Shown here: positions 1 to 58,197 of the stretch, one piece after another
Layout: each line of letters starts with the position of its first letter
Position numbering within the stretch: the stretch's first letter is position 1
Origin: a bacterium
GTDB lineage: Bacteria > B130-G9
Assembly: GCA_021160245.1 (NCBI GenBank)
Contig: JAGHCW010000154.1
Span: 1-58,197, forward strand
Length of the DNA stretch: 58,197 nt
Direction of reading: 5' to 3'
Translations under genes and position numbers: made by a program
Notes under the pieces: generated by a model
The model's input: the letters and a program-made list of their open reading frames with translations, nothing else
Told to the model about the DNA's origin: nothing
The model's database searches: none

Positions 1-2
1 AG

Positions 3-677
3 GAGTTGCTTGGGCTGAGGCAGCGTTTTGTGGTTGCGTTGGTCGGCAATCGGCATCTCAAGTGGCGTCGAGGCGTGGCTTTGGCGCGGGATATTTCGGT
101 TCCGATGCGTTTTGAGGCGGAGATCGTGAAGAGGCGGAACGGGCGTGAACGTTTGGAGAAGATTACGTTCGGGAGCGTTTTGGTTGAGTTACCTCGTATT
201 AAGGAGCAATTGCGGTTAGTGAAGGTGCAATTTAAGCGTGGGGGAACGCTCCTTTTGCTGACGAATGTTGAGATGAAGAACACGCTCAAAGATGTCTTAT
301 GGGTAGCACGAGCTTATGTTGCCAGGTGGCGTGTTGAGGAGGTGATACGTTTCATTAAACAGAGCTATAAGTTGAAAGATGTGCGATTACGCAGTTACAA
401 TGGGCTTCGCAATATGACGGCTTTGGTGATGGCTTGCGCGAGTTTCGTGAGCCTGCAACTCGGCCTTCAGGCGAAGCTTCAGATTCTGACGAGGAAGTTG
501 TTTTGCACCTCTCAGCGAGTTGGAGACATCATCAAGAACTTCAGGTATTACGCCATAGCGGACGGACTGAAGGAGACCTTACGCTCCTCAGCGAACCCCT
601 GGCGGGAGCCAAAGCCACCGTCCTCCCACCAGATGACCATCCTCCTGGCAGCACCCACAGGAGGCTCCCTCATGTGA
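3..677 (+). CDS. IS4-family transposase, C-terminal part (5' end outside window)
   Basis: The reading frame is already open at the left edge, so only the last ~224 residues of a DDE transposase are visible. The C-terminal catalytic region carries the IS4-family Y-x2-R-x3-E-x6-K signature, read here as YVARWRVEEVIRFIK (about residues 101-115 of the visible part), which contains the catalytic Glu. The end, with FRYYAIADGLKETL, matches the usual C-terminus of this family, so the 3' end looks intact. The gene ends 77 bp before tRNA-Pro. The codon for the TTG at position 6 is internal, not a start. Whether the element is active, and where its inverted repeats lie, cannot be seen because the upstream half is missing. 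Confidence 0.8.
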   Translation, partial: ELLGLRQRFVVALVGNRHLKWRRGVALARDISVPMRFEAEIVKRRNGRERLEKITFGSVLVELPRIKEQLRLVKVQFKRGGTLLLLTNVEMKNTLKDVLWVARAYVARWRVEEVIRFIKQSYKLKDVRLRSYNGLRNMTALVMACASFVSLQLGLQAKLQILTRKLFCTSQRVGDIIKNFRYYAIADGLKETLRSSANPWREPKPPSSHQMTILLAAPTGGSLM

Positions 678-754
678 ATACGAAAATTCCTCAAGCGGAT
701 CGCTTGACACGGGTGAGCGGGTTTGGCAAGTTTGTGGTTCTTGTAAATGAGCGT

Positions 755-831
<77 letters not shown>

Positions 832-951
832 TCTATAGCCGGCTTTCCAACGATTCTGGCTTCAGAAACATCCGATCGATGATCCCAAGGGTGTTTGCAA
901 GCAACATCTCTGCCGTTGGGGAATGGGGTCGGCGGCAAGAGGCAATCCCAT

Positions 952-2016
952 CTAGAGCCACTTTTTTCTGAAGAAATAGAACAGCATCCCAACCGCGACT
1001 ATTGCCATCGCAATCAGAGCAGCATAATAGCCAAAACTCCACTCAAGCTCCGGCATGAACTTGAAATTCATACCGTAGATACCGGCGATGAACGTCAGCG
1101 GAATGAATATCGTGGCAATGATGGTGAGGACTTTCATCACCTCATTCATCTTATTACTGACGATCGAGAGATACGTGTCAAGCATCCCAGAGAGTGAATC
1201 CCTGAATGACTCAACGGTATCGATGATCTGAATGATATGATCATTAGCGTCTCTTAGGAAAAGGCCTGTGGATTCTTCGACCAGAGCGCTCTCAAGCCGC
1301 TGAAACCCGCTAATAACCTCTCTTAACGGCCAGATGCACCGCCTGATAAACATGATTTCTCGCTTCGATCGCCAGATGCCTTGAAGCGTCTCCTTTGATG
1401 GTTCGTCAAGAAGCTGCTCCTCCAGTTTCTCGATATCCTCACCCATTCGCTCTAGAATTGTGAAGTAATGGTCAACGATGGTGTCAATTAGACAATAGGC
1501 GAGATAATCGGCGCCTTTGAGCCTGATACGTCCCTTGCCGAAGCGTATCCTGTTTCGGATGCTGTCGAATACGTCCCCTTGACGTTCCTGAAAGGACAGA
1601 ACGAATCTCTGCCCTAATATGATGCTGACCTGCTCGCTGATAACCTCGCCATCGCTTTCATTGAGATAGAGCATCTTCAGAACCACATAAATATAAGACT
1701 CGAATTCCTCCACCTTCGGATGTTGATGGATACTCACAATATCCTCGACGGTCAGTGAGTGCAGGTGGAGGCGCTCCGCAATCCGCTGGACGATCTCGGG
1801 CTTGTGAATGCCGTCCACATTGAGCCATCTGACAATCTCATCCTCAGGAAATGGGAAGCACTCTTTAGGACCATCTAATTCCCTTTCCTGAAATCGTGAC
1901 TCGTCATATTCAAATAGCCGGATCCGTACCTTCTCCGCCTCTCTCTCTCCAGTGTATATGGGAGTCCCAGGTGGCAATCCTATTGTCTCAGATGGCTCAT
2001 TGAATCGCTTGCGCAT
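952..2016 (-). CDS. corA: CorA-family Mg2+/Co2+ transporter
   Basis: A 354-residue inner-membrane divalent-cation channel of the CorA family (homopentamer; Mg2+, also Co2+/Ni2+). The long N-terminal cytoplasmic domain is followed by the family signature YGMNF (Gly-Met-Asn at 315-317) at the end of TM1. A short periplasmic loop with MPELEW, a second TM segment and a basic C-terminal tail (FFRKKWL) follow. The length is normal for the family. The ATG at 2016 is preceded by a good ribosome-binding site (GGGAGG) at a spacing of 6 nt. It lies 129 bp downstream of the Wzt-like ABC gene on the same strand, but nothing suggests a shared function. Confidence 0.95.
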   Translation of the reverse strand: MRKRFNEPSETIGLPPGTPIYTGEREAEKVRIRLFEYDESRFQERELDGPKECFPFPEDEIVRWLNVDGIHKPEIVQRIAERLHLHSLTVEDIVSIHQHPKVEEFESYIYVVLKMLYLNESDGEVISEQVSIILGQRFVLSFQERQGDVFDSIRNRIRFGKGRIRLKGADYLAYCLIDTIVDHYFTILERMGEDIEKLEEQLLDEPSKETLQGIWRSKREIMFIRRCIWPLREVISGFQRLESALVEESTGLFLRDANDHIIQIIDTVESFRDSLSGMLDTYLSIVSNKMNEVMKVLTIIATIFIPLTFIAGIYGMNFKFMPELEWSFGYYAALIAMAIVAVGMLFYFFRKKWL

Positions 2017-2145
2017 ACGAATCCTCCCATCAACAAAGACATGCTATTCGCAGACATGCTGCACTACGCCGCCAAAAGAATCCGCGAATAAGGCATTCGA
2101 CGCAAATACTAAACTGAGATTGGATGCCTGCAAATCCAGTAAGTA

Positions 2146-3375
2146 CTACTGCTGCCGCCACGAGTGGCCTAGAAAGGCGATACCATGCGACTTACCCTCG
2201 CCCTGAATGCGGAATGGATAATGAGGCGGATGAAAGTCGAATGCGTCATAAGGCGTAGTGCCACCCGGCTTGAATATCGCGGCCGAAACTTTGTAATAGC
2301 CCTCTAGTAGGGGAAGCGAACTATATCCAATCTCAAACGAGCCGCGACCGGGCGCAATCGGCCGAGTGGGATACTCGTCCCAAATCGTGTTCGTGCCATA
2401 GACGTAGATGTTGTCCTCACGCCAGATAGCAACGCCGAAGACCGGCGCCTCGCACGCAACGTCCGCCATGTAATCAACTCGAACGGACATGGCCTCGCCT
2501 ATCTTGAAAGAATTAGTGGGGCGGCCCTTTTCATCAAAAAGCGTTACCTTCTCAATCCTAATCGTCAGATCACCCCGTCGCCCGTGAATCTCGTCTTTCG
2601 CCTTATATCCATCCTTGCCTTTGAGTGTCGCGACGAAACCCTCCGCAACGTAAATGTCATACTCCCGCAGCACGTCCCGAACGGGGCCCATTGCCCTGAT
2701 CTCGCCCTTGTGCAACCAGACGCAACGATCACAGAGCCGCTCGATGGCCCCCAGGTTGTGCGAGACAAAGATGATCGACTTGCCCTCGTTCTTGAACTCA
2801 ATGATCTTGTTGAGCGACTTCTGCTGGAACGCCTCGTCACCTACAGCAAGCGCCTCGTCAATAATAAGCACGTCGGGATTGACGTGAACGGCAATGGCGA
2901 AGCCCAGGCGCACGTACATGCCGGATGAATAAGATTTGACCGGCATATCAATGAACTCCTCGAGCTCCGCAAAGCCCACAATCCGGTCGAAGCAGTCGTG
3001 TATCTGGCGCCTCTTCAGGCCGAGAATTGCACCGTTAAGATAGATATTCTCCCTGCCGGTCAATTCCGTGTGAAATCCGGCGCCGAGTTCCAGAAGGGCC
3101 GAGACGCGCCCATTGACGACAACCTGGCCCTCGTCTGGCTCAATAATCCCAGTCGCGAGCTTCAGGAGAGTGCTCTTTCCTGCCCCATTCTCGCCGATAA
3201 TGCCGACGACGGAGCCCTCGGGAATCGAGAGCGAAAGGTCCTTTAGCGCCCAGAAGTCGCGCCCCCGGCCCTCAACGCCCCCGCCAAAACTTAGAAGGAC
3301 AGACTTCAGGCTCGACGCATGGCCGCGCCGTAGAGTGTACTTCTCCGATACGCTGCAAAACTCAACTGCGTTCAA
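2146..3375 (-). CDS. Wzt-type ABC transporter ATP-binding protein with C-terminal glycan-binding domain
   Basis: A 409-residue ATPase of the polysaccharide/teichoic-acid export group (Wzt/TagH/KpsT-like). Walker A GENGAGKST (61-69), signature YSSGM (149-153), Walker B VLIIDE (169-174) and switch His206 are all intact. Residues ~265-400 resemble the Wzt C-terminal beta-sandwich that recognises the finished glycan. The start is TTG at 3375: an in-frame TGA lies just upstream, and the conserved N-terminus (VEFCSVSEKYTL) begins immediately. A GAGG sequence lies 5 nt before it. It follows the propeller/PKD gene by 33 bp, so co-transcription is likely. No Wzm-type permease is adjacent, so its membrane partner must be encoded elsewhere. 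Confidence 0.9.
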   Translation of the reverse strand: MNAVEFCSVSEKYTLRRGHASSLKSVLLSFGGGVEGRGRDFWALKDLSLSIPEGSVVGIIGENGAGKSTLLKLATGIIEPDEGQVVVNGRVSALLELGAGFHTELTGRENIYLNGAILGLKRRQIHDCFDRIVGFAELEEFIDMPVKSYSSGMYVRLGFAIAVHVNPDVLIIDEALAVGDEAFQQKSLNKIIEFKNEGKSIIFVSHNLGAIERLCDRCVWLHKGEIRAMGPVRDVLREYDIYVAEGFVATLKGKDGYKAKDEIHGRRGDLTIRIEKVTLFDEKGRPTNSFKIGEAMSVRVDYMADVACEAPVFGVAIWREDNIYVYGTNTIWDEYPTRPIAPGRGSFEIGYSSLPLLEGYYKVSAAIFKPGGTTPYDAFDFHPPHYPFRIQGEGKSHGIAFLGHSWRQQ

Positions 3376-3408
3376 AACGGCCTCGGAAAATCATCTGCGG
3401 CGGAACTA

Positions 3409-5565
3409 TTACTCATCGCTCAGCCATGTCGCGTCGCCCGCATAGTCGAAGAAGAGAGATTCGACCTCCGACAGGAATTCGAATTGTGTTCCGGGTGAGA
3501 CTACCGCCCCAAAAAAGGCGTAGGTACCGACTGGGATTGGATTTTCGATGACATATTCAAAGAAGTTGTATGGGCCAAACTCGCTTTGTGCAGCAAGAGT
3601 CAACCGAATCGGTTGAGGAACATCGGAGAAGCTCGGATAGAAAAGCAACGTATCATCCCAGGGAAACCTAGCCGCGACATAAATATCGACATCGAGTTCA
3701 TCCAGGTCGTTAATCAGAGAGCCAAAGAGCTTGACGGTCTGGCCGGTGTAGTACGTTGCCCTGTTTGAGCTCAGTTCTATAATCGGCTTTGCACTGCCCG
3801 AAATAGCAATGCTGTGATATTCTGACCAGGTCGATTCCGCGCCGTGCTCGTCTCCTGCAATCGCGCAGATGAAATATGTGTCAGCCCGCCTGTAATAGTG
3901 TGTAGCCGTCGCGGTACCCCAGCCGCTGTCGGAACCGTCTCCCCAGTCGAATAGAAACTCCACATCATCGCCCTCCGGGTCCTCCGCGCTTGTCGAGAAA
4001 ACATAAACTGCATCAACAAGCCCCTCATCCGGCCCGCTCGGAACAGTAGGCTGGCTCGGAGCCTGATTGGGCATCGTTATCACAATCGATGCGGCGTCCG
4101 ACCACGTCGATAGGCGCTCGCCGACGTCTCTAGCCCTCGCGATGACTTGAAACGTCCCCGGCGCCTCGTATGCGTGAGATCGCTGAGCTGCGCCCCAGTC
4201 CGTCAGCGCTCCGTCGCCCCAATTGAACATATACTCCATCTCGTCGCCGTCCGGGTCGTAGCTCGACGTTGAGAACTGGACGTTTTGGCCGATATAGGCT
4301 GCCACAGGCCCATTCGGCGGGGTCGGCTTGTACGGTGGTCTGTTACCCACTGAGATAACAATCGTGTGCGACTCGCTTAGTCCGGAGACGTTTCCATTCT
4401 CGTCCTTCGCCCTTGCCGCTACCCTATAAGTTCCAATCGACTCGTAGGTATGAGCCTGAATTGCGGGTCCCCAATCGGAGAGCGTCCCGTCGTCAAAATC
4501 GAACTGCAACAAGACATCATCGCCCTCCGGGTCCTCTGCGCTTGTCTCGAACTCAACCTCCACGCCACTATTACCCGTGTCTGGGGCATAAGGCGTACTC
4601 GGCATTGTCGGTGGCAAATTCGCCCCGTATCGATATTCACAGAGACCGTGATCGCGCGTCCCAAAGAGAACGTGCCCCCCACGGACAGCGGTCGATGTAA
4701 CGCACGCGTTTGCTACCTCAACGTCGAAATCAACTGCATAATCGCCGTCAAAGCGAGTAATTCCAGACCGCAGACCAAACCACCTGAAACCAAAGTCATC
4801 TATGACAATGGCCCTTGCGTCCGCATCGAATATCAAACTCGTCCGGTCCTCCCAATACCCATTATCATAGCTGCACAACCCGTTCGGAGTTCCGACCCAG
4901 ATAACTCCCGAGCGACAGGCGCCGAAGCCGTTGATATGGTCTGACATCAAAAGGGTGTTTGTCTGGTCAAAAACCGTCCACTCGTCATTGATAAGGATTG
5001 AGGCGCCGGCGTCCTTTGTGCCGACCCAGAGCTCACCATTTCCGCCGACCGACAGTGAGGTTATGCTGTCGGATGGGAGCCCGCTGCTTTCGACATCGAA
5101 AGTCTCCCAGGTTGCGCCGTCGAATGAGCATATTCCCCCGGCGTGTGTTCCGACCCAGACGAGATCATCAGGGCCGATAGCGATGGATACTACCCAGTCT
5201 TCTGCAAGGCCGGAATTCGCTGTTGTGAAGGACTCCCACTCGCCGCCATCAAGCATTGACAGCCCGACATCCGTCCCTATCCATATACGATTGCCAGAAT
5301 CGCAGGCAAGCGCCTTGATCCTGTCACTTAGCACCTCCGAGTTCGCTTTTGTGTACGTTGTCCAATTTACGCCATAAACCACCGAAAGGCCGGAAGCCTC
5401 GGTTCCGACGTAAATCCGGCCGTCTCCGTCCAATGTCACGGCAGTCAATCTATTGCTCGTTATGCCGCAGTTGCTAGTAGTATAGGAGTGCCAGCCCTGG
5501 CAGAGCGCCAGAGAGCCGGCAATGATGACTGCTAGAATGCAAACAAAAACCAATTGCCTCATCAC
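3409..5565 (-). CDS. Secreted protein: Reg_prop beta-propeller, three PKD domains and the giant-family C-terminal module
   Basis: A 718-residue exported protein. Residues 1-23 form a signal peptide (hydrophobic core, then LALCQG). Residues ~25-310 are repeated 'two-component regulator propeller' blades of the type I-W-[IV]-G-T...L. Residues ~312-590 hold three PKD domains, each with a D-P-[ED]-G-D-[DE] motif and a conserved WGDG/FDDG strand. Residues ~592-718 form the same C-terminal module that ends the four giant proteins at 30451-58197. No kinase or membrane domain follows the propeller. The start is GTG 5565 or ATG 5562, both served by AGGAGG upstream. It is probably co-transcribed with the Wzt-like ATPase 33 bp downstream. 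Function unknown; a surface or extracellular binding protein is the best guess. Confidence 0.85.
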   Translation of the reverse strand: MMRQLVFVCILAVIIAGSLALCQGWHSYTTSNCGITSNRLTAVTLDGDGRIYVGTEASGLSVVYGVNWTTYTKANSEVLSDRIKALACDSGNRIWIGTDVGLSMLDGGEWESFTTANSGLAEDWVVSIAIGPDDLVWVGTHAGGICSFDGATWETFDVESSGLPSDSITSLSVGGNGELWVGTKDAGASILINDEWTVFDQTNTLLMSDHINGFGACRSGVIWVGTPNGLCSYDNGYWEDRTSLIFDADARAIVIDDFGFRWFGLRSGITRFDGDYAVDFDVEVANACVTSTAVRGGHVLFGTRDHGLCEYRYGANLPPTMPSTPYAPDTGNSGVEVEFETSAEDPEGDDVLLQFDFDDGTLSDWGPAIQAHTYESIGTYRVAARAKDENGNVSGLSESHTIVISVGNRPPYKPTPPNGPVAAYIGQNVQFSTSSYDPDGDEMEYMFNWGDGALTDWGAAQRSHAYEAPGTFQVIARARDVGERLSTWSDAASIVITMPNQAPSQPTVPSGPDEGLVDAVYVFSTSAEDPEGDDVEFLFDWGDGSDSGWGTATATHYYRRADTYFICAIAGDEHGAESTWSEYHSIAISGSAKPIIELSSNRATYYTGQTVKLFGSLINDLDELDVDIYVAARFPWDDTLLFYPSFSDVPQPIRLTLAAQSEFGPYNFFEYVIENPIPVGTYAFFGAVVSPGTQFEFLSEVESLFFDYAGDATWLSDE
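3412..3792 (-). other. Shared C-terminal module (copy in the 718-residue protein)
   Basis: About 127 codons encode a beta-rich module with spaced motifs D-[IV]-x-[YL]-[IV]-A, then F-x-P-[SDNG]-[FW], then G-x-Y-x-[FL]-[FY]-x-A. The same motifs appear in the same order at the C-termini encoded at 30454-30801, 39052-39408, 47213-47566 and 54963-55310. I do not recognise it as a named family. Confidence 0.7.
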
Positions 5566-5952
5566 TTCTTACCCTCCTTATGTTCGAGAACCGAATCGCA
5601 TAGTAAAAAAACAAGAGAGCACAGGTTAATGATTCTATATCCACATACTATATGGAATCAAACACAAGCTGCAATCGCCGAAAAATCAGCTTGACGCCGG
5701 CGGCTCTGGCCTTTGGAGCGCAGTGGCTTGACGCGGCAACACAGTTGATCGATAAGCCGTAACTTAACAGTCCACGTTTTTCATGCTGACAAAGCAATCC
5801 ATTAAGAGTGGTGTCAAGCCACCACCAATGAAAGCGGCGTCAAGCCGCCCGCAGTCCGAAATCGCTCTGCACATCAGGCTCAATCTGATCTTGCGGGACA
5901 ATCACCGACTCGGTGAAACGGCCAAACCGTGCGCAAATTGTTAAGACAGCGT
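5566..5952 (-). other. 387-bp intergenic region with four copies of a palindromic motif
   Basis: No convincing gene is present. The region lies between hyuB-like (ending at 5953) and the propeller/PKD gene (starting at 5565). The ribosome-binding site AGGAGG of the latter sits just inside. The rest holds the repeat copies listed separately. An A/T-rich stretch next to the downstream gene (5595-5660) could hold its promoter, but I cannot place convincing -35/-10 boxes. Confidence 0.6.
5688..5850. repeat. Cluster of four GGCTTGACGCCGC-like palindromic repeats
   Basis: Two copies read on the plus strand (5688-5702 and 5725-5737, core GCTTGACGC) and two on the minus strand (5808-5825 and 5834-5848, core GYGTCAAGC). 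The third folds as a 6-bp hairpin (GTGGTG/CACCAC) and the fourth as a 5-bp hairpin (GCGGC/GCCGC), both around a TCAA-containing loop. The paired, opposite orientation in a gene-free gap resembles REP/BIME-type elements. Confidence 0.6.
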
Positions 5953-7530
5953 CTAATCATCGTCCCGGCCAAATCCCCCGCCACCGGGTGTGCTGATGCT
6001 GATTATATCTCCCGCGCTCATATTGACCATTGCCTTCGATGGCAGCTCCCGGGCGACGCCACCTTTAATCAGCATGTTCGCGCCTCGCTTGCCCGGCTCG
6101 CCGCCGTTGAGGCCATAAGGCGCGAAGACACGGCGCTCCGAGATGATCGAGGCGCTCATCTCGCAGAGCGATTCGATCTCGCGGATTGTGCCGTCTCCGC
6201 CTTTGAATCTCCCGGCGCCACCGGAGCCTTTGCGGATTGCGTAGCGTCGGACCCTTAGAGGAAAGGCTCTCTCCAGGGCCTCAATTGGGGTGTTCATCGT
6301 ATTTGTCATGTGAGTGTGAACCGCGGAATCGCCATCAATGCCAGGACAGGCGCCCATTCCGCCGCCAATCGTCTCGTAATAGGCGAAACACTCACCGGTT
6401 TCGGGGATTGTCCCGCCAAGCGTGAGGTTGTTCATTGAGCCGCATGACGCCGCTGGTATGCGGTCTGGGAGCGCTTCCTGAATCGCCCCGAGGACGACGT
6501 CAACGATTCTCTGCGAGGTCTCAACGTTCCCGGCGGATACGGCAGATGGAAACTGCGCGTTCAGCACGCTACCCTCCTCGGCAATGACCCTCACCGGACG
6601 CATTCCGCCCGCATTGAACGGAATGTCGAGATTCACAAGGCATCTTACAACGTAATAGACCGCCGATGTCGTCACGGCCATGTTGGCGTTGACGCTGCCC
6701 TGAACCTGAGGGCTGCTCCCTGAAAAATCGACAGTCAGCTCTTCCCCGTTCACTTCAACTGCGACGCGAATTAGCACCGACTCAGTTGAGACGCCGTCGT
6801 CATCAAGGAAGTCCTCGAACTCATATCGACCATCCGGTATCCCCCCGATCGCGACTCTCGTCGCTTTCTCAGAATAATCCTGAAGCGCCTCCGCATGCGC
6901 CATCATACTGAGTCGCCCATGCCGCGCCTCGATCTCGCAAAGCCGCTTGATGCCTACTCTAATGGAGCCTATTTGGGCCTCGATGTCCCCAAGTCGCTCA
7001 TTTGGCGTTCTCACATTTGCGAGAAACACGGATAGCGCATCCTCCTGCAGGACTCCACTGCGAACGAGGTGAACCGGCGGAATTCGGATGCCCTCTTGAT
7101 GAATGTCAGTCGCAACGAGCATGGAGCCCAGCATCGCGCCGCCGACGTCTGAATGATGCGCCCGATTGGCAACGTAAAACTCCGGGACCTCCGTATTATC
7201 GATGAATGCAGCTCCCACAAGCGTAATGTCCGGAAGATGGCTGCCACCGCAATAGGGATCGTTCAGCATCACTATGTCGCCAGCGGCCATTGGCTTCCTC
7301 GCAATCGCCGCTTTGACCGAGGCGGGCGTTGCGCCGAGATGAACCGGTATATGAGCCGCTTGAGCAACCATATCGCCTGATGAATCAAAGACCGCTGCAG
7401 ACAAGTCCCTCCGCTCTTTGATATTGGGCGAGAAAGCAGTGCGCAAGAGCGACTCGCCCATCTCCTCTGCGACGGAGGAGAAGAGATTCCGAAAGATGGT
7501 GAGTGATATCGGGTCAATCTCAATGGTCAT
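5953..7530 (-). CDS. hyuB: HyuB-like hydantoinase B / oxoprolinase beta-type subunit
   Basis: A 525-residue member of the hydantoinase B family. These are the large subunits of ATP-dependent N-methylhydantoinase, 5-oxoprolinase and acetone-carboxylase-like enzymes, which normally act with a HyuA subunit. Recognisable blocks are the N-terminal DP-I-x-L-x-I-F-R-N motif, SPNIKERRDLSAAVFD, a metal-site-like stretch ILNDP-type (VMLNDPYCGGSHLPD), ANRAHHSDVGG, and the C-terminal GGGGFG. The length is normal. The ATG at 7530 follows no strong ribosome-binding site. No hyuA is next to it: the neighbours are a divergent PilT-like gene and the repeat-rich gap. The substrate cannot be told from sequence alone. 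Confidence 0.9.
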   Translation of the reverse strand: MTIEIDPISLTIFRNLFSSVAEEMGESLLRTAFSPNIKERRDLSAAVFDSSGDMVAQAAHIPVHLGATPASVKAAIARKPMAAGDIVMLNDPYCGGSHLPDITLVGAAFIDNTEVPEFYVANRAHHSDVGGAMLGSMLVATDIHQEGIRIPPVHLVRSGVLQEDALSVFLANVRTPNERLGDIEAQIGSIRVGIKRLCEIEARHGRLSMMAHAEALQDYSEKATRVAIGGIPDGRYEFEDFLDDDGVSTESVLIRVAVEVNGEELTVDFSGSSPQVQGSVNANMAVTTSAVYYVVRCLVNLDIPFNAGGMRPVRVIAEEGSVLNAQFPSAVSAGNVETSQRIVDVVLGAIQEALPDRIPAASCGSMNNLTLGGTIPETGECFAYYETIGGGMGACPGIDGDSAVHTHMTNTMNTPIEALERAFPLRVRRYAIRKGSGGAGRFKGGDGTIREIESLCEMSASIISERRVFAPYGLNGGEPGKRGANMLIKGGVARELPSKAMVNMSAGDIISISTPGGGGFGRDDD

Positions 7531-7646
7531 AATTTAGCATAATATCAAATGATGCCGCCGCGTCTATCACATGTTTTGGAGGAGACTTCGCAGAAGAGGG
7601 GAGCTCATCGCGTGTCTCCTCTTGCGTCATCTTTGATTTCTGAATA

Positions 7647-7655
7647 TGGTAGAAT
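7647..7655 (+). promoter_or_regulatory. Putative extended -10 promoter for the PilT-like gene
   Basis: TGGTAGAAT reads as a TGn extension plus the -10 box TAGAAT. It lies 45 bp before the start codon, in the divergent 169-bp region between the hyuB-like and PilT-like genes. No good -35 box is found at 16-18 bp, as is usual for extended -10 promoters. Read by eye only. Confidence 0.3.
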
Positions 7656-7699
7656 AGTTCGGAATGTCCGAATTGGGATGTTAACAGGAGGGAATTGGC

Positions 7700-8773
7700 A
7701 TGACAGAAACCGGGGCCCATGAATCGGTCTCACTTGAGCAGCTTCTTAGAACGATGCTCAAAAGAGGAGGGTCTGATCTTCATATTGTCCCGGGAACGCC
7801 GCCCAGTCTGCGGATTGAGGGTAAGATAGAATCTCTGTCCATGGCGCCGTTTGGAACGCTTGAGTCCGAGCAGATGTGTTTTGGGATCCTGAACGATGAC
7901 CAGAGGGCGAGATTCGACAGCAATAAGTCTATCAACATCAGCTTCGGCATCGCGGGTCTTGCGCGATTCAGAGCATGGCTCTACAGGCAGAAAGGAAGCG
8001 TCTGCGGGGCATTCACCGAGATCATCAAGGACACAATCGCGGCAGAGAAACTATCTCTTCCTTCGACTTTCTTTGAAATGCTCGATAGGAAATCGGGATT
8101 GCTGCTTATCACCGGGCCTCCGGGCTCTGGCAAGACAACCGTTTGGGCGTCGGCGATAGACTTCCTCAATACACGGAAGAGCCTACACATAAGGACGATC
8201 CAGGATCCGATTTGCGTGCTCTTTCAGCACAAGAAGAGTATTGTAACGCAGGTTGAGATCGCCTCCGACTCACCGTCGCTGAAGCAGGCTCTTGCTGACT
8301 GTCTAGAGCACGATTTGGATGTTGTGGGGGTCTCTGACGTCGGCTCTTATGACGCTTTAGTCGGCTGTTTGCAGCTCGTCGAATGCGGCGCGCTGGTGAT
8401 TGCCTCCGCGCAAGCGCCAAGCTGTCAATCCTGCGTCAACATACTCATCGACCACGCGCCTCCAGGCCGCCGGTCGGCTGTGCGCAACTCCCTCGCCCGT
8501 AATCTTGCGGGCATCACTTGCCAACATCTTGTGCCAAAGAGAGACGGCCAGGGGCGTTCTCTGGCGATGGAAATGCTGGTCGGAACTCCCGACGTTCAGC
8601 AGATGATAAGGAATGATACGCCGATGCTGTTTTCTCTCATGCAGAGCGGAACAGACGGAATGCAGACGAAAGACCAGGCGATTCTGAGCCTATACAAGGA
8701 GAATGCAATCGACTACGGGACTGCTTTTGACCTTATGGACGACCTGGGCCCCCTCTTAAAGGCGAACAAATAA
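7700..8773 (+). CDS. PilT/PilU-family ATPase with degenerate catalytic boxes
   Basis: A 357-residue relative of the pilus-retraction ATPases (usual length ~340-380). The N-terminal domain has GGSDLHIVPGTPPSLRIEG, and Walker A GPPGSGKTT (139-147) is intact. The other catalytic elements are changed. The Asp-box reads TIQDPIC (canonical TIEDPIE; Gln168 replaces Glu). The Walker B region reads DVVGVSDVG where PilT has D-V-I-L-V-G-E-M-R, so the catalytic Glu is Asp213 and the Arg is lost. The His-box T-L-H-T is replaced by S-A-Q-A (236-239). It may bind nucleotide but be poorly active, perhaps a PilU-like accessory or a regulatory paralogue. No other type IV pilus gene is present. AGGAGGG lies 7 nt before the ATG. 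Confidence 0.85.
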   Translation: MTETGAHESVSLEQLLRTMLKRGGSDLHIVPGTPPSLRIEGKIESLSMAPFGTLESEQMCFGILNDDQRARFDSNKSINISFGIAGLARFRAWLYRQKGSVCGAFTEIIKDTIAAEKLSLPSTFFEMLDRKSGLLLITGPPGSGKTTVWASAIDFLNTRKSLHIRTIQDPICVLFQHKKSIVTQVEIASDSPSLKQALADCLEHDLDVVGVSDVGSYDALVGCLQLVECGALVIASAQAPSCQSCVNILIDHAPPGRRSAVRNSLARNLAGITCQHLVPKRDGQGRSLAMEMLVGTPDVQQMIRNDTPMLFSLMQSGTDGMQTKDQAILSLYKENAIDYGTAFDLMDDLGPLLKANK

Positions 8774-8792
8774 CACAATTCCAGAATAGCGC

Positions 8793-8821
8793 TTGACCGT
8801 TCAAAGCTACACATTTAGTAT
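8793..8821 (+). promoter_or_regulatory. Putative sigma-70-type promoter for the DUF502 gene
   Basis: TTGACC (8793-8798), a 17-bp spacer and TAGTAT (8816-8821) match 5/6 and 4/6 of the consensus. The promoter lies 40 bp before the ATG at 8862, in the gap after the PilT-like gene. Confidence 0.4.
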
Positions 8822-8861
8822 TATTAACTGGAGCAAGCACAAAGTGAGGGCACGGTAGCGA

Positions 8862-9581
8862 ATGAAACCGGTTAAGGGGAGAATCCGCAGGACCTTCGTC
8901 GCGGGTCTTTTGGTTCTAATACCAATATCGATAACCTTCTTCTTGGTCTTCACGCTGGTTCAATGGACAGATGGCCTTCTGGAACTCGCGCTGCCGCTTC
9001 CGCGAGTTGTTGCGCTGCCCGGCTTGGGTCTCATTGTGCTGATGGCTCTGATATTCGCCGTAGGCCTCGTCGCGACGAATTTCATGGGCAAAAAGATCGT
9101 CGCGTTCGGCGAACGTATCCTGACCAGCATCCCCGTAATCAGGAGTGTCTATGTTGGCGCAAAAACGCTCGTTGAGGCATTCTCAATTCCCTCGATGTCC
9201 GCGTTTAGGCAGGTTGTTCTAATCGAGTACCCCCGCCGCGGAATGTGGGTCTTGGGCTTCGTCACAAGAAGCGTAAGCGAGGACGGCACTGGCATCGCCG
9301 GCGGAGGCAAGCTCAACATCTTCATTCCAACATCGCCGAATCCCACATCAGGCATGGTCGTGGTTATCCCGACTGACGAGGCGATATTTCTTGACCTATC
9401 GGTGAGAGAGGCCATAGAGTTCATTGTGTCAGGAGGCGTTTTGTCTCCAGCGGGTCAACCGTCGGAATCAGGAGCTCCTGACCGTATAGAACCGCTGCCC
9501 TGGCCCGAGCGCTCCGTGTTTGGCGGGCTGGCTGGAAGAGCTGAATCAAAGGTGAATCTGCCGGACCCCAGGGCTATCTAA
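8862..9581 (+). CDS. DUF502-family inner-membrane protein
   Basis: A 239-residue protein of the DUF502 family, whose function is not established. A basic N-terminus (KGRIRRTF) leads into TM1 (~10-31, with the typical GLLVLIPISIT). TM2 (~50-70, ending GLVATNFMGKK) follows, then the family hallmarks IPVIRSVYVGAKTLVEAF, then a soluble beta-rich domain with FIPTSPNPTSGMVVVIP. The tail after ~200 is not conserved in look. The length is slightly above the usual 200-220 residues. The start is the ATG at 8862 with only a weak GAGGG upstream. The neighbouring genes give no functional clue. Confidence 0.88.
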   Translation: MKPVKGRIRRTFVAGLLVLIPISITFFLVFTLVQWTDGLLELALPLPRVVALPGLGLIVLMALIFAVGLVATNFMGKKIVAFGERILTSIPVIRSVYVGAKTLVEAFSIPSMSAFRQVVLIEYPRRGMWVLGFVTRSVSEDGTGIAGGGKLNIFIPTSPNPTSGMVVVIPTDEAIFLDLSVREAIEFIVSGGVLSPAGQPSESGAPDRIEPLPWPERSVFGGLAGRAESKVNLPDPRAI

Positions 9582-9729
9582 TTGGCCTCAAGATTCGGAA
9601 TGTACAAGTCCGCGAATTGATATTTTGAGAATAGCAACACATTTACTGGAGCTAGCTATCAGGAGCGCTTGTATAGCTTATGAATCTGCTGCAATAACAA
9701 GAATAAGCACATAAAATAGGGGATTAGAT

Positions 9730-10608
9730 ATGTCACAGGCCAAGCGTGTGCTAGTGGTTGACGACGAAGAATCCGTGCGTGCGGTGCTCTCCAGGTTTCT
9801 GACAAAGCAAGGTATTAGCTTTGAGTGTGCAGATTCGGGGGAGAATGCCATCCAGTGTCTTCAAATGGAAGATTTCGATTTCGTCATAACTGATCTGATG
9901 ATGCCGGATATTGATGGCCTAGAACTCCTCCGGAGAATCAAAACCAAGAACCATAAGATGCCGGTCGCCATAATAACTGGATTCGGGACCTTGGAGATCG
10001 CCGTTGAGGCTTTAAGAAGCGGCGCGGTCGATTTCATCAAGAAACCATTTGACTTCAAACACATCAGCCAACTACTGGCTAAGGTATTCGACCGACAGGA
10101 ACGAGAGACAAGCCAGCAAAAGGCGATTAGCCACATTACTTCGGCAGCTCTCATATTGCCAAATGACATCTCAGTCTTGGAGTCCGCCGGAACAATTGCC
10201 TCAGCGGCGCTTGAGGGCCTGCCTGAATACAACGGCGTTTGCCTCGCCATTATAGAGTCGCTTACCAATGCCATGGAGCATGGGAACCTCGAGATCACTC
10301 ACGAGGAAAAAGACGAGGCAATATCAAATGGCAACTTCCATGAAATCGAAAGGAGCAGGCGAGATAATCCTAAATTGGGTCAACGGAAGATATTCCTGAG
10401 ATTTAGCTTAACCGGTGAGACCTTCACATGTGTAATCCGCGATGAGGGAAACGGATTTGACTGGAAGAATCTCCCCGATCCGAGAACACCGGAGAATATC
10501 TTCAATGCCAGTGGCCGAGGTGTCTTGCTCATTCGCTGCTACATGGATGACGTGAGCTGGAACGAAAAGGGCAACGAAATCACAATGACCAAGAAGCTCG
10601 GAAAATAA
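9730..10608 (+). CDS. Response regulator fused to RsbW-type HATPase domain
   Basis: A 292-residue two-domain signalling protein. Residues 5-120 are a CheY-type receiver with the acidic pair D11/D12, phospho-acceptor D55 (TDLMMPD), Thr83 and Lys105 (KKP). Residues ~155-290 are a HATPase_c_2 domain like the anti-sigma kinases RsbW/SpoIIAB. It has the N-box ESLTNAMEHGN (N180, H184, N186), the G1 box RDEGNGFD (D238, G240) and the G2 box SGRGVLLI (G262, G264). No DNA-binding output is present. This suggests that a phosphorelay controls a partner-switching or kinase-like output, but no STAS antagonist or sigma factor gene is nearby. AGGGG precedes the ATG. Probably monocistronic. Confidence 0.9.
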   Translation: MSQAKRVLVVDDEESVRAVLSRFLTKQGISFECADSGENAIQCLQMEDFDFVITDLMMPDIDGLELLRRIKTKNHKMPVAIITGFGTLEIAVEALRSGAVDFIKKPFDFKHISQLLAKVFDRQERETSQQKAISHITSAALILPNDISVLESAGTIASAALEGLPEYNGVCLAIIESLTNAMEHGNLEITHEEKDEAISNGNFHEIERSRRDNPKLGQRKIFLRFSLTGETFTCVIRDEGNGFDWKNLPDPRTPENIFNASGRGVLLIRCYMDDVSWNEKGNEITMTKKLGK

Positions 10609-10759
10609 AGCGATTGATAGGCGGAACATCTCTTCTCATTCGTTGCAGGACTGGCTTTCAGAGGCATTCTAGTGAGTGCATTTCACGCTGTTGCTACTTG
10701 ATCACGATTCCTATGAGGCAAGATGCGGCGGTTGGCCTTGTGTCTGCCCGAATATATAG

Positions 10760-11971
10760 ATGGGTGGAGACATGCCCCCAGATTCGACCTGTCAGACAAC
10801 ATCAGGAAGCTCGCCCGTAAGGACCGGACTCGATCTTTTTGCTGAGAATGCTCCTCACCAAGGACTGTCAATAGGCCTCGTCTGCAATCAGGCCTCGGTA
10901 ACGTATGATCTGCGGCATTGCATCGACGTCATCACGGAACGTAGCGGCAATTGCATCCGCGTGATTTTTGCTCCGGAGCATGGTGTTTTTGGCGATCAGC
11001 AGGCCCAAGAGGCGGTTCGAGATGGCCGCGATGAGAGAGATGGCCCAGCTCTCAAGACCATATACGGCCATCATCTTGCCCCTGACCAAGAGATGTTGGG
11101 GGAAATCGACACGCTGGTCTTTGATCTCCAGGATATCGGGGCGAGGTACTACACCTTCGTATGGACAATGCTCCACTGTATGCGAGCGTGCAAGGTCGCA
11201 AGAACACCTATTGTAGTTCTCGACAGGCCCAACCCTCTCAACGGCATAACGCTTGAAGGCAACATGCTTGACGGCCGCTTCGCCTCGTTCGTCGGGATGC
11301 ACCCGATACCAATTCGGCACGGGATGACCATCGGGGAGCTTGGGGGACTTCTCAACTCTGAGCAGGCCATTCATTGCGACCTGCGCGTTGTGAAGATGAA
11401 AAACTGGGAAAGGAACACATATTTTAATGAGACCGGGCTCATTTGGATTCAACCATCGCCGAACATGCCCACACTTGACACGGCCTTAGTCTATCCCGGT
11501 ATGTGCTTACTTGAGGGGACCAACATCTCCGAAGGACGTGGAACAACCCGGCCGTTTGAGCTATTTGGGGCGCCATTCATTGACGCGGATGCTCTTGTCA
11601 AAAGGCTCGATTCCCTGATGCTGCCGGGCGTGCGTTTTCTAAAAGCCGGCTTCAGACCCACGTTCGACAAATACTCCGGGAAGCTCTGCCGAGGCGTTCA
11701 ACTCCATGTCTTGAACAAAGAGACCTTCAAGTCGTATTTGACTGGAATTGCTGTGGTGTCCGCCGTTAGGCAGCTGCATCCCGAGCATTTTCAGTGGAAG
11801 ACGCCACCATACGAGTTCGAGACCGAGAGGCTACCATTCGACATTCTAACAGGGACGGACAAGATAAGGCTGGCGATCGAAAGCGACATGCCAATCGACC
11901 AAATAGAGTCTGGGTGGCAGCAAGAACTGGAGCAATTCCGCAGCTTGAGGGAGAAGTTCCTGCTATATTGA
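10760..11971 (+). CDS. namZ: NamZ-like exo-beta-N-acetylmuramidase (DUF1343/YbbC family)
   Basis: A 403-residue DUF1343 protein. The Bacillus subtilis relative NamZ removes terminal MurNAc from peptidoglycan fragments during cell-wall recycling. Typical motifs are VRTGLDLF, IGLVCNQASVT, the family hallmark FAPEHGVFG (with the conserved Glu), DLQDIGARYYTFVWTM, VLDRPNPLNG and EGTNISEGRGTTRPFE. No signal peptide is visible: the first ~20 residues are polar, so a cytoplasmic recycling role is more likely than secretion. The start is uncertain between ATG 10760 and ATG 10772. It stands alone, without other peptidoglycan-recycling genes. Confidence 0.88.
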   Translation: MGGDMPPDSTCQTTSGSSPVRTGLDLFAENAPHQGLSIGLVCNQASVTYDLRHCIDVITERSGNCIRVIFAPEHGVFGDQQAQEAVRDGRDERDGPALKTIYGHHLAPDQEMLGEIDTLVFDLQDIGARYYTFVWTMLHCMRACKVARTPIVVLDRPNPLNGITLEGNMLDGRFASFVGMHPIPIRHGMTIGELGGLLNSEQAIHCDLRVVKMKNWERNTYFNETGLIWIQPSPNMPTLDTALVYPGMCLLEGTNISEGRGTTRPFELFGAPFIDADALVKRLDSLMLPGVRFLKAGFRPTFDKYSGKLCRGVQLHVLNKETFKSYLTGIAVVSAVRQLHPEHFQWKTPPYEFETERLPFDILTGTDKIRLAIESDMPIDQIESGWQQELEQFRSLREKFLLY

Positions 11972-12082
11972 TGGCCGGCTTTGGGGGCTTTCGCTGCGGC
12001 TTAGCTCCCCTATTCATTGTGACGCAGAACGTGACATGGCCACAATGATGCTAATCTGCATCTCTGGCATTCGGCCTAAATC

Positions 12083-12111
12083 TTGACTTCTGGCCGTTTC
12101 ATGTTTATATG
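12083..12111 (+). promoter_or_regulatory. Putative sigma-70-type promoter upstream of the giant regulator
   Basis: TTGACT (12083-12088), a 17-bp spacer and TATATG (12106-12111) lie 65 bp before the start codon at 12177. I saw no GG-N10-GC sigma-54 promoter in this gap. Confidence 0.35.
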
Positions 12112-12176
12112 AGTATTGCTCCGGGGTTTCTCCATGATTACAGATTCGCTTGATGGAAAAGGCCTAAGAGAGGAAG

Positions 12177-15100
12177 ATGAAAAAAGGCAGCAATAACAGG
12201 GTAATTGATGGCCGCTACGAGGTCTTGTCGCGCATAGGAGAGGGCGGGTCCAGTGTGGTTTACAAGGCCTTCGACCGAAGTCTAGGTCGGGTTCTTGCCC
12301 TGAAGGAACTCTCGCGCGCGCAGATGACGAGCTCGGGATTCAGCTGGCGATTCAAGCAAGAATTCATGCTCACCGCTCGACTTCGGCACCCTCACGTTGT
12401 CAGTGTCTATGACTTTGGGACGACCTCGGATGGCAGATACTACTTCACAATGGACTTCGTGGAGGGGCGCTCAATCACGGACTGGTGTCGGGGGAAAGAC
12501 ACAAAGACCATAACCCCCTTGCTCCTTCAGGTGGCGATTGCCCTCGGCTATATACACTCACGCCAAGTGGTCCACGGCGACATAAAACCGAGTAACGTCA
12601 TGATCTGCCACAAGCCACCACAGGATAGCGGTCTGCCCCTTTCGAACTCAGAGCTTTATGATCACGGCTTCGCTGTCCTGATGGATTTTGGTCTGAGCAG
12701 CGTTCTCTCACAGCCATCTCTCTGCACCAGCGGAACCGTCGAGTACATGGCCCCAGAGCGGTTCTTGGGCTCATCTCCTGAGCGGCGGTCGGACCTCTAT
12801 TCGGTTGGGGTCCTGTTTTACGAGATTCTATCTGGGAATCTGCCTTTCTCTTCTAATACAATCGAAGGCTTCATAGAGCATCATCTGAAGACTGAGCCTG
12901 TTTCGCTCTCAACCATCGCGCCGGACACGCCACATCAGCTCTCAGAGATTGTGGCGAGCCTACTTGCAAAGCGACCCAGACAGCGCATCGTCTCGGCTGC
13001 CGCGCTCGTAACTCGTCTCTCAGATATGCTCGGAACGCGCGTCCCAAAAGGACTCGCTACGCGCCCCGACGTATGGCCAAAACAACTCTTCGGCCGCGAT
13101 GAGTCGCTCAAAAAATCGCAGAAGCTGATCTTGGGTCGCCTCAGTGGCTCAGCCTACTCAGCGATGTTCAACGAAGAACCCCCCTTCTCCCTGCAGGAGT
13201 ATCACGATCGCCTCCTCGCGGTCCGGGTTCAAGGCGCGAGTGGCTCTGGCAAGACGGCCTTTCTGGATTTGATGAAGTCAGAGCTGCAGCTTGTCGAGCT
13301 CAGCACGATGGTCTCGCCACCAGGTTCACGGGTCCTAGACGCGTCGAGTTTCATCTCCACTACGCTTGCAAGCGTGGGTATTACACATGTAGAGGCAGAA
13401 GGCAAAACGGCTGCTTTGGGCCAAGCGCCCGCGAAGCAAATTAGAATAGCCAGACCGCCGGAGAGCGCTTGGCCGAAATTGCTGAAGGACTTTGCCGACC
13501 AAGTGGTTGCGGCATCTCAAGCTCGTCCGCTTGTTTGGATGCTGGACGACTACGATCTACTGGATGAGAAATGCAAGCAGACACTTGCCGTTGTTGTTCG
13601 AGCAGCGTGTAGGATGCATGCGGGCCGGAGAATAGCAATCGTGCTGACAAGCGCTTTGGGCGCGGGGACGGAGCTCGATGAGCTCTCCGATGCTGTGGAC
13701 ACGGAATCTATCGAAATGCTCCCTCTGGACGAGACTCAGGTCTCGGAGTGGCTTGACGCCGCGTTCATGCCGAACTCGTTTCCGGCCAAAGTCGCCACAG
13801 CAGTCCACAACAAGACCGACGGCTTGCCTGCCATTGTGGGCCTCTGTATCGAGGCGATTGCTGAAAAGGACATGGTCTTCCTACACGACGGGCACTTCGA
13901 GATCAAGATGCAGCGCCTCAACGAGCTATCCGTGCCAAAAAGCGTAGCGCAGGTTTTTGAGTCGAGGATTTCCCGTCTGACTAATGTAGCCAAGTCCGTT
14001 CTTGTGAAGGCCGCTGTTCTAGGAGAGCCATTCTCGCCAGCGCTGATGATAGGACTTGGAGGGACCTCAACCTCGGCTATGCTTGAGGGAGTTGATGAGC
14101 TATCGAAGTTCGGTCTGATTGTGGCATCTGGTGAGAACAAGGAGACTGCGCGTTATTCGCTCCCAAGTCGCGCCGTGGCCGACGCGGTCACCGCAAGGCT
14201 TTCCGCAGAGGAGAATGCCGCAATTCATCGGCTCATTGCGGAGGGTTGCATCGCTCTTGCCGCAAAATTTAAGGTCGATAAGTCTGGGCCGACGGAAGCT
14301 GTCAACGAGGCCGGTCCAGAGGGATTCGCACACCTAAAAGCAATCGGCGCGGTCCATGCGGCGATTGCAGGTTTAAGCGATACTCTAAGCAACGAGTACG
14401 AGGGGGCTTACGCTTTTCTACAGAGTCGATTCAGGCATGATGACGCAAGGGCAATCACAAAGAGCATGATAATTCAGGCGAAGGAGGCTTCAGACGCCGC
14501 TCTTCTTCAAAAACTACATCTCAGGCTTGGACATCTTAATTTTATACTCGGTGATCTCGACGAGTCAATCGCGGCCTTCGAATCGGGGCTCTCCCGCTCA
14601 AGCGAGGCGACCTGCGATCTCACGGGCGAAGTCGAGGCAGTTTGCAGGCTGGGTATCATCTACTGCGGCCGGGGCAAGTGCGAGGAGGCGCGCGAGCTCT
14701 ATATGAACATGGTCAAGCGACTTGAGGCCTCGAGTTGCGACTTGCCGAATGAAGCGACCATTTTCTCCTCAATTGCACGACTCTATACTTTCCTTGGGCA
14801 GAGCTATTTTGGGCAAAACGACCACGATTCGGCGAGGGTCGCCTTCGAGAAAGCTCTGGGCGCAATACCGGCGCCAATTCTTCAATCCCTTGAGACTGAT
14901 GAGGCGCAAAGCGAGAGCGATCTCCCACCTGCCGGCGCCGACTACCTTCCCAGACTGTTTCGGAATCTAGCGATAATTGAGGATACTGCCGACCATTTTC
15001 AGCAGGCCAAAGTGCTTAGCCTAAAGGCGATACGCGCCGACGCGCTTGTGCAGGATATGTCCGAGCATGCCCGAAACCTCGTAACTCATGGCATGATCAG

Positions 15101-17639
15101 CCAACATCTAAGGGAATACGACGAGGCGGAGAGAGCGTACAATGAGGCGCTTGAGTTCTTCGGGAACGAGGGCTTCAAAGAGGGCATTCTGGTCGTTCGG
15201 AATAATCTCGCCTCAATACTCGAGACAAGGGGTCGATTAAAGGCAACAGCGTTTCAGTTTGAGCAGGCCCTTACCACTGCGAAACAGCTGGGAAACAAGT
15301 ACGCGATAGCATGGACACTCCGCAATCTCGGATATATGCTGTTCCAGCAGGGCTGGTTAAACGAGGCGAAGCGCAAGGAGAAGGAGAGTCTCGCCCTCTG
15401 CAAGGAGAATGGATTTCACGAGGTGAGTATTTGGTGTCATCTTGACACGATCGACATCTCGCTAATAGAGGGGGAGATTGGCGCCGCAAAATCAGCGTTG
15501 AGGATGGCGCGGAAATCAGCTCCGAAAATCGATAGCCAGTCCCTTACGCTGAGAATTGACCTCGCCGAATCGAGCATCGCCAATGCCGAGCTCAATTTCG
15601 GACGAGCCAGCGTAATGGCATCCCGGGTCCTTCCGAATTCGCAGCATCTGGAGGACTCCGATATCGCGTGGGCGCACCGCGAGCGCTCAAAGGCGGCATT
15701 GGGATTAGGTGAATTCGACTCGGCGATGCGCGACATCTCGGAATGTCTTAAGATTGCCCACGCCTCACTTGGGATCAGAGATAAGGCGCTTTGTCTTGCG
15801 CTCTCCGCCAGGGCGAAGGAGGCTATGTCCGACGTTCAAGGAGCGACCGATGATGCCCGTTCGGCGATTGACTTGTTCAAGGAGATGGAGGCATTCCTGG
15901 ATGTGGGGCATCTGGCTGAATATCTCTCTTCTCTTCTGCTCAAGCTCGAAAGCCGACAAGAGGCGCTTCTCATGCTTGAGCTCGCTCGAGACCAGTTCGC
16001 CGGGCTGGACATGAGGGACGAGGCTGCGCGGCTGGACGATCGCATCGAGACTATAAGATGGGGGCACGAGGCGCAGGATAGCCGTGGCTCGCTCGCTGCA
16101 AAGGCCTTCTATGAGGTAACACGGCTCTTTGAGTCTCTCGATGATCTTGATGAGCTGCTCAACTGCGTGATGGACGCCATTATTGAGATATTAGGCGCGG
16201 AGCGTGGTTTGATAATGCTCAAGCATCCTGATACAGGGGCTCTTAAAACGCGAGTGGCCCGTAACGTCGATAAGGAGACGATTGCGGATGTGAGGCGGAT
16301 TAGCAAGAGCGTCGTCCAGCGCGTGGTTGATCTCGGCAAGCCAATTGTAACAACAAATGCGCAGAGTGACCCTAGGTTCCAGCAAAGCAAGAGCGTGTCG
16401 CTATTCGACATAAGATCGATTGTCTGCGTGCCATTGGTTATAGGGAAAGAGGTTGCGGGCACGCTCTATGTGGATAGCAGTTTGTCGGCCACCGTATTCA
16501 CAAAGGAGGACCTATACTTGCTCTCGGCGTTCGCAACACAGGCCTCAATGGCAATAGAGAATGCTATGCTGCTTGAGAGGCTGAAGCGGCATAAGGACGT
16601 TCTTGTTGCAGAGAACATTGAGCTGAGAGAGGCCGTTGCGACGAATTTGGTCTTCTGCGATATTGCAGGCGAGAGCTCGGCAATGCGCAATGTATTCAAA
16701 AAGATCGAGCAGGTGGCGGATGCCGACGTCAACGTCCTTGTTAATGGCGAGAGCGGCACAGGAAAGGAATTGGTCGCGAGGGCAATCCACTTCAGCGGAA
16801 AGAGGAAGGACAAGCCCTTCATCAAAGTCAATTGCGCCGCGATTCCAGAGAGCCTCATGGAGAATGAGCTGTTTGGGCACGAGAAGGGCGCTTACACAAG
16901 CGCGGACGCTTTGAAGATAGGCAAGTTTGAGGCTGCGAATGGGGGTTCACTATTTCTTGACGAGATCGGCGATCTTCCGCTTGGTCTCCAAGCCAAGCTG
17001 CTCACAGCGATTGAGAACAAGGAGTTCCAGAGAGTTGGTGGAACGCAGACCATCCATGTTGACGTGAGGATTCTCACGGCGACGAATAAGGACCTCAAAA
17101 AGCTTATTGGACGCAAGGTGTTTAGAAAGGATTTATTTTACAGGATCAACGAGATGCCGATATGGCTTGCCCCACTACGGCAGAGGAAGGAGGACATTCC
17201 GTGTTTGGTGGAGCATTTCATGGGCAAGTACCGGGATGAGTTCAACTCGCCACTCAAAGAGATCAGCGGAGCCGCGTTCTCGCGCCTCATGCAGTACGAT
17301 TGGCCCGGTAACGTGCGGGAGCTTGAGAGCGCGATAAAGCGGGCCTTGATAGAGGTCTCGGAGCCTGTCTTGGGTGAGCATCATCTCGGTTATCTGCCTC
17401 TTCACGCAACCGGCGGTGATGGGACGCCGCGCGAACAGATGACGCACCTCATTGAGTCTCTTTCTGATGACGATGTTGAGCTGAAGGAAATGCTCTCGCT
17501 GCTGGAGGAGGGCATCCTGAGGCAAGCTATTGAGATAAGAGGTTGGAGCATAAGAAAAACTGCCCAACATTTGGGTATATCGAGAAATACTCTTAAAGCG
17601 AAGCTCGCTAGCCACAACATAGAAATATCGGGTGCATGA
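12177..17639 (+). CDS. Giant regulator: Ser/Thr kinase - STAND ATPase - TPR - GAF - sigma-54 AAA+ - Fis HTH
   Basis: An 1820-residue cytoplasmic fusion. Residues 14-285 are a Hanks-type kinase with G-loop [10 protein letters not shown], Lys43, catalytic HGDIKPSN (D135), DFG (170-172) and APE (192-194); all catalytic residues are present. Residues ~303-600 are a STAND/AAA-type ATPase with Walker A GASGSGKT (353-360) and the Walker B-like LDDYDLLD. Residues ~770-1290 are TPR repeats. Residues ~1307-1475 are a GAF domain. Residues ~1500-1740 are a sigma-54 activator AAA+ domain with Walker A GESGTGKE (~1524) and the sigma-54-contacting loop GAYTSA in place of GAFTGA (~1571). Residues ~1778-1815 are a Fis-type HTH. 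It should sense protein partners and small ligands, phosphorylate, and activate sigma-54 promoters. It overlaps the next gene by 8 bp. Confidence 0.93.
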
Positions 17640-19122
17640 GACAATGACTAGCAATGATCAGAGTTCAATTCGGGAGATTATTTACAAAAAGGACTTCAAA
17701 AGGCTGCCCAGTGGGCTCTCTCTCTCAGCGGATGGCTCTCACACGTCCCTGATCGTGCCGAACCACGAAGTGATGATGCTCGATCCTTACGGCAAGGTGC
17801 TCTGGAAGGGGAATGTGGAAGGCAACGTCTCCCACGTCTATACAACGGCTGATGCATCTATCACGGTCGTTAGCACAACTCGGGGGCTTTTTTACTTCGA
17901 TAAACAGGGCAAAGAAATCCGTAGCATCAAGGAGCCCGTCTCGAGGGCTATCGTCGAGGCAAATGGGAGGTTCACATTCTTCTGCATCTCGGACAGCGTC
18001 AAGGTATCGTCCTCAATATCTCTTCACGATTCGCTCAAGAAGGGCTTTCTTCAAAGGAAACCCGGCGCGGTAGTCTGGAAGGCAAAATTCGATGAACTAA
18101 TTCAATTCATAGGCGCCTCTCGCGATTGTAGCGCGGTGGTGGCCGGCTTCTCGAGGCGCGTTCTCAGTTTGGATTCCAATCAGAACGTGCGCTTCGACCT
18201 GAAGGTCTCCTCCACGATCAAGGGATTGGCGGTCAACTCGGACGCGTCGCACATTGTCTTTTCGACAGCGGACGGCCGCGTGACGTCTCTTCACGGGGAC
18301 GGCAGCGCGCGATTTGTGGCCGACCTGGGTGAAGATATTGGTCCTCTGGACATAAGCGCGGACGGACGCTTAACCATTGCGCCCGCAAGGTCAAAGCCCG
18401 CTATTCTGCTACTCGACAACGCAGGTAATGTGCTGTGGCGTTTTGTGGTTCCCAGGCCGATGAATGTCCGCATCTCGGATGAAGGCTCGGTTTTCGTCGT
18501 CTGCTGCGCGGACGGGCAGTTCCTTGCCTGCGGAAACTACTATCTAGACGCTGACTCCCGAATCGAGCACGCGCTCAAGATGATCGGGAAGAAAGAGCAC
18601 ACCAGACTCTGCCTTAGGGCGATGCTAACCGAGGGGGAGAATGGTCTTTCAGCCTTGCTAGGAGCCATTAAAGACGGCCTAGTTCAGGACGACGCGTGCA
18701 AATTCATAGGGCGCTTCTCAGATGAGTCGCTCCGTGATTTCACTCGGGCGGCTATTCTATACAATACGTCGGATCGGCTCTTCGGATGCTTCGCGTCGTT
18801 TTATGAACGGGCATTGCCCTTTTTGTTGCGCGAGCTTGCAGATATGGAGGACGCAAAGAGTCGCGCTTTTCTGGCGAAGCTAGACGCGTCGGCCTCGGCC
18901 ACAGAAGACGCCAGGCTCTATGACCTTCTTGGTCTTCTGCACTTGGGTCAGGGGAAGATGCAGATGGCGCTTAAGTATTTTTACAAAGCAGCAGGCATGG
19001 ATGACGCGCCGGAGGAGGCCGCCGAGCATCTCCGAAAGGCCATAGAGGAAAATGCGTCACAGAAATCCACTACGAGTATCGACTTGCTATTCACCAAGTT
19101 CATCAAGCCGAATGAGATGTGA
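17632..19122 (+). CDS. Cytoplasmic beta-propeller protein with C-terminal TPR-like tail, coupled to the giant regulator
   Basis: A 496-residue protein with no signal peptide. Residues ~15-310 are WD40/YVTN/PQQ-like propeller blades, with repeated units of the type [LI]-S-x-D-G and [VL]-L-W-[KR]. Residues ~320-480 are helical and contain a TPR-like unit ([26 protein letters not shown]). It starts at GTG 17632 inside the regulator gene, or at ATG 17644 just after it. Overlapping start and stop codons suggest translational coupling and a stoichiometric partnership. A likely role is a sensor or scaffold feeding the kinase/sigma-54 regulator; this is inference from the operon only. I do not recognise a named family. 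Confidence 0.8.
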
Positions 19123-19203
19123 TTCTGAAAAGAAATAAACGGCGACTCAATCATCGGTGCGTATGAGGCGCCTACCACTTTTGCATTAGGGAGTGATTTT
19201 GCG

Positions 19204-20223
19204 GTGACAGAAGACATGAAAGGGCGCGACTATGTCCGAGGCGCCTTCAAAAGACAGAGAATGAGCAGGTTTGCGGCGTATCCCGTGCTGGGCGCGGTTA
19301 GCGCCAAGTTTCATGGGATCACGATCAGGGAGTTTCTGACGGACGCTGCGAAGTTCGCAGCAGCTCAGATAGAGGCTTGCGAGCGATTTGAGCCGGACAT
19401 AATCGTGATGATGGCAGACCTCGTTATGGAGCCGGAGGCCATGGGCCAGAAGGTTGATTACTTCGATGATCGCATGAACCAACAGCGAGGCTACCTCCTA
19501 GAGGACAAGTCCAAGTTGGCCAGGCTCTCCGTGCCCAACCCGAGCGCGGACGGAAGGATGCCCTTCTACTTGGAAGCCTGTTCTCGTGTCTCCCAGGCAG
19601 GCCTTGATGCCGCCATCGGAAATGTCATCAACGGGCCGTGGTCGCTCGCTTGCGAACTGCGGGGAGCCGAGAAGATTATCCTCGACACTTTCGATGACCC
19701 AGACTTCGTCAAACAACTCATGCAATTCTCAACCGAGGTCGTCAAGTCCTTTGGCGAGGCGGCTGCCAACACCGGCACCGGCATTAGCCTATCGGAGGCG
19801 CCCGCCTCGTGCAGTCTCATCTCGCCATCAATCTACAGGGAATTCGTGATGCCCTATCACAAAGAGGTCGTTGACCATTTTAGCGCCCAAAAGAAGGGCA
19901 TAACGATTCACGTCTGCGGATTCATAGACCCGATCATGGAAATGCTCGTTGATACCGGCCCGGCCGCGATCAGCTTTGACGCGCCGTCGTCGCTCCCGAT
20001 GATGCTCTCGGCCTCAAATGAAAGGACCGTTGTGATTGGCAACGTCCCCACAACGCAGTTCCTAAGTGACGATAGGGACGCGATGCACAAGGCCGTCAAT
20101 CAGTGCAAGGAAGCGGCCGTGAATGCGAACGCTTTTATCGTCGCATCCGGCTGCGAGGTGCCCATACCGTCGACAGCTAAAAGCATCGAGTATTTCATGG
20201 AGGCCGCAAGACAACCCAGATAA
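19204..20223 (+). CDS. MtaA/CmuA-like member of the uroporphyrinogen decarboxylase superfamily
   Basis: A 339-residue URO-D-fold protein. The zinc-binding pattern of the cobamide-dependent methyltransferases is present: H236-x-C238 (HVCG) and C317 (SGCEVP). This places it with MtaA/MtbA/CmuA-type methylcobalamin methyltransferases rather than with haem-synthesis UroD. Other family blocks are GPWSLACELRG and SEAPASCSLISP. No corrinoid protein or substrate methyltransferase gene is adjacent, so the methyl acceptor cannot be named. The start is GTG 19204 with a purine-rich GGGAG upstream; ATG 19216 is possible. It ends 122 bp before a convergent gene, with hairpin repeats between them. Confidence 0.85.
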   Translation: MTEDMKGRDYVRGAFKRQRMSRFAAYPVLGAVSAKFHGITIREFLTDAAKFAAAQIEACERFEPDIIVMMADLVMEPEAMGQKVDYFDDRMNQQRGYLLEDKSKLARLSVPNPSADGRMPFYLEACSRVSQAGLDAAIGNVINGPWSLACELRGAEKIILDTFDDPDFVKQLMQFSTEVVKSFGEAAANTGTGISLSEAPASCSLISPSIYREFVMPYHKEVVDHFSAQKKGITIHVCGFIDPIMEMLVDTGPAAISFDAPSSLPMMLSASNERTVVIGNVPTTQFLSDDRDAMHKAVNQCKEAAVNANAFIVASGCEVPIPSTAKSIEYFMEAARQPR

Positions 20224-20258
20224 ATTTCTTGCGCTCTGAATCTTTTCCGATGATGTCA

Positions 20259-20302
20259 GGCGGGCTTTCCAGCCCAGTGCAGGGCGGGCTTTCCAGCCTG
20301 CC
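20259..20302. repeat. Two direct copies of the hairpin-forming repeat GGCGGGCTTTCCAGCC
   Basis: The 16-bp unit occurs at 20259-20274 and 20283-20298. The first copy can form GGGCT/AGCCC and the second GGCGGGCT/AGCCTGCC (one G-T pair), both around a TTCC loop. They lie between convergent genes, so they could stop transcription from both sides. No T-run follows, so they look more like REP-type intergenic repeats than classical terminators. Confidence 0.6.
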
Positions 20303-20345
20303 TACCGTAGAGCTCAGCCTGCTCCACTCGCCTCACAGACGGCAA

Positions 20346-21365
20346 TCAGGAGAAGAAACGAAGTAGCCTTAGGATGCCCTGCTTCGGGAAATCGGCGCTC
20401 ATCTCTGATGTCAACATCGCCCTGTTCTTGACGAACCAATCATACGTGTTGTTGAGCGCGTCAACAGCGCTTATTCTCGGTTGCCAACCCAAGAGACGCT
20501 TGGCCTTTGAGCAATCCAGGAGGAAGTCCTTGTCCGCTATCAAATAATGTTCCGTCCCAAGCGGCGAGAGACGAAGCGCGTCAAGAACCACCAGGCATAG
20601 TCTGGCTAGAAAACCAGGAATTCGCACAATTTTCGATCCGGTGCCCGCATTTTCGACAAGGGAGTTCATCTGATCAATGAGCAGAGGTGTGTCGTCGGCG
20701 CCGATGTTGAATATCTCGCCCGACACGTCTTTTTCCCATGCAAGTATGCACGCCTCAATCAGGTCTTGGTATGCGAGCATCTGAAAGCGGTTCTGACCTT
20801 TGCCGATGATGTAAATCCGCTTGCCCATTCTCACCCAATCAAAGAGAATCGTGAGCAGCCCCAATCGCCCCGCTCCGATGATAAACCGAGGGCGGATTAT
20901 ATTTATCTCTTGGCCTCGCTCCATGTATCGCCGACATGCTTCTTCGGCGGCCAGCTTGCTGCGCCCATAATCGCCCATCGGCGCGGTTCGACAAGTCTCA
21001 TCGCATCCGATTCTCTCTGGCTTGCCGTAAACAATACTGCTGGATACATGAACGATTCGCTTCACGCCGGCTGCCTGGGCGGCTTCGAGCACATTCTCGG
21101 TGCCCTCAACATTGACCTTCCAAAAAAGCCTCCCGGCGCGCGAGCATGGCAGCAGGGATACGAGATTGAAGACGGCATCAACGCCTCGCATCGCGCTTTT
21201 CAGGGCGTCTTTATCACCCACATCACCGTGAACGACATCGAGATTGGGATGAGCCAGGTCAAGATCAGTCCGAACATCAAAGACACGAACTCTCTCCCCT
21301 CGCTCAAGAAGCGCTTTAGCCAGGTTCTTGCCAACAAAACCGGCGCCTCCAGCAACCAGTAACAT
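20346..21365 (-). CDS. NAD-dependent epimerase/dehydratase (extended SDR)
   Basis: A 339-residue extended short-chain dehydrogenase/reductase. It has the Rossmann motif G6-x-x-G9-x-x-G12 (GGAGFVG), Asp30 after the second beta-strand suggesting NAD(H) preference, and catalytic Ser108/109, Tyr133 and Lys137 (YGRSK). The closest look-alikes are UDP-sugar 4-epimerases and 3-beta-HSD-type enzymes; the substrate cannot be fixed. GAGGA lies 7 nt before the ATG. It is the second gene of a two-gene unit, 46 bp downstream of a paralogous SDR, and is convergent with the MtaA-like gene. A role in nucleotide-sugar or lipid-linked glycan modification is the most economical guess. Confidence 0.9.
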   Translation of the reverse strand: MLLVAGGAGFVGKNLAKALLERGERVRVFDVRTDLDLAHPNLDVVHGDVGDKDALKSAMRGVDAVFNLVSLLPCSRAGRLFWKVNVEGTENVLEAAQAAGVKRIVHVSSSIVYGKPERIGCDETCRTAPMGDYGRSKLAAEEACRRYMERGQEINIIRPRFIIGAGRLGLLTILFDWVRMGKRIYIIGKGQNRFQMLAYQDLIEACILAWEKDVSGEIFNIGADDTPLLIDQMNSLVENAGTGSKIVRIPGFLARLCLVVLDALRLSPLGTEHYLIADKDFLLDCSKAKRLLGWQPRISAVDALNNTYDWFVKNRAMLTSEMSADFPKQGILRLLRFFS

Positions 21366-21411
21366 AGTCCATTCCTCGTCTCTTGAGGCGCCGGAGCACC
21401 CCGATTCACGC

Positions 21412-22416
21412 TCAACCGGAGGAGATCACGCTCGATGGGAGCATACCCATCTTGATCGCCCATTCAATGGCTTCCATATACCCTCTTTTGATGCCGTAAT
21501 TCGGCTCCATTCCAAGAATATCAATGGACTTCTGAGGATCGCATCCGACATTCCGGACGGTCTCGCCAACAATGTGGAAGTTCTCGGAGTATATACCGAA
21601 ATTGTTGATAGCGACATCAATATGCTCGCAGAGATTGCCGAGAATGGCCGGTATGAAAAGCGGCGTGAGCGCTACGCCCAAGATGTCGGCCAGCGCCTGA
21701 TATATGAGCAAGGTCGAATAAGGCTCCTTGTCAGATATCCAAGACAGCTCGCCGTTTGCCTCGTCCTTCTTTTCGGCCAGCAAGATGGCGTCAACGAGCG
21801 ACTCGACGTTGGTGAGACTCCTCAGATGGTGGCCATCACCAAATATGGGCGGTCGCCCGCCTTTCACCATGTTGATGAGCTTGACCATCCTGCCGGACAT
21901 TCGTGGGCCAAAATACATACAAGGCCTCAAGATCACGCATTGCATTCCGTTCTTGCCATGAGCTTCCATGACGGAAATTTCAGCAGCCCGCTTGCTCCTG
22001 CCATAAGGACTCTCCGGCCTACACGGGCCGGTCTCGGTCATCAGCGTATCGCGGTCTTTGTTAAAGCCCTGGGCCGCGTTGCTGCTAATGTGTATGAACT
22101 TTTTTACCCCAGATTCAAGCGCCTCGGCCAGGACGTTTCGCGTGCCCTGGGTGTTTATCTCGTGAAACTCATTGGCCTTCTTCGGATGAATTATTCCTGC
22201 GCAGTGGACAACCGTATGGACATCGTTTGCAGCCCCCTTCAGACTGCTGGCGTTCCGGACATCGCCAAAGATGATGTCCTTGACACCAAATCCCTGAAGC
22301 TCCGTCGTGTTCGAACCACGCATGGTGAAGCAACGAATGTCGCGCTTACCCAAGGCAAGCCTCTCGACGAGTGTCGTTCCCAACCAGCCCGGAGCCCCCG
22401 TTACAAGAACTCTCAT
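21412..22416 (-). CDS. NAD-dependent epimerase/dehydratase (extended SDR), first of a pair
   Basis: A 334-residue extended SDR with the Rossmann motif G7-x-x-G10-x-x-G13 (GAPGWLG) and catalytic Ser111/112, Tyr138 and Lys142 (YGRSK). The C-terminal substrate domain differs clearly from that of its neighbour, so the two probably act on different substrates or steps. AGGAGG sits 6 nt before the ATG at 22416, the strongest ribosome-binding site of this pair. The promoter should lie in the 189-bp divergent gap shared with the GT-C membrane protein gene at 22606. That arrangement hints at a shared glycan pathway. Confidence 0.9.
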   Translation of the reverse strand: MRVLVTGAPGWLGTTLVERLALGKRDIRCFTMRGSNTTELQGFGVKDIIFGDVRNASSLKGAANDVHTVVHCAGIIHPKKANEFHEINTQGTRNVLAEALESGVKKFIHISSNAAQGFNKDRDTLMTETGPCRPESPYGRSKRAAEISVMEAHGKNGMQCVILRPCMYFGPRMSGRMVKLINMVKGGRPPIFGDGHHLRSLTNVESLVDAILLAEKKDEANGELSWISDKEPYSTLLIYQALADILGVALTPLFIPAILGNLCEHIDVAINNFGIYSENFHIVGETVRNVGCDPQKSIDILGMEPNYGIKRGYMEAIEWAIKMGMLPSSVISSG

Positions 22417-22605
22417 CTAGCACCTCCTGAAAACATCTCAAACAAATGACCAATAGTTGAATTCGGAGAAGGCAACCGGCTGACCAATTTGCCGTTCGCC
22501 CGGAATGCTCATTGTCTCTTCAGTTCGCTCATTGTCAAGTTCTATTTTATTGACAAGAGGTCAAGGTTTGGTAGCGTCAAGACTGATTATCCCTGTTGTG
22601 AGCCA

Positions 22606-24627
22606 ATGTATCGGACAAGACAGATGACAAATGAGCGAATGAAAACTCCCTGGATGCTGGTTCTGTTCGGAGCGCTAGCCGCCAGCAGCCTGTTAATCTT
22701 CTCCAATGTCATCGACTCCTTCTTCATGGGCGAGACGCTCGATTACCTCGGCCTTGTGAATGCCCGCATATTCTTCCACAATCTATGGGGCGACACGGCC
22801 TATATGAGCGCTCATTACGCAAGATGCGCCGTCCGAGCCCAATGGGGCATTGAGCAGTTCCTATTCGGAAGCAACCCGGTCGGATATCACATAGTAAACA
22901 TCCTATTTCACGCGATCAATGCATTCCTGCTGTTTATTCTCGCAAGGAAGATACTGGGCACGAGCAAAGCGACGACGGCGGCGGGGATCATCGGAGCGTT
23001 CATCTTCATCGCTCATCACGGGACAGCGGAGAACGTCCGGTGGATAACGGAGCGATGGGACCTTTCCATGGGGTTCTTCTACATCTGCGCGCTCTTGGTT
23101 TTCATTAGATATCGAGAGCGGGGCCGCGGACCGCATCTGCTGACTCTCTCAGTTGTGCTCTTCTTTCTTTCTGTATGTTCAAAGGAGATGGCCTTCTCGT
23201 TTCCGCTCATCATACTCGCATACGATCTCTGCTATCTAGGTGGCTACCGCGACTTAAGAGGTTTTTTGAGGCGAAAACTGCCCGCCCATTTCCCCTTCTG
23301 GCTCGCCACGCTGCTTTATTTCGCCTATAGATTTGCCCGTCACCAAAACGTCGCGGACTATCAGACAGCGCTCTTCGGCACCTCTACTCTGCTGCACAGC
23401 GTCGCGTCATATTTCTCTTGGTTTGCGTACCCATTCGGCAAGTGGGTCGCGGCCGCGATTCTGCTCTTTGCGTTCGTATTGGGAGGCAAGAAGCTGAGGT
23501 TCATCGTTCTATTCGTCGCGATTGCCATGTTGCCCGCCTCGCGCATTCCAGAGGTTTGGCGCGGTTACCTGCCGACATTGGGCTTTTGCATACTTTGGGG
23601 CGCAATTCTCACAACGGACTGGGTCGGTGAGTTCAGGAAAAAGTTGGGCAGGCCCCCTATGGCCTCTCAGCAACGCGGAGGCGCGAGGCGCATTGTGCTG
23701 CTTGCTCAATGTGTTGTTGTGGCCATTCTTCTTGCTACGAACGCTCATACGACATTGAAAGAGAACGCTGCCTGGGACGAAAACGCCACGAAGCTGGGAT
23801 TCCTGGCCTCCAAGATCAAGGCCGATCATCCTGACCTTCCTTCGGGCTCTGTGATATATGTGGTTGGTTTTGAAAGTGAAACGGATAAGGTGCTTGATCC
23901 TCTATTCTGGACGTCTCCCCTTGTCTTCCTAAACGACGAGATCAAGGTCGAGGCGTTCCCATTCCAGCATCTATATCCCAATTTCGCTCGCGGCTCCGCA
24001 ACCTCCCAGGATGGGTTCTATATATATGCTTTCACCGATGGTTCGCTCCATGAAGCACACGACTTGAAGAGGAGGCTGATTGAGCGTGAGGCATCCGCCA
24101 AAGACGGGTCAATGATTAGCCTCCTTGACCACACGGCTATTCTGCGCTCATCGGGTGATTCAATCGGACAAGAGAGCTGTATCAAGCTCAAGACGCCGGA
24201 GAACACCGCGAAATGGAGCAATACAATTGAGGTCGAGATTGCCCTGGAGGAAGGAGAGCCGGTGGAGAGCGAGCCTATCGGAAAACTCTCTTGGACTAGC
24301 ACAGACCAGGCGTCGATGGCGCTTTCGGCCTGCTCGCTGAGTTTCCGATTGAGAACGGACACGAGTTCGAACACGTACCGGCTCCCGGTCGGTTCCCTTG
24401 CCAGCTGGGTCTTTGCGCGCGAAATTAAGGAGCTCTCACTCTGCATCGAAGGAGGACCAGCACGAGTTTCGGTTAGCCGCATTGACGCCTGCCAACAGCG
24501 ATTTATAGAGACCAATGAGACGGGGCCTGCGTGGACAGGCTTCGATGATCCTCTCCACGGTTTCGTATTGCCCAGGTTCATGCGTATGCCTCGTGAGAGA
24601 TTCAATTACTTTACTGGCGCCAGATGA
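22606..24627 (+). CDS. TMTC/GT-C-like polytopic membrane protein, probable glycosyltransferase
   Basis: About 673 residues. The first half has roughly ten TM segments and GT-C-type landmarks. These are GYHIVNILFHAINAFLLF, a H-H-G-x-A-E-N-V-R-W-x-x-x-R-W-D stretch (compare H-P-x-x-x-x-x-V-A-W-x-x-x-R-x-D in TMTC/DUF1736 proteins), and SKEMAFSFPLIILAYD (compare SKE-A-x-x-x-P-x-x-x-x-x-x-D). These families move sugars from polyprenyl-phosphate donors onto extracytoplasmic acceptors. The C-terminal ~250 residues are soluble and beta-rich, with no TPR repeats. The open frame extends back to a TTG at 22489, but ATG 22606 (or 22624/22639) is the more likely start because membrane topology begins right after it. 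The exact substrate is unknown. Confidence 0.7.
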   Translation: MYRTRQMTNERMKTPWMLVLFGALAASSLLIFSNVIDSFFMGETLDYLGLVNARIFFHNLWGDTAYMSAHYARCAVRAQWGIEQFLFGSNPVGYHIVNILFHAINAFLLFILARKILGTSKATTAAGIIGAFIFIAHHGTAENVRWITERWDLSMGFFYICALLVFIRYRERGRGPHLLTLSVVLFFLSVCSKEMAFSFPLIILAYDLCYLGGYRDLRGFLRRKLPAHFPFWLATLLYFAYRFARHQNVADYQTALFGTSTLLHSVASYFSWFAYPFGKWVAAAILLFAFVLGGKKLRFIVLFVAIAMLPASRIPEVWRGYLPTLGFCILWGAILTTDWVGEFRKKLGRPPMASQQRGGARRIVLLAQCVVVAILLATNAHTTLKENAAWDENATKLGFLASKIKADHPDLPSGSVIYVVGFESETDKVLDPLFWTSPLVFLNDEIKVEAFPFQHLYPNFARGSATSQDGFYIYAFTDGSLHEAHDLKRRLIEREASAKDGSMISLLDHTAILRSSGDSIGQESCIKLKTPENTAKWSNTIEVEIALEEGEPVESEPIGKLSWTSTDQASMALSACSLSFRLRTDTSSNTYRLPVGSLASWVFAREIKELSLCIEGGPARVSVSRIDACQQRFIETNETGPAWTGFDDPLHGFVLPRFMRMPRERFNYFTGAR

Positions 24628-24691
24628 TCGCATCCTCGCTATCTCTGGGCGAGGTGAAACAGGACATCATCGCGGGGAATTAAAAAAGCGC

Positions 24692-24721
24692 TTGACTCAA
24701 AACCAAGTTAAGTAGTACATT
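24692..24721 (+). promoter_or_regulatory. Putative promoter in the 282-bp gap before the TolB/ZU5/PKD gene
   Basis: TTGACT (24692-24697), an 18-bp spacer and TACATT (24716-24721). It would leave a leader of about 180 nt. The rest of the gap (24628-24909) shows no gene; a short C-then-T run near 24811-24826 has no hairpin. Confidence 0.3.
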
Positions 24722-24894
24722 CGCGCCAGATAATGATAGGGATAGAGGGTGGTTTTCCTGCTCTGAAAGCCTTTAGATCAGGCTGTCAAAGCACAAATAG
24801 CCCACCTCAATCCCCCCTTTTTTTAACAAATGAAATGGACTTGCGATCTATCTTGCTCTGAACATGAGTTCGTTTCGGCACGTTCAACTAGAAT

Positions 24895-24900
24895 AGGAGG
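24895..24900 (+). promoter_or_regulatory. Ribosome-binding site AGGAGG deciding a GTG start
   Basis: AGGAGG directly abuts the in-frame TTG at 24901, which is therefore too close to be used. GTG at 24910 stands 9 nt away and begins the signal peptide, so it is the better start. Confidence 0.7.
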
Positions 24901-24909
24901 TTGAGAACG

Positions 24910-27900
24910 GTGCGCAGAATGGTCTTAATGGGGACTAGCTGTATTTTGTTGAGCCTCGTCCTGGCATCCTTTTGCCTTGCAGAAACGGACACTTGGGAGG
25001 GAATGGGCCTCGACTTTCGCACACTGTGCGATAAGTCTGGCACTCTAGCCGAGCCGCGGATTGACTTCGATCGCGTTGTTTTCGGTGACCGGTCCGCATC
25101 GACGTGGCGAATCTATTACTACGAATATCGGACGGACGAAATAGTCGGCCCGATACCATACGAGGGACTTAGTCAGCAGAATCCGGACATTGATTTCAAT
25201 CAGATATGCTACACGGAGCGCCGGGTCACGAGTGGGACGAGGTGGGTCTATATATATGACATAGAGACCGGTAGCCACTCGGCTGTGGACTCTCAGACCT
25301 CTGTCGCGCAGCTCTCTCCGCACATCTATAAGGGCTATGTGGTCTGGCATGACAACAGGGCAGGATTCTCGAATTACAATATCTACATGTATGATTATAG
25401 CGATGATTCCGTGTATCCAGTCTGCGAGACTAGTGGCAATCAGCAGTATGCGGACATAGACGACTATCGCGTTGTCTATGAGACCCGAACGGCTCACAGC
25501 CAGCCAGATATCCAGATGTATGATTTTAATGGCACGGCTCCCGGCTCAGGTTCCTATCGAGCGATATGCTACGGCGGCTGGTATGCGGAGCGACCCTCTA
25601 TTCATGGGAAACGCGTCGTCTGGCAAGACTTGAGAAATGGCAACTACGACATCTTCATGTATGACATGGATAGAGAATCCGGAGATGAGGAAGTCGAAAT
25701 CTGTGTGCACTCTGGCCACCAGCAGAATCCCCATATCCGAGGAGATTTCGTATATTGGCAAGACTCGCGCTCCGACGGCTACGGGCCGGGAGTCTATTGC
25801 TACGACCTCAGATACGATCAGGAGATATTCCTAACTTCATCAAGTGGCGCTCCGACTGCATATCGCGGCCGCGTCGTCTGGGCAGCAGGTGGTGACATCG
25901 AATCCGCCATTCTGCCGGCCTATACGAATTTGAGCATTCCCGGCGGGCAGCACGGAACAAAAGGCTTGGAGGGCCCCGGATTCCGGCCTCTGGATTACGG
26001 CGGAGACATTGATCTCAGCTATACCGGGGACGATTCACCAAGTCATGACTGGCGCCCCTCGGAGTATGCCTATATCCTCTCGGTTGACGGCGGCACGCTC
26101 TACCAAGTATGCGATGATGGCGTCCACATGTACGAGGCATCACAAGATTACGGTCTTTATGGAGGCAACTTGTGGACAGATGGCGGTTGTACGGCTGTTC
26201 TTATGTTCCGCGAGGGGACGAAGGTCATCATCGGGCCGAACACATACATGGAGCTCAAATGGATACACCCGCTGTCCTTAACTAGACTGGAAACTCTGAT
26301 CCAAAACTACATCGGCGTTGACGATGTTGATAAGTTCGTGGAGGCTTCCGGTGACCTGAAGAGCTTGTTGGACTCATCCAACGCAAAGCCCGGCAGATTG
26401 AGCGACGCCGTCTATCTCATGGGCAAATACAATGACAACATAAGCAACAGCGTCGAAAAGGCCATAGAGACGTTTACATCCAAAGGCAAGGACATCCCCA
26501 ACCATTTGATGCGCTCGCGGATATTCTGCAACACTGCGAAATGTAGTCTATATGTGGCTGGTAATGGCCTGAATGTTCTCAAGGCTCTACTGAAGCTCTG
26601 GCACCTTCTGAATCTAGACGCATACTTAAGCGAGATTGAGAACAAGGCCCTTAACCCCTATATGGCGTCGTTCACCGAGAAGATGACAGATGCCAATCCC
26701 TGGGAGTTTGCGTCGGTAGAGGCGTACCAAGACAAAGCAGATATAATCGAAACGATGCTTGCCACCAATTCGCACGATCACATGATGACGAGCAGTCTCT
26801 TCCACCAGTGGTGGTGGTCGTGGGACGAGGACATCCCCACCGGCGAATGGAATGCCTTATTCCATGCGAAGGGCAAATGGGACGAGGGCGGTGACTGGGA
26901 TTCAACCAGGCAGACCGGTTCTGACACCTACCACTACCGCAGGCGCGACAAAGTAGTCGATTTCACCCGTTGTGAGCCCGGCGGCGGCACGCTGGTCAAT
27001 GTATTCCTGAAGGCCGTGGCCGGAAACATCTGCGACTTCGTGACCGAGATAGCCGGCAACTTCCTCAGCACAGAGTTCAAATTCGTTATCCAAGCGATGG
27101 ACGATAACAAAAACATCAATCAGGTCGTGCTTGAAGAGGGGCACATCAGAAACGTTAATGACATTCTGGAGGCGAAAGACAATAAGAAACCGATGACGCT
27201 CTTTAAGTTCTCCAACACAGGATGGCAGTCACGATGCACGCTCGCGGTTTATCGCACGAAGTTCGAGGCCGATGTCAGCGACACCGGAGTTGTTACAATC
27301 GACATGACAGAGGGCCAAGCCATTCTGGGCAACTGCATCAATGACGATTGGGAATCGGACGATTTCTGGCCGATAACTTGGAATGAGGGGAAGATCGTTA
27401 TAAATCCGGGCGAGGAGAGCGATTCTCTTCCAGTCCCCTACAGGATTGAGTGGCCATTCGTTACAGCCGTTTCCCCAACGCAGTATCATGCAGTCGCTTC
27501 CGAAGATGTTACCTATCGCTTCGAGTTCTCGGACTCGATGGACCAGGAGAGCGTGCAGGAAGACGGCCTGCTTAACCTCGTCGATAGCGCAAGCAACGTG
27601 AAATACGACGACACGATCCAGAACCTCATCGACGGTGGCGTTCTCACAGGTCACTGGGAGGGCCTTACAGAGGAGGATGAACGTTCAATGGTCTTGGTTC
27701 TTGTTCATACGAGCGACCTGGACTACGATGTGTACACCTACACTCTCGGTGTGAATGGTTGCGTTGACGAGGCCGGACGCCCGGTTCAAGATGGATCGGT
27801 TGAGATGGACTTCGCAGTTGTCGCCCCGATCGGCGCCGCTGGTGGCACTGCATCAACTCCAGGCGGCGTTGAGGTTGAAATACCGGCAGGAGCGATTGTC

Positions 27901-29166
27901 GGAGATGAGCAGATTGAGATCACAATGGTTGACCGTTCAGACGCCAATTATCCACCAAGTATGCACCCGCATCCTGTAGTATGTGAGTTCACGCCTCATG
28001 GTCTGGAGTTTGACGATCCCGTCAAAGTCACGTTCCCTCTGCCGGAAGGCCACGAAGGATATACTTATGAGACGATCCTGTGGTATGATTCAGACATTGA
28101 AGAGTGGGTTGATCTAGCCGGAACCGTCGATGGAGATACCATATATGTCTGGGTGGATCATTTCTCCAAGTTCGCCCCAGCCTATAGCGACACAGATGGC
28201 TCGCATCACAGGCCTGTTGCGGTGGCAGATGCGACACCCAAGAAGGTCAGCATCGGAGAGACGGTAACGCTAGACGGTTCTGCTAGCTACGATGACGATG
28301 CGGCAGATACCCTTTACTACCGCTGGGACTACGAGTGCGACGGCACGTGGGACACATCTTGGTCAACCGATCCGGTCTCGAGCACATCATACTCAACGGC
28401 CGGCGTAATCGTTGTTCGGTTAGAGGTTAAGGACAACGTCACCGACAGCGCGGCGTATTCAGATAGCGACACCTGCAAAGTATGGGTAGCCTGCAATAGT
28501 ACGCCTACCGCCGAATTCGAGGTTGTTGATAAGAGGGACTCGTACTACAGGGAAGAGACGATCACGTTGGACGCTTCCGCCTCCTTCGACGAGGATGGCG
28601 ACAGCCTTGAGTATCGCTGGGATTGGCAATCGGATGGCGAATACGACACGGGATGGAGTACGGACCCAATGGCCTCCACGTCATACGCAGTCGGCGGCGC
28701 CACATACGTAATCAGGCTCCAAGTGCGTGACGGAGAGGATGCCCGAGATACGGACTGGACTTCGGTATATATCGAGGACCAAACAGCCATTAGGCTGGAT
28801 TCGTTCACTGCTACGCAAACGAGGCGCGGCGTGAATGTCCACTGGGTCACGGGCTGCGAAATTGGAACGGCTGGATTCAACCTGTGGCGCAGCGACGGCG
28901 GCGAATACGTCAAGGTCAACACCCGCCTCATTGGGGCCAAGGGCGGACCCTCCATGGGAGCGAGATACTCCTATATGGACAAGAGCGCAAGTTCCGCGAG
29001 TAGATTCCGTTACAAGCTCGAGGAGATCGAGACCGACGGCCACTCCAACACTTTCGGGCCAATAGAGGTCAGGAGAGCGCCAGATGTGAGAATTGGCCTT
29101 GAGCCGGAGTTCAATCGAACCATTTCTACTCACAGAATGGAGATGGCTCCACAAAGTATGAAGTAA
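24910..29166 (+). CDS. Large secreted protein: TolB-like propeller, Ig-like (Big_5-type), ZU5, two PKD, FN3-like C-terminus
   Basis: A 1418-residue exported protein. A signal peptide ends near FCLA-E. Residues ~40-330 are TolB-type blades with the recurring [VI]-V-W-x-D-x-R-x-G-N-x-[DN]-I-[YF]-M-Y-D. Residues ~335-850 are not recognised. Residues ~850-970 look like a bacterial Ig-like domain (FEFSDSMDQESV). Residues ~975-1090 are a ZU5 domain (GGTASTPGGVEVEIPAGAI). Residues ~1100-1295 are two PKD domains with RWDYECDG / RWDWQSDG strands. Residues ~1297-1395 are the FN3-like 'W-x-T-x-x-E-x-G-x-x-G-F-N-L-W-R' domain common near the ends of secreted proteins. It lacks the C-terminal module of the giant family. 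A strong terminator follows. Role unknown, extracellular. Confidence 0.85.
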   Translation: MRRMVLMGTSCILLSLVLASFCLAETDTWEGMGLDFRTLCDKSGTLAEPRIDFDRVVFGDRSASTWRIYYYEYRTDEIVGPIPYEGLSQQNPDIDFNQICYTERRVTSGTRWVYIYDIETGSHSAVDSQTSVAQLSPHIYKGYVVWHDNRAGFSNYNIYMYDYSDDSVYPVCETSGNQQYADIDDYRVVYETRTAHSQPDIQMYDFNGTAPGSGSYRAICYGGWYAERPSIHGKRVVWQDLRNGNYDIFMYDMDRESGDEEVEICVHSGHQQNPHIRGDFVYWQDSRSDGYGPGVYCYDLRYDQEIFLTSSSGAPTAYRGRVVWAAGGDIESAILPAYTNLSIPGGQHGTKGLEGPGFRPLDYGGDIDLSYTGDDSPSHDWRPSEYAYILSVDGGTLYQVCDDGVHMYEASQDYGLYGGNLWTDGGCTAVLMFREGTKVIIGPNTYMELKWIHPLSLTRLETLIQNYIGVDDVDKFVEASGDLKSLLDSSNAKPGRLSDAVYLMGKYNDNISNSVEKAIETFTSKGKDIPNHLMRSRIFCNTAKCSLYVAGNGLNVLKALLKLWHLLNLDAYLSEIENKALNPYMASFTEKMTDANPWEFASVEAYQDKADIIETMLATNSHDHMMTSSLFHQWWWSWDEDIPTGEWNALFHAKGKWDEGGDWDSTRQTGSDTYHYRRRDKVVDFTRCEPGGGTLVNVFLKAVAGNICDFVTEIAGNFLSTEFKFVIQAMDDNKNINQVVLEEGHIRNVNDILEAKDNKKPMTLFKFSNTGWQSRCTLAVYRTKFEADVSDTGVVTIDMTEGQAILGNCINDDWESDDFWPITWNEGKIVINPGEESDSLPVPYRIEWPFVTAVSPTQYHAVASEDVTYRFEFSDSMDQESVQEDGLLNLVDSASNVKYDDTIQNLIDGGVLTGHWEGLTEEDERSMVLVLVHTSDLDYDVYTYTLGVNGCVDEAGRPVQDGSVEMDFAVVAPIGAAGGTASTPGGVEVEIPAGAIVGDEQIEITMVDRSDANYPPSMHPHPVVCEFTPHGLEFDDPVKVTFPLPEGHEGYTYETILWYDSDIEEWVDLAGTVDGDTIYVWVDHFSKFAPAYSDTDGSHHRPVAVADATPKKVSIGETVTLDGSASYDDDAADTLYYRWDYECDGTWDTSWSTDPVSSTSYSTAGVIVVRLEVKDNVTDSAAYSDSDTCKVWVACNSTPTAEFEVVDKRDSYYREETITLDASASFDEDGDSLEYRWDWQSDGEYDTGWSTDPMASTSYAVGGATYVIRLQVRDGEDARDTDWTSVYIEDQTAIRLDSFTATQTRRGVNVHWVTGCEIGTAGFNLWRSDGGEYVKVNTRLIGAKGGPSMGARYSYMDKSASSASRFRYKLEEIETDGHSNTFGPIEVRRAPDVRIGLEPEFNRTISTHRMEMAPQSMK

Positions 29167-29205
29167 CAAGGCGATAGCATCTTGAGGATTTGACGAAAAG
29201 TTTCG

Positions 29206-29245
29206 GGGCGTCCGGCGAGCGAGCTGGGCGCCCTTTCTATTTTTT
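29206..29245 (+). terminator. Rho-independent terminator after the TolB/ZU5/PKD gene
   Basis: Stem GGGCGTCC (29206-29213) pairs with GGGCGCCC (29226-29233), 8 bp with one G-T pair, around a 12-nt loop. It is followed by TTTCTATTTTT. It lies 40 bp after the stop codon. Confidence 0.85.
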
Positions 29246-29351
29246 GGCCATTCAACCGAGAGCATCAGCCCTTATAGTTCATAGTCGTCCAGCAAGTGTC
29301 TTTCTGAATGCAATATCGAGGCGCGAATTACTCGATTTACACGAAAGACCT

Positions 29352-30289
29352 CTAATCGACCTCACTTGGGGCAGACATCCTCAGCTCATCAAAAAGCGCC
29401 CTATGTTTTAGCGCGGCGCGGTGAAACCTGACCCAGTGCGAGTTGAAAAAGCCGCTCTTCGCCCTGAACGTCTGCCTCGAGAGCCAATCGCGGTCGAAAG
29501 CGTCCATTCCAAGTCCTCGGGTCTCTCGCATTGAAGCGCCGTGGCTCTAAACGCGCTGGCTGAATAACGCGGGCAATCCGGGAACTCTCTCGCCCACTGC
29601 AAGCACTTGCTCCTGCACAGCTCATCGCTGTCCCCACTCTCGCAGTCTGGCCACATTCTCAGGACTTTATCGACTCTGTCCTTGATGGTTGTCCCACTCA
29701 GCCGCGCTTGCCCTTCTCGCCTCGGGCTGAGCCTTGACAAGACAGCTGTAACAAGCCTCAGCTGCCTCGAGGAACTTGTTCGGGTTATTCACATCTGTCC
29801 TTCTCACCTCGCCGGCGGCATTATCATAACGCTCGTAATCCCATACTACCCAAGACCTATCCGGAAGATGCCCAGCCTCAATGTGCCCTAAATCCGGCGG
29901 GCATTGCGGGCCAGCTGATCGAACAGACCCAAACGCCTCATCTCGCCTGCCTCGTCTCGGATGCGGATGCCCCCGATGTCATTCTCCCTAGCCCGGCGCC
30001 CGGAAAAGCCCTCATGCGACCAAGTATCCGCGAAACTATGAAGCGCAATTCCAAGCTGAAACAACCTGATATCAGCATCGCGCTCTCTTAAAGCATCATC
30101 AACAATCGCCCGCGCCATCTCCCCGTTGCGACTCACCGGATAGTCGAGTGGGAATGGACTCTGGCCATCCTCACTGGCCCGTCGCGATGGCAGGAAATGA
30201 AAGGGCATGAATACTTTTCTTTGAACGTTCTCAACAATGGCGAGTTTTGCTAGAGCATGGATGGCGTAGTAGTGAAAATCCCTTTGCAT
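29352..30289 (-). pseudogene. DUF6765-family protein gene, broken by three frameshifts and probably an internal deletion
   Basis: The ATG at 30289 has AGGAGG 5 nt upstream and opens with MQRDFHYYAIHALAKLA. The typical FMPFHFLPS and GIALHSFADTWSHEGFSG blocks follow, then a stop at 29888. In the +1-shifted frame the protein continues at once (GHIEAGHLPDRSWVVWDYE...NKFLEAAEACYSC) and stops near 29686. The original frame then carries TTIKDRVDKVLRMW...ELCRSKCLQW. From about 29525 to the stop at 29352 the second frame again gives FDRDWLSRQTFRAKSG and HWVRFHRAALKHRALFDEL. The N-terminal part between ALAKLAI and MPFHF is far shorter than I expect for this family, suggesting a deletion. I infer a decaying gene; sequencing indels are the alternative. 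Confidence 0.75.
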
Positions 30290-30386
30290 GATTGCCTCCT
30301 GAAAAAGAGAGCTCTCATACTGTGGGCGGCCGGGGCATGAGGTGTTTCGACTACGACCCTATCATACCACGCCCAATAAATGCGAA

Positions 30387-30408
30387 GGGCAGGCACACAG
30401 GCCTGCCC
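30387..30408. repeat. Perfect 8-bp hairpin repeat GGGCAGGC...GCCTGCCC
   Basis: GGGCAGGC (30387-30394), a 6-nt loop and GCCTGCCC (30401-30408). It lies in the 161-bp gap downstream of the giant operon and upstream of the pseudogene. No T-run follows on either strand. It may act as an RNA 3'-end stabiliser for the operon or may be a dispersed repeat. Confidence 0.55.
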
Positions 30409-30450
30409 CACACTTCACATAATCAATCTCTTGAATGTAACCTGCTGTGT

Positions 30451-33400
30451 CTATTCAAATATCCAACTAGCGCTCGCGAGATTGCTTGCGATCTCCATGT
30501 CACAAGAATTGCCGTTGAATGCCGCTACATAGAATGTGTACTCACCCTTGGGCATGAAATCGCCGAACCTGAATCGCACTATCTCCATCGGCCCTATTGA
30601 GGCGCCCGGATCGAGCCTGACGAATACTGGCTGCGGGTCCATCGACCAGCCAGGATAGTACAAACATGTGCCATCCGGTAGAATGACCGCGCCAAGAAGA
30701 TCAACTGGCCATTCCGCTGATTCGTTTTCGATTCCGAACGTCAGAACAAGCTCCTCACCGGCCTTCACGATGGACTTGTCCGTGGCCAGACTGACCTCTA
30801 GCCCTACTCCCCCTGGCCCGCCTTCGGTGCCCTCTCCCAGTAGGGCAACCGTAACAACCGGCTCGGCCGGGTCGTTGCTGTAGATATTCAGTGTGTGCAT
30901 GAACTGGCCAACGGATGGCGGATGGAAACTCAGGTAAACCAACTGCGAGCCGCCGGGCTCAACCGTGAAGGACCAATCGCCGGGCGGGGAATGTTGGGTC
31001 TCATAGAACGTCCCTTCAGGAGTGCCGCTGATCTCAAGCCTGCTGACAAAAAGGTCGCCCGAGCCTACGTTGTTTACGTAAAGCTCGCGGCCCTCGTAGC
31101 CGTTGACTACCATCTGGCCAAAGTCGATAGAATTAACACTGAGGTCGATATCCGGGCCCCCCGTGGGACCCCCACCTGTAACGCCAGTTCCGCTGACCTG
31201 AATGGGCGTGGGGCTGTTAGGATCGTTTGACCGTATCTGGAACATCGTGGAATACGAGCGAGCCTGGTCAGGCGTGAACTCAATCGTCATCGTTATGTAA
31301 GAATCCATCTGAACGAATCTCGGATACCAGGAATAAGGCCGTCCATCCTCGAAAGCCGTCCCAAAACCAGCCTGCGACAGGCCATAGACATAGAGGACAG
31401 CGCCCATGCCTTGAGGGTCCCTGTCGTTATACACCCTGAAGGTCATCTGGTCGGTCTGTCCAATAGCGACAGCGCCAAAATCTAAGTTCATCGGCTCAAC
31501 TCTGATATGAGGCGCTGAGACTGACATCTCCGACGACCCAATCAGATCAATAACCAGAGTCCCCTCATCTGGGTCGTTACTCGTAACGGTTGCGGGGGCG
31601 GCGAAGCTCCCGATGAAAGGCGGCGCAAACGTGACGTCAAAAGTGCTGCTCATTTGCGGACCTATTGTCATGGGGAACATCGCATCGATTGAGAAACCCG
31701 GGACCATTGCATCAACTGCAACGCTGGAGACCTCAAGATCGAGGAGGCCATCGTTGAATACCTCTACCGTAACCGTTCCGCTGTTTCCGGGCATGACCAT
31801 GCCAAAGTCGATCACGCTGTGGCTGAGTCTGATATCCGGCTCATTCGCTGCGTACGTTGTGACGCAATCCGGCTCAAGCGGCGGTCGCTCCACGTTGCCA
31901 GCGTTGTCCGTAGATATGGTATAGAACCTGTAAAGGCCATAGCCATCTCTTGGACGGAACGATATCTGGCCGTACTGACCTGTTCTTGTGATATGCGTCG
32001 TCAAGAAGGGCCCTTCGTTATAGCTATACCACAACGTCGTTCTGTCAATGCCACTCGTATGTTCGACAACACTGAAGTCAATTGTTATCCTCGGGTCCAA
32101 GACTAAGTCCGGTCCAGTGCAGAATGATGAAGGAGGCGACACATCATAGATTATGCTGCAGTCCGGCTCTGTCCTCTCCGACTCAACGTTGCCGGCCCAG
32201 TCGTCTGCTGCGGATATGAAATCGTAGAAACCCTCTCCCTCACGTGCCCAGAAGCTGAATGTTCCCGCGGCTATCTCCATCGAAATACCGGGGTCTTCCC
32301 ATTCGTCCGGTGGCTCAAGATCAGCATAGCGCCGGAAGCGATAGAGCAGTTTAACGCCTCGCACGCCGCAGCCATCCTCGTCAAATCCGACGTCTGGGTC
32401 CTGGGCGCTGAATTGAATCGAGAGAGGCGATCTATTTGCAAATATATCGCTTGAGCAGGTTGAGATGGGGGCTGTCGCGTCATAGAGGAGGAAGCATTCC
32501 TCATCCGTCTTTACTGGCTCGATATTGCCCGCTGTATCCTGGCAGAGCGTATAGAAGCCATAGACTCCCTCGCCGTTGGTTAGTTCGAAATCAAAGGCGC
32601 CGGTGTTTCCAGTCTGCGAGAGGCCCGAGTCCATCGGAGCGCTCGAATTGAATGTGTACCAGAGATAGACAAGCACCGGGTCCGCTCGCTCATCCGCGGC
32701 CACGAACGTGACAGCAACCGCCGTTTCATTCGTAAGGGTTGGGCAGAGGCACTCGGAGACGGGGGCCTGACGGTCCACGATACTCACTGTGTCTGACATG
32801 TCAGGTATCCGCTCACGATGGCCCGCCACATCAATAGCTTGTGTGTAGAACGAGTATTCGCCATCGCCGGCGGTGGGGACGTCAAACGTGAAGGTTCCCT
32901 CGGTCGCCGAGATCACCATGCCGGAGTCCTCAAACTCGTCTCCATTGTAGCACCAATAGAGTCGGACTCGTTCGACACCTGTTACCCCGTCAAACGACTG
33001 ATAGCTCACCTCGATCGAGTCTCCGGTAACATAGTCAGGAGATTCACACCAAGAGCTCGGCGGCTTCGTGTCCAGCAGAGTAATGGAATCTGCCGTTTCA
33101 GGCGCATCTTCTATATTCCCGATGTGGTCCTCTGTGATCGTGTAGAACTCATATCTGCCCTCGACGACTCTCCCTCTCTTATCCACATCAGGATAGCTTA
33201 GGGGAACCCTTAGCCAGACGTCAAAGAGCCCGTGTGCTCCGGAACGGGTAAGGCCGGTGTCCGTCCACTCGCCATCCTCGTATCTGTAGAACAGCTTCAC
33301 AGACTTCAGTCCGTTGTTCAATTCAGTCGCCTGATAGCTGACCTGAATCTGATGTGTAGTCGTTATCTCCGGCGACATACAGAGAGAGGATGGAGCCAAA

Positions 33401-36400
33401 ACGTCAAAATAGACCGAGAGCGAATCCGGAAGAAGCGACGCATTCTCCACGTTGCCCGCGGCGTCAATCGCTACTGTATAGAACTCATAGGTTCCATCGC
33501 CTCGCTTGGGCACAAACCGGAAGACGCCGGAAGGCCCTGAGCATCTCGTCGGCAGAAGTTGCCAATCCTCAAATGAGAGCCGATGCCACAGCTGGACCTC
33601 GACAATTGCGCTGACATTATCTGCGGCCGAGTAGTCAAGATATATCTCGCTATCAGTCAGTCTGTTTAGAGTACACGCTGACTGCGGAGCGGTTTCATCA
33701 TAGATAATCGAGGTCTTGGCCGATGAAGGTCCGAGCTCCGGATTACCCGCCATATCCACGGCGACCGTTGTGAACTCTAAGTTCCCCTCGCCAACTCCCG
33801 ACGCGTCGAAAGCAAACGTATCCTCGTCGCCTGGCATTGAGAGTCCACTGTTCTCCCAATCGCCGCCAGCCAACCTGTAATAAAGCGTTGTCGAAGCAAC
33901 ACCTGTGAACTCGTCGTGAGACCTGAATCTCACCGGAATGGCCGCCTCAGTTATATAGCCGCCATCGTCCGCCCAACAACTGGAGACCGGGCGGCACGTA
34001 TCATAGGACGTCGTGCTGTCCGGCGCATCACTGCCAGTAGGCGCTGCTTCCTGATTGCCGATGTTGTCTCGAGTGACCGTGCGGAAATCATAGACGCCAT
34101 CGCCTCGGTTGACATTGAACTGAATCGTCCCGGATGTGCTCTGTCGAGCCTGACCGCTACATGTCCACGCGCCACCGTTAAATCTAAACCATAGCACCGT
34201 GTGGAAGATACCGTTAACACCCTCGCTAACGAAACTGACCGGAATAGGCATCGCGTCGTCATATTCTGGCGAGATGCAAGACGACTCCGGGACAGCGCCA
34301 TTAAATAAGCACTCGCAGTCGGCGGTAGCCGGCGCTTCCTCAACGTTCCCTACGTAGTCCTCCGCAATTGTGTAGAATTGATATATGCCCTCACCGTCTG
34401 TGGGCACGAAATCAAACACACCTGTCTCCTCGTAGGCTGCCAGCTGAGAGTCTGTGAAATCGAGGGGCCATGACGCGCCTGAACTGAAGCGATACCAGAG
34501 GGCGATTGATTTGACGCCGCTCTTGTTGTCACGCGAGGTGAAAGTCACGGGGATCAGAGGCTCTGTGACCTTGACCGGGCAGTCGCACGTTGACTCTGGA
34601 GCTCTGGGGTCTGGGACCCATTCATCAAAGACGAAGAGCTCGTGCCCAACCGTTATGTAAACAAAGCCGTAGGAATCCAAAGAGGGACTCGAATCGACCG
34701 GAATCCCAAAGTCATACGACCAAAGCAGCGTGCCGTTAGGGTTGAGACAGTAGAAATAGCCATCATCGCTCCCGAAATAGACCCGCCCAGCCTGGTCAAC
34801 GACCGGCGAGGAGACTATCGGTCCGTCGGTATCGAATTGCCAGTTGGCCGTTTGGGTAACCGGATCAACCGAATATAGGGTTCCGTCCATCGATGGCACA
34901 TATACCGTACCGGCAGTCGGGTGAACCGCTGGGGACCCCACAATCGGTCCGCCCGTGGCGAACGTCCAAATAGCTGGGCCGGACGTTGAACGTCCGTGAA
35001 GGACACCCTCCTCTGTGCCGCAGTAGAGCTGATTCTCGTCATGGCTCAAAGTTACCGAAACGGTCGTAATAGCGCCGGGCACTGAGTATGCCCATCTCTG
35101 GCTGAAATCTGGGCGGAAGCAATGCGCAGTATATGTCGCAGCGCCGCCGTACGTGAAATAGATGTTACCATCGGAATCTATGGCCGGCGAGCCCACGACT
35201 GGATAGCCGTAAGCGCCCTGCATGGAAAAGCCCATACCACCTGTGTCTGCGGCAACTGGATAAACAGCGCCATCTTCACACGGGACATAAATCCATCCGT
35301 CATCGCCAACAGTTGGCAAAGCAGTGATCTCCATCGAGTTACCAGTCAGAGGAAGCGGATTTACTACCCAATCTGGATTCGGCAGACCGTCCGGGGTAAT
35401 TGACATCAACGAGCCATCTTCAAGACTCATGATGACGTTGCCTAGATGATCAATGACAGGGCCGAGGCTCGTCGGTATCCCGGATGGGTATGCCCAGTCG
35501 AGCCGTCCGTTAGGCAGAACTGCATAGAGCGTCCCATCTGTGGCCGTAACAAAGAGCCTGGCCGTCTGGTCGATGGCAACCGTGTCGTTGAGATCATACT
35601 CACCGAAAGACCTTGCCCACTCAACCTTATCGGTCAGCGGCCCATCAGCGTCCATGTAGCCCCTGTGGCCTCTGTCGCATCCTTGCATCGGCCAGAGCTC
35701 GCTACAAACCGCAACCCAATAATATGAACCGATGTCGCCGGGATTATGGAGCGCAATTTGAACGTAATATGTGCCACTCTCGTTGCACATGAAGCTAACG
35801 CTCGCGTTGTCACCTACGCCGCCCTGCGTGTCGCTGTCCACCAGCGTGAGGTCCCCGCAACTACCGGAATAAACGAAGACGTCAGTATCGGTAATTACAT
35901 CGTCAATACCGTATGTGAATACGCGGTACCTAATGCCCTCAAGGGCCTCAAATTGAAGCCAATCCTCATCCCCATGAGGCGCGAGCGTGTGATACTGGCC
36001 GACACAATCCGCTTCAATTGGGATTGCGTCACTGCAGACGTCATCGTCCTCATAATCATCTACCTCATACGCGACTACGCTTATGTCGTAGTTATGCGCA
36101 ATAGCGACCGGATAGATACCGTCCCAGCCACCATGTGTGACCATAAGGAAATAGTCATCGTCGGCAGGGCACTCCCACCAAAGCTCCGCGCCCCCACCAT
36201 TACCCTGCGCGCCATCCAAGTATGATGCTCCAGGGCAGGTCCCCGAGTAAACGCCGATATCGGTATCCGCATCCAGCGAGAGGTGATGTGTCCTGAAATA
36301 ATAGTACCAAGAGCCATGCAATGTGGGCATACTGAACCAATCCTGATCAGGTCCCAGGCGATCATAAATGAGGCTATGGTCCTCGTATTGTGGGAAGCCT

Positions 36401-38928
36401 GTGCCCGGATCCAAAATTGGAATTATCCGCGCCTCGCCACAGTTGTTATCGTCCTCGAATTGGTCATAGACGTAAACACCGTCAAAATAGCCATTGTCGC
36501 CGGGGGTCGCGATAGATGGATATTGAGCGATCGTCCGACCCTCGTCATCAACGCCGTAGTAATAGCCGAAATAACGCCCACGTGGCAAAGCGATGTTGCC
36601 TGTTCTCCAGGTGTCGCCCCCAGCTGAGTTCAGCCAGAAATCGTTGTCGAAGGGATTACTCAGGTCATCTGTCAGATAAGCATACCTGAGAATTGGGTCC
36701 GCGAGCTCCTCATCGACGAAATCGACTTGTAGCGTAAAAGAGTTGCCCTCTTGAACCTGAACGTATTCTGTCCCGTTCATAAGTTCCGGGAGCCCCTGAA
36801 CCCTTAATGAGGCGCCAATGTCATGGCCAAACCAGCTGATCTCGAATTCGTCTGGCAAAGCTCCCCCACCAACGAGTCGTTCGGGGAAGGAATAAGAAGC
36901 CCAGACGTTGCCATCAAGGATGGATGACGATGGATCAGTCGCACTGGGGGTGAATGAATCCCAGTAAGTATAGCTATTCCCCGCGTCATCGTTATATATG
37001 AAGACGCGAGAGACGCCATCGTCTGTGCCGAACATCACATTCTCAGTAAATGGATAAAAGGCGTAACCTGGCGCCCGCGCGCCCAGGTAGTTTACGCTCA
37101 AGCAGCGAACATCGTCCGAGCGCAGTCCGGACGTACCGCTCTGATAATTCGTCCAGGTTAGGGTGTTGCTGTTGAAGCGGGAAACCCCGTTATCCGTCGC
37201 CACCCAAATAATATCGTCCCCAATCGATCCCACGTCAGTTACGTTATTTGAGACGAGGCCATCGGCCATCGTGTATTGCACGGCGCCACTTGTCCCTCTA
37301 TACAAACCCTCCCCGGTGCTGCCCAGCCAGATATCGCCCTGGCCGTCAATCGTTATCGAGGTCAACTCACTGCCCAGTAGAAACGGCCCGAATGGAGGAG
37401 CTCCATCGAAACTGAAGCCGCCGTTGTTGGTCACCACCCATATAATGCCGGTTGCTTCATCAATATAAATATCATTGATATGGTCGTCTGGTATGTCAGG
37501 AGTAGTGTAAACAGTCATTGCGCCAGTGCCGACATCAAGACCGACCAAACCAGCCTCGGTTCCGATCCAGGTAGTGGCTCCATAGGGTCTAACGACGGAA
37601 GTAGTCGGGCTGGGGAGGCCATCCGCCTCGAAATAGTTCGACCAATTCACCCCATCGAACCAGCTAACGCCGCCGAGGGCTCCGAACCACGCTTCTTCGT
37701 AACTCCCGTTGGGGTCGCCATAAACCGAGGTTATGTCATTCGAGATGAGCTGGTCATCATACTCGAAGTCCCCAACAAGATAACCAGATGTGCCGAAATA
37801 GCGGGTCCAAATCCTATTGACAGTACCAAAGTAAACCTTGGTGTCGAACGGAATCATGGTCGCCCCTGTAGCCTCAATATCGTTCACAACTTGTGTGATT
37901 TCGCCAATCACCGAAATGGTGCTTCCTGAAGAACCTGTCAACGTCCAATAGGCCGCGCCAGCGTCGGTCCCAATCCAGAGGTTGCTCTCATCGTCAAACT
38001 CAAGAGATAGCACGCGGTCGGAAGGAAGACCGGCCCTGCCATCGATTGAGTTAAACCTAAGGCCGAGCGCGCTCATATCGCCCGCCGGGAAATGGGCAAT
38101 TGTGCCCGCACTCCCACCTGGCCCGTCGTCAGCCCACAAGCCCACTAGTCCATAGTCTTCCATTCCACAGAAGACTATTTCCCGCAGACCCGGCTCAGTT
38201 GCGCGAGCAACTGCATTGACGTTGTTACTGGGCAATTCACTGTTATTTGTATCCCAGTACTCAAATTGAATATCCATTGCCATCGGGATAGTTCGAATAA
38301 CTCCCTCTCCGACACTGCCCATCCATATTCTTCTATCCATCTCGCCACTGCCTTCGATGAAAATCGAGACTATATTCGGGTTGTCCGATGGAAGGCCATC
38401 AGTGCTGTCCCACGTATCCATAGTATAGTCATCGAACATGCCATAATAGATATAGGCAGGCCCCTGATCCGTGCCTATGAATATGACGTCTTCACCAAAC
38501 GAACCATTCAAAGCCTGAACATTGTCGGAGGGTAGGTCTGAATCGGCCGCTGTGAAGGAATAGCGGATTATACCTGTGTCAGGCTCAAATCCATGAAGAC
38601 CATATCCGTCCGTGCCAAGCCACTTTATATCGTAAAACTCCATATTCAGACGATCATAATGTCTAGACTTCGCAAGCGCCTGAATGTTATTCGTCGGAAG
38701 CCCATCTTCGGTCGTCCACTTCTCAAATGAAGCGGTAGTATCCGTGATATTGTAAACTCGCAACAACCCGCTGTTGGAAGCCCCCGCCCACAGCTCCTCG
38801 TCATCTAGAAGGAGCGTCGTAATGTCATCACCATTTACGAAATGCTCCCAGAACAATCCGATAGCCGTCGCGGCGAAGAGACTGGCAATCACCGAGACCA
38901 ATACTATCAACCGCCACCTTGATACCAT
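30451..38928 (-). CDS. Giant exported protein A (2825 aa): Reg_prop propeller, 2 PPC, PQQ propeller, 9 Ig-like, 3 ASH, C-terminal module
   Basis: A hydrophobic N-terminal segment (residues ~6-26) serves as signal or anchor. Residues ~35-690 are Reg_prop blades (W-[IV]-G-[TS] and LPS-[ND]-N motifs). Residues ~705-820 are an Ig-like spacer. Residues ~821-945 and ~955-1076 are two PPC domains (D-x-F-E-D-D-x-x-C; G-D-E-D-W). Residues ~1078-1435 are a PQQ-type propeller opening with WPMQGCDRGH and blades ending S-P-x-x-[DH]. Residues ~1438-2361 are nine Ig-like modules. Residues 2362-2709 are three ASH domains (D-F-G-x-[MV]). Residues 2710-2825 are the shared C-terminal module. No enzyme, kinase or beta-barrel was seen. 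AGGAGG lies 8 nt before the ATG. It is the last gene of the giant tandem, 120 bp after B. Confidence 0.88.
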   Translation of the reverse strand: MVSRWRLIVLVSVIASLFAATAIGLFWEHFVNGDDITTLLLDDEELWAGASNSGLLRVYNITDTTASFEKWTTEDGLPTNNIQALAKSRHYDRLNMEFYDIKWLGTDGYGLHGFEPDTGIIRYSFTAADSDLPSDNVQALNGSFGEDVIFIGTDQGPAYIYYGMFDDYTMDTWDSTDGLPSDNPNIVSIFIEGSGEMDRRIWMGSVGEGVIRTIPMAMDIQFEYWDTNNSELPSNNVNAVARATEPGLREIVFCGMEDYGLVGLWADDGPGGSAGTIAHFPAGDMSALGLRFNSIDGRAGLPSDRVLSLEFDDESNLWIGTDAGAAYWTLTGSSGSTISVIGEITQVVNDIEATGATMIPFDTKVYFGTVNRIWTRYFGTSGYLVGDFEYDDQLISNDITSVYGDPNGSYEEAWFGALGGVSWFDGVNWSNYFEADGLPSPTTSVVRPYGATTWIGTEAGLVGLDVGTGAMTVYTTPDIPDDHINDIYIDEATGIIWVVTNNGGFSFDGAPPFGPFLLGSELTSITIDGQGDIWLGSTGEGLYRGTSGAVQYTMADGLVSNNVTDVGSIGDDIIWVATDNGVSRFNSNTLTWTNYQSGTSGLRSDDVRCLSVNYLGARAPGYAFYPFTENVMFGTDDGVSRVFIYNDDAGNSYTYWDSFTPSATDPSSSILDGNVWASYSFPERLVGGGALPDEFEISWFGHDIGASLRVQGLPELMNGTEYVQVQEGNSFTLQVDFVDEELADPILRYAYLTDDLSNPFDNDFWLNSAGGDTWRTGNIALPRGRYFGYYYGVDDEGRTIAQYPSIATPGDNGYFDGVYVYDQFEDDNNCGEARIIPILDPGTGFPQYEDHSLIYDRLGPDQDWFSMPTLHGSWYYYFRTHHLSLDADTDIGVYSGTCPGASYLDGAQGNGGGAELWWECPADDDYFLMVTHGGWDGIYPVAIAHNYDISVVAYEVDDYEDDDVCSDAIPIEADCVGQYHTLAPHGDEDWLQFEALEGIRYRVFTYGIDDVITDTDVFVYSGSCGDLTLVDSDTQGGVGDNASVSFMCNESGTYYVQIALHNPGDIGSYYWVAVCSELWPMQGCDRGHRGYMDADGPLTDKVEWARSFGEYDLNDTVAIDQTARLFVTATDGTLYAVLPNGRLDWAYPSGIPTSLGPVIDHLGNVIMSLEDGSLMSITPDGLPNPDWVVNPLPLTGNSMEITALPTVGDDGWIYVPCEDGAVYPVAADTGGMGFSMQGAYGYPVVGSPAIDSDGNIYFTYGGAATYTAHCFRPDFSQRWAYSVPGAITTVSVTLSHDENQLYCGTEEGVLHGRSTSGPAIWTFATGGPIVGSPAVHPTAGTVYVPSMDGTLYSVDPVTQTANWQFDTDGPIVSSPVVDQAGRVYFGSDDGYFYCLNPNGTLLWSYDFGIPVDSSPSLDSYGFVYITVGHELFVFDEWVPDPRAPESTCDCPVKVTEPLIPVTFTSRDNKSGVKSIALWYRFSSGASWPLDFTDSQLAAYEETGVFDFVPTDGEGIYQFYTIAEDYVGNVEEAPATADCECLFNGAVPESSCISPEYDDAMPIPVSFVSEGVNGIFHTVLWFRFNGGAWTCSGQARQSTSGTIQFNVNRGDGVYDFRTVTRDNIGNQEAAPTGSDAPDSTTSYDTCRPVSSCWADDGGYITEAAIPVRFRSHDEFTGVASTTLYYRLAGGDWENSGLSMPGDEDTFAFDASGVGEGNLEFTTVAVDMAGNPELGPSSAKTSIIYDETAPQSACTLNRLTDSEIYLDYSAADNVSAIVEVQLWHRLSFEDWQLLPTRCSGPSGVFRFVPKRGDGTYEFYTVAIDAAGNVENASLLPDSLSVYFDVLAPSSLCMSPEITTTHQIQVSYQATELNNGLKSVKLFYRYEDGEWTDTGLTRSGAHGLFDVWLRVPLSYPDVDKRGRVVEGRYEFYTITEDHIGNIEDAPETADSITLLDTKPPSSWCESPDYVTGDSIEVSYQSFDGVTGVERVRLYWCYNGDEFEDSGMVISATEGTFTFDVPTAGDGEYSFYTQAIDVAGHRERIPDMSDTVSIVDRQAPVSECLCPTLTNETAVAVTFVAADERADPVLVYLWYTFNSSAPMDSGLSQTGNTGAFDFELTNGEGVYGFYTLCQDTAGNIEPVKTDEECFLLYDATAPISTCSSDIFANRSPLSIQFSAQDPDVGFDEDGCGVRGVKLLYRFRRYADLEPPDEWEDPGISMEIAAGTFSFWAREGEGFYDFISAADDWAGNVESERTEPDCSIIYDVSPPSSFCTGPDLVLDPRITIDFSVVEHTSGIDRTTLWYSYNEGPFLTTHITRTGQYGQISFRPRDGYGLYRFYTISTDNAGNVERPPLEPDCVTTYAANEPDIRLSHSVIDFGMVMPGNSGTVTVEVFNDGLLDLEVSSVAVDAMVPGFSIDAMFPMTIGPQMSSTFDVTFAPPFIGSFAAPATVTSNDPDEGTLVIDLIGSSEMSVSAPHIRVEPMNLDFGAVAIGQTDQMTFRVYNDRDPQGMGAVLYVYGLSQAGFGTAFEDGRPYSWYPRFVQMDSYITMTIEFTPDQARSYSTMFQIRSNDPNSPTPIQVSGTGVTGGGPTGGPDIDLSVNSIDFGQMVVNGYEGRELYVNNVGSGDLFVSRLEISGTPEGTFYETQHSPPGDWSFTVEPGGSQLVYLSFHPPSVGQFMHTLNIYSNDPAEPVVTVALLGEGTEGGPGGVGLEVSLATDKSIVKAGEELVLTFGIENESAEWPVDLLGAVILPDGTCLYYPGWSMDPQPVFVRLDPGASIGPMEIVRFRFGDFMPKGEYTFYVAAFNGNSCDMEIASNLASASWIFE
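31848..34611 (-). repeat. Nine Ig-like modules in giant protein A (protein-level repeat)
   Basis: Units of about 95-110 codons. Each begins P-x-S-x-C-x-x-P, has a central [LV]-W-[YF]-[RS]-[YF]-N-x-G segment, and ends with G-x-Y-x-F-Y-T-x-[AS]-x-D-x-A-G-N-x-E followed by a late Cys and Y-D. Copies are strongly diverged, not recent DNA duplications. Confidence 0.8.
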
Positions 38929-39017
38929 ATCGAGAACCTCCTAATTCAGCAGTTAGAAGACATCTTAATTACTATGACGATAGTACTCTAACCAGAGTGT
39001 TGTTAATGCTATATAGA

Positions 39018-39047
39018 ATTATATCCTTGAGCTTGGCTCCTCGCCAA
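39018..39047 (-). promoter_or_regulatory. Possible internal promoter between giant genes B and A
   Basis: On the minus strand TTGGCG (39047-39042), an 18-bp spacer and a perfect TATAAT (39023-39018). It lies just downstream of the B stop codon and 90 bp before the A start. This B-A gap is twice as long as the other gaps in the tandem. Confidence 0.35.
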
Positions 39048-39048
39048 T

Positions 39049-42000
39049 CTAGTAACTGCTCCCAACATCGAAATTGCAGGTCGATATCGGACCCATGAAA
39101 TCAAGGCTGCCGGGCGCCGCAAGAGCCGCATAGAAAGTGTAGGAGCCCGGTGCAATGCCCATACCCGGCGATATCCGCATGAGCTCGAAATCAACAAGCC
39201 TAAAACCTTCATCAAGAGTTAGAACGAATCCTGAAAGCTCTTGCGACCAATCCGGCCAAAAATAGAGACTACCAAATGGGTCTTGCACCGCGATATAGGC
39301 CTCTACATCTATGCTAGGGCCTTTATTCTCAACAGAAACATCAATCACGATCTCATCGTCGTCGTGCAACCTCGACGCGGCCTGCGCCTCGATGGAGATC
39401 GTTGGTGGCTCCACGAGAACGCCATAGCCAACGACTGGCACTTCCACCTTCGATGGCTGTCCACCTTTCACGTTAACCCACCATATCTCTAAAACTGCGC
39501 TAATCCTCCCCAACTCAGTAGGTTGGAAAATGATCTGAGCCGTGCTGTAATCCTCGCCCCCAATGGTAACGGGGAATGAACTTATGCATTCAAAGCTCTG
39601 AATGAGCGTGCTCTGTGATGCCACTACTACGTCCGTAACACGAAGGTCAGCACCACCCACATTCAATAGCTGCAGAGTGCTTGCGCTCACTTGGTTAAGA
39701 AGAACCTCACCGAAAGAGATGGATTCCGGGAAAACCCTCAATTCAGGTATGCCCGGAACATAGGAATATGTGGTGTCCGCCTCATCCGGAGCATCCTCCA
39801 CATTTCCGGCCTTATCAGTTCCGATGGAGTAGAATGAATACTCTCCTCTTCCATCTGTCGGGGAGAATCGGAATGAGTAACTCCAAGGCAGATTGGTTGT
39901 GGCGGAAGTAGCTTCCTGCCATTCACCGCCCGCATAGCTATACCAAAGCGCAACGTCACCAATGCCAGCTACCTCATCATCTACGGTGAAGTAAACAAAC
40001 ATCAGCTCACCGTCAACCTTCACCTCGCCGGTACATTCCGTCTCCGGCGGCGTCGCGTCATATATGCACGGAACCAGCGTCGAAGGCGTTGACTGAACAT
40101 TGCCTGAGTGATCCGTAGCGATACAGATGAAGCCATAGCGGCCCTCGCCTCGGTCAAGATGATAGGTGAAGGATGTCTCAGTCTCGTCCGCTGTAAGGCC
40201 TGTATCAAAGAAGTTCTCTAGTTCAAACTGACAATAAAGGTGGAGATTCGCTACGCCTGAACCCTCGTCTGTGCCCCAGCAGGAAAGCGTCGCGATCGTC
40301 GGCTCCGTCACAAAATATGGAGCAGAGACACCGGAACCCGGAGGGATAGTATCATATATGGTCGAGCATTCTGCCTCGTTCTTCATAATTTCACTACGGC
40401 CAGCCATGTCAATACTGTGAGTAAAGAACTCAAACACCCCGTCGCCCTCTGGCTTGAATGTAAGGACGCCCTGAGTCCCAGACCCAAAAACACCACTATC
40501 GGCCCACTTCTTAGCGCCTTCATCGTCCTTGGCGCCATCCTTGTTATACCAAAGGTAGGTGTTCATGAATCCCGTGTCATCGTGGGCCGTGAAATGAACG
40601 GCAACCGATTCACCAGATGTATACTCATCGCAGGTGCAGGTCGAGCTCGGCGCGAGAATATCCATATATGCTGTGCATTTGGCGGCAAGCGGCTCCTGAT
40701 TGCCAGAATAGTCCGAACTGACGCTTGCAAACTCGTAAACGCCCATTCCCTGGTCGCGATCGAATACGAATCGGCCACTGCCGTCGGCTGAGTGCCAGCC
40801 TATATCTCGCCAAGCGCCACCGTTAAAACGATAATAGATAACTGTGGTCTGAACGCCGCTAACATCATCGGTAGCCTCAAATGAAACGACAAAGGGCATA
40901 GAGGTCAAGAACATGACCGGCGCGCATTCGAACTCATCTTCGTCAAGGCCAGAAATCACCGTCCCATCTTTGGGAATGCAGACGAAACAAGATGATTGTG
41001 GATTGGTTACGTCATATCGCCACGTGGCCTTCGGAGGTGTCCAGAAGCCGGGCGTTGTTTCCGTATTCCCCACGATATCATGAGCTATTGTGTAGAATTC
41101 ATAGATGCCCTCTCCAAACGTCTCATCAAAGACGAACGTCCCAGTCCAGGGAATCGTCGCCGTCGAGACCCTTGTCCAGGACCCTGCAGAATAACCAATC
41201 CCTGGTGAATATCGATAGTATAGGTCCACATTCGTAACGGTTGATACGGCGTCCTGCGCTGTGAAGCTGATATTAATCGGAGTTGCTGTCGTAGCATACG
41301 GGCAAGAGCAGGAACTCGTCGGCGCCGAGGCGTCGTAGATTATCTCCATAAAGGATGTGGACTGCTCAACGTTGCCTGCAACGTCGGTGGCGATCGCCAT
41401 TACCTTATATTCGCCCTCGCCGCCAGAAAATGGCAATAAGAACTGCCCGGTCGCCTGCGCGCTCGAAAGCCCAGTAGATAGCCACGTAACTTGACCCGGA
41501 GGCATCCAGAATAACTCAACATTAGATACTCCCGATCCATTCTGGCCGTCGGTTGCCTCGTAAGATATCACAACTGTTGATTCGCTACTCATACCCGAAG
41601 CAAATATAAGCGTTGAGGGCAACTGGGTGTCCCTGAACATCGTGAAGTCCGGCACATCGTGCCCGGCCTCCATATTGCCCGCCATATCGCTCATCTGCGA
41701 ATAAAACTCGTAAGCACCGTCGCCGTCGACTGGTGTGAATGAAATAACACCAAACTCGCCCTGATCATTAAGCATCGGGCTCATCCACGCGCCGGCTTCA
41801 TATCTGACGAATAGCACAACATCATCGACGCCTGAGAAATCATCCCAAGCGGTGAACTCAATTGGGACATCCCCGCCTGTGGAATAAGCGGGTCCGTTGC
41901 ACATAGAAGTCCCTGCATTCCGGTCGAGTATAATGGTGCATTCGCCAAGATCATCCCTCTGAGCGCCAGTGGCGTTATCCCACGCCTCAGTCCGGAATAA

Positions 42001-45000
42001 ATAGACACCGTCGTCGGTAAGGCCAGAGAACTCAAAACTATCATTTAACGTTGCCGCTCCGGCTCCATCAATCGTAAGACCAGTGTCCATCTCCAGGCCG
42101 CCCTCGGACCGGTAGTAAAGCCGCACGGCATCCTGATTCTTAAGCCCCATGCCGCTGTTGTCTTGAGCGACGAATGGGATGATAACCGGCAACTCATTTG
42201 TGTAGGCCGGATCGAACGTCGGTGTAGAGGTCGGCGGCGCGGGCGCGTATGATGTCGTAACTACTTTGCCCTCTGCAATCGCACGAGTTATATGCTCCGC
42301 GTTGCCGCATTTGTCCGTTGCAAGCGCGGCAAAGAGATACTGACCGCCGGCTTCACCCAAGAAGGCTGTCGGGTAAAACTCGAACACCCCGCTGTCGCCT
42401 CCGACTGTGGGAATATTATACCTGCTCCAGTTGGCTGGATCAGAACTCTCATTGTTATATACGTACCAGAGATTCACATGATCCACGCCACTTCTATCGT
42501 CAACCGACCAAAAATCAATCAGCATGGGAGCTCTCGTGAATTCAAGAGGCACGCTGCAAGCCGAAGTTGGCGGAATTACATCATAAATCATAAAGCCGCA
42601 CGGCTGCGTGTCGGCACTGGGCGCCGGCTCCACATTCTCGGAGTTGTCCCAGCCCTGCGTGTAGAAGTAATAATGGCCATCCTCATTCTCGGGAAGAGTA
42701 ATCGTGAAATTGCCAAAGGGGCCAAACGCATTAAGGCCGGTATTTCGCCAGAGGCCATCATTGAATCTAAACCACAGCCTCGTCCGCGCCGGACCGCTCA
42801 GAACGTCAAAGAGCGTGAAGTCGATCTCGATATTCTCCCGGCTGACGGAATAACTCTCAAGCGCGCAATCTGAAACAGGCAGAGTGGTATCAAATACCGT
42901 TGTGCCCTTCACCTGCAGCGGCTCGATATTGGACGGGTCTGCGTTATCGTACGCTCTGGTACATAAATCGTAAATCCCCTCTGATGGCGGATTAAAGATA
43001 AAGCGTCCAGATGTCCCGTACTTCGGATCGAGCCCACTGTCCTGCCAAGCGCCGCCATCTTTGCTGAACCAAAGCTCCGTGTATGCCACGCCCGTCCTTC
43101 TCATGCCAGTGTCCCAAGCGGTGAAATCAAGCACGATCGGGACGGTATCCGCATTCCCATACGCCGGCGGCTCGTTCGGCGACTCAAACTGCGACGCCGG
43201 GTCCGCTGTGTCAGGCACGACGGAATCGTTGTAGCTGTAAAGCCGACCGTCAGGCTTTGCCCAATACAATGTGCCGTCATTGGCGATTGCGCAGGAAAGC
43301 GCCGGCGGCTCGCCCAAATCTGGGCTCTCCCATACAGACGCTCCAGAGGAAGTAATACAATGATACTTGTTGTCATCGGCGCCGAAATAGATGTGCCCAG
43401 AACGGTCCATAATAAGGGCCGACCTGACCGGCGCGCCGACATCATAAACTACTGTGGCTATGCTAGCGTATTGATCCTCAATTGCGTAGATATAGCCGTC
43501 ATCGCAACCAAAATAGACGGTTCCGTCTGGCGCTATTACCGGCACGGAGAGCACGCTATCCGGCATTATGATCTCCCAGCGCAAATCGGCAGCGCATGGC
43601 ATCAACATCGGGTCCGGACGCTCTGCGCAACAGAAGCGCCTCGTGGAAGACCCAAAGAATATCGAGCCATCCGTTGCCATGGCCGCGGCCATCCTGTCAT
43701 CCCTGAGGCCCTCGTCGTACCACCAGGACAATGCCCCATTCGGGTCCAACGTACCATCCGGATCAACCACGTGGAAAACTCCGCATCCGCCTCCGATATA
43801 GATATCCTCAAACTCACCAATCATCAGCGTCCCGGTAAACTCCTCGCCCTCTACATTTGAGATATACGGGAATCCTGCCTTGAGGCCGCCATTCATGTTG
43901 ACGGCATAGAGGTACCCGTCATCGTCGCCGAAGTAGATCGTGTAGTTCTCAACCCTGTTGATTGCAACGCCGGCTCGAATCGCCGCCTCAGTCTGCGACA
44001 CGTACGGGAATCCAGCCTTCAGTGCTCCGAGCTCGCTTACGCCATAAAGCCTACCGTCCTCAGTACCGAAATAGACGTAGCGATCGTAGGAGAGGGCGGG
44101 AGTTGTTGTGATTGCATGGGCTGTGTGATACGCCCACTTCAACGTGCCATCCGAGGCGACGGCCATCAAACTGTTGTCGCTTGTGCCAAAATAGACCGTC
44201 CCGTCCCCGTCGATTACAGGCGCTGTAGTAATTATGTCATTTGGTATCGTGTAAATCCAATTCACGTTCGTGCTGACCGGTCCGTCCACGGCCGAATTAC
44301 CAGTCCGCTCAAGGTCCCTTTGGAGCATCGGCCACTGCGGCCCATATACGGAGAACTGATAATGTCCCAACGCGCAGTCTAAGACTGCCGCCGGGTTTGA
44401 ATGCTCTACCATGATGTAATACTCGCCTGTATTGAGGCACGGGAAGACTATCTCGGTGTTCGTCGAATCCAAGTCCTGGCGAAGTAAAGCTGTTCCGGCG
44501 CAAGGATCGCCCCTATCATAGAGGTACACGTTGCCCGTATAGTCGAAAAAGCCCGGCGCGCGCTCAACTTCTATGAGATAAGTTATCTGCGACTCGGCGT
44601 AGAACTTAAACCAATCCACATCGCCCGGGGCCTCGAGATTATGTCCCGTATGCCAATAGCCATTGGTTGGAAGAAGAGTTGCTCCGGTGCAGGTGTTGTC
44701 TGCTGGCTCAAAGGCATCAGGGGCCCAGGGCTCGCAAGTAATCGTGGGCCCCGCATAGGGGCCATCATCAACCAGATTGTTATCGGCCTCAAGGGCATAG
44801 AAATGGAACGAGTGAGCACCGACTGCTAACTCGGGCCAAGCTGCCGTGTAACGCCAAAGGCCGCTACAATAGTCGCCCGATATGAGCGTCATGTCGTAGT
44901 CGCCACCGTCTATCTCAACCCACAGCCTGACGGGAGCCTCGCATTCCGGGTCCTCGTAGCGAACCGTATAAACAAACGTCTCGTTCCTATCGCCTGAAAG

Positions 45001-47151
45001 CGGGTCAAGTTGACCGGTGAATAAGGAGGGGCCAGCATTGCGCAGCTCAACAACCCCCGCCGGAGTTCCAAACCACCTGTGCCCGTAAGGGTCAACCTCG
45101 GCCGCTGCAACTCGATTGCTGAAGAGCCCGCTGTTATCCACATAATAGTTCGTGCAGACGCCGAGACCAGGCCTCAAGCAAGAGAGCCCATTCTCAGTTC
45201 CTGCCCAAATATAGCCCGCATAATCAACGTGAATCGAGAGGACTATATCCGAGGCTAGCCCAGAGTTCGCCTTCCTGAAGCTTCGCCAAGAGCTCCCGTC
45301 CGGCTGGCATGTGCAGACTCCGCGCATGGTGCCAAACCAGGGATTGCCGGCTCTGTCGAGATCGACACAGAAGACTATGTCAGAGATAAGGCCTGAGTTA
45401 GTGGTGCTATATGACTGCCAGACATCGCTGGCGGTATCGTAGGACGAAACTCCCCAACGAGTCGCAAACCAGATCAGGTCGCCGGTTCCGATGGCGATAT
45501 CGTTGACCCAATTGTCGGCCAATCCGCCACCTGTGCTCTCAACCGTGAAGGTCGCCCATCTCTCGCCCGGGTCGGGCCAAAGATTCCTGTCGTAAAGCGA
45601 GACGCCGTCCTCAGTTCCAATCCATACAAGGTCATCATTGCGATCCGGCCGTACGACGTTTACGGCATTGCTAATCAGGCCGCCGTCCGTGTTCGATACG
45701 TTAAACGTCTCGAACGTCCATTTCAGGGAGCCTTCATCATAGTCGGCGCGTCCAATTCCCTCGTCAGTTCCGACGTACATTACGTTCGCGTCAGTGGCAA
45801 TGTCTATCGAGGTGACGTAATCACTAGGTAGTACTAGGGCCGTGTTGAACTGGCGATAGTGCTCCCATTCCGGCACTACTGGATTGCTGTAATCGTCCAA
45901 CGACAGCATCCCGGCGCCCCTCGTGCCGATATAGATGCGTTCCTTCCCATTATAATCGTCATCGAAGAACTTGAGAGTGGTTACGTAGTTGGCGAACCCG
46001 ATGCCATCGAACAAGGTCTCCCAGGTCTGACCGCCCATGTCATACTGACTCACGCAGTAACGCGTTGCGAAGTAAACGTTCGCTCCTGCGAATTCGATGT
46101 CCCTGACGTTATTTTCGACAAGGCCACTCTCGCCTGTTATGTAGCGACTCCACGTGTTCTGGTCTCGGTCGTATGTATTGACGCCTCGAGGCGTGATGAT
46201 CCAGAAAAGCCTGTCGTCCGATGGGTCAACCACCATCCGCACGATCTCATCGTGCAGAAGGCCAAATGGGGATGTGTTTGCCCGCGTAAATACTTCCCAC
46301 GTGCCGTCTTCTATTTTTGCAAGACCATCGCCCGTGGCGAACCACACCTCTCGGCAAGGGCCGAAAGCAACGTCAACGACTATATCGGACGGAAGGTCGG
46401 ACGGAACGTCAGAATCGCTCGTGTCCCAGCAGAACCAGCGCATTGAATCGCCTTCTGGCATGGAGGGATCGAACACCATGACGCCCGAATCAGTTCCAAA
46501 GAATATCCGGCCATCAGAACATGGATCAAAGGCTATGCAAAATACGTTGTCGGAGACAAACTCGGGGTACTGCCAGCTGTTAAAGTACTCCCAATAATTG
46601 TCGTCGGTATCAAACCACTCGTTATTAACATAATCATAAATTGCGGAACAAACACCGTAGTCTGTCATGAAGTACATTCTATCAGGATCAGCCGGCTCGG
46701 CGCCGGGCATTATCCTTCTAATGTAATTCGATGAGAGGCCACTGTTAAACCTCGTGTAAGTAGTGAAGGTAGGGCCTGCCGGGTCTATCTTCACAAGACC
46801 CTTGTCAGTCGCCACCCAGACCATACCATTCTGCGTCGCCATATCGAGGATATGGTCTGAGGGCAAGTTCACCAGATGAACTGACGCCTCAGGCGCAAAA
46901 AGCCTATCGACCGCTTGATGATACTTCGCCTCATACGCCCCCGTGACGGCGTCGTAACGAACGAGGCCAACCATGGAAGTGCCTACCCAAACTTTCCCAT
47001 TGACCTCAACGGCGCAAGTTGTGTCATTGCTTTCAGTGTATGCTCGCCACCCTCCGCTTCCGGTCGGTAGTGCATGCACGGCGCCGCTTATGCCAAAAAT
47101 GGCAACCAACAAAAAGACTGTCCCAACCGCAACAGAGCGCGACCTTCGCAT
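39049..47151 (-). CDS. Giant exported protein B (2700 aa): Reg_prop propeller, PPC, PQQ propeller, 11 Ig-like, ASH, C-terminal module
   Basis: A signal peptide of ~28 residues ends at AVHA-L. Residues ~30-700 are Reg_prop blades, many with W-[FIV]-[GA]-T. Residues ~703-805 are an Ig-like spacer. Residues ~808-937 are one PPC domain (FEPADNTC; GDVDWF). Residues ~939-1310 are a PQQ propeller starting QWPMLQRDLERTG with blades of the form D-G-T-V-Y-F-G. Residues ~1315-2464 are eleven Ig-like modules. Residues ~2467-2581 are one ASH domain (SFGEVLL). Residues 2582-2700 are the C-terminal module. GGAGG stands 9 nt before the ATG. It follows C by 58 bp, so an operon is likely. The architecture is that of A and C, with more stalk modules but fewer PPC and ASH domains than A. 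Function unknown. Confidence 0.88.
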   Translation of the reverse strand: MRRSRSVAVGTVFLLVAIFGISGAVHALPTGSGGWRAYTESNDTTCAVEVNGKVWVGTSMVGLVRYDAVTGAYEAKYHQAVDRLFAPEASVHLVNLPSDHILDMATQNGMVWVATDKGLVKIDPAGPTFTTYTRFNSGLSSNYIRRIMPGAEPADPDRMYFMTDYGVCSAIYDYVNNEWFDTDDNYWEYFNSWQYPEFVSDNVFCIAFDPCSDGRIFFGTDSGVMVFDPSMPEGDSMRWFCWDTSDSDVPSDLPSDIVVDVAFGPCREVWFATGDGLAKIEDGTWEVFTRANTSPFGLLHDEIVRMVVDPSDDRLFWIITPRGVNTYDRDQNTWSRYITGESGLVENNVRDIEFAGANVYFATRYCVSQYDMGGQTWETLFDGIGFANYVTTLKFFDDDYNGKERIYIGTRGAGMLSLDDYSNPVVPEWEHYRQFNTALVLPSDYVTSIDIATDANVMYVGTDEGIGRADYDEGSLKWTFETFNVSNTDGGLISNAVNVVRPDRNDDLVWIGTEDGVSLYDRNLWPDPGERWATFTVESTGGGLADNWVNDIAIGTGDLIWFATRWGVSSYDTASDVWQSYSTTNSGLISDIVFCVDLDRAGNPWFGTMRGVCTCQPDGSSWRSFRKANSGLASDIVLSIHVDYAGYIWAGTENGLSCLRPGLGVCTNYYVDNSGLFSNRVAAAEVDPYGHRWFGTPAGVVELRNAGPSLFTGQLDPLSGDRNETFVYTVRYEDPECEAPVRLWVEIDGGDYDMTLISGDYCSGLWRYTAAWPELAVGAHSFHFYALEADNNLVDDGPYAGPTITCEPWAPDAFEPADNTCTGATLLPTNGYWHTGHNLEAPGDVDWFKFYAESQITYLIEVERAPGFFDYTGNVYLYDRGDPCAGTALLRQDLDSTNTEIVFPCLNTGEYYIMVEHSNPAAVLDCALGHYQFSVYGPQWPMLQRDLERTGNSAVDGPVSTNVNWIYTIPNDIITTAPVIDGDGTVYFGTSDNSLMAVASDGTLKWAYHTAHAITTTPALSYDRYVYFGTEDGRLYGVSELGALKAGFPYVSQTEAAIRAGVAINRVENYTIYFGDDDGYLYAVNMNGGLKAGFPYISNVEGEEFTGTLMIGEFEDIYIGGGCGVFHVVDPDGTLDPNGALSWWYDEGLRDDRMAAAMATDGSIFFGSSTRRFCCAERPDPMLMPCAADLRWEIIMPDSVLSVPVIAPDGTVYFGCDDGYIYAIEDQYASIATVVYDVGAPVRSALIMDRSGHIYFGADDNKYHCITSSGASVWESPDLGEPPALSCAIANDGTLYWAKPDGRLYSYNDSVVPDTADPASQFESPNEPPAYGNADTVPIVLDFTAWDTGMRRTGVAYTELWFSKDGGAWQDSGLDPKYGTSGRFIFNPPSEGIYDLCTRAYDNADPSNIEPLQVKGTTVFDTTLPVSDCALESYSVSRENIEIDFTLFDVLSGPARTRLWFRFNDGLWRNTGLNAFGPFGNFTITLPENEDGHYYFYTQGWDNSENVEPAPSADTQPCGFMIYDVIPPTSACSVPLEFTRAPMLIDFWSVDDRSGVDHVNLWYVYNNESSDPANWSRYNIPTVGGDSGVFEFYPTAFLGEAGGQYLFAALATDKCGNAEHITRAIAEGKVVTTSYAPAPPTSTPTFDPAYTNELPVIIPFVAQDNSGMGLKNQDAVRLYYRSEGGLEMDTGLTIDGAGAATLNDSFEFSGLTDDGVYLFRTEAWDNATGAQRDDLGECTIILDRNAGTSMCNGPAYSTGGDVPIEFTAWDDFSGVDDVVLFVRYEAGAWMSPMLNDQGEFGVISFTPVDGDGAYEFYSQMSDMAGNMEAGHDVPDFTMFRDTQLPSTLIFASGMSSESTVVISYEATDGQNGSGVSNVELFWMPPGQVTWLSTGLSSAQATGQFLLPFSGGEGEYKVMAIATDVAGNVEQSTSFMEIIYDASAPTSSCSCPYATTATPINISFTAQDAVSTVTNVDLYYRYSPGIGYSAGSWTRVSTATIPWTGTFVFDETFGEGIYEFYTIAHDIVGNTETTPGFWTPPKATWRYDVTNPQSSCFVCIPKDGTVISGLDEDEFECAPVMFLTSMPFVVSFEATDDVSGVQTTVIYYRFNGGAWRDIGWHSADGSGRFVFDRDQGMGVYEFASVSSDYSGNQEPLAAKCTAYMDILAPSSTCTCDEYTSGESVAVHFTAHDDTGFMNTYLWYNKDGAKDDEGAKKWADSGVFGSGTQGVLTFKPEGDGVFEFFTHSIDMAGRSEIMKNEAECSTIYDTIPPGSGVSAPYFVTEPTIATLSCWGTDEGSGVANLHLYCQFELENFFDTGLTADETETSFTYHLDRGEGRYGFICIATDHSGNVQSTPSTLVPCIYDATPPETECTGEVKVDGELMFVYFTVDDEVAGIGDVALWYSYAGGEWQEATSATTNLPWSYSFRFSPTDGRGEYSFYSIGTDKAGNVEDAPDEADTTYSYVPGIPELRVFPESISFGEVLLNQVSASTLQLLNVGGADLRVTDVVVASQSTLIQSFECISSFPVTIGGEDYSTAQIIFQPTELGRISAVLEIWWVNVKGGQPSKVEVPVVGYGVLVEPPTISIEAQAASRLHDDDEIVIDVSVENKGPSIDVEAYIAVQDPFGSLYFWPDWSQELSGFVLTLDEGFRLVDFELMRISPGMGIAPGSYTFYAALAAPGSLDFMGPISTCNFDVGSSY
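39760..43209 (-). repeat. Eleven Ig-like modules in giant protein B
   Basis: The same module type as in A, with 90-120 codons each. One module (near 40920-41000) carries an insertion with extra cysteines. Two modules lack the leading S-x-C, so the disulfide pattern is not universal. Confidence 0.8.
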
Positions 47152-47209
47152 ACCGATTAACCTCCGTCACTTATTCGAGTTGTTCTCATTAGGCATACTC
47201 GTAATTATC

Positions 47210-50200
47210 TTAAAAAAGTACCCACCTAATCTCCGCTACTTCTGTCATGAAATTATACCGTGTCCCCGGCTCAACAAGTGCCGCGAAAAGCTTATATTCA
47301 CCTTTCGGTAATTCACCTTCATTATATTCAAACCTGAGGAATGGCAACGGCGGCGTGTTCAGGCCAGCGGGTAGCGACACCGAGATCCCGGTCGGGTTCG
47401 TCGTCCAGTCCGGGAAGTAGCAAAGCTCTCCCGTCGGCAGCATCGCCGCGATGTAGAGGTCTGCCTCAACATCCTCGAAGACGCCAGCTATTCCTATCGA
47501 AGCCTCCAGCTCTTGACCGTCGCCAATTACTCGCGCCGGCGCCTTGAGGAAAAGCGTCGGTCCTAGGGGCCCGAGGCCTGTTCCGCTGACCGCGACTTGG
47601 GTAATCGGCAAATTGTCGTCGTTGCTGTAAATCATAATCGTCGTATCCGTTACGCCTACCGTCCACGGACAAAATACGACCGGGAAATCTAGCCAATCCC
47701 CGGGCGCAATGCTTCTGTTCGTATCTGATAAGTAGAAAGTATCCAGGTTGTTCGAGTATATGCTGCTGATAAGAAGATTACCTGTGCCATGATTGTTGAT
47801 GCGCAGTAACCATTGCCTCTCCGCGCCAATCGAAAGCATCCCAAAATCATGGCTCAATACAGGTATATCGATCTCCGGCTCAGCGGGACCGCAGATAACT
47901 GTGCAATCTGCATACGCGGGCGCCGGCTCCCTATTGTTAGCCTCGTCTTCGGCTCTGGTGTAAAACTCGTACGTCCCATTGCATTCAGGTGGATAGAAAA
48001 GGAATATACCCGCCTCAGTGTAGTAGTCGGGATCGTCATACTGGGTCCAAACCCCGCCTTCATATCTGTACCAGAGATACGTCCTATAAACACCTGATGT
48101 GTCAAAGTCGTTCTCCGGCCAGCTCTCGGATAGGAATGGATCGTCGTCGGCAACGTAGTCAATCGCTATCAGGCCATCCGTCACGTGCCAATCGTCGCAG
48201 CTGCATTCCGACATGGGTGGAATCACGTCGTAAGTAATGTACGCGTCCCAGTAAGGGACACCATCGGGAACGTTGAACTTGAGGAGCGGCCGCTCCTGCT
48301 CATTCCCTGCGCTATCAATTGCCTGAGTATAGAACGCATACTCCCCATTGCCGTCCTGGGGATAGAAGTGGAAGAAGCCGGCGTCGGCAGGGAGCGCCTG
48401 TCCCGTGTAGCGCCAATCGATGTCGTCACCCGTCCAGTCATTTATCGGCGTCGGAGCGAAGACTCGATACGCATAGAAGAGCCTCACCTCCTCCAATCCG
48501 CTTGAATTGCCATTGGCATCGCTCGCCGTGAAGAGTATCTCAAGGGGATTATCCGAATCACCAGTCAAATGCTGAGAGATCGGACTTGTATTCACCCAAC
48601 ACCTTGACGATGGCGCGCCGATTTCGTAACGGGTCGTCGCCTTCGGGGTCAGTAGCATCGGTTCGACGTTGCCTGCATTGTCGGTCGTTCGAGTATAGAA
48701 ATCATATATACCGAGACCGTGATTGAAGACAAACTTGAACGTCCCCTCTGTAAGTGTCTCGATGTGCCCACTCGACTCCCAACCGATGTCTCTGCTAGAA
48801 TCATCGGGATCGGTGTACTTATACCAGAGCTCCACCGAGCTCGGACCGCTACGGTCGTCAGAGGCGCTGAATTGAACGTCAACGAAATGACGCCAGGTTG
48901 CATCCGGAGCAGAGCAGGTCGATTCCGGCATAACAGTATCATAGACCGTGGTGCAATCGACGCCCTTGATCCCCTCCCTGTTGCCACCTAAGTCGGTAGC
49001 GTGCAACAGGAATTCGTAGTAGCCCTCACCCTCCGGCGGGTCAAACTCCAGATATCCAGTCAAAACCGTCGCCTCGGTGATGTAATCCTGCCAGGCGCCA
49101 CCCTCGTACGTGTAGGCTAGTTCCATCGAATAGATGAACGGGCTCGTCTCATAACTTATTACTATGGGCGCCACATTCGTATAGGGATCACAGAAGCCTC
49201 TTGAACTTGGCTCTGCATAAATGATCTCAGACGAGCAATCCGCCTCATCCTTGAAGGGCTCTTGATGGCCCACCGCATCCACAGATTGTGTCAGGAAATA
49301 GTAAGTGCCGCTAACTGCCATTGGGTAGAATTCGAAGGTGCCGCTCGGTCCCTCCAATGACATTCCGGTATCCACCCACTCGCCATCGTCGTGCTTGGCC
49401 CAAAGCCCAGTCTCAACAACCTCGCTCCCGGCGTCTGTGGCCGAGTAAGACACGCGAATAGGGATCATCCGCGATGTTGATGAGCAGCGGCATGATGAAT
49501 CAGGCGGCTGAGTATCACAGTTTGACAAAGCGTCGTAAGTCTTGGGCGGGACCTCGATGTTCCCACAGTTATCAACTGCTATGGTGTAGAAGCGATAGAC
49601 ACCGTCGCCGTTCGCCGCGGTGAACTGAAACACTCCGGCATCGGCGTCAGATACGTATGTGCTTCTGATGTAATCACCATCATTGAAGCTATAAAAGAGC
49701 CGCACCTCCGCAAGGCCCGCCACATTATCCGAGCCAAGGAACGAGACCGGTATGTCGCCCTGTGAGAAGACGTCCGCTGCTATGCAGACAGAGTTCGGGT
49801 CGCTTATGTCGTAAACGATTGCGCAATCAGGATCAGTCTCGTCCTGAGGCGCGGGCTCCCAGTTGCCAGCTACGTCGCGGGCTCTTGTGTAGAAGCGATA
49901 GATGCCTTCGCTTTGCCACTGAGCCGGGTTCGGGTTGTATGCGAAAGAACTCGACAGGGCACGGGCCGCAGGCGCAATGTTGATATCAGGGGTAATCTCT
50001 GTCCACGATACGTCGCTCTTATACTTGAGATAACATCTAATCGTGTCAACGCCCGTCGCGTCATCGCTTGCCGTGTAGTTCACAACGATCGGCAGAATCC
50101 TCGTGTAGTCGGCGCAGCTTGCCGCTGATTCTGGCGTAATGACATCATAGAAGACTGAAATCATGAAGTTCTGGGCGTTCTCATAGTCCTGCTGGTTGTT

Positions 50201-53200
50201 CATCTCGTCCGTCGCTACGATGAAGAAGTCATACTGTCCCTGACCGTAGGTGGCGTCGAAAGAAAATGTCACGAGTCCAGTCTCAGTATCGAAGCCGAAC
50301 GTATCAATTCCACTATCTTGCCACTCGCCCTGGTTAAACCTGTAGTAGAAGCGAATGGTAAAGGTCTCAGAAAAGAAGTCGGTTAGAGCGAATTCATCAA
50401 TGATAAACGGAGTGCTGCTGAACGCGGGAGGCGCGCCGAGGACTAACGTCGTCGGAGGGCTTGTATCATAAAGCGTTTGCGAATCGTAATAATAGACAGG
50501 GGAGTCCTCAATCAGACCGGAGCAATCGGTTGCCCGGGTGTAGAAGGCGTAATAGCCGTCGCCATCGGGTGGAGAGAACATGAACGTGCCCGTCTCGCCG
50601 GCCAGTGACGAGACCGTCGCCGCGGCCGCAATTGGCGCCCAACTATCGCCATCAAGACAATGATCATAATAGAGTGTTGTCCAAGCGACTCCACTGCCAT
50701 CATCAGCGGAGACGTAATCGACAGGAATCTCCGGAGCATTACTGGAAAGCGGGCTTGAGCACTCAGACCTCGGAGCCGTGTTATCGACCATAGGTCCGTA
50801 ATAAACGCCAGTCTCGGGGGCTCTTGCTACGCCACCATAGCCATCCTCAAACAGGAAATAATAGGTGTGCAATCCTTGCTCGGCGAATTGCGTGTCGAGC
50901 GTAAATATAAACGTATATGGGTCGCTGCCCGGCTGCCAATCGGAGATGTGATATGACACGTCATCAAGCACGATGAAGCATTTCGCAGGGAAATCGTAAT
51001 CAATGTCCTGATAAGTTGTGAAGAACCGGAATGTCTCGGCGGTACTTCCAGCAGCCGGAATTACGCCTGTATTCCCGACCGGATCAGTTACAAGGTCCGG
51101 CTCCGCATTCTCGCTTGCAATAGCATACATCGTATTGCCTGCAACAAAGAAGACCTCATGGTCAAGTCCGATTACTATGGAGGATACTATCGGCTGGCCA
51201 ACATCGCCGGCATAGAGAACGTCAATTCCCGGACCGGTTGGCAGCTGCACCTCACCCATGAGAAATAGGGAACCACTCTCAGAACCCACATAAACGTGTC
51301 CGGCGCCATCGACCGCCGGCGCGTGACATATAGGTCCGCCAGTGTCGAAGCTCCAGTTAAGACTCAAAACCCCTTCGTCCCTGTTCAACGCGTAGAAGAT
51401 GCCGTCTGTGGAACCGAAGTAAAAGCTGTCGTCACCACCAAACGCTCCGTGGCCCTCAATCGCGCCTCCTGTTTGGAATGTCGAGATCGGTGTGTTGAAG
51501 TTGTTCGGGGCGAAGCTGCGCATAATGCCGTCATCTGCCCCAACATAGACGTAGCCATCGCTGTCAACTACGGGGGAGGTGCGGATCGGGTACCCAACCG
51601 TCCCCTGGTTGTTGATGCTCCCGTTGCCGGTATCTATATTGTATAGTCTCCCTTCGGTACAACCAATATAAAGCTCGGACTCGTCGGGAGAAAGCGCGGG
51701 CGAGGAATTCAAGAACGGGCAGGCAACCTGTCTGTCCCACCTCAACGAGCCGTTGGGCTCAAGTGAGTAAACGCCACCGTCAAAAGAGGCGAAATAGATG
51801 TTCCCGTCAGAATCTACGACCGGCGAGGAGTAAATCCCCGCGCTCAAGGGGCCAGGGTATGGGTAGCGCCAGTAAAGCGCTCCATTTGCAGAGTACACCG
51901 CATAGAAATAGCCTTCTTGAGTGCCATAATAGACCACTGAACCATCGGGCGAAAGCGCCGGAGAACACATAACGGGATCAAGATCAAACGGCTCATAGAC
52001 CCATCTTTCCTCAAAATCAGGGGACAACGACACGAGCCGACCATAATCCGCCCCGAAGTAGAGATTGCCCGCACCATCAATTGCAGGTGTTGAGGCGATG
52101 GTCGGGCCAGTCGTGTATGTATGCGCGACCTGATATTCCCTCGGACCGATGGATGCCGCAGTCGCTGGCCTTGTGCCAACGCGGCCCAGCATCGGCCATT
52201 GGTTTCCTGATATAGAGATGCTGTAAACCCCGGCGCTCTCGAGCGAGGAGCCCGGGGAAGCGTTGTCGATAACCCTTAGGAAATAGTAGCCCGCGACCTC
52301 TGCTACAAAGGGGAACGGCGCGGTCGAATCGCCGCCCGGATTCGGCGCAAGGGTACAGTCATCGAGATAAATCTCCACCTCGACGGCAGCCCCAGCCGCG
52401 GCATTCAGCGTTATGGTGTATTCAATATCGGTATCTGCCCTGAAATAGAACCAGTCTTCGTCCGTTCCCAGTGGCACGAGGTTGTGGCCCGAGTGGACGC
52501 TCCCGTCAGTCCATATAAGCGCTGCGTCCATACATCTGTTATCCGGCTCAAAACCGTCCCAGGTATCAGGACCCGTGAATGTATCTTGCGGATACCTAAC
52601 TTGACAGCCATCACTGTCAGCAAAGACGAAATAGTGGACCCAATGGCCGGAGTCGAGCGCGAGCGTAGTTGCATAATTCCCGTTATCCGGTGAGCCGGAT
52701 ACGAGTTCCATATCGTAAGGTGAGGCGCTCTGCTCGTCACGACCGACGAAGACCTCCGCGCTAATCGGCGCGAAGCCATCCACATCCATGTAGGTTACTC
52801 CAAACGTATAATCAGTAAGCGGTCCACTCAATGCGGGCTCTAGCGTCGCATCCAAGAGAACGGGCATGCCCTGCCTGAGGACCGAGGCGCCTCCTCGCGT
52901 CGCAAGCCAAAGGCCTATGCAAGGCTGGTAGCAGAGATCATAGACATTATCGTTAATCAAGCCACTGTTCTTTGTGGTGAAGCGCTCGCCTGTCATCGTG
53001 CCATCGGTGAACTTCGTTAGGCCGCGGCTCGTGGCTATCCAGACTGTATCGCTCGAACCAAATATGATGGAGTTTATCGTATTGCTTCCGAGTCCCGACC
53101 CGAAATCGCTGGTCCTGATCGTCGTCCAGACATTTTGAGCTCTATCAAACTTACTAATGCCGTTGGTCGTCCCGATCCAGATACAGCCGTTCGCATCAAC

Positions 53201-54904
53201 CGCGAGGCAGCGGACGTTCTCGGACACGATGTCACTATTGCCCTTGTCGTAGGTTACCCATGTATCGTTCTCGAGGTCTAAAACGGCGATTCCCCAGTTG
53301 GTTCCTATCCAAAGATAGAACTCGCCGCCGATCGCCTGTCCAGCGAGGCTAGTTATGTAGTTTGAGCGAAGACCGCTGTTCGACGTTGTGTAAGTGTCCC
53401 ACTGCAAAGTGCTGCCTGTGGCGTAACATGCAAGACCGTTGTCGGTACCGAACCACGTCCTGATAACGCCGCCAGTAGCCGGCCTCGGATCAAGCTCTAC
53501 GGCCATGACGCGGTCAGAGGGAAGGCCGCCGGCGCTGTTGGATGTGTCCAGCGTCTGCCAAAACGAGATGCCGGGCTCGTGGAAGGAGACGCCGAGGTTC
53601 GTGGCGAACCAGACGGCCCCATTGCCGGAACGGTCATCCGTCATGACATCATTTATATAGTTGGAGGCAATTGCATCATCAGGGGCGTAAGTATAGGTTG
53701 ACCAGATGCCACTATTCCCGGCGTTCGCGTCCCATTCTAGCGAGTTTGCTCCGCTGCCGTAAGTGCCTATCCAAACTTCGGTGTCGGAATTGGCAATTGC
53801 TCTTAGGTCGTTATCGGCAAGACGATTCTCAAACGTGCTGTGCCATGAGCCATCGTATCTACAGAGGCCCTCGTGGGTCCCAACAAGGCGGGAGTTGCCG
53901 TCGTTGATGACGCCTCGGACGTCGTTAGAAAGCAGGCCGCCGCTCGTGTTCTCGAACGTGGCGCTTCCCCAAGTGGTGAAGTCAAAGGCTGTTATCCCCT
54001 GTTCCGTCCAAATCCAGAAAAATGTGCTAACGCCGCCCGTGTCATGCATCAAGATGCCGCGCATGTCGTTCGAGAGGATGTTGACGTCGGTCCATGTGCC
54101 AAACGTCTGCCAGTTGTCGCTTATGTCAACGCAAGCCGCGCCGTTGTCCGTGGTAAACCAGACCTCGCCGCACGTGAGTCTTTCGGCCGCGCCAGTCACG
54201 AAATCTGATGGCAATCCGCTGTTTGCCATGTTGTAGTGCCGCCAGCTGTCGAATATCCTGTTCAAACAGGAGACGCCAGCGTCCGTTCCGATGAACACTC
54301 TATTGTGCGTGTCAAAATAGATCGTATTAACACAATCGGAATTGAGGCCGTTCGACGAATCGTAACTGCCGGTCCAATCGCCCACACCCATATCATAGAT
54401 CGCAATGCCTCCGTCCTGTGTCCCGATCCAGACCTCGTCACTATTCGGGTCTACTACGATAGTCGTGACTAGGTCGGAAGGAAGAGCGCTGTTTGCGGAA
54501 TTCATGGCCGGCCAGAAGGCGAAGTCTGCCGGGGCCGGTTCGGACGTATCAATAACGTTTATGCCTTGATTACAGCCCAACCACACCGCATCATCAGCTA
54601 TCGCAACGGACGTGAACGAGTTCGTTAGGAGCTCGTCTCGCAATAATACTAAGACATCATCACTGGACCAGTTCTCGTCCGAGTAAAGGTCCGGCTGGGT
54701 CTTGAGAAACTTGCAGAGCTCATCCCCGGCCATGTCCCACAAAAGTGTTCCCCCACCGTTGGTAACGGCCCAAAGCGATTCATACTCCCCGGCGATACCA
54801 TTGATGTCATCGCTGTTAACCCGAACATACCATTCCTGGCCGAAGACCGCCGAGCCCCAAAGACACAGCAGCGACATGAGCAATACTAGTAGCCTACCTC
54901 GCAT
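47210..54904 (-). CDS. Giant exported protein C (2564 aa): Reg_prop propeller, PPC, PQQ propeller, 9 Ig-like, ASH, C-terminal module
   Basis: A signal peptide of ~22 residues (LLVLLMSLLCLWGSAVFG) is followed by Reg_prop blades (~25-678) with regular W-[IFL]-G-T units. Residues ~680-780 are an Ig-like spacer. Residues ~782-900 are a PPC domain (FEPDNRC; DEDWFYF). Residues ~901-1265 are a PQQ propeller beginning QWPMLGRVGTRP. Residues ~1265-1372 are a second Ig-like spacer. Residues ~1374-2337 are nine Ig-like modules. Residues 2339-2446 are one ASH domain (HDFGMLSIG). Residues 2447-2564 are the C-terminal module. The frame is open from an ATG at 54925, but GGAGGG (54911-54916) lies between that codon and ATG 54904, so the latter is the start. 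It lies 55 bp after D and 58 bp before B. Confidence 0.88.
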   Translation of the reverse strand: MRGRLLVLLMSLLCLWGSAVFGQEWYVRVNSDDINGIAGEYESLWAVTNGGGTLLWDMAGDELCKFLKTQPDLYSDENWSSDDVLVLLRDELLTNSFTSVAIADDAVWLGCNQGINVIDTSEPAPADFAFWPAMNSANSALPSDLVTTIVVDPNSDEVWIGTQDGGIAIYDMGVGDWTGSYDSSNGLNSDCVNTIYFDTHNRVFIGTDAGVSCLNRIFDSWRHYNMANSGLPSDFVTGAAERLTCGEVWFTTDNGAACVDISDNWQTFGTWTDVNILSNDMRGILMHDTGGVSTFFWIWTEQGITAFDFTTWGSATFENTSGGLLSNDVRGVINDGNSRLVGTHEGLCRYDGSWHSTFENRLADNDLRAIANSDTEVWIGTYGSGANSLEWDANAGNSGIWSTYTYAPDDAIASNYINDVMTDDRSGNGAVWFATNLGVSFHEPGISFWQTLDTSNSAGGLPSDRVMAVELDPRPATGGVIRTWFGTDNGLACYATGSTLQWDTYTTSNSGLRSNYITSLAGQAIGGEFYLWIGTNWGIAVLDLENDTWVTYDKGNSDIVSENVRCLAVDANGCIWIGTTNGISKFDRAQNVWTTIRTSDFGSGLGSNTINSIIFGSSDTVWIATSRGLTKFTDGTMTGERFTTKNSGLINDNVYDLCYQPCIGLWLATRGGASVLRQGMPVLLDATLEPALSGPLTDYTFGVTYMDVDGFAPISAEVFVGRDEQSASPYDMELVSGSPDNGNYATTLALDSGHWVHYFVFADSDGCQVRYPQDTFTGPDTWDGFEPDNRCMDAALIWTDGSVHSGHNLVPLGTDEDWFYFRADTDIEYTITLNAAAGAAVEVEIYLDDCTLAPNPGGDSTAPFPFVAEVAGYYFLRVIDNASPGSSLESAGVYSISISGNQWPMLGRVGTRPATAASIGPREYQVAHTYTTGPTIASTPAIDGAGNLYFGADYGRLVSLSPDFEERWVYEPFDLDPVMCSPALSPDGSVVYYGTQEGYFYAVYSANGALYWRYPYPGPLSAGIYSSPVVDSDGNIYFASFDGGVYSLEPNGSLRWDRQVACPFLNSSPALSPDESELYIGCTEGRLYNIDTGNGSINNQGTVGYPIRTSPVVDSDGYVYVGADDGIMRSFAPNNFNTPISTFQTGGAIEGHGAFGGDDSFYFGSTDGIFYALNRDEGVLSLNWSFDTGGPICHAPAVDGAGHVYVGSESGSLFLMGEVQLPTGPGIDVLYAGDVGQPIVSSIVIGLDHEVFFVAGNTMYAIASENAEPDLVTDPVGNTGVIPAAGSTAETFRFFTTYQDIDYDFPAKCFIVLDDVSYHISDWQPGSDPYTFIFTLDTQFAEQGLHTYYFLFEDGYGGVARAPETGVYYGPMVDNTAPRSECSSPLSSNAPEIPVDYVSADDGSGVAWTTLYYDHCLDGDSWAPIAAAATVSSLAGETGTFMFSPPDGDGYYAFYTRATDCSGLIEDSPVYYYDSQTLYDTSPPTTLVLGAPPAFSSTPFIIDEFALTDFFSETFTIRFYYRFNQGEWQDSGIDTFGFDTETGLVTFSFDATYGQGQYDFFIVATDEMNNQQDYENAQNFMISVFYDVITPESAASCADYTRILPIVVNYTASDDATGVDTIRCYLKYKSDVSWTEITPDINIAPAARALSSSFAYNPNPAQWQSEGIYRFYTRARDVAGNWEPAPQDETDPDCAIVYDISDPNSVCIAADVFSQGDIPVSFLGSDNVAGLAEVRLFYSFNDGDYIRSTYVSDADAGVFQFTAANGDGVYRFYTIAVDNCGNIEVPPKTYDALSNCDTQPPDSSCRCSSTSRMIPIRVSYSATDAGSEVVETGLWAKHDDGEWVDTGMSLEGPSGTFEFYPMAVSGTYYFLTQSVDAVGHQEPFKDEADCSSEIIYAEPSSRGFCDPYTNVAPIVISYETSPFIYSMELAYTYEGGAWQDYITEATVLTGYLEFDPPEGEGYYEFLLHATDLGGNREGIKGVDCTTVYDTVMPESTCSAPDATWRHFVDVQFSASDDRSGPSSVELWYKYTDPDDSSRDIGWESSGHIETLTEGTFKFVFNHGLGIYDFYTRTTDNAGNVEPMLLTPKATTRYEIGAPSSRCWVNTSPISQHLTGDSDNPLEILFTASDANGNSSGLEEVRLFYAYRVFAPTPINDWTGDDIDWRYTGQALPADAGFFHFYPQDGNGEYAFYTQAIDSAGNEQERPLLKFNVPDGVPYWDAYITYDVIPPMSECSCDDWHVTDGLIAIDYVADDDPFLSESWPENDFDTSGVYRTYLWYRYEGGVWTQYDDPDYYTEAGIFLFYPPECNGTYEFYTRAEDEANNREPAPAYADCTVICGPAEPEIDIPVLSHDFGMLSIGAERQWLLRINNHGTGNLLISSIYSNNLDTFYLSDTNRSIAPGDWLDFPVVFCPWTVGVTDTTIMIYSNDDNLPITQVAVSGTGLGPLGPTLFLKAPARVIGDGQELEASIGIAGVFEDVEADLYIAAMLPTGELCYFPDWTTNPTGISVSLPAGLNTPPLPFLRFEYNEGELPKGEYKLFAALVEPGTRYNFMTEVAEIRWVLF
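47893..50785 (-). repeat. Nine Ig-like modules in giant protein C
   Basis: Diverged units of about 90-130 codons with the same opening and closing motifs as in A and B. The longest, nearest the ASH domain, carry insertions in the central loop. One module (near 50180-50440) lacks the closing A-G-N and reads M-N-N. Confidence 0.8.
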
Positions 54905-54910
54905 CACAAC

Positions 54911-54916
54911 CCCTCC
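54911..54916 (-). promoter_or_regulatory. Ribosome-binding site GGAGGG deciding the start of giant gene C
   Basis: It sits 6 nt before ATG 54904 and inside the longer open frame that begins at 54925, showing that the shorter start is used. Confidence 0.7.
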
Positions 54917-54959
54917 AACGCACATTTGGTTTTGGGCGAAATTATCTCGAACTTATCCA

Positions 54960-57900
54960 CTACTCTACAATTATCGTAAGAATGTTGATCTCGCCTATAA
55001 CATCGAATTCTGTGTCAGTTACTACCAAGGCTCCATAAAGAGTGTATTCTCCGCTCTGCATACTATCGTCCAGGACAACGTCGAGCAGCGGAACCGGTCC
55101 CATTTCCCCGTTTTCGTCAAGCGCAACTCGCATCGGCGTTGGCTCCATCATCCAATTTGGATAGAAATGGAGGGCTTCCTCGCCAGGCAAGCGAAGAGCA
55201 ATGTAGGCGTCAACGACCCGCGCCTCGCCCGGATTGTTCAACCTCGCGGATAGCACAAGACGATCATCCTTGCTGACGAATATCCCCGTGCTCGAGAGCT
55301 TGATCTTCGGAGATAGTTCGTCCGTGCCTTTGCCCACAACATTGGCACAAAGGTCTGCGCTGCCATACTCGCTGAGTTCGACTCCAATCGTGCCCTCGAA
55401 TAGCCCTGCTTGATGAGGCGTAAATGTTATATCGATAGGAAGCATGTCGCCGGGCTGAATCGTCGTCGGACCATCCCAACTGGCTGTGAAAGCCTGGGAA
55501 CTCGAACGGACATCTTCAACAGTGATGGCAGACGCGCCCGCATTGCTGATCTTAAGTACCCAATTGCTGCTTTCGTCAACCAGGACCTCACCGAAATCGT
55601 GCTCATCCTGAAGCAGGGACGCAGATGGCTGACCTGGCGCGTAGAGCATGCTGAGATCCGGGTCAATAGATGCGGCTTCGCTGCGGCCCACATTGTCAGT
55701 AGCAATTGTATAGAACCTGTAGTTGCCGGGGCCTTCGGGGGCTGTAAATCCTATTACGCCACCCACACTTCCCCAAGCGACTCTGTATTTTGAATACTCA
55801 CCCATCTCAAAGGAATACCAGAGCTCGACCGAGACGATACCCGAGGCGTCGTCGCTGGCTTCATAGAGGAGCATGATCGGCAGAGAGCTAGCCACTGCGG
55901 GTCCCTGGACGGAGGACACCGGGGGCTCTAGATCGAATAAGCTCTCGCAGTCGGAAAATGGAGGGTAATCCTCGCGGTTGCCGGCCGTATCCTCCGCTAC
56001 TGTGTAGAATTCGTAACGTCCGCCACCCTCAAGAGGCATGAAGAAGAACTCGCCGCCATGCGGTGTTCCCATGAAGCCATAGTCGGATTGCTTCCACAAT
56101 TCATCGTTGTATTTGTAGTAAAGATATACGTTATTCAGGCCGCTGCCCACATCGCTGGCACTGTAAGTTACGATTAGGGGAGGTTCCATCGTTATATGCT
56201 CACACCATGACATCGACGATGGCGCCTGGATATCGTAATAGGTTGAGCAATCACCGTCACCTATTGCGGCATCCTCATTACCGGAGTAATCGGTCGCAAC
56301 GACGGCAAAGTAGTATTGACCCTCACCTTGTGTCAGGGGATAGGAGACTTCGCCCTCCCTGAAGGGGACTGTGTATGGAGTCCGCATCCACTCGCTCGTC
56401 TCATATCTAAACCAAAGCGTTACCTTCTCAACTCCGGCGGTTACATCATGAGCGACAAAGGAGACATCAATGCTCATCGCGTTGACTGCCTCTTTGCAGG
56501 TTGCGGTGCATACGGGAGCCGTAATGTCGGAGATGCAAGTAGCATCTGGAACCGATGGAGGCAGCTCTACGTTGCCGGCAAAGTCAGCCGCAATCGTATA
56601 GAACTCATAAACGCCATCCTGGGCTGCTGTGAATGGAAATCTATTCTCAGCGCCCGTATTTCGGTGTCCAGCATGATAGTACGGTCCGCCGTTCAATCTA
56701 TAATAAAGGTCCACTTCACCTACTCCGCTCCCCGGATCATCAAAGGTGAATGGAACGTCGAAGTTAGTCCCGGCGAATTCTACAGTGGAGCAGCTCGACT
56801 CCGGGGCGGTGTTGTCATAAGAGAGCTGTACCGGATAGTGCCACGTCTGGCGATTGCCTGCCTTGTCAACGGCGATCGTATAAAATGTGTGCCATCCTTC
56901 CTTGAGCGCTGTGTATATGAAAAGGCCACCATCCTGGTTGAGCGTGTGCGGCCAAAGATTGTAAGTCGAGTCATCCTCGTCAAGCATATACCACAGCTCA
57001 ACGAAATCCACGCCGCTCTCGTCGTCCCATGCGGTGAACGGCAATCGGAGCGCGGGCGATGTGAAGGCCTTATAGCCCGGCGTCGTGATGTAAGAGCCCG
57101 GGCCATTCCAATCCAGAACGACCATGCAATCCGCCTCACTCGGGAATTCCTCAACAAGGTCAGAGTTGTTTGTTGCAATCGAGCAGAACTCATAATTACC
57201 GGACGAGCTGGCGGTATATGTGAAAACGCCGTAGGACTTGAATGAGGTGAGGCCCGTTCCTTCCCATTCACCACCCGGATTCCGCACATACAGAGCCACA
57301 GAACGAACGCCGCTCTCGAGGTCCTCGGCGCTGAAGTGGAGTGAGAATTGACTTGACTGCGTGTATGGATCGGTCGTGCCATCAAGGAACGCCGCGGAGT
57401 CCGGGGCCGTGTCATCGACAACAGGTCCGGAGAAAACTCCACTTGCGGGGAGCTTCAGAACATTTCCGGAAGCTTTCTCAAAATAGAAGTAATAGGTGTG
57501 CTGTCCCACTGGCAGATCGCCGATAGAGAATGAATATGTGCCATTGTATGCGGCTCCATCAGCAAGCGCCATCTGGTGGGGAATGCCATCAATATAAACA
57601 TGCGCGTTCACGAAGTAGTCTAGGCTTGCGACCTCCACATCGGGATCGAACATATAGACTGAATACTCAAATTCTGTGCCGGTTCCAGGGGCCTTCGGGT
57701 CTGCAGGAACGCCGGACTTGGGTGATACTAGATGCGCGGAGAGGTCCGGCTGATGGTTCTCCAGAAAGACGCTAACGCCACCGCCCGTCGTTGCAAACCA
57801 CTTGTTATCGTCCATGTCAACGGTGACCCGCGTTACGATATCGTGTGAGGGCCCACCGGTTGAGCGGTTGTAGGCGTTCCAGACGTTATCCGCGAAGACT

Positions 57901-58197
57901 GACACGCCATTGTCCGTGGCTGCCCATAGTTTGCCTGCGCCGTCAATCGCCATATCGTTAATCATGTTTGAACCGAGGCCGAGGCCAGCAAAATGAGTCC
58001 ATCGGTCAAGGAGATAACGTGCAAGGCCGTTCGATGTGCCAAACCACTTGCCGCCCTGGCAGTCATCCGCGACGCAACTCACCAGGCAGTTGAGCGGCGC
58101 TTCCGTCGCGCCATAGACCTCCCATTCAGCGTAGTTGTATCTGGAGACGCCCATCTCGGTGGAAGCCCAGATATCGAATTCGTTATCAATATATAAG
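54960..58197 (-). CDS. Giant exported protein D, C-terminal part (5' end outside window): Reg_prop blades, 6 Ig-like, ASH, C-terminal module
   Basis: At least 1078 residues are visible. The frame stays open past the internal ATG at 58154 to the window edge, where it reads FDIWASTEMGVSRYN, a typical Reg_prop blade, so the true start is outside. The visible part runs through the last blades, an Ig-like spacer ending GPVVDDTAP, six Ig-like modules, one ASH domain (HDFGEVLVD) and the C-terminal module. Unlike A-C, the spacer leads straight from Reg_prop to the stalk with no PPC domain or PQQ propeller, so D is a shorter variant. It lies upstream of C by 55 bp and is probably the first or an early gene of the operon. 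Confidence 0.85.
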   Translation of the reverse strand, partial: LYIDNEFDIWASTEMGVSRYNYAEWEVYGATEAPLNCLVSCVADDCQGGKWFGTSNGLARYLLDRWTHFAGLGLGSNMINDMAIDGAGKLWAATDNGVSVFADNVWNAYNRSTGGPSHDIVTRVTVDMDDNKWFATTGGGVSVFLENHQPDLSAHLVSPKSGVPADPKAPGTGTEFEYSVYMFDPDVEVASLDYFVNAHVYIDGIPHQMALADGAAYNGTYSFSIGDLPVGQHTYYFYFEKASGNVLKLPASGVFSGPVVDDTAPDSAAFLDGTTDPYTQSSQFSLHFSAEDLESGVRSVALYVRNPGGEWEGTGLTSFKSYGVFTYTASSSGNYEFCSIATNNSDLVEEFPSEADCMVVLDWNGPGSYITTPGYKAFTSPALRLPFTAWDDESGVDFVELWYMLDEDDSTYNLWPHTLNQDGGLFIYTALKEGWHTFYTIAVDKAGNRQTWHYPVQLSYDNTAPESSCSTVEFAGTNFDVPFTFDDPGSGVGEVDLYYRLNGGPYYHAGHRNTGAENRFPFTAAQDGVYEFYTIAADFAGNVELPPSVPDATCISDITAPVCTATCKEAVNAMSIDVSFVAHDVTAGVEKVTLWFRYETSEWMRTPYTVPFREGEVSYPLTQGEGQYYFAVVATDYSGNEDAAIGDGDCSTYYDIQAPSSMSWCEHITMEPPLIVTYSASDVGSGLNNVYLYYKYNDELWKQSDYGFMGTPHGGEFFFMPLEGGGRYEFYTVAEDTAGNREDYPPFSDCESLFDLEPPVSSVQGPAVASSLPIMLLYEASDDASGIVSVELWYSFEMGEYSKYRVAWGSVGGVIGFTAPEGPGNYRFYTIATDNVGRSEAASIDPDLSMLYAPGQPSASLLQDEHDFGEVLVDESSNWVLKISNAGASAITVEDVRSSSQAFTASWDGPTTIQPGDMLPIDITFTPHQAGLFEGTIGVELSEYGSADLCANVVGKGTDELSPKIKLSSTGIFVSKDDRLVLSARLNNPGEARVVDAYIALRLPGEEALHFYPNWMMEPTPMRVALDENGEMGPVPLLDVVLDDSMQSGEYTLYGALVVTDTEFDVIGEINILTIIVE
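55645..57410 (-). repeat. Six Ig-like modules in giant protein D
   Basis: Units of about 95-100 codons. The leading cysteine is less regular than in A, while the closing G-x-Y-x-F-Y-T-[IV]-A-x-D motif is well kept. Confidence 0.75.

Follow-up and report, generated by a model that had tools for sequence, protein, structure and literature searches.

What can a PilT-family protein do once it has lost residues that published work ties to catalysis, if selection still keeps it in a genome that also encodes intact PilTs? This question is raised by a gene in a 58,197-nucleotide stretch of bacterial DNA (contig JAGHCW010000154.1), which was analysed as a whole and is here called the window. With a paralogue devoid of catalytic residues kept next to intact PilTs, evolution instead of mutagenesis would have set the structural role of PilT apart from its motor role, and the lineage in question indicates which residues can vanish from a PilT-like protein that selection retains. 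In Vibrio cholerae, PilT with a mutated Walker Lys or Glu supports PilU-dependent retraction, whereas a pilT deletion does not (PMC6821130, PMC6762196), and why PilU requires PilT but not PilT ATPase activity was left open by these two papers of 2019. We propose, as an evenly balanced judgement, that the window gene encodes a natural PilT-family pseudo-ATPase acting by contact on type IV pilus retraction.

The reading frame of the gene is open throughout, and no inner stop is found in any of the three orthologue frames, i.e. those of the window and of the genomes G001 and G003. The original prediction of a PilT-like ATPase with a perfect Walker A motif was borne out, the motif reading GPPGSGKT and the family profile PF00437 (T2SSE / PilT-VirB11-like superfamily) matching at 51.3 bits, above its gathering cut-off of 24.9. 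The PilT/PilU profile TIGR01420 gives 268.2 bits over residues 12-344, which is under the curated cut-off of 319.1, even though the window protein is clearly homologous all the same. Against PDB sequences, phmmer yields 23 matches with E no higher than 1e-5, led by PilT of G. sulfurreducens (2.4e-72) and G. metallireducens (2.4e-71); five PilT chains score 208-247 bits, P. aeruginosa PilU 190 and P. aeruginosa PilT 187. The features of the gene and other features of the window are collected in Table 1.

Table 1. Position of the gene, its motifs and other features of the window (changes are relative to PilT)
Feature	Position	Strand	Remarks
CDS of PilT-family pseudo-ATPase, 357 aa	7700..8773	+	PF00437 and TIGR01420 matches; orthologues in G003 (68% identity) and G001 (66%)
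Shine-Dalgarno-like AGGAGG	7686..7691	+	8 nt 5' of the ATG; by sequence inspection
N-terminal-domain RFR (R89, R91 = GmPilT R81, R83)	7964..7972	+	kept in 3/3 orthologues
Arg-finger place, GmPilT 98	8015..8017	+	T/K/K; Arg in 71/71 and 167/168 others
Walker A GPPGSGKT, residues 139-146	8114..8137	+	Lys to Arg in the G001 orthologue
Asp box TIQDPIC, residues 166-172	8195..8215	+	Mg-contacting Glu to Cys (Ser in G001 and G003)
Walker B stretch DVVGVSDVGS, residues 207-216	8318..8347	+	Gly to Ser and Glu to Asp in 3/3; Arg to G/D/D
His box SAQA, residues 236-239	8405..8416	+	His to Gln in 3/3
CQSC right behind His box	8423..8434	+	in 3/3 orthologues; Cys pair at these columns in 0/168 others (first Cys in 7, second in 0)
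Transposase fragment (DDE_Tnp_1)	6..831		adjoins tRNA-Pro at 755..831
Response regulator receiver domain fused to HATPase_c_2	9730..10608
1820-aa protein	12177..17639		protein kinase domain, TPRs, GAF, sigma-54 activator AAA+, Fis-type HTH
Four very long frames (2825, 2700, 2571 and 1064 aa)	30454..58154	-	last one near contig end; beta-propeller and HYDIN-like Ig domains in the frame that was scanned

Residue numbers are those of G. metallireducens PilT4 (GmPilT) unless stated otherwise, and residue triplets are ordered window/G001/G003. The original prediction had also described the Asp, Walker B and His boxes as degraded, with the Walker B Glu turned into Asp and its Arg gone. This holds, as the window protein reads TIQDPIC for TIEDPIE, DVVGVSDVGS for DPDVVLIGEMRD and SAQA for TLHT, and the catalytic losses are common to all three orthologues. 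Concerning the Asp box, the letters were given correctly, but the Q in place of E160 occurs in the window protein only, TIEDPIS being the reading in the other two; the loss common to the three is that of the second Glu, the Mg-contacting E164 (C/S/S), which is kept in all of the 168 other PilT- and PilB-like sequences compared. The catalytic E205 (E204 in P. aeruginosa) is D/D/D and is Glu in 168/168 others, whereas the His of the His box, H230 (Q/Q/Q), is kept in 166 of them. Aligning the three orthologues to GmPilT further reveals changes at Walker B G204 (S/S/S), at R207, the Arg after Walker B (G/D/D), and at R195 (E/E/E), T221 (C/S/S), R240 (I/N/N) and R98, which we read from the alignment as the counterpart of the PilB finger R286. 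The P-loop K137 is K/R/K and is Lys in all 168 others. Roles in Mg contact, water activation, gamma-phosphate contact and inter-subunit contact are described for these residues (PMC5424180, PMC6858323), and twitching is lost in P. aeruginosa E204A and H229A (PMC6858323).

The loss pattern in the window protein exceeds chance. Across 71 other PilT-family proteins, 41 positions show an invariance of 95% or more; 17 of them are lost by all three orthologues, 23 are kept by all three and one (K137) is split. When other groups were held out as controls, the invariant positions lost numbered 13/58 in the L006 clade, 5/42 in L071 (a single sequence from G002), 1/42 in the L004 clade and 0/42 in the L005 clade; L004, L005 and L006 are the PilT paralogues of the window's own genome. 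The L006 clade is thus also divergent, its losses including E160 and D161 of the Asp box with E164, E205 and H230 intact. The alignment behind these counts held 74 of 92 retained sequences and GmPilT; the 18 sequences dropped were 17 low-scoring PilB/GspE-like frames and a 274-aa piece from L037, the most altered among the others, whose inclusion would reduce some of the 71/71 counts. In a wider, non-random set of 171 sequences (168 others, the L037 piece among them, and the three orthologues), taken from fetched matches among those listed in a search of 60 genomes, from PilB-like frames next to these, from named contigs and from the genome of the window, neither the Mg-contacting nor the Walker B Glu is lost by any of the 168. 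A changed His-box His occurs elsewhere in that set as Arg in L037 (G006:C32), along with R98K and R207N, and as Asn in L136 (G031:C51); both retain the Walker B Glu. The replaced sites of the three orthologues were identical among them at 9/17, compared with 206/312 for the remaining sites (p 0.30), and a set of replacement residues fixed as a new active site was not found by this comparison.

Selection still acts on the gene. Between G001 and G003 its dN/dS is 0.097, compared with 0.052 for L005, 0.055 for L004 and 0.083 for L006, which are paralogues with catalytic residues. Between genera, where synonymous change in the pseudo-ATPase gene is saturated, dN is 0.24-0.25 for this gene, 0.07 for L005, 0.08 for L004 and 0.15 for L006. 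The low dN/dS together with the higher dN indicates a protein that is constrained yet changes faster than its paralogues, and with its intact frame the gene encodes no obvious relic.

In a profile search of 386 genomes, including the window's own, in which at most five first-look candidates were scored per genome, three genomes carried an orthologue (G000, the window's genome, G001 and G003), at 746-803 bits, with the next match at 312; a search of 60 genomes scored all candidates. All three carriers belong to one family and two genera. The orthologue was not found in G002, a genome of a third genus that is 86% complete and for which all candidates were scored, the best match, at 37%, being to a canonical PilT. 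G002 does have counterparts of L004, L005 and L006; its pili do without the pseudo-ATPase. A long-branch PilT paralogue, L071 (G002:C374), was, among the fetched sequences, seen only in the genus lacking the pseudo-ATPase; those catalytic residues that were checked are intact in it, while GmPilT R81 and F82 are replaced by Y and G. A scan of genome contigs with two exact peptides returned 76 stretches, 11 of which encode relatives, namely one orthologue (68%), on QMNL01000332.1, which is identical to the G003 contig, and ten PilTs at 30-34% in records labelled Cloacimonadota, Cloacimonetes or Ca. Zophobacter. In the tree, whose bootstrap had not settled, the pseudo-ATPase clade sits on a branch of 1.9 without a firm place among the canonical PilTs. 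A topology joining it to the L005 clade was not rejected (p-AU 0.281) and one joining it to the L004 clade was (p-AU 0.0095), both being weak results given the long branches.

The check suggested with the original prediction, whether the genome has a canonical PilT/PilB set, gave a positive answer: intact PilTs, PilB-, PilC- and PilM-like proteins and secretins are encoded. The seven PF00437 matches comprise three long PilB/GspE-like proteins, the PilT paralogues L004 and L005, L006 and the window protein, and are accompanied by three PilM_2 matches, eight T2SSF matches in four frames and four secretins. L005 is nearest to the PilT4 chains of G. sulfurreducens and G. metallireducens, and L004 to Thermus PilT2 (5fl3). 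On contig C165, L006 (G000:C165, L052:7921-9168, strand -) is accompanied by genes for a PilB-like protein with an MshEN domain and for a PilC-like protein, and by a secretin frame. Its counterparts are found in all four family genomes examined; its Asp box is altered to IIGSPIE, and the Mg Glu, Walker B Glu and His-box His are kept.

In the window, the pseudo-ATPase gene has a hydantoinase B gene, divergently oriented, on one side and a DUF502 gene on the other. The orthologues of G001 and G003 are each followed by a PMT_2-like gene, the two copies being 81% identical, and the G001 orthologue has a radical SAM gene upstream of it. The window locus has no neighbouring gene in common with those of G001 and G003, the G003 contig being only 3118 bases long. 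Comparing translated frames of window positions 1-25000 with the whole G001 contig returned the gene, its antisense frames and one distant ABC-type match (27%) elsewhere; the same comparison with the G003 contig returned nothing besides the gene. In contrast, the control loci retain their neighbours in G001 and G003, PfkB and a phosphorylase at L005 and RecX with an 888-aa frame behind it at L004. An operon partner was therefore set aside, as the absence of a shared neighbour points to none.

Such unrelated neighbours at the window and G001/G003 loci would suit a protein that has left the pilus and, with no part in retraction, serves as a sensor or scaffold linked to nucleotides or redox state. 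So would the stem branch and the raised dN, as well as the CQSC pair beside the former His box. We regard this as unlikely, even though it is the alternative that survives best. The orphan place says little, since no pilus genes stand among the scanned neighbours of L004 and L005, and the 23 of 41 family-wide invariant positions that are kept include several at ring interfaces. The cysteines as a whole are poorly conserved, the three orthologues having 9, 7 and 5 with four columns in common, and for that reason a redox or zinc site at CQSC was set aside as well.

As to catalysis, the original prediction held that hydrolysis is probably weak and that selection had kept nucleotide binding. The former goes in the right direction, hydrolysis being probably lost, as the residues that published work ties to it are gone in all three orthologues; on these residues, the window protein very probably lacks ATP hydrolysis at a PilT-like rate. 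The latter is not supported: the P-loop Lys is Arg in G001, and none of the three orthologues has the Mg Glu, the His-box His or one of the Arg fingers. The regulatory hexamer subunit or sensor that the original prediction put forward may nevertheless be right. Judged by these positions, kept nucleotide binding is not a common property of the orthologues. A slow ATPase that hydrolyses with unusual residues, such as the Walker B Asp for Glu, is improbable, notwithstanding the P-loop Lys in two of the three orthologues, an acid at the Walker B position in all three and a Lys at the Arg-finger place in two, because the Mg Glu, Walker B Gly, next Arg and His-box His are lost jointly, G001 is without the P-loop Lys and none of the 168 other sequences has lost either Glu.

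The fold, which selection was said to have kept, fared better than nucleotide binding. An AlphaFold model of the window protein, built with 12 sequences, is of moderate confidence (pLDDT 71.4, pTM 0.61), and Foldseek finds PilT4 chains as its top PDB matches (E 1.7e-34, TM about 0.57, rmsd about 18). How the two domains are oriented may account for the low TM and high rmsd, and we infer from the model that the PilT fold is kept. Of the residues named for the GmPilT ring interfaces, R81, D161, E178, E220, L269, G277 and R296 are kept in 3/3, as is an acid at 32 and 243, while T133, R195, T221, H230 and R240 are lost, and with them the ATP-dependent H230-T221 contact. Since the interface residues named in PMC6858323 are part kept and part lost, ring formation is plausible. 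The same source names T133, R195 and T221 for both interface types, open and closed. Among the closed-interface residues, H230 and R240 are lost and the acid at D32, P271 (2/3) and G277 are kept; among the open-interface residues, E178, L269 and R296 are kept and Q59 and F259 are not. A bias towards the open interface is weakened by this mixed pattern. R124, whose counterpart changed to Asp weakens PilC binding in P. aeruginosa (PMC6858323), is S/S/L, a place that is variable in other PilTs too.

These interfaces bear on whether dead subunits could enter rings of intact PilT and stop them. Overproduced Walker-Lys-mutant PilT is dominant negative in V. cholerae (PMC6762196), and the N-terminal RFR arginines are kept. 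Nevertheless such poisoning is hardly probable here: both sides of the shared active site have lost residues, R98 and T221 among them, the window protein is only 36% and 31% identical to the other PilTs of its genome, and V. cholerae PilT and PilU, which are more than 40% identical (PMC13142100), make separate homohexamers (PMC6821130). That the gene is a decaying remnant released from selection is very improbable. In favour of it, the gene is not found in one family genus (G002), one orthologue has lost a further key residue, the P-loop Lys, and dN/dS is roughly double the values for L004 and L005, albeit close to the L006 value; a dN/dS of 0.097, three frames without inner stop and a Shine-Dalgarno-like site speak against decay.

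The reading we prefer remains a pseudo-ATPase working by contact on retraction, which is suggested by the known usefulness of dead V. cholerae PilT together with a natural change in strain MO10 discussed below. The protein would fold as a PilT subunit, probably assemble into a ring of its own without hydrolysis, and act through contacts with the platform protein PilC, with an intact PilT paralogue encoded elsewhere in the genome, or with both. It could be an adaptor ring that holds or recruits the working motor, or a brake that occupies the motor's place. Counting against this reading are the lack of a conserved neighbour where L004 and L005 have theirs, the missing orthologue in G002, replaced sites that are no more fixed than the remainder, the lost interface residues and R124, the stronger defects of the V. 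cholerae Walker B Glu mutant, the moderate confidence of the model and a sample of three sequences. More specifically, we suggest only tentatively, and with clear doubt, that a dedicated dead PilT ring is a passive adaptor between the pilus platform and an intact paralogue. If this were true, pilus dynamics would be set by binding and shape alone, and the protein would be a natural version of the laboratory dead PilT.

A survey of titles and opening abstract lines in the open-licence literature found, among the matches listed, no paper on a natural PilT pseudo-ATPase, and the four PilTs of G. sulfurreducens are described as retaining all four motifs (PMC5065972). With G. metallireducens PilT4 (PDB 6ojx) the window protein shares the predicted fold, the P-loop, the RFR arginines and the C-terminal GMQT region, whereas it is without the Mg Glu, the Walker B Glu, the next Arg, one Arg finger and the His-box His. 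It resembles PilU in being a PilT paralogue kept beside PilT and in its structure match (9n32), but PilU drives retraction by its ATPase when PilT is dead (PMC6821130), while the ATPase motifs are gone here. The laboratory-made dead PilTs of V. cholerae, K136A and E204A, carry changes in the same motifs, the Walker B Glu mutant having stronger defects than the Walker A mutant (PMC6762196); those are single engineered changes, whereas many sites are lost together in two genera here. Finally, PilT R206S of V. cholerae MO10 is a natural change of the Arg next to Walker B, the very place that is G/D/D in the three orthologues, and goes along with hyperpiliation (PMC6762196). That case concerns a single change in one strain's pilT, whereas the window gene is a separate paralogue beside intact PilTs.

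Follow-up and report, generated by a model that had tools for sequence, protein, structure and literature searches.

The four giant genes A, B, C and D described here form a conserved array behind pheST that, on balance, probably encodes Sec-exported, long surface binding proteins. The window analysed (58,197 nucleotides) is an entire contig (C86) of a 3.43-Mb, 244-contig MAG (G000) of Candidatus Coatesbacteria, an uncultured bacterium, and the four ORFs adjoin each other on its minus strand. If this reading is true, an almost unstudied phylum devotes about 30 kb at one conserved locus to four giant propeller-tipped stalks, which would offer a handle on how Coatesbacteria attach to surfaces, polymers and other cells.

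An array of four giant genes behind pheST

A sequence-only reading of this DNA had reported a tandem of four giant genes on one strand with gaps of 55, 58 and 120 bp and a ribosome-binding site wherever one could be seen, and the ORF coordinates and start sites (Table 1) agree with it. The gaps are counted from the starts that are preceded by a ribosome-binding site, and an AGGAG- or GGAGG-like site lies upstream of each start; around D, patterns resembling promoters and terminators occur no more often than shuffled sequence would give. The extent given earlier, at least 27.7 kb, is a lower bound because the array runs off the end of the contig, and grows to about 30 kb with A complete. The protein family to which nearly half of the window was assigned reaches far beyond the window: a search of G000 with B returned 212 matches, many of them other giant ORFs with a stalk.

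Table 1 Positions of the four array genes, their parts and a small relative in the window
Feature	Position	Strand	Detail
Gene A, 3' part	54960-58196	-	1078 aa; 5' end open at contig end
A, last Reg_prop blades	~57744-58196	-	
A, Ig-like spacer	~57417-57743	-	
A, 6 Ig-like stalk modules	~55641-57416	-	then ASH and terminal domain
A, terminal Ig-like domain	54963-55307	-	
Gene B	47210-54925	-	ORF of 2571 aa, opening with a signal peptide; start 54904 if the GGAGG-preceded ATG is taken
B, 14 Reg_prop blades	52850-54841	-	then Ig-like spacer
B, PPC-like domain	52181-52555	-	
B, PQQ-like propeller	51026-52180	-	
B, 9 Ig-like stalk modules	47891-50785	-	then ASH-like and terminal domain
B, terminal Ig-like domain	47213-47575	-	modelled, pLDDT 91.7
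Gene C	39049-47151	-	2700 aa, opening with a signal peptide
C, 14 Reg_prop blades	44992-47067	-	then Ig-like spacer and PPC-like domain
C, PQQ-like propeller	43213-44361	-	
C, 11 Ig-like stalk modules	39760-43212	-	then ASH-like and terminal domain
C, terminal Ig-like domain	39052-39420	-	
Gene D	30451-38928	-	2825 aa, opening with a signal peptide or N-terminal membrane segment
D, Reg_prop region	36829-38838	-	then Ig-like/PPC-like part
D, PQQ-like propeller	~34624-35601	-	
D, 9 Ig-like stalk modules	31852-34611	-	
D, three choice-of-anchor D/ASH stretches	~30829-31851	-	then terminal domain
D, terminal Ig-like domain	30454-30801	-	
Small relative outside the array	3409-5565	-	718 aa: Reg_prop blades, three PKD domains, quartet-type terminal domain

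The 5' part of A very likely lies behind pheT on another contig of the same genome (C32; L132:10284-12683), where a 799-codon Reg_prop ORF ends 41 bases before the contig end. This ORF aligns with residues 20-795 of A from a second Coatesbacteria genome (G001), and the window part of A with residues 790-1871. Because these matches are complementary and the ends of C32 and C86 have a 15-base string in common before they diverge, the join is very likely on sequence comparison.

Our sample of the phylum consists of four Coatesbacteria genomes (G000-G003) from one family and three genera, with pheS and pheT named by sequence reading. One contig of G001, which represents another genus, carries pheT, A (1871 aa), B (2536 aa), C (2654 aa) and a D that the contig end truncates; the intergenic gaps measure 55, 40 and 102 bp. 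A second G001 contig opens with the remainder of D (query residues 948-2635, 58% identity). The order pheS, pheT, A (1856 aa) and a cut B is found in G002, from the third genus; orthologues of C and D were not found in this genome (86% complete), where the contig breaks off within B. In G003, of the same genus as G001, the end of A and start of B lie on one contig and the end of B and start of C on another. Besides the three gaps of G001, a gap of 55 bp is recorded in these other relatives. The quartet is kept together in these relatives, its order held in G001 and G002 and in fragments in G003, and is not scattered as single genes. Chance ORFs and an assembly artefact are ruled out by the orthologues in the three other MAGs.

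Identity between orthologues is mostly 50-57% (59% for the B fragment of G003), as against 26-30% between paralogues within the array, and because orthologues are closer than paralogues the array is older than these genera and has been kept since. Comparing G000 with G001 by domain, we find identities of 55% (A), 64% (B), 62% (C) and 57% (D) for the Reg_prop region, 56% (B) and 65% (C) for the PQQ-like propeller, 53-58% for the stalk, 38-46% for ASH and 46-60% for the terminal domain. The Reg_prop tips of B, C and D, at 57-64% vs. 38-46% for ASH, are among the best-conserved parts of these proteins. Judged from these identities, the constraint on the tips at least equals that on the rest of the protein, which fits a binding role that is kept, not one that changes fast.

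Other parts of the window deserve mention in their own right. A 1820-aa fusion at 12177-17639 (plus strand) joins a Ser/Thr protein kinase, an AAA/TPR region and a GAF domain to a sigma-54 activator that has a Fis-type helix-turn-helix; a regulator that runs from kinase to transcription in one chain is unusual. Downstream of D on the opposite strand, an exported protein of 1421 aa with ZU5 and PKD domains (24901-29166, plus strand) gave no match to the quartet-type terminal domain. A transposase-like ORF (3-677, plus strand; named by sequence reading) is cut by the contig start and adjoins tRNA-Pro (755-831).

Three propellers on an Ig-like stalk

In B, C and D the same order of parts recurs: two Reg_prop propellers (14 blades), an Ig-like spacer, a PPC-like domain (assigned by sequence reading, without a Pfam match), a PQQ-like propeller, an Ig-like stalk, ASH and the terminal domain. 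Blades were counted with a profile built from the quartet proteins, which detected all 14 in C; in B it picked up 13 and left a gap the size of one blade, in D 11 with gaps that would bring the count to 14, and in A 20 with room for one more. The common architecture proposed earlier is therefore right for B, C and D but not for A, which has 21 Reg_prop blades and neither PPC nor PQQ propeller; its complete relatives likewise have 21 Reg_prop blades, six Ig-like modules and neither of these two domains. A uniform four-fold architecture is ruled out on these grounds. The stalk, described before as 9-11 modules, has that length in B (9), C (11) and D (9), but only six modules in A. All four proteins nonetheless present three propellers, A with three of the Reg_prop type and B, C and D with two Reg_prop and one PQQ-like.

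Matches to Reg_prop, the PQQ-like/ACSF4 propeller, Big_13, ASH/HYDIN and choice-of-anchor D are well over noise. D scores 106 bits with choice_anch_D (NF012200; cut-off 45), and B and C exceed the cut-off for OmpL47-type modules (NF047446). The likeness to NF012200, ASH/HYDIN and OmpL47-type proteins is at the domain level and does not name a function for the whole proteins.

A C-x3-YD-x3-P-x-S-x-C motif recurs at many module junctions in the stalks of A-D and could be an inter-module disulfide. When pairs of cysteines separated by 9-14 residues at the stalk junctions were tested as disulfide staples, the 14 observed did not differ significantly from shuffled sequence (mean 8.0, maximum 17). 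Giant stalk ORFs occur elsewhere in these genomes (6033 codons on G001:C84, 4262 on G001:C120, 4020 on G002:C382 and 3628 on G000:C162), without a Reg_prop tip among the matches listed.

A terminal domain with about a hundred copies per genome

The last ~115 residues are common to all four proteins. A model of this domain from B is a confident Ig-like sandwich (pLDDT 91.7), for which Foldseek returned generic Ig-like folds only (RhoGDI, CARDB, the Wzt C-terminal domain and GH3) and Pfam, NCBIfam and the PDB gave no sequence match. A profile of the domain matches 109 times in G000, 111 in G001, 140 in G002 and 33 in G003. Outside the phylum, three of 141 sampled genomes have at least 17 copies and three have one; the former (G050, G079 and G089), with 17-31 copies each, belong to unrelated lineages.

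Our census covered 60 stretches around matches, with 76 ORFs whose 3' end is complete, and in 72 of these the domain lies at most 30 aa from the stop. The cargo of 49 members comprises beta-helices (13), Reg_prop (9), subtilases (3) and C25 peptidases (3), as well as PKD and sortilin-like propellers. In about a dozen secreted proteins, however, the domain follows immediately on the signal peptide (L075, L083, L088, L095, L105, L113, L122 and others), which rules out a strictly C-terminal placement; of three such proteins tested, two are without any Pfam match. Within the window, other cargo bearing the quartet-type domain is seen in the 718-aa Reg_prop/PKD protein (Table 1), adjoined by a Wzt-like ABC ATPase that is extended at its C-terminus (2146-3375, minus strand; sequence reading).

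Export of the quartet proteins, already claimed in the sequence-only reading, is well supported by sequence features: signal-like N-termini are present on the complete quartet proteins and, by a simple heuristic, on 67 of the 69 terminal-domain ORFs with a closed 5' end vs. 15 of 47 other ORFs of the same stretches. BamA is encoded in all four Coatesbacteria genomes, from which we conclude that the lineage has an outer membrane. Secretins are also present in all four, and SprA was detected in none of them by a search that was positive in 56 of 145 genomes; for this lack of SprA we reject a place in the type IX system. With BamA and secretins present, the outer membrane may be crossed by way of a secretin.

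A tentative proposal, which we consider doubtful, is that the terminal domain may serve as signal or anchor in a system for sorting or surface attachment that is not yet described, with ~100 clients per genome, in a diderm candidate phylum where SprA is not detected; the quartet would then be either the largest of the conserved clients or a component of the surface machinery. If the reading of the array given at the outset is right, around a hundred exported proteins per genome bear one common terminal domain, and terminal-domain sorting of the type IX kind outside that system becomes testable.

Predicted role and relation to known systems

Under the reading that we favour, each polypeptide would cross the inner membrane by Sec and then reach the cell exterior, where the terminal Ig-like domain (~115 aa) would hold or sort it and a stalk of 6-11 Ig-like modules would carry the three propellers outward. 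The tips would bind ligands, for which polysaccharides or glycosylated surfaces are the likeliest candidates, and the four diverged paralogues could differ in specificity or be the four components of a single structure. Binding is the most likely role by analogy with solved sensor and PorZ tips and with the SPEARE precedent, and the ligands are probably polysaccharides, glycans or cells. The structure prediction that had been suggested for the propellers was run on the B tip (777 aa) and gave two propellers and a sandwich (pLDDT 80.8), a model that bears on this reading within the limits of a pTM of 0.58, an alignment of 9 sequences only and a likeness to sensors as well as binders. Its best fold matches in the PDB are the sensor domains of BT4663, BT3049 and BT4673, followed by PorZ (5m11; TM 0.54-0.56), and a sequence search of the PDB with the B tip agrees on the three sensor domains; the B stalk has no relative in the PDB by sequence. 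Of the earlier description as surface-exposed or fibrous binding proteins, the binding part is favoured by the solved tips and SPEARE; exposure at the surface or in a fibre, like orientation, the sorting role of the terminal domain and glycan binding, is what we infer.

The proteins could instead be periplasmic or outer-membrane-associated scaffolds or sensors, with propellers that serve as BamB-like protein hubs or sense ligands on behalf of signalling partners encoded separately, since the nearest solved tips are periplasmic sensor domains, the PQQ-like propellers match BamB and the search turned up no translocon of the outer membrane dedicated to the terminal domain. We think this unlikely. 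No histidine kinase or response-regulator domain was matched in A-D by Pfam and no transmembrane anchor is fused, the 6-11 Ig-like modules would, if straight, be far longer than the periplasm, and the proteins that bear the terminal domain include subtilases and C25 peptidases, families that are usually secreted. For the PQQ-like propeller the nearest solved structures are designed propellers, 3hxj and BamB, and with 37-44 bits against a cut-off of 285 for TIGR03300 (BamB), the likeness to BamB is that of the propeller fold alone.

PorZ, which consists of two Reg_prop-type propellers and a CTD, suggests another role, in which the quartet would be accessory to some unknown machinery for surface sorting and handle other terminal-domain proteins, not external ligands. 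The fold match of the B tip is in line with this, as is the fact that the quartet is single-copy and conserved, compared with ~100 terminal-domain proteins per genome. We nevertheless regard it as improbable given the absence of SprA from the search results in all four genomes, the lack of an Ig stalk and a PQQ-like propeller in PorZ, and scores with the PorZ family (NF052228) of 53 (D), 74 (C) and 56 bits (B), under the curated cut-off of 260.

That the four genes mean nothing specific, being neighbours by chance within a large family of modular giants that is drifting, is very improbable. The many giant stalk ORFs among the matches to B would allow it, and part of the B stalk is closer to an ORF on contig C202 (37%) than to C or D, but order and intergenic distances are held over three genera, orthologues resemble each other more than paralogues do, and Reg_prop-tipped giant ORFs occur only in the array among the matches listed for B. 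Least probable of all are secreted enzymes in which PQQ-like or Reg_prop propellers would do the catalysis, as a dehydrogenase or lyase for instance, and the stalk would only position them, for although D weakly matches a PQQ-dependent alcohol dehydrogenase (24 bits) and a lambda-carrageenase propeller, all enzyme matches are far under their cut-offs (24 of 480 bits) and the nearest solved PQQ-like propellers are those listed above (BamB, 3hxj and designed propellers).

Searches of Pfam, NCBIfam, the PDB and a collection of papers found no described family of this composition, and among the papers retrieved on giant or propeller proteins SPEARE was the sole relevant precedent. The Bacteroides hybrid two-component sensors (BT4663, 4a2l/4a2m; BT3049, 3v9f; BT4673, 3ott), of which BT4663 is titled in the PDB as heparin/heparan-sulphate sensing, resemble the quartet in having 14 Reg_prop blades and then a beta-sandwich, but continue into a transmembrane segment, kinase and regulator where the quartet has the PQQ-like propeller, Ig stalk and terminal domain. 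PorZ is likewise exported and has two seven-bladed Reg_prop-type propellers, as found in B, C and D (A has ~21 blades), and a terminal Ig-like sandwich; at ~750 aa, it differs from the quartet in being without Ig stalk, PPC and PQQ-like propeller. A glycan-binding role has been proposed for its propellers (PMC5121618), and PorZ is reported to deliver anionic LPS (PMC8545088). With type IX C-terminal domains the quartet-type domain shares the fold of a small Ig-like sandwich and a position at the very end of many otherwise unrelated exported proteins in one genome, including C25 peptidases; it differs in length (~115 vs. ~70-80 aa), in occurring also behind the signal peptide and in the lack of SprA, and the C-termini of B, C and D gave no NCBIfam match to a known T9SS C-terminal domain and an empty PDB profile search. 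The SPEARE-type giant surface proteins of nanohaloarchaea, with propellers on an Ig stalk and a proposed role in host-cell binding (PMC10266531), share the signal peptide, PQQ-like propellers near the N-terminus and a long Ig-like stalk. They are archaeal, 8,880-9,409 aa long, and have at their C-terminal end a membrane segment, a VirB4/TraG-like ATPase and a coiled coil, whereas the quartet is without these, Pfam matching no VirB4/TraG-like ATPase and the C-terminus being the Ig-like terminal domain. The parts themselves are known; in the sources searched, neither their combination nor the conserved quartet nor a terminal domain spread across the genome is described.
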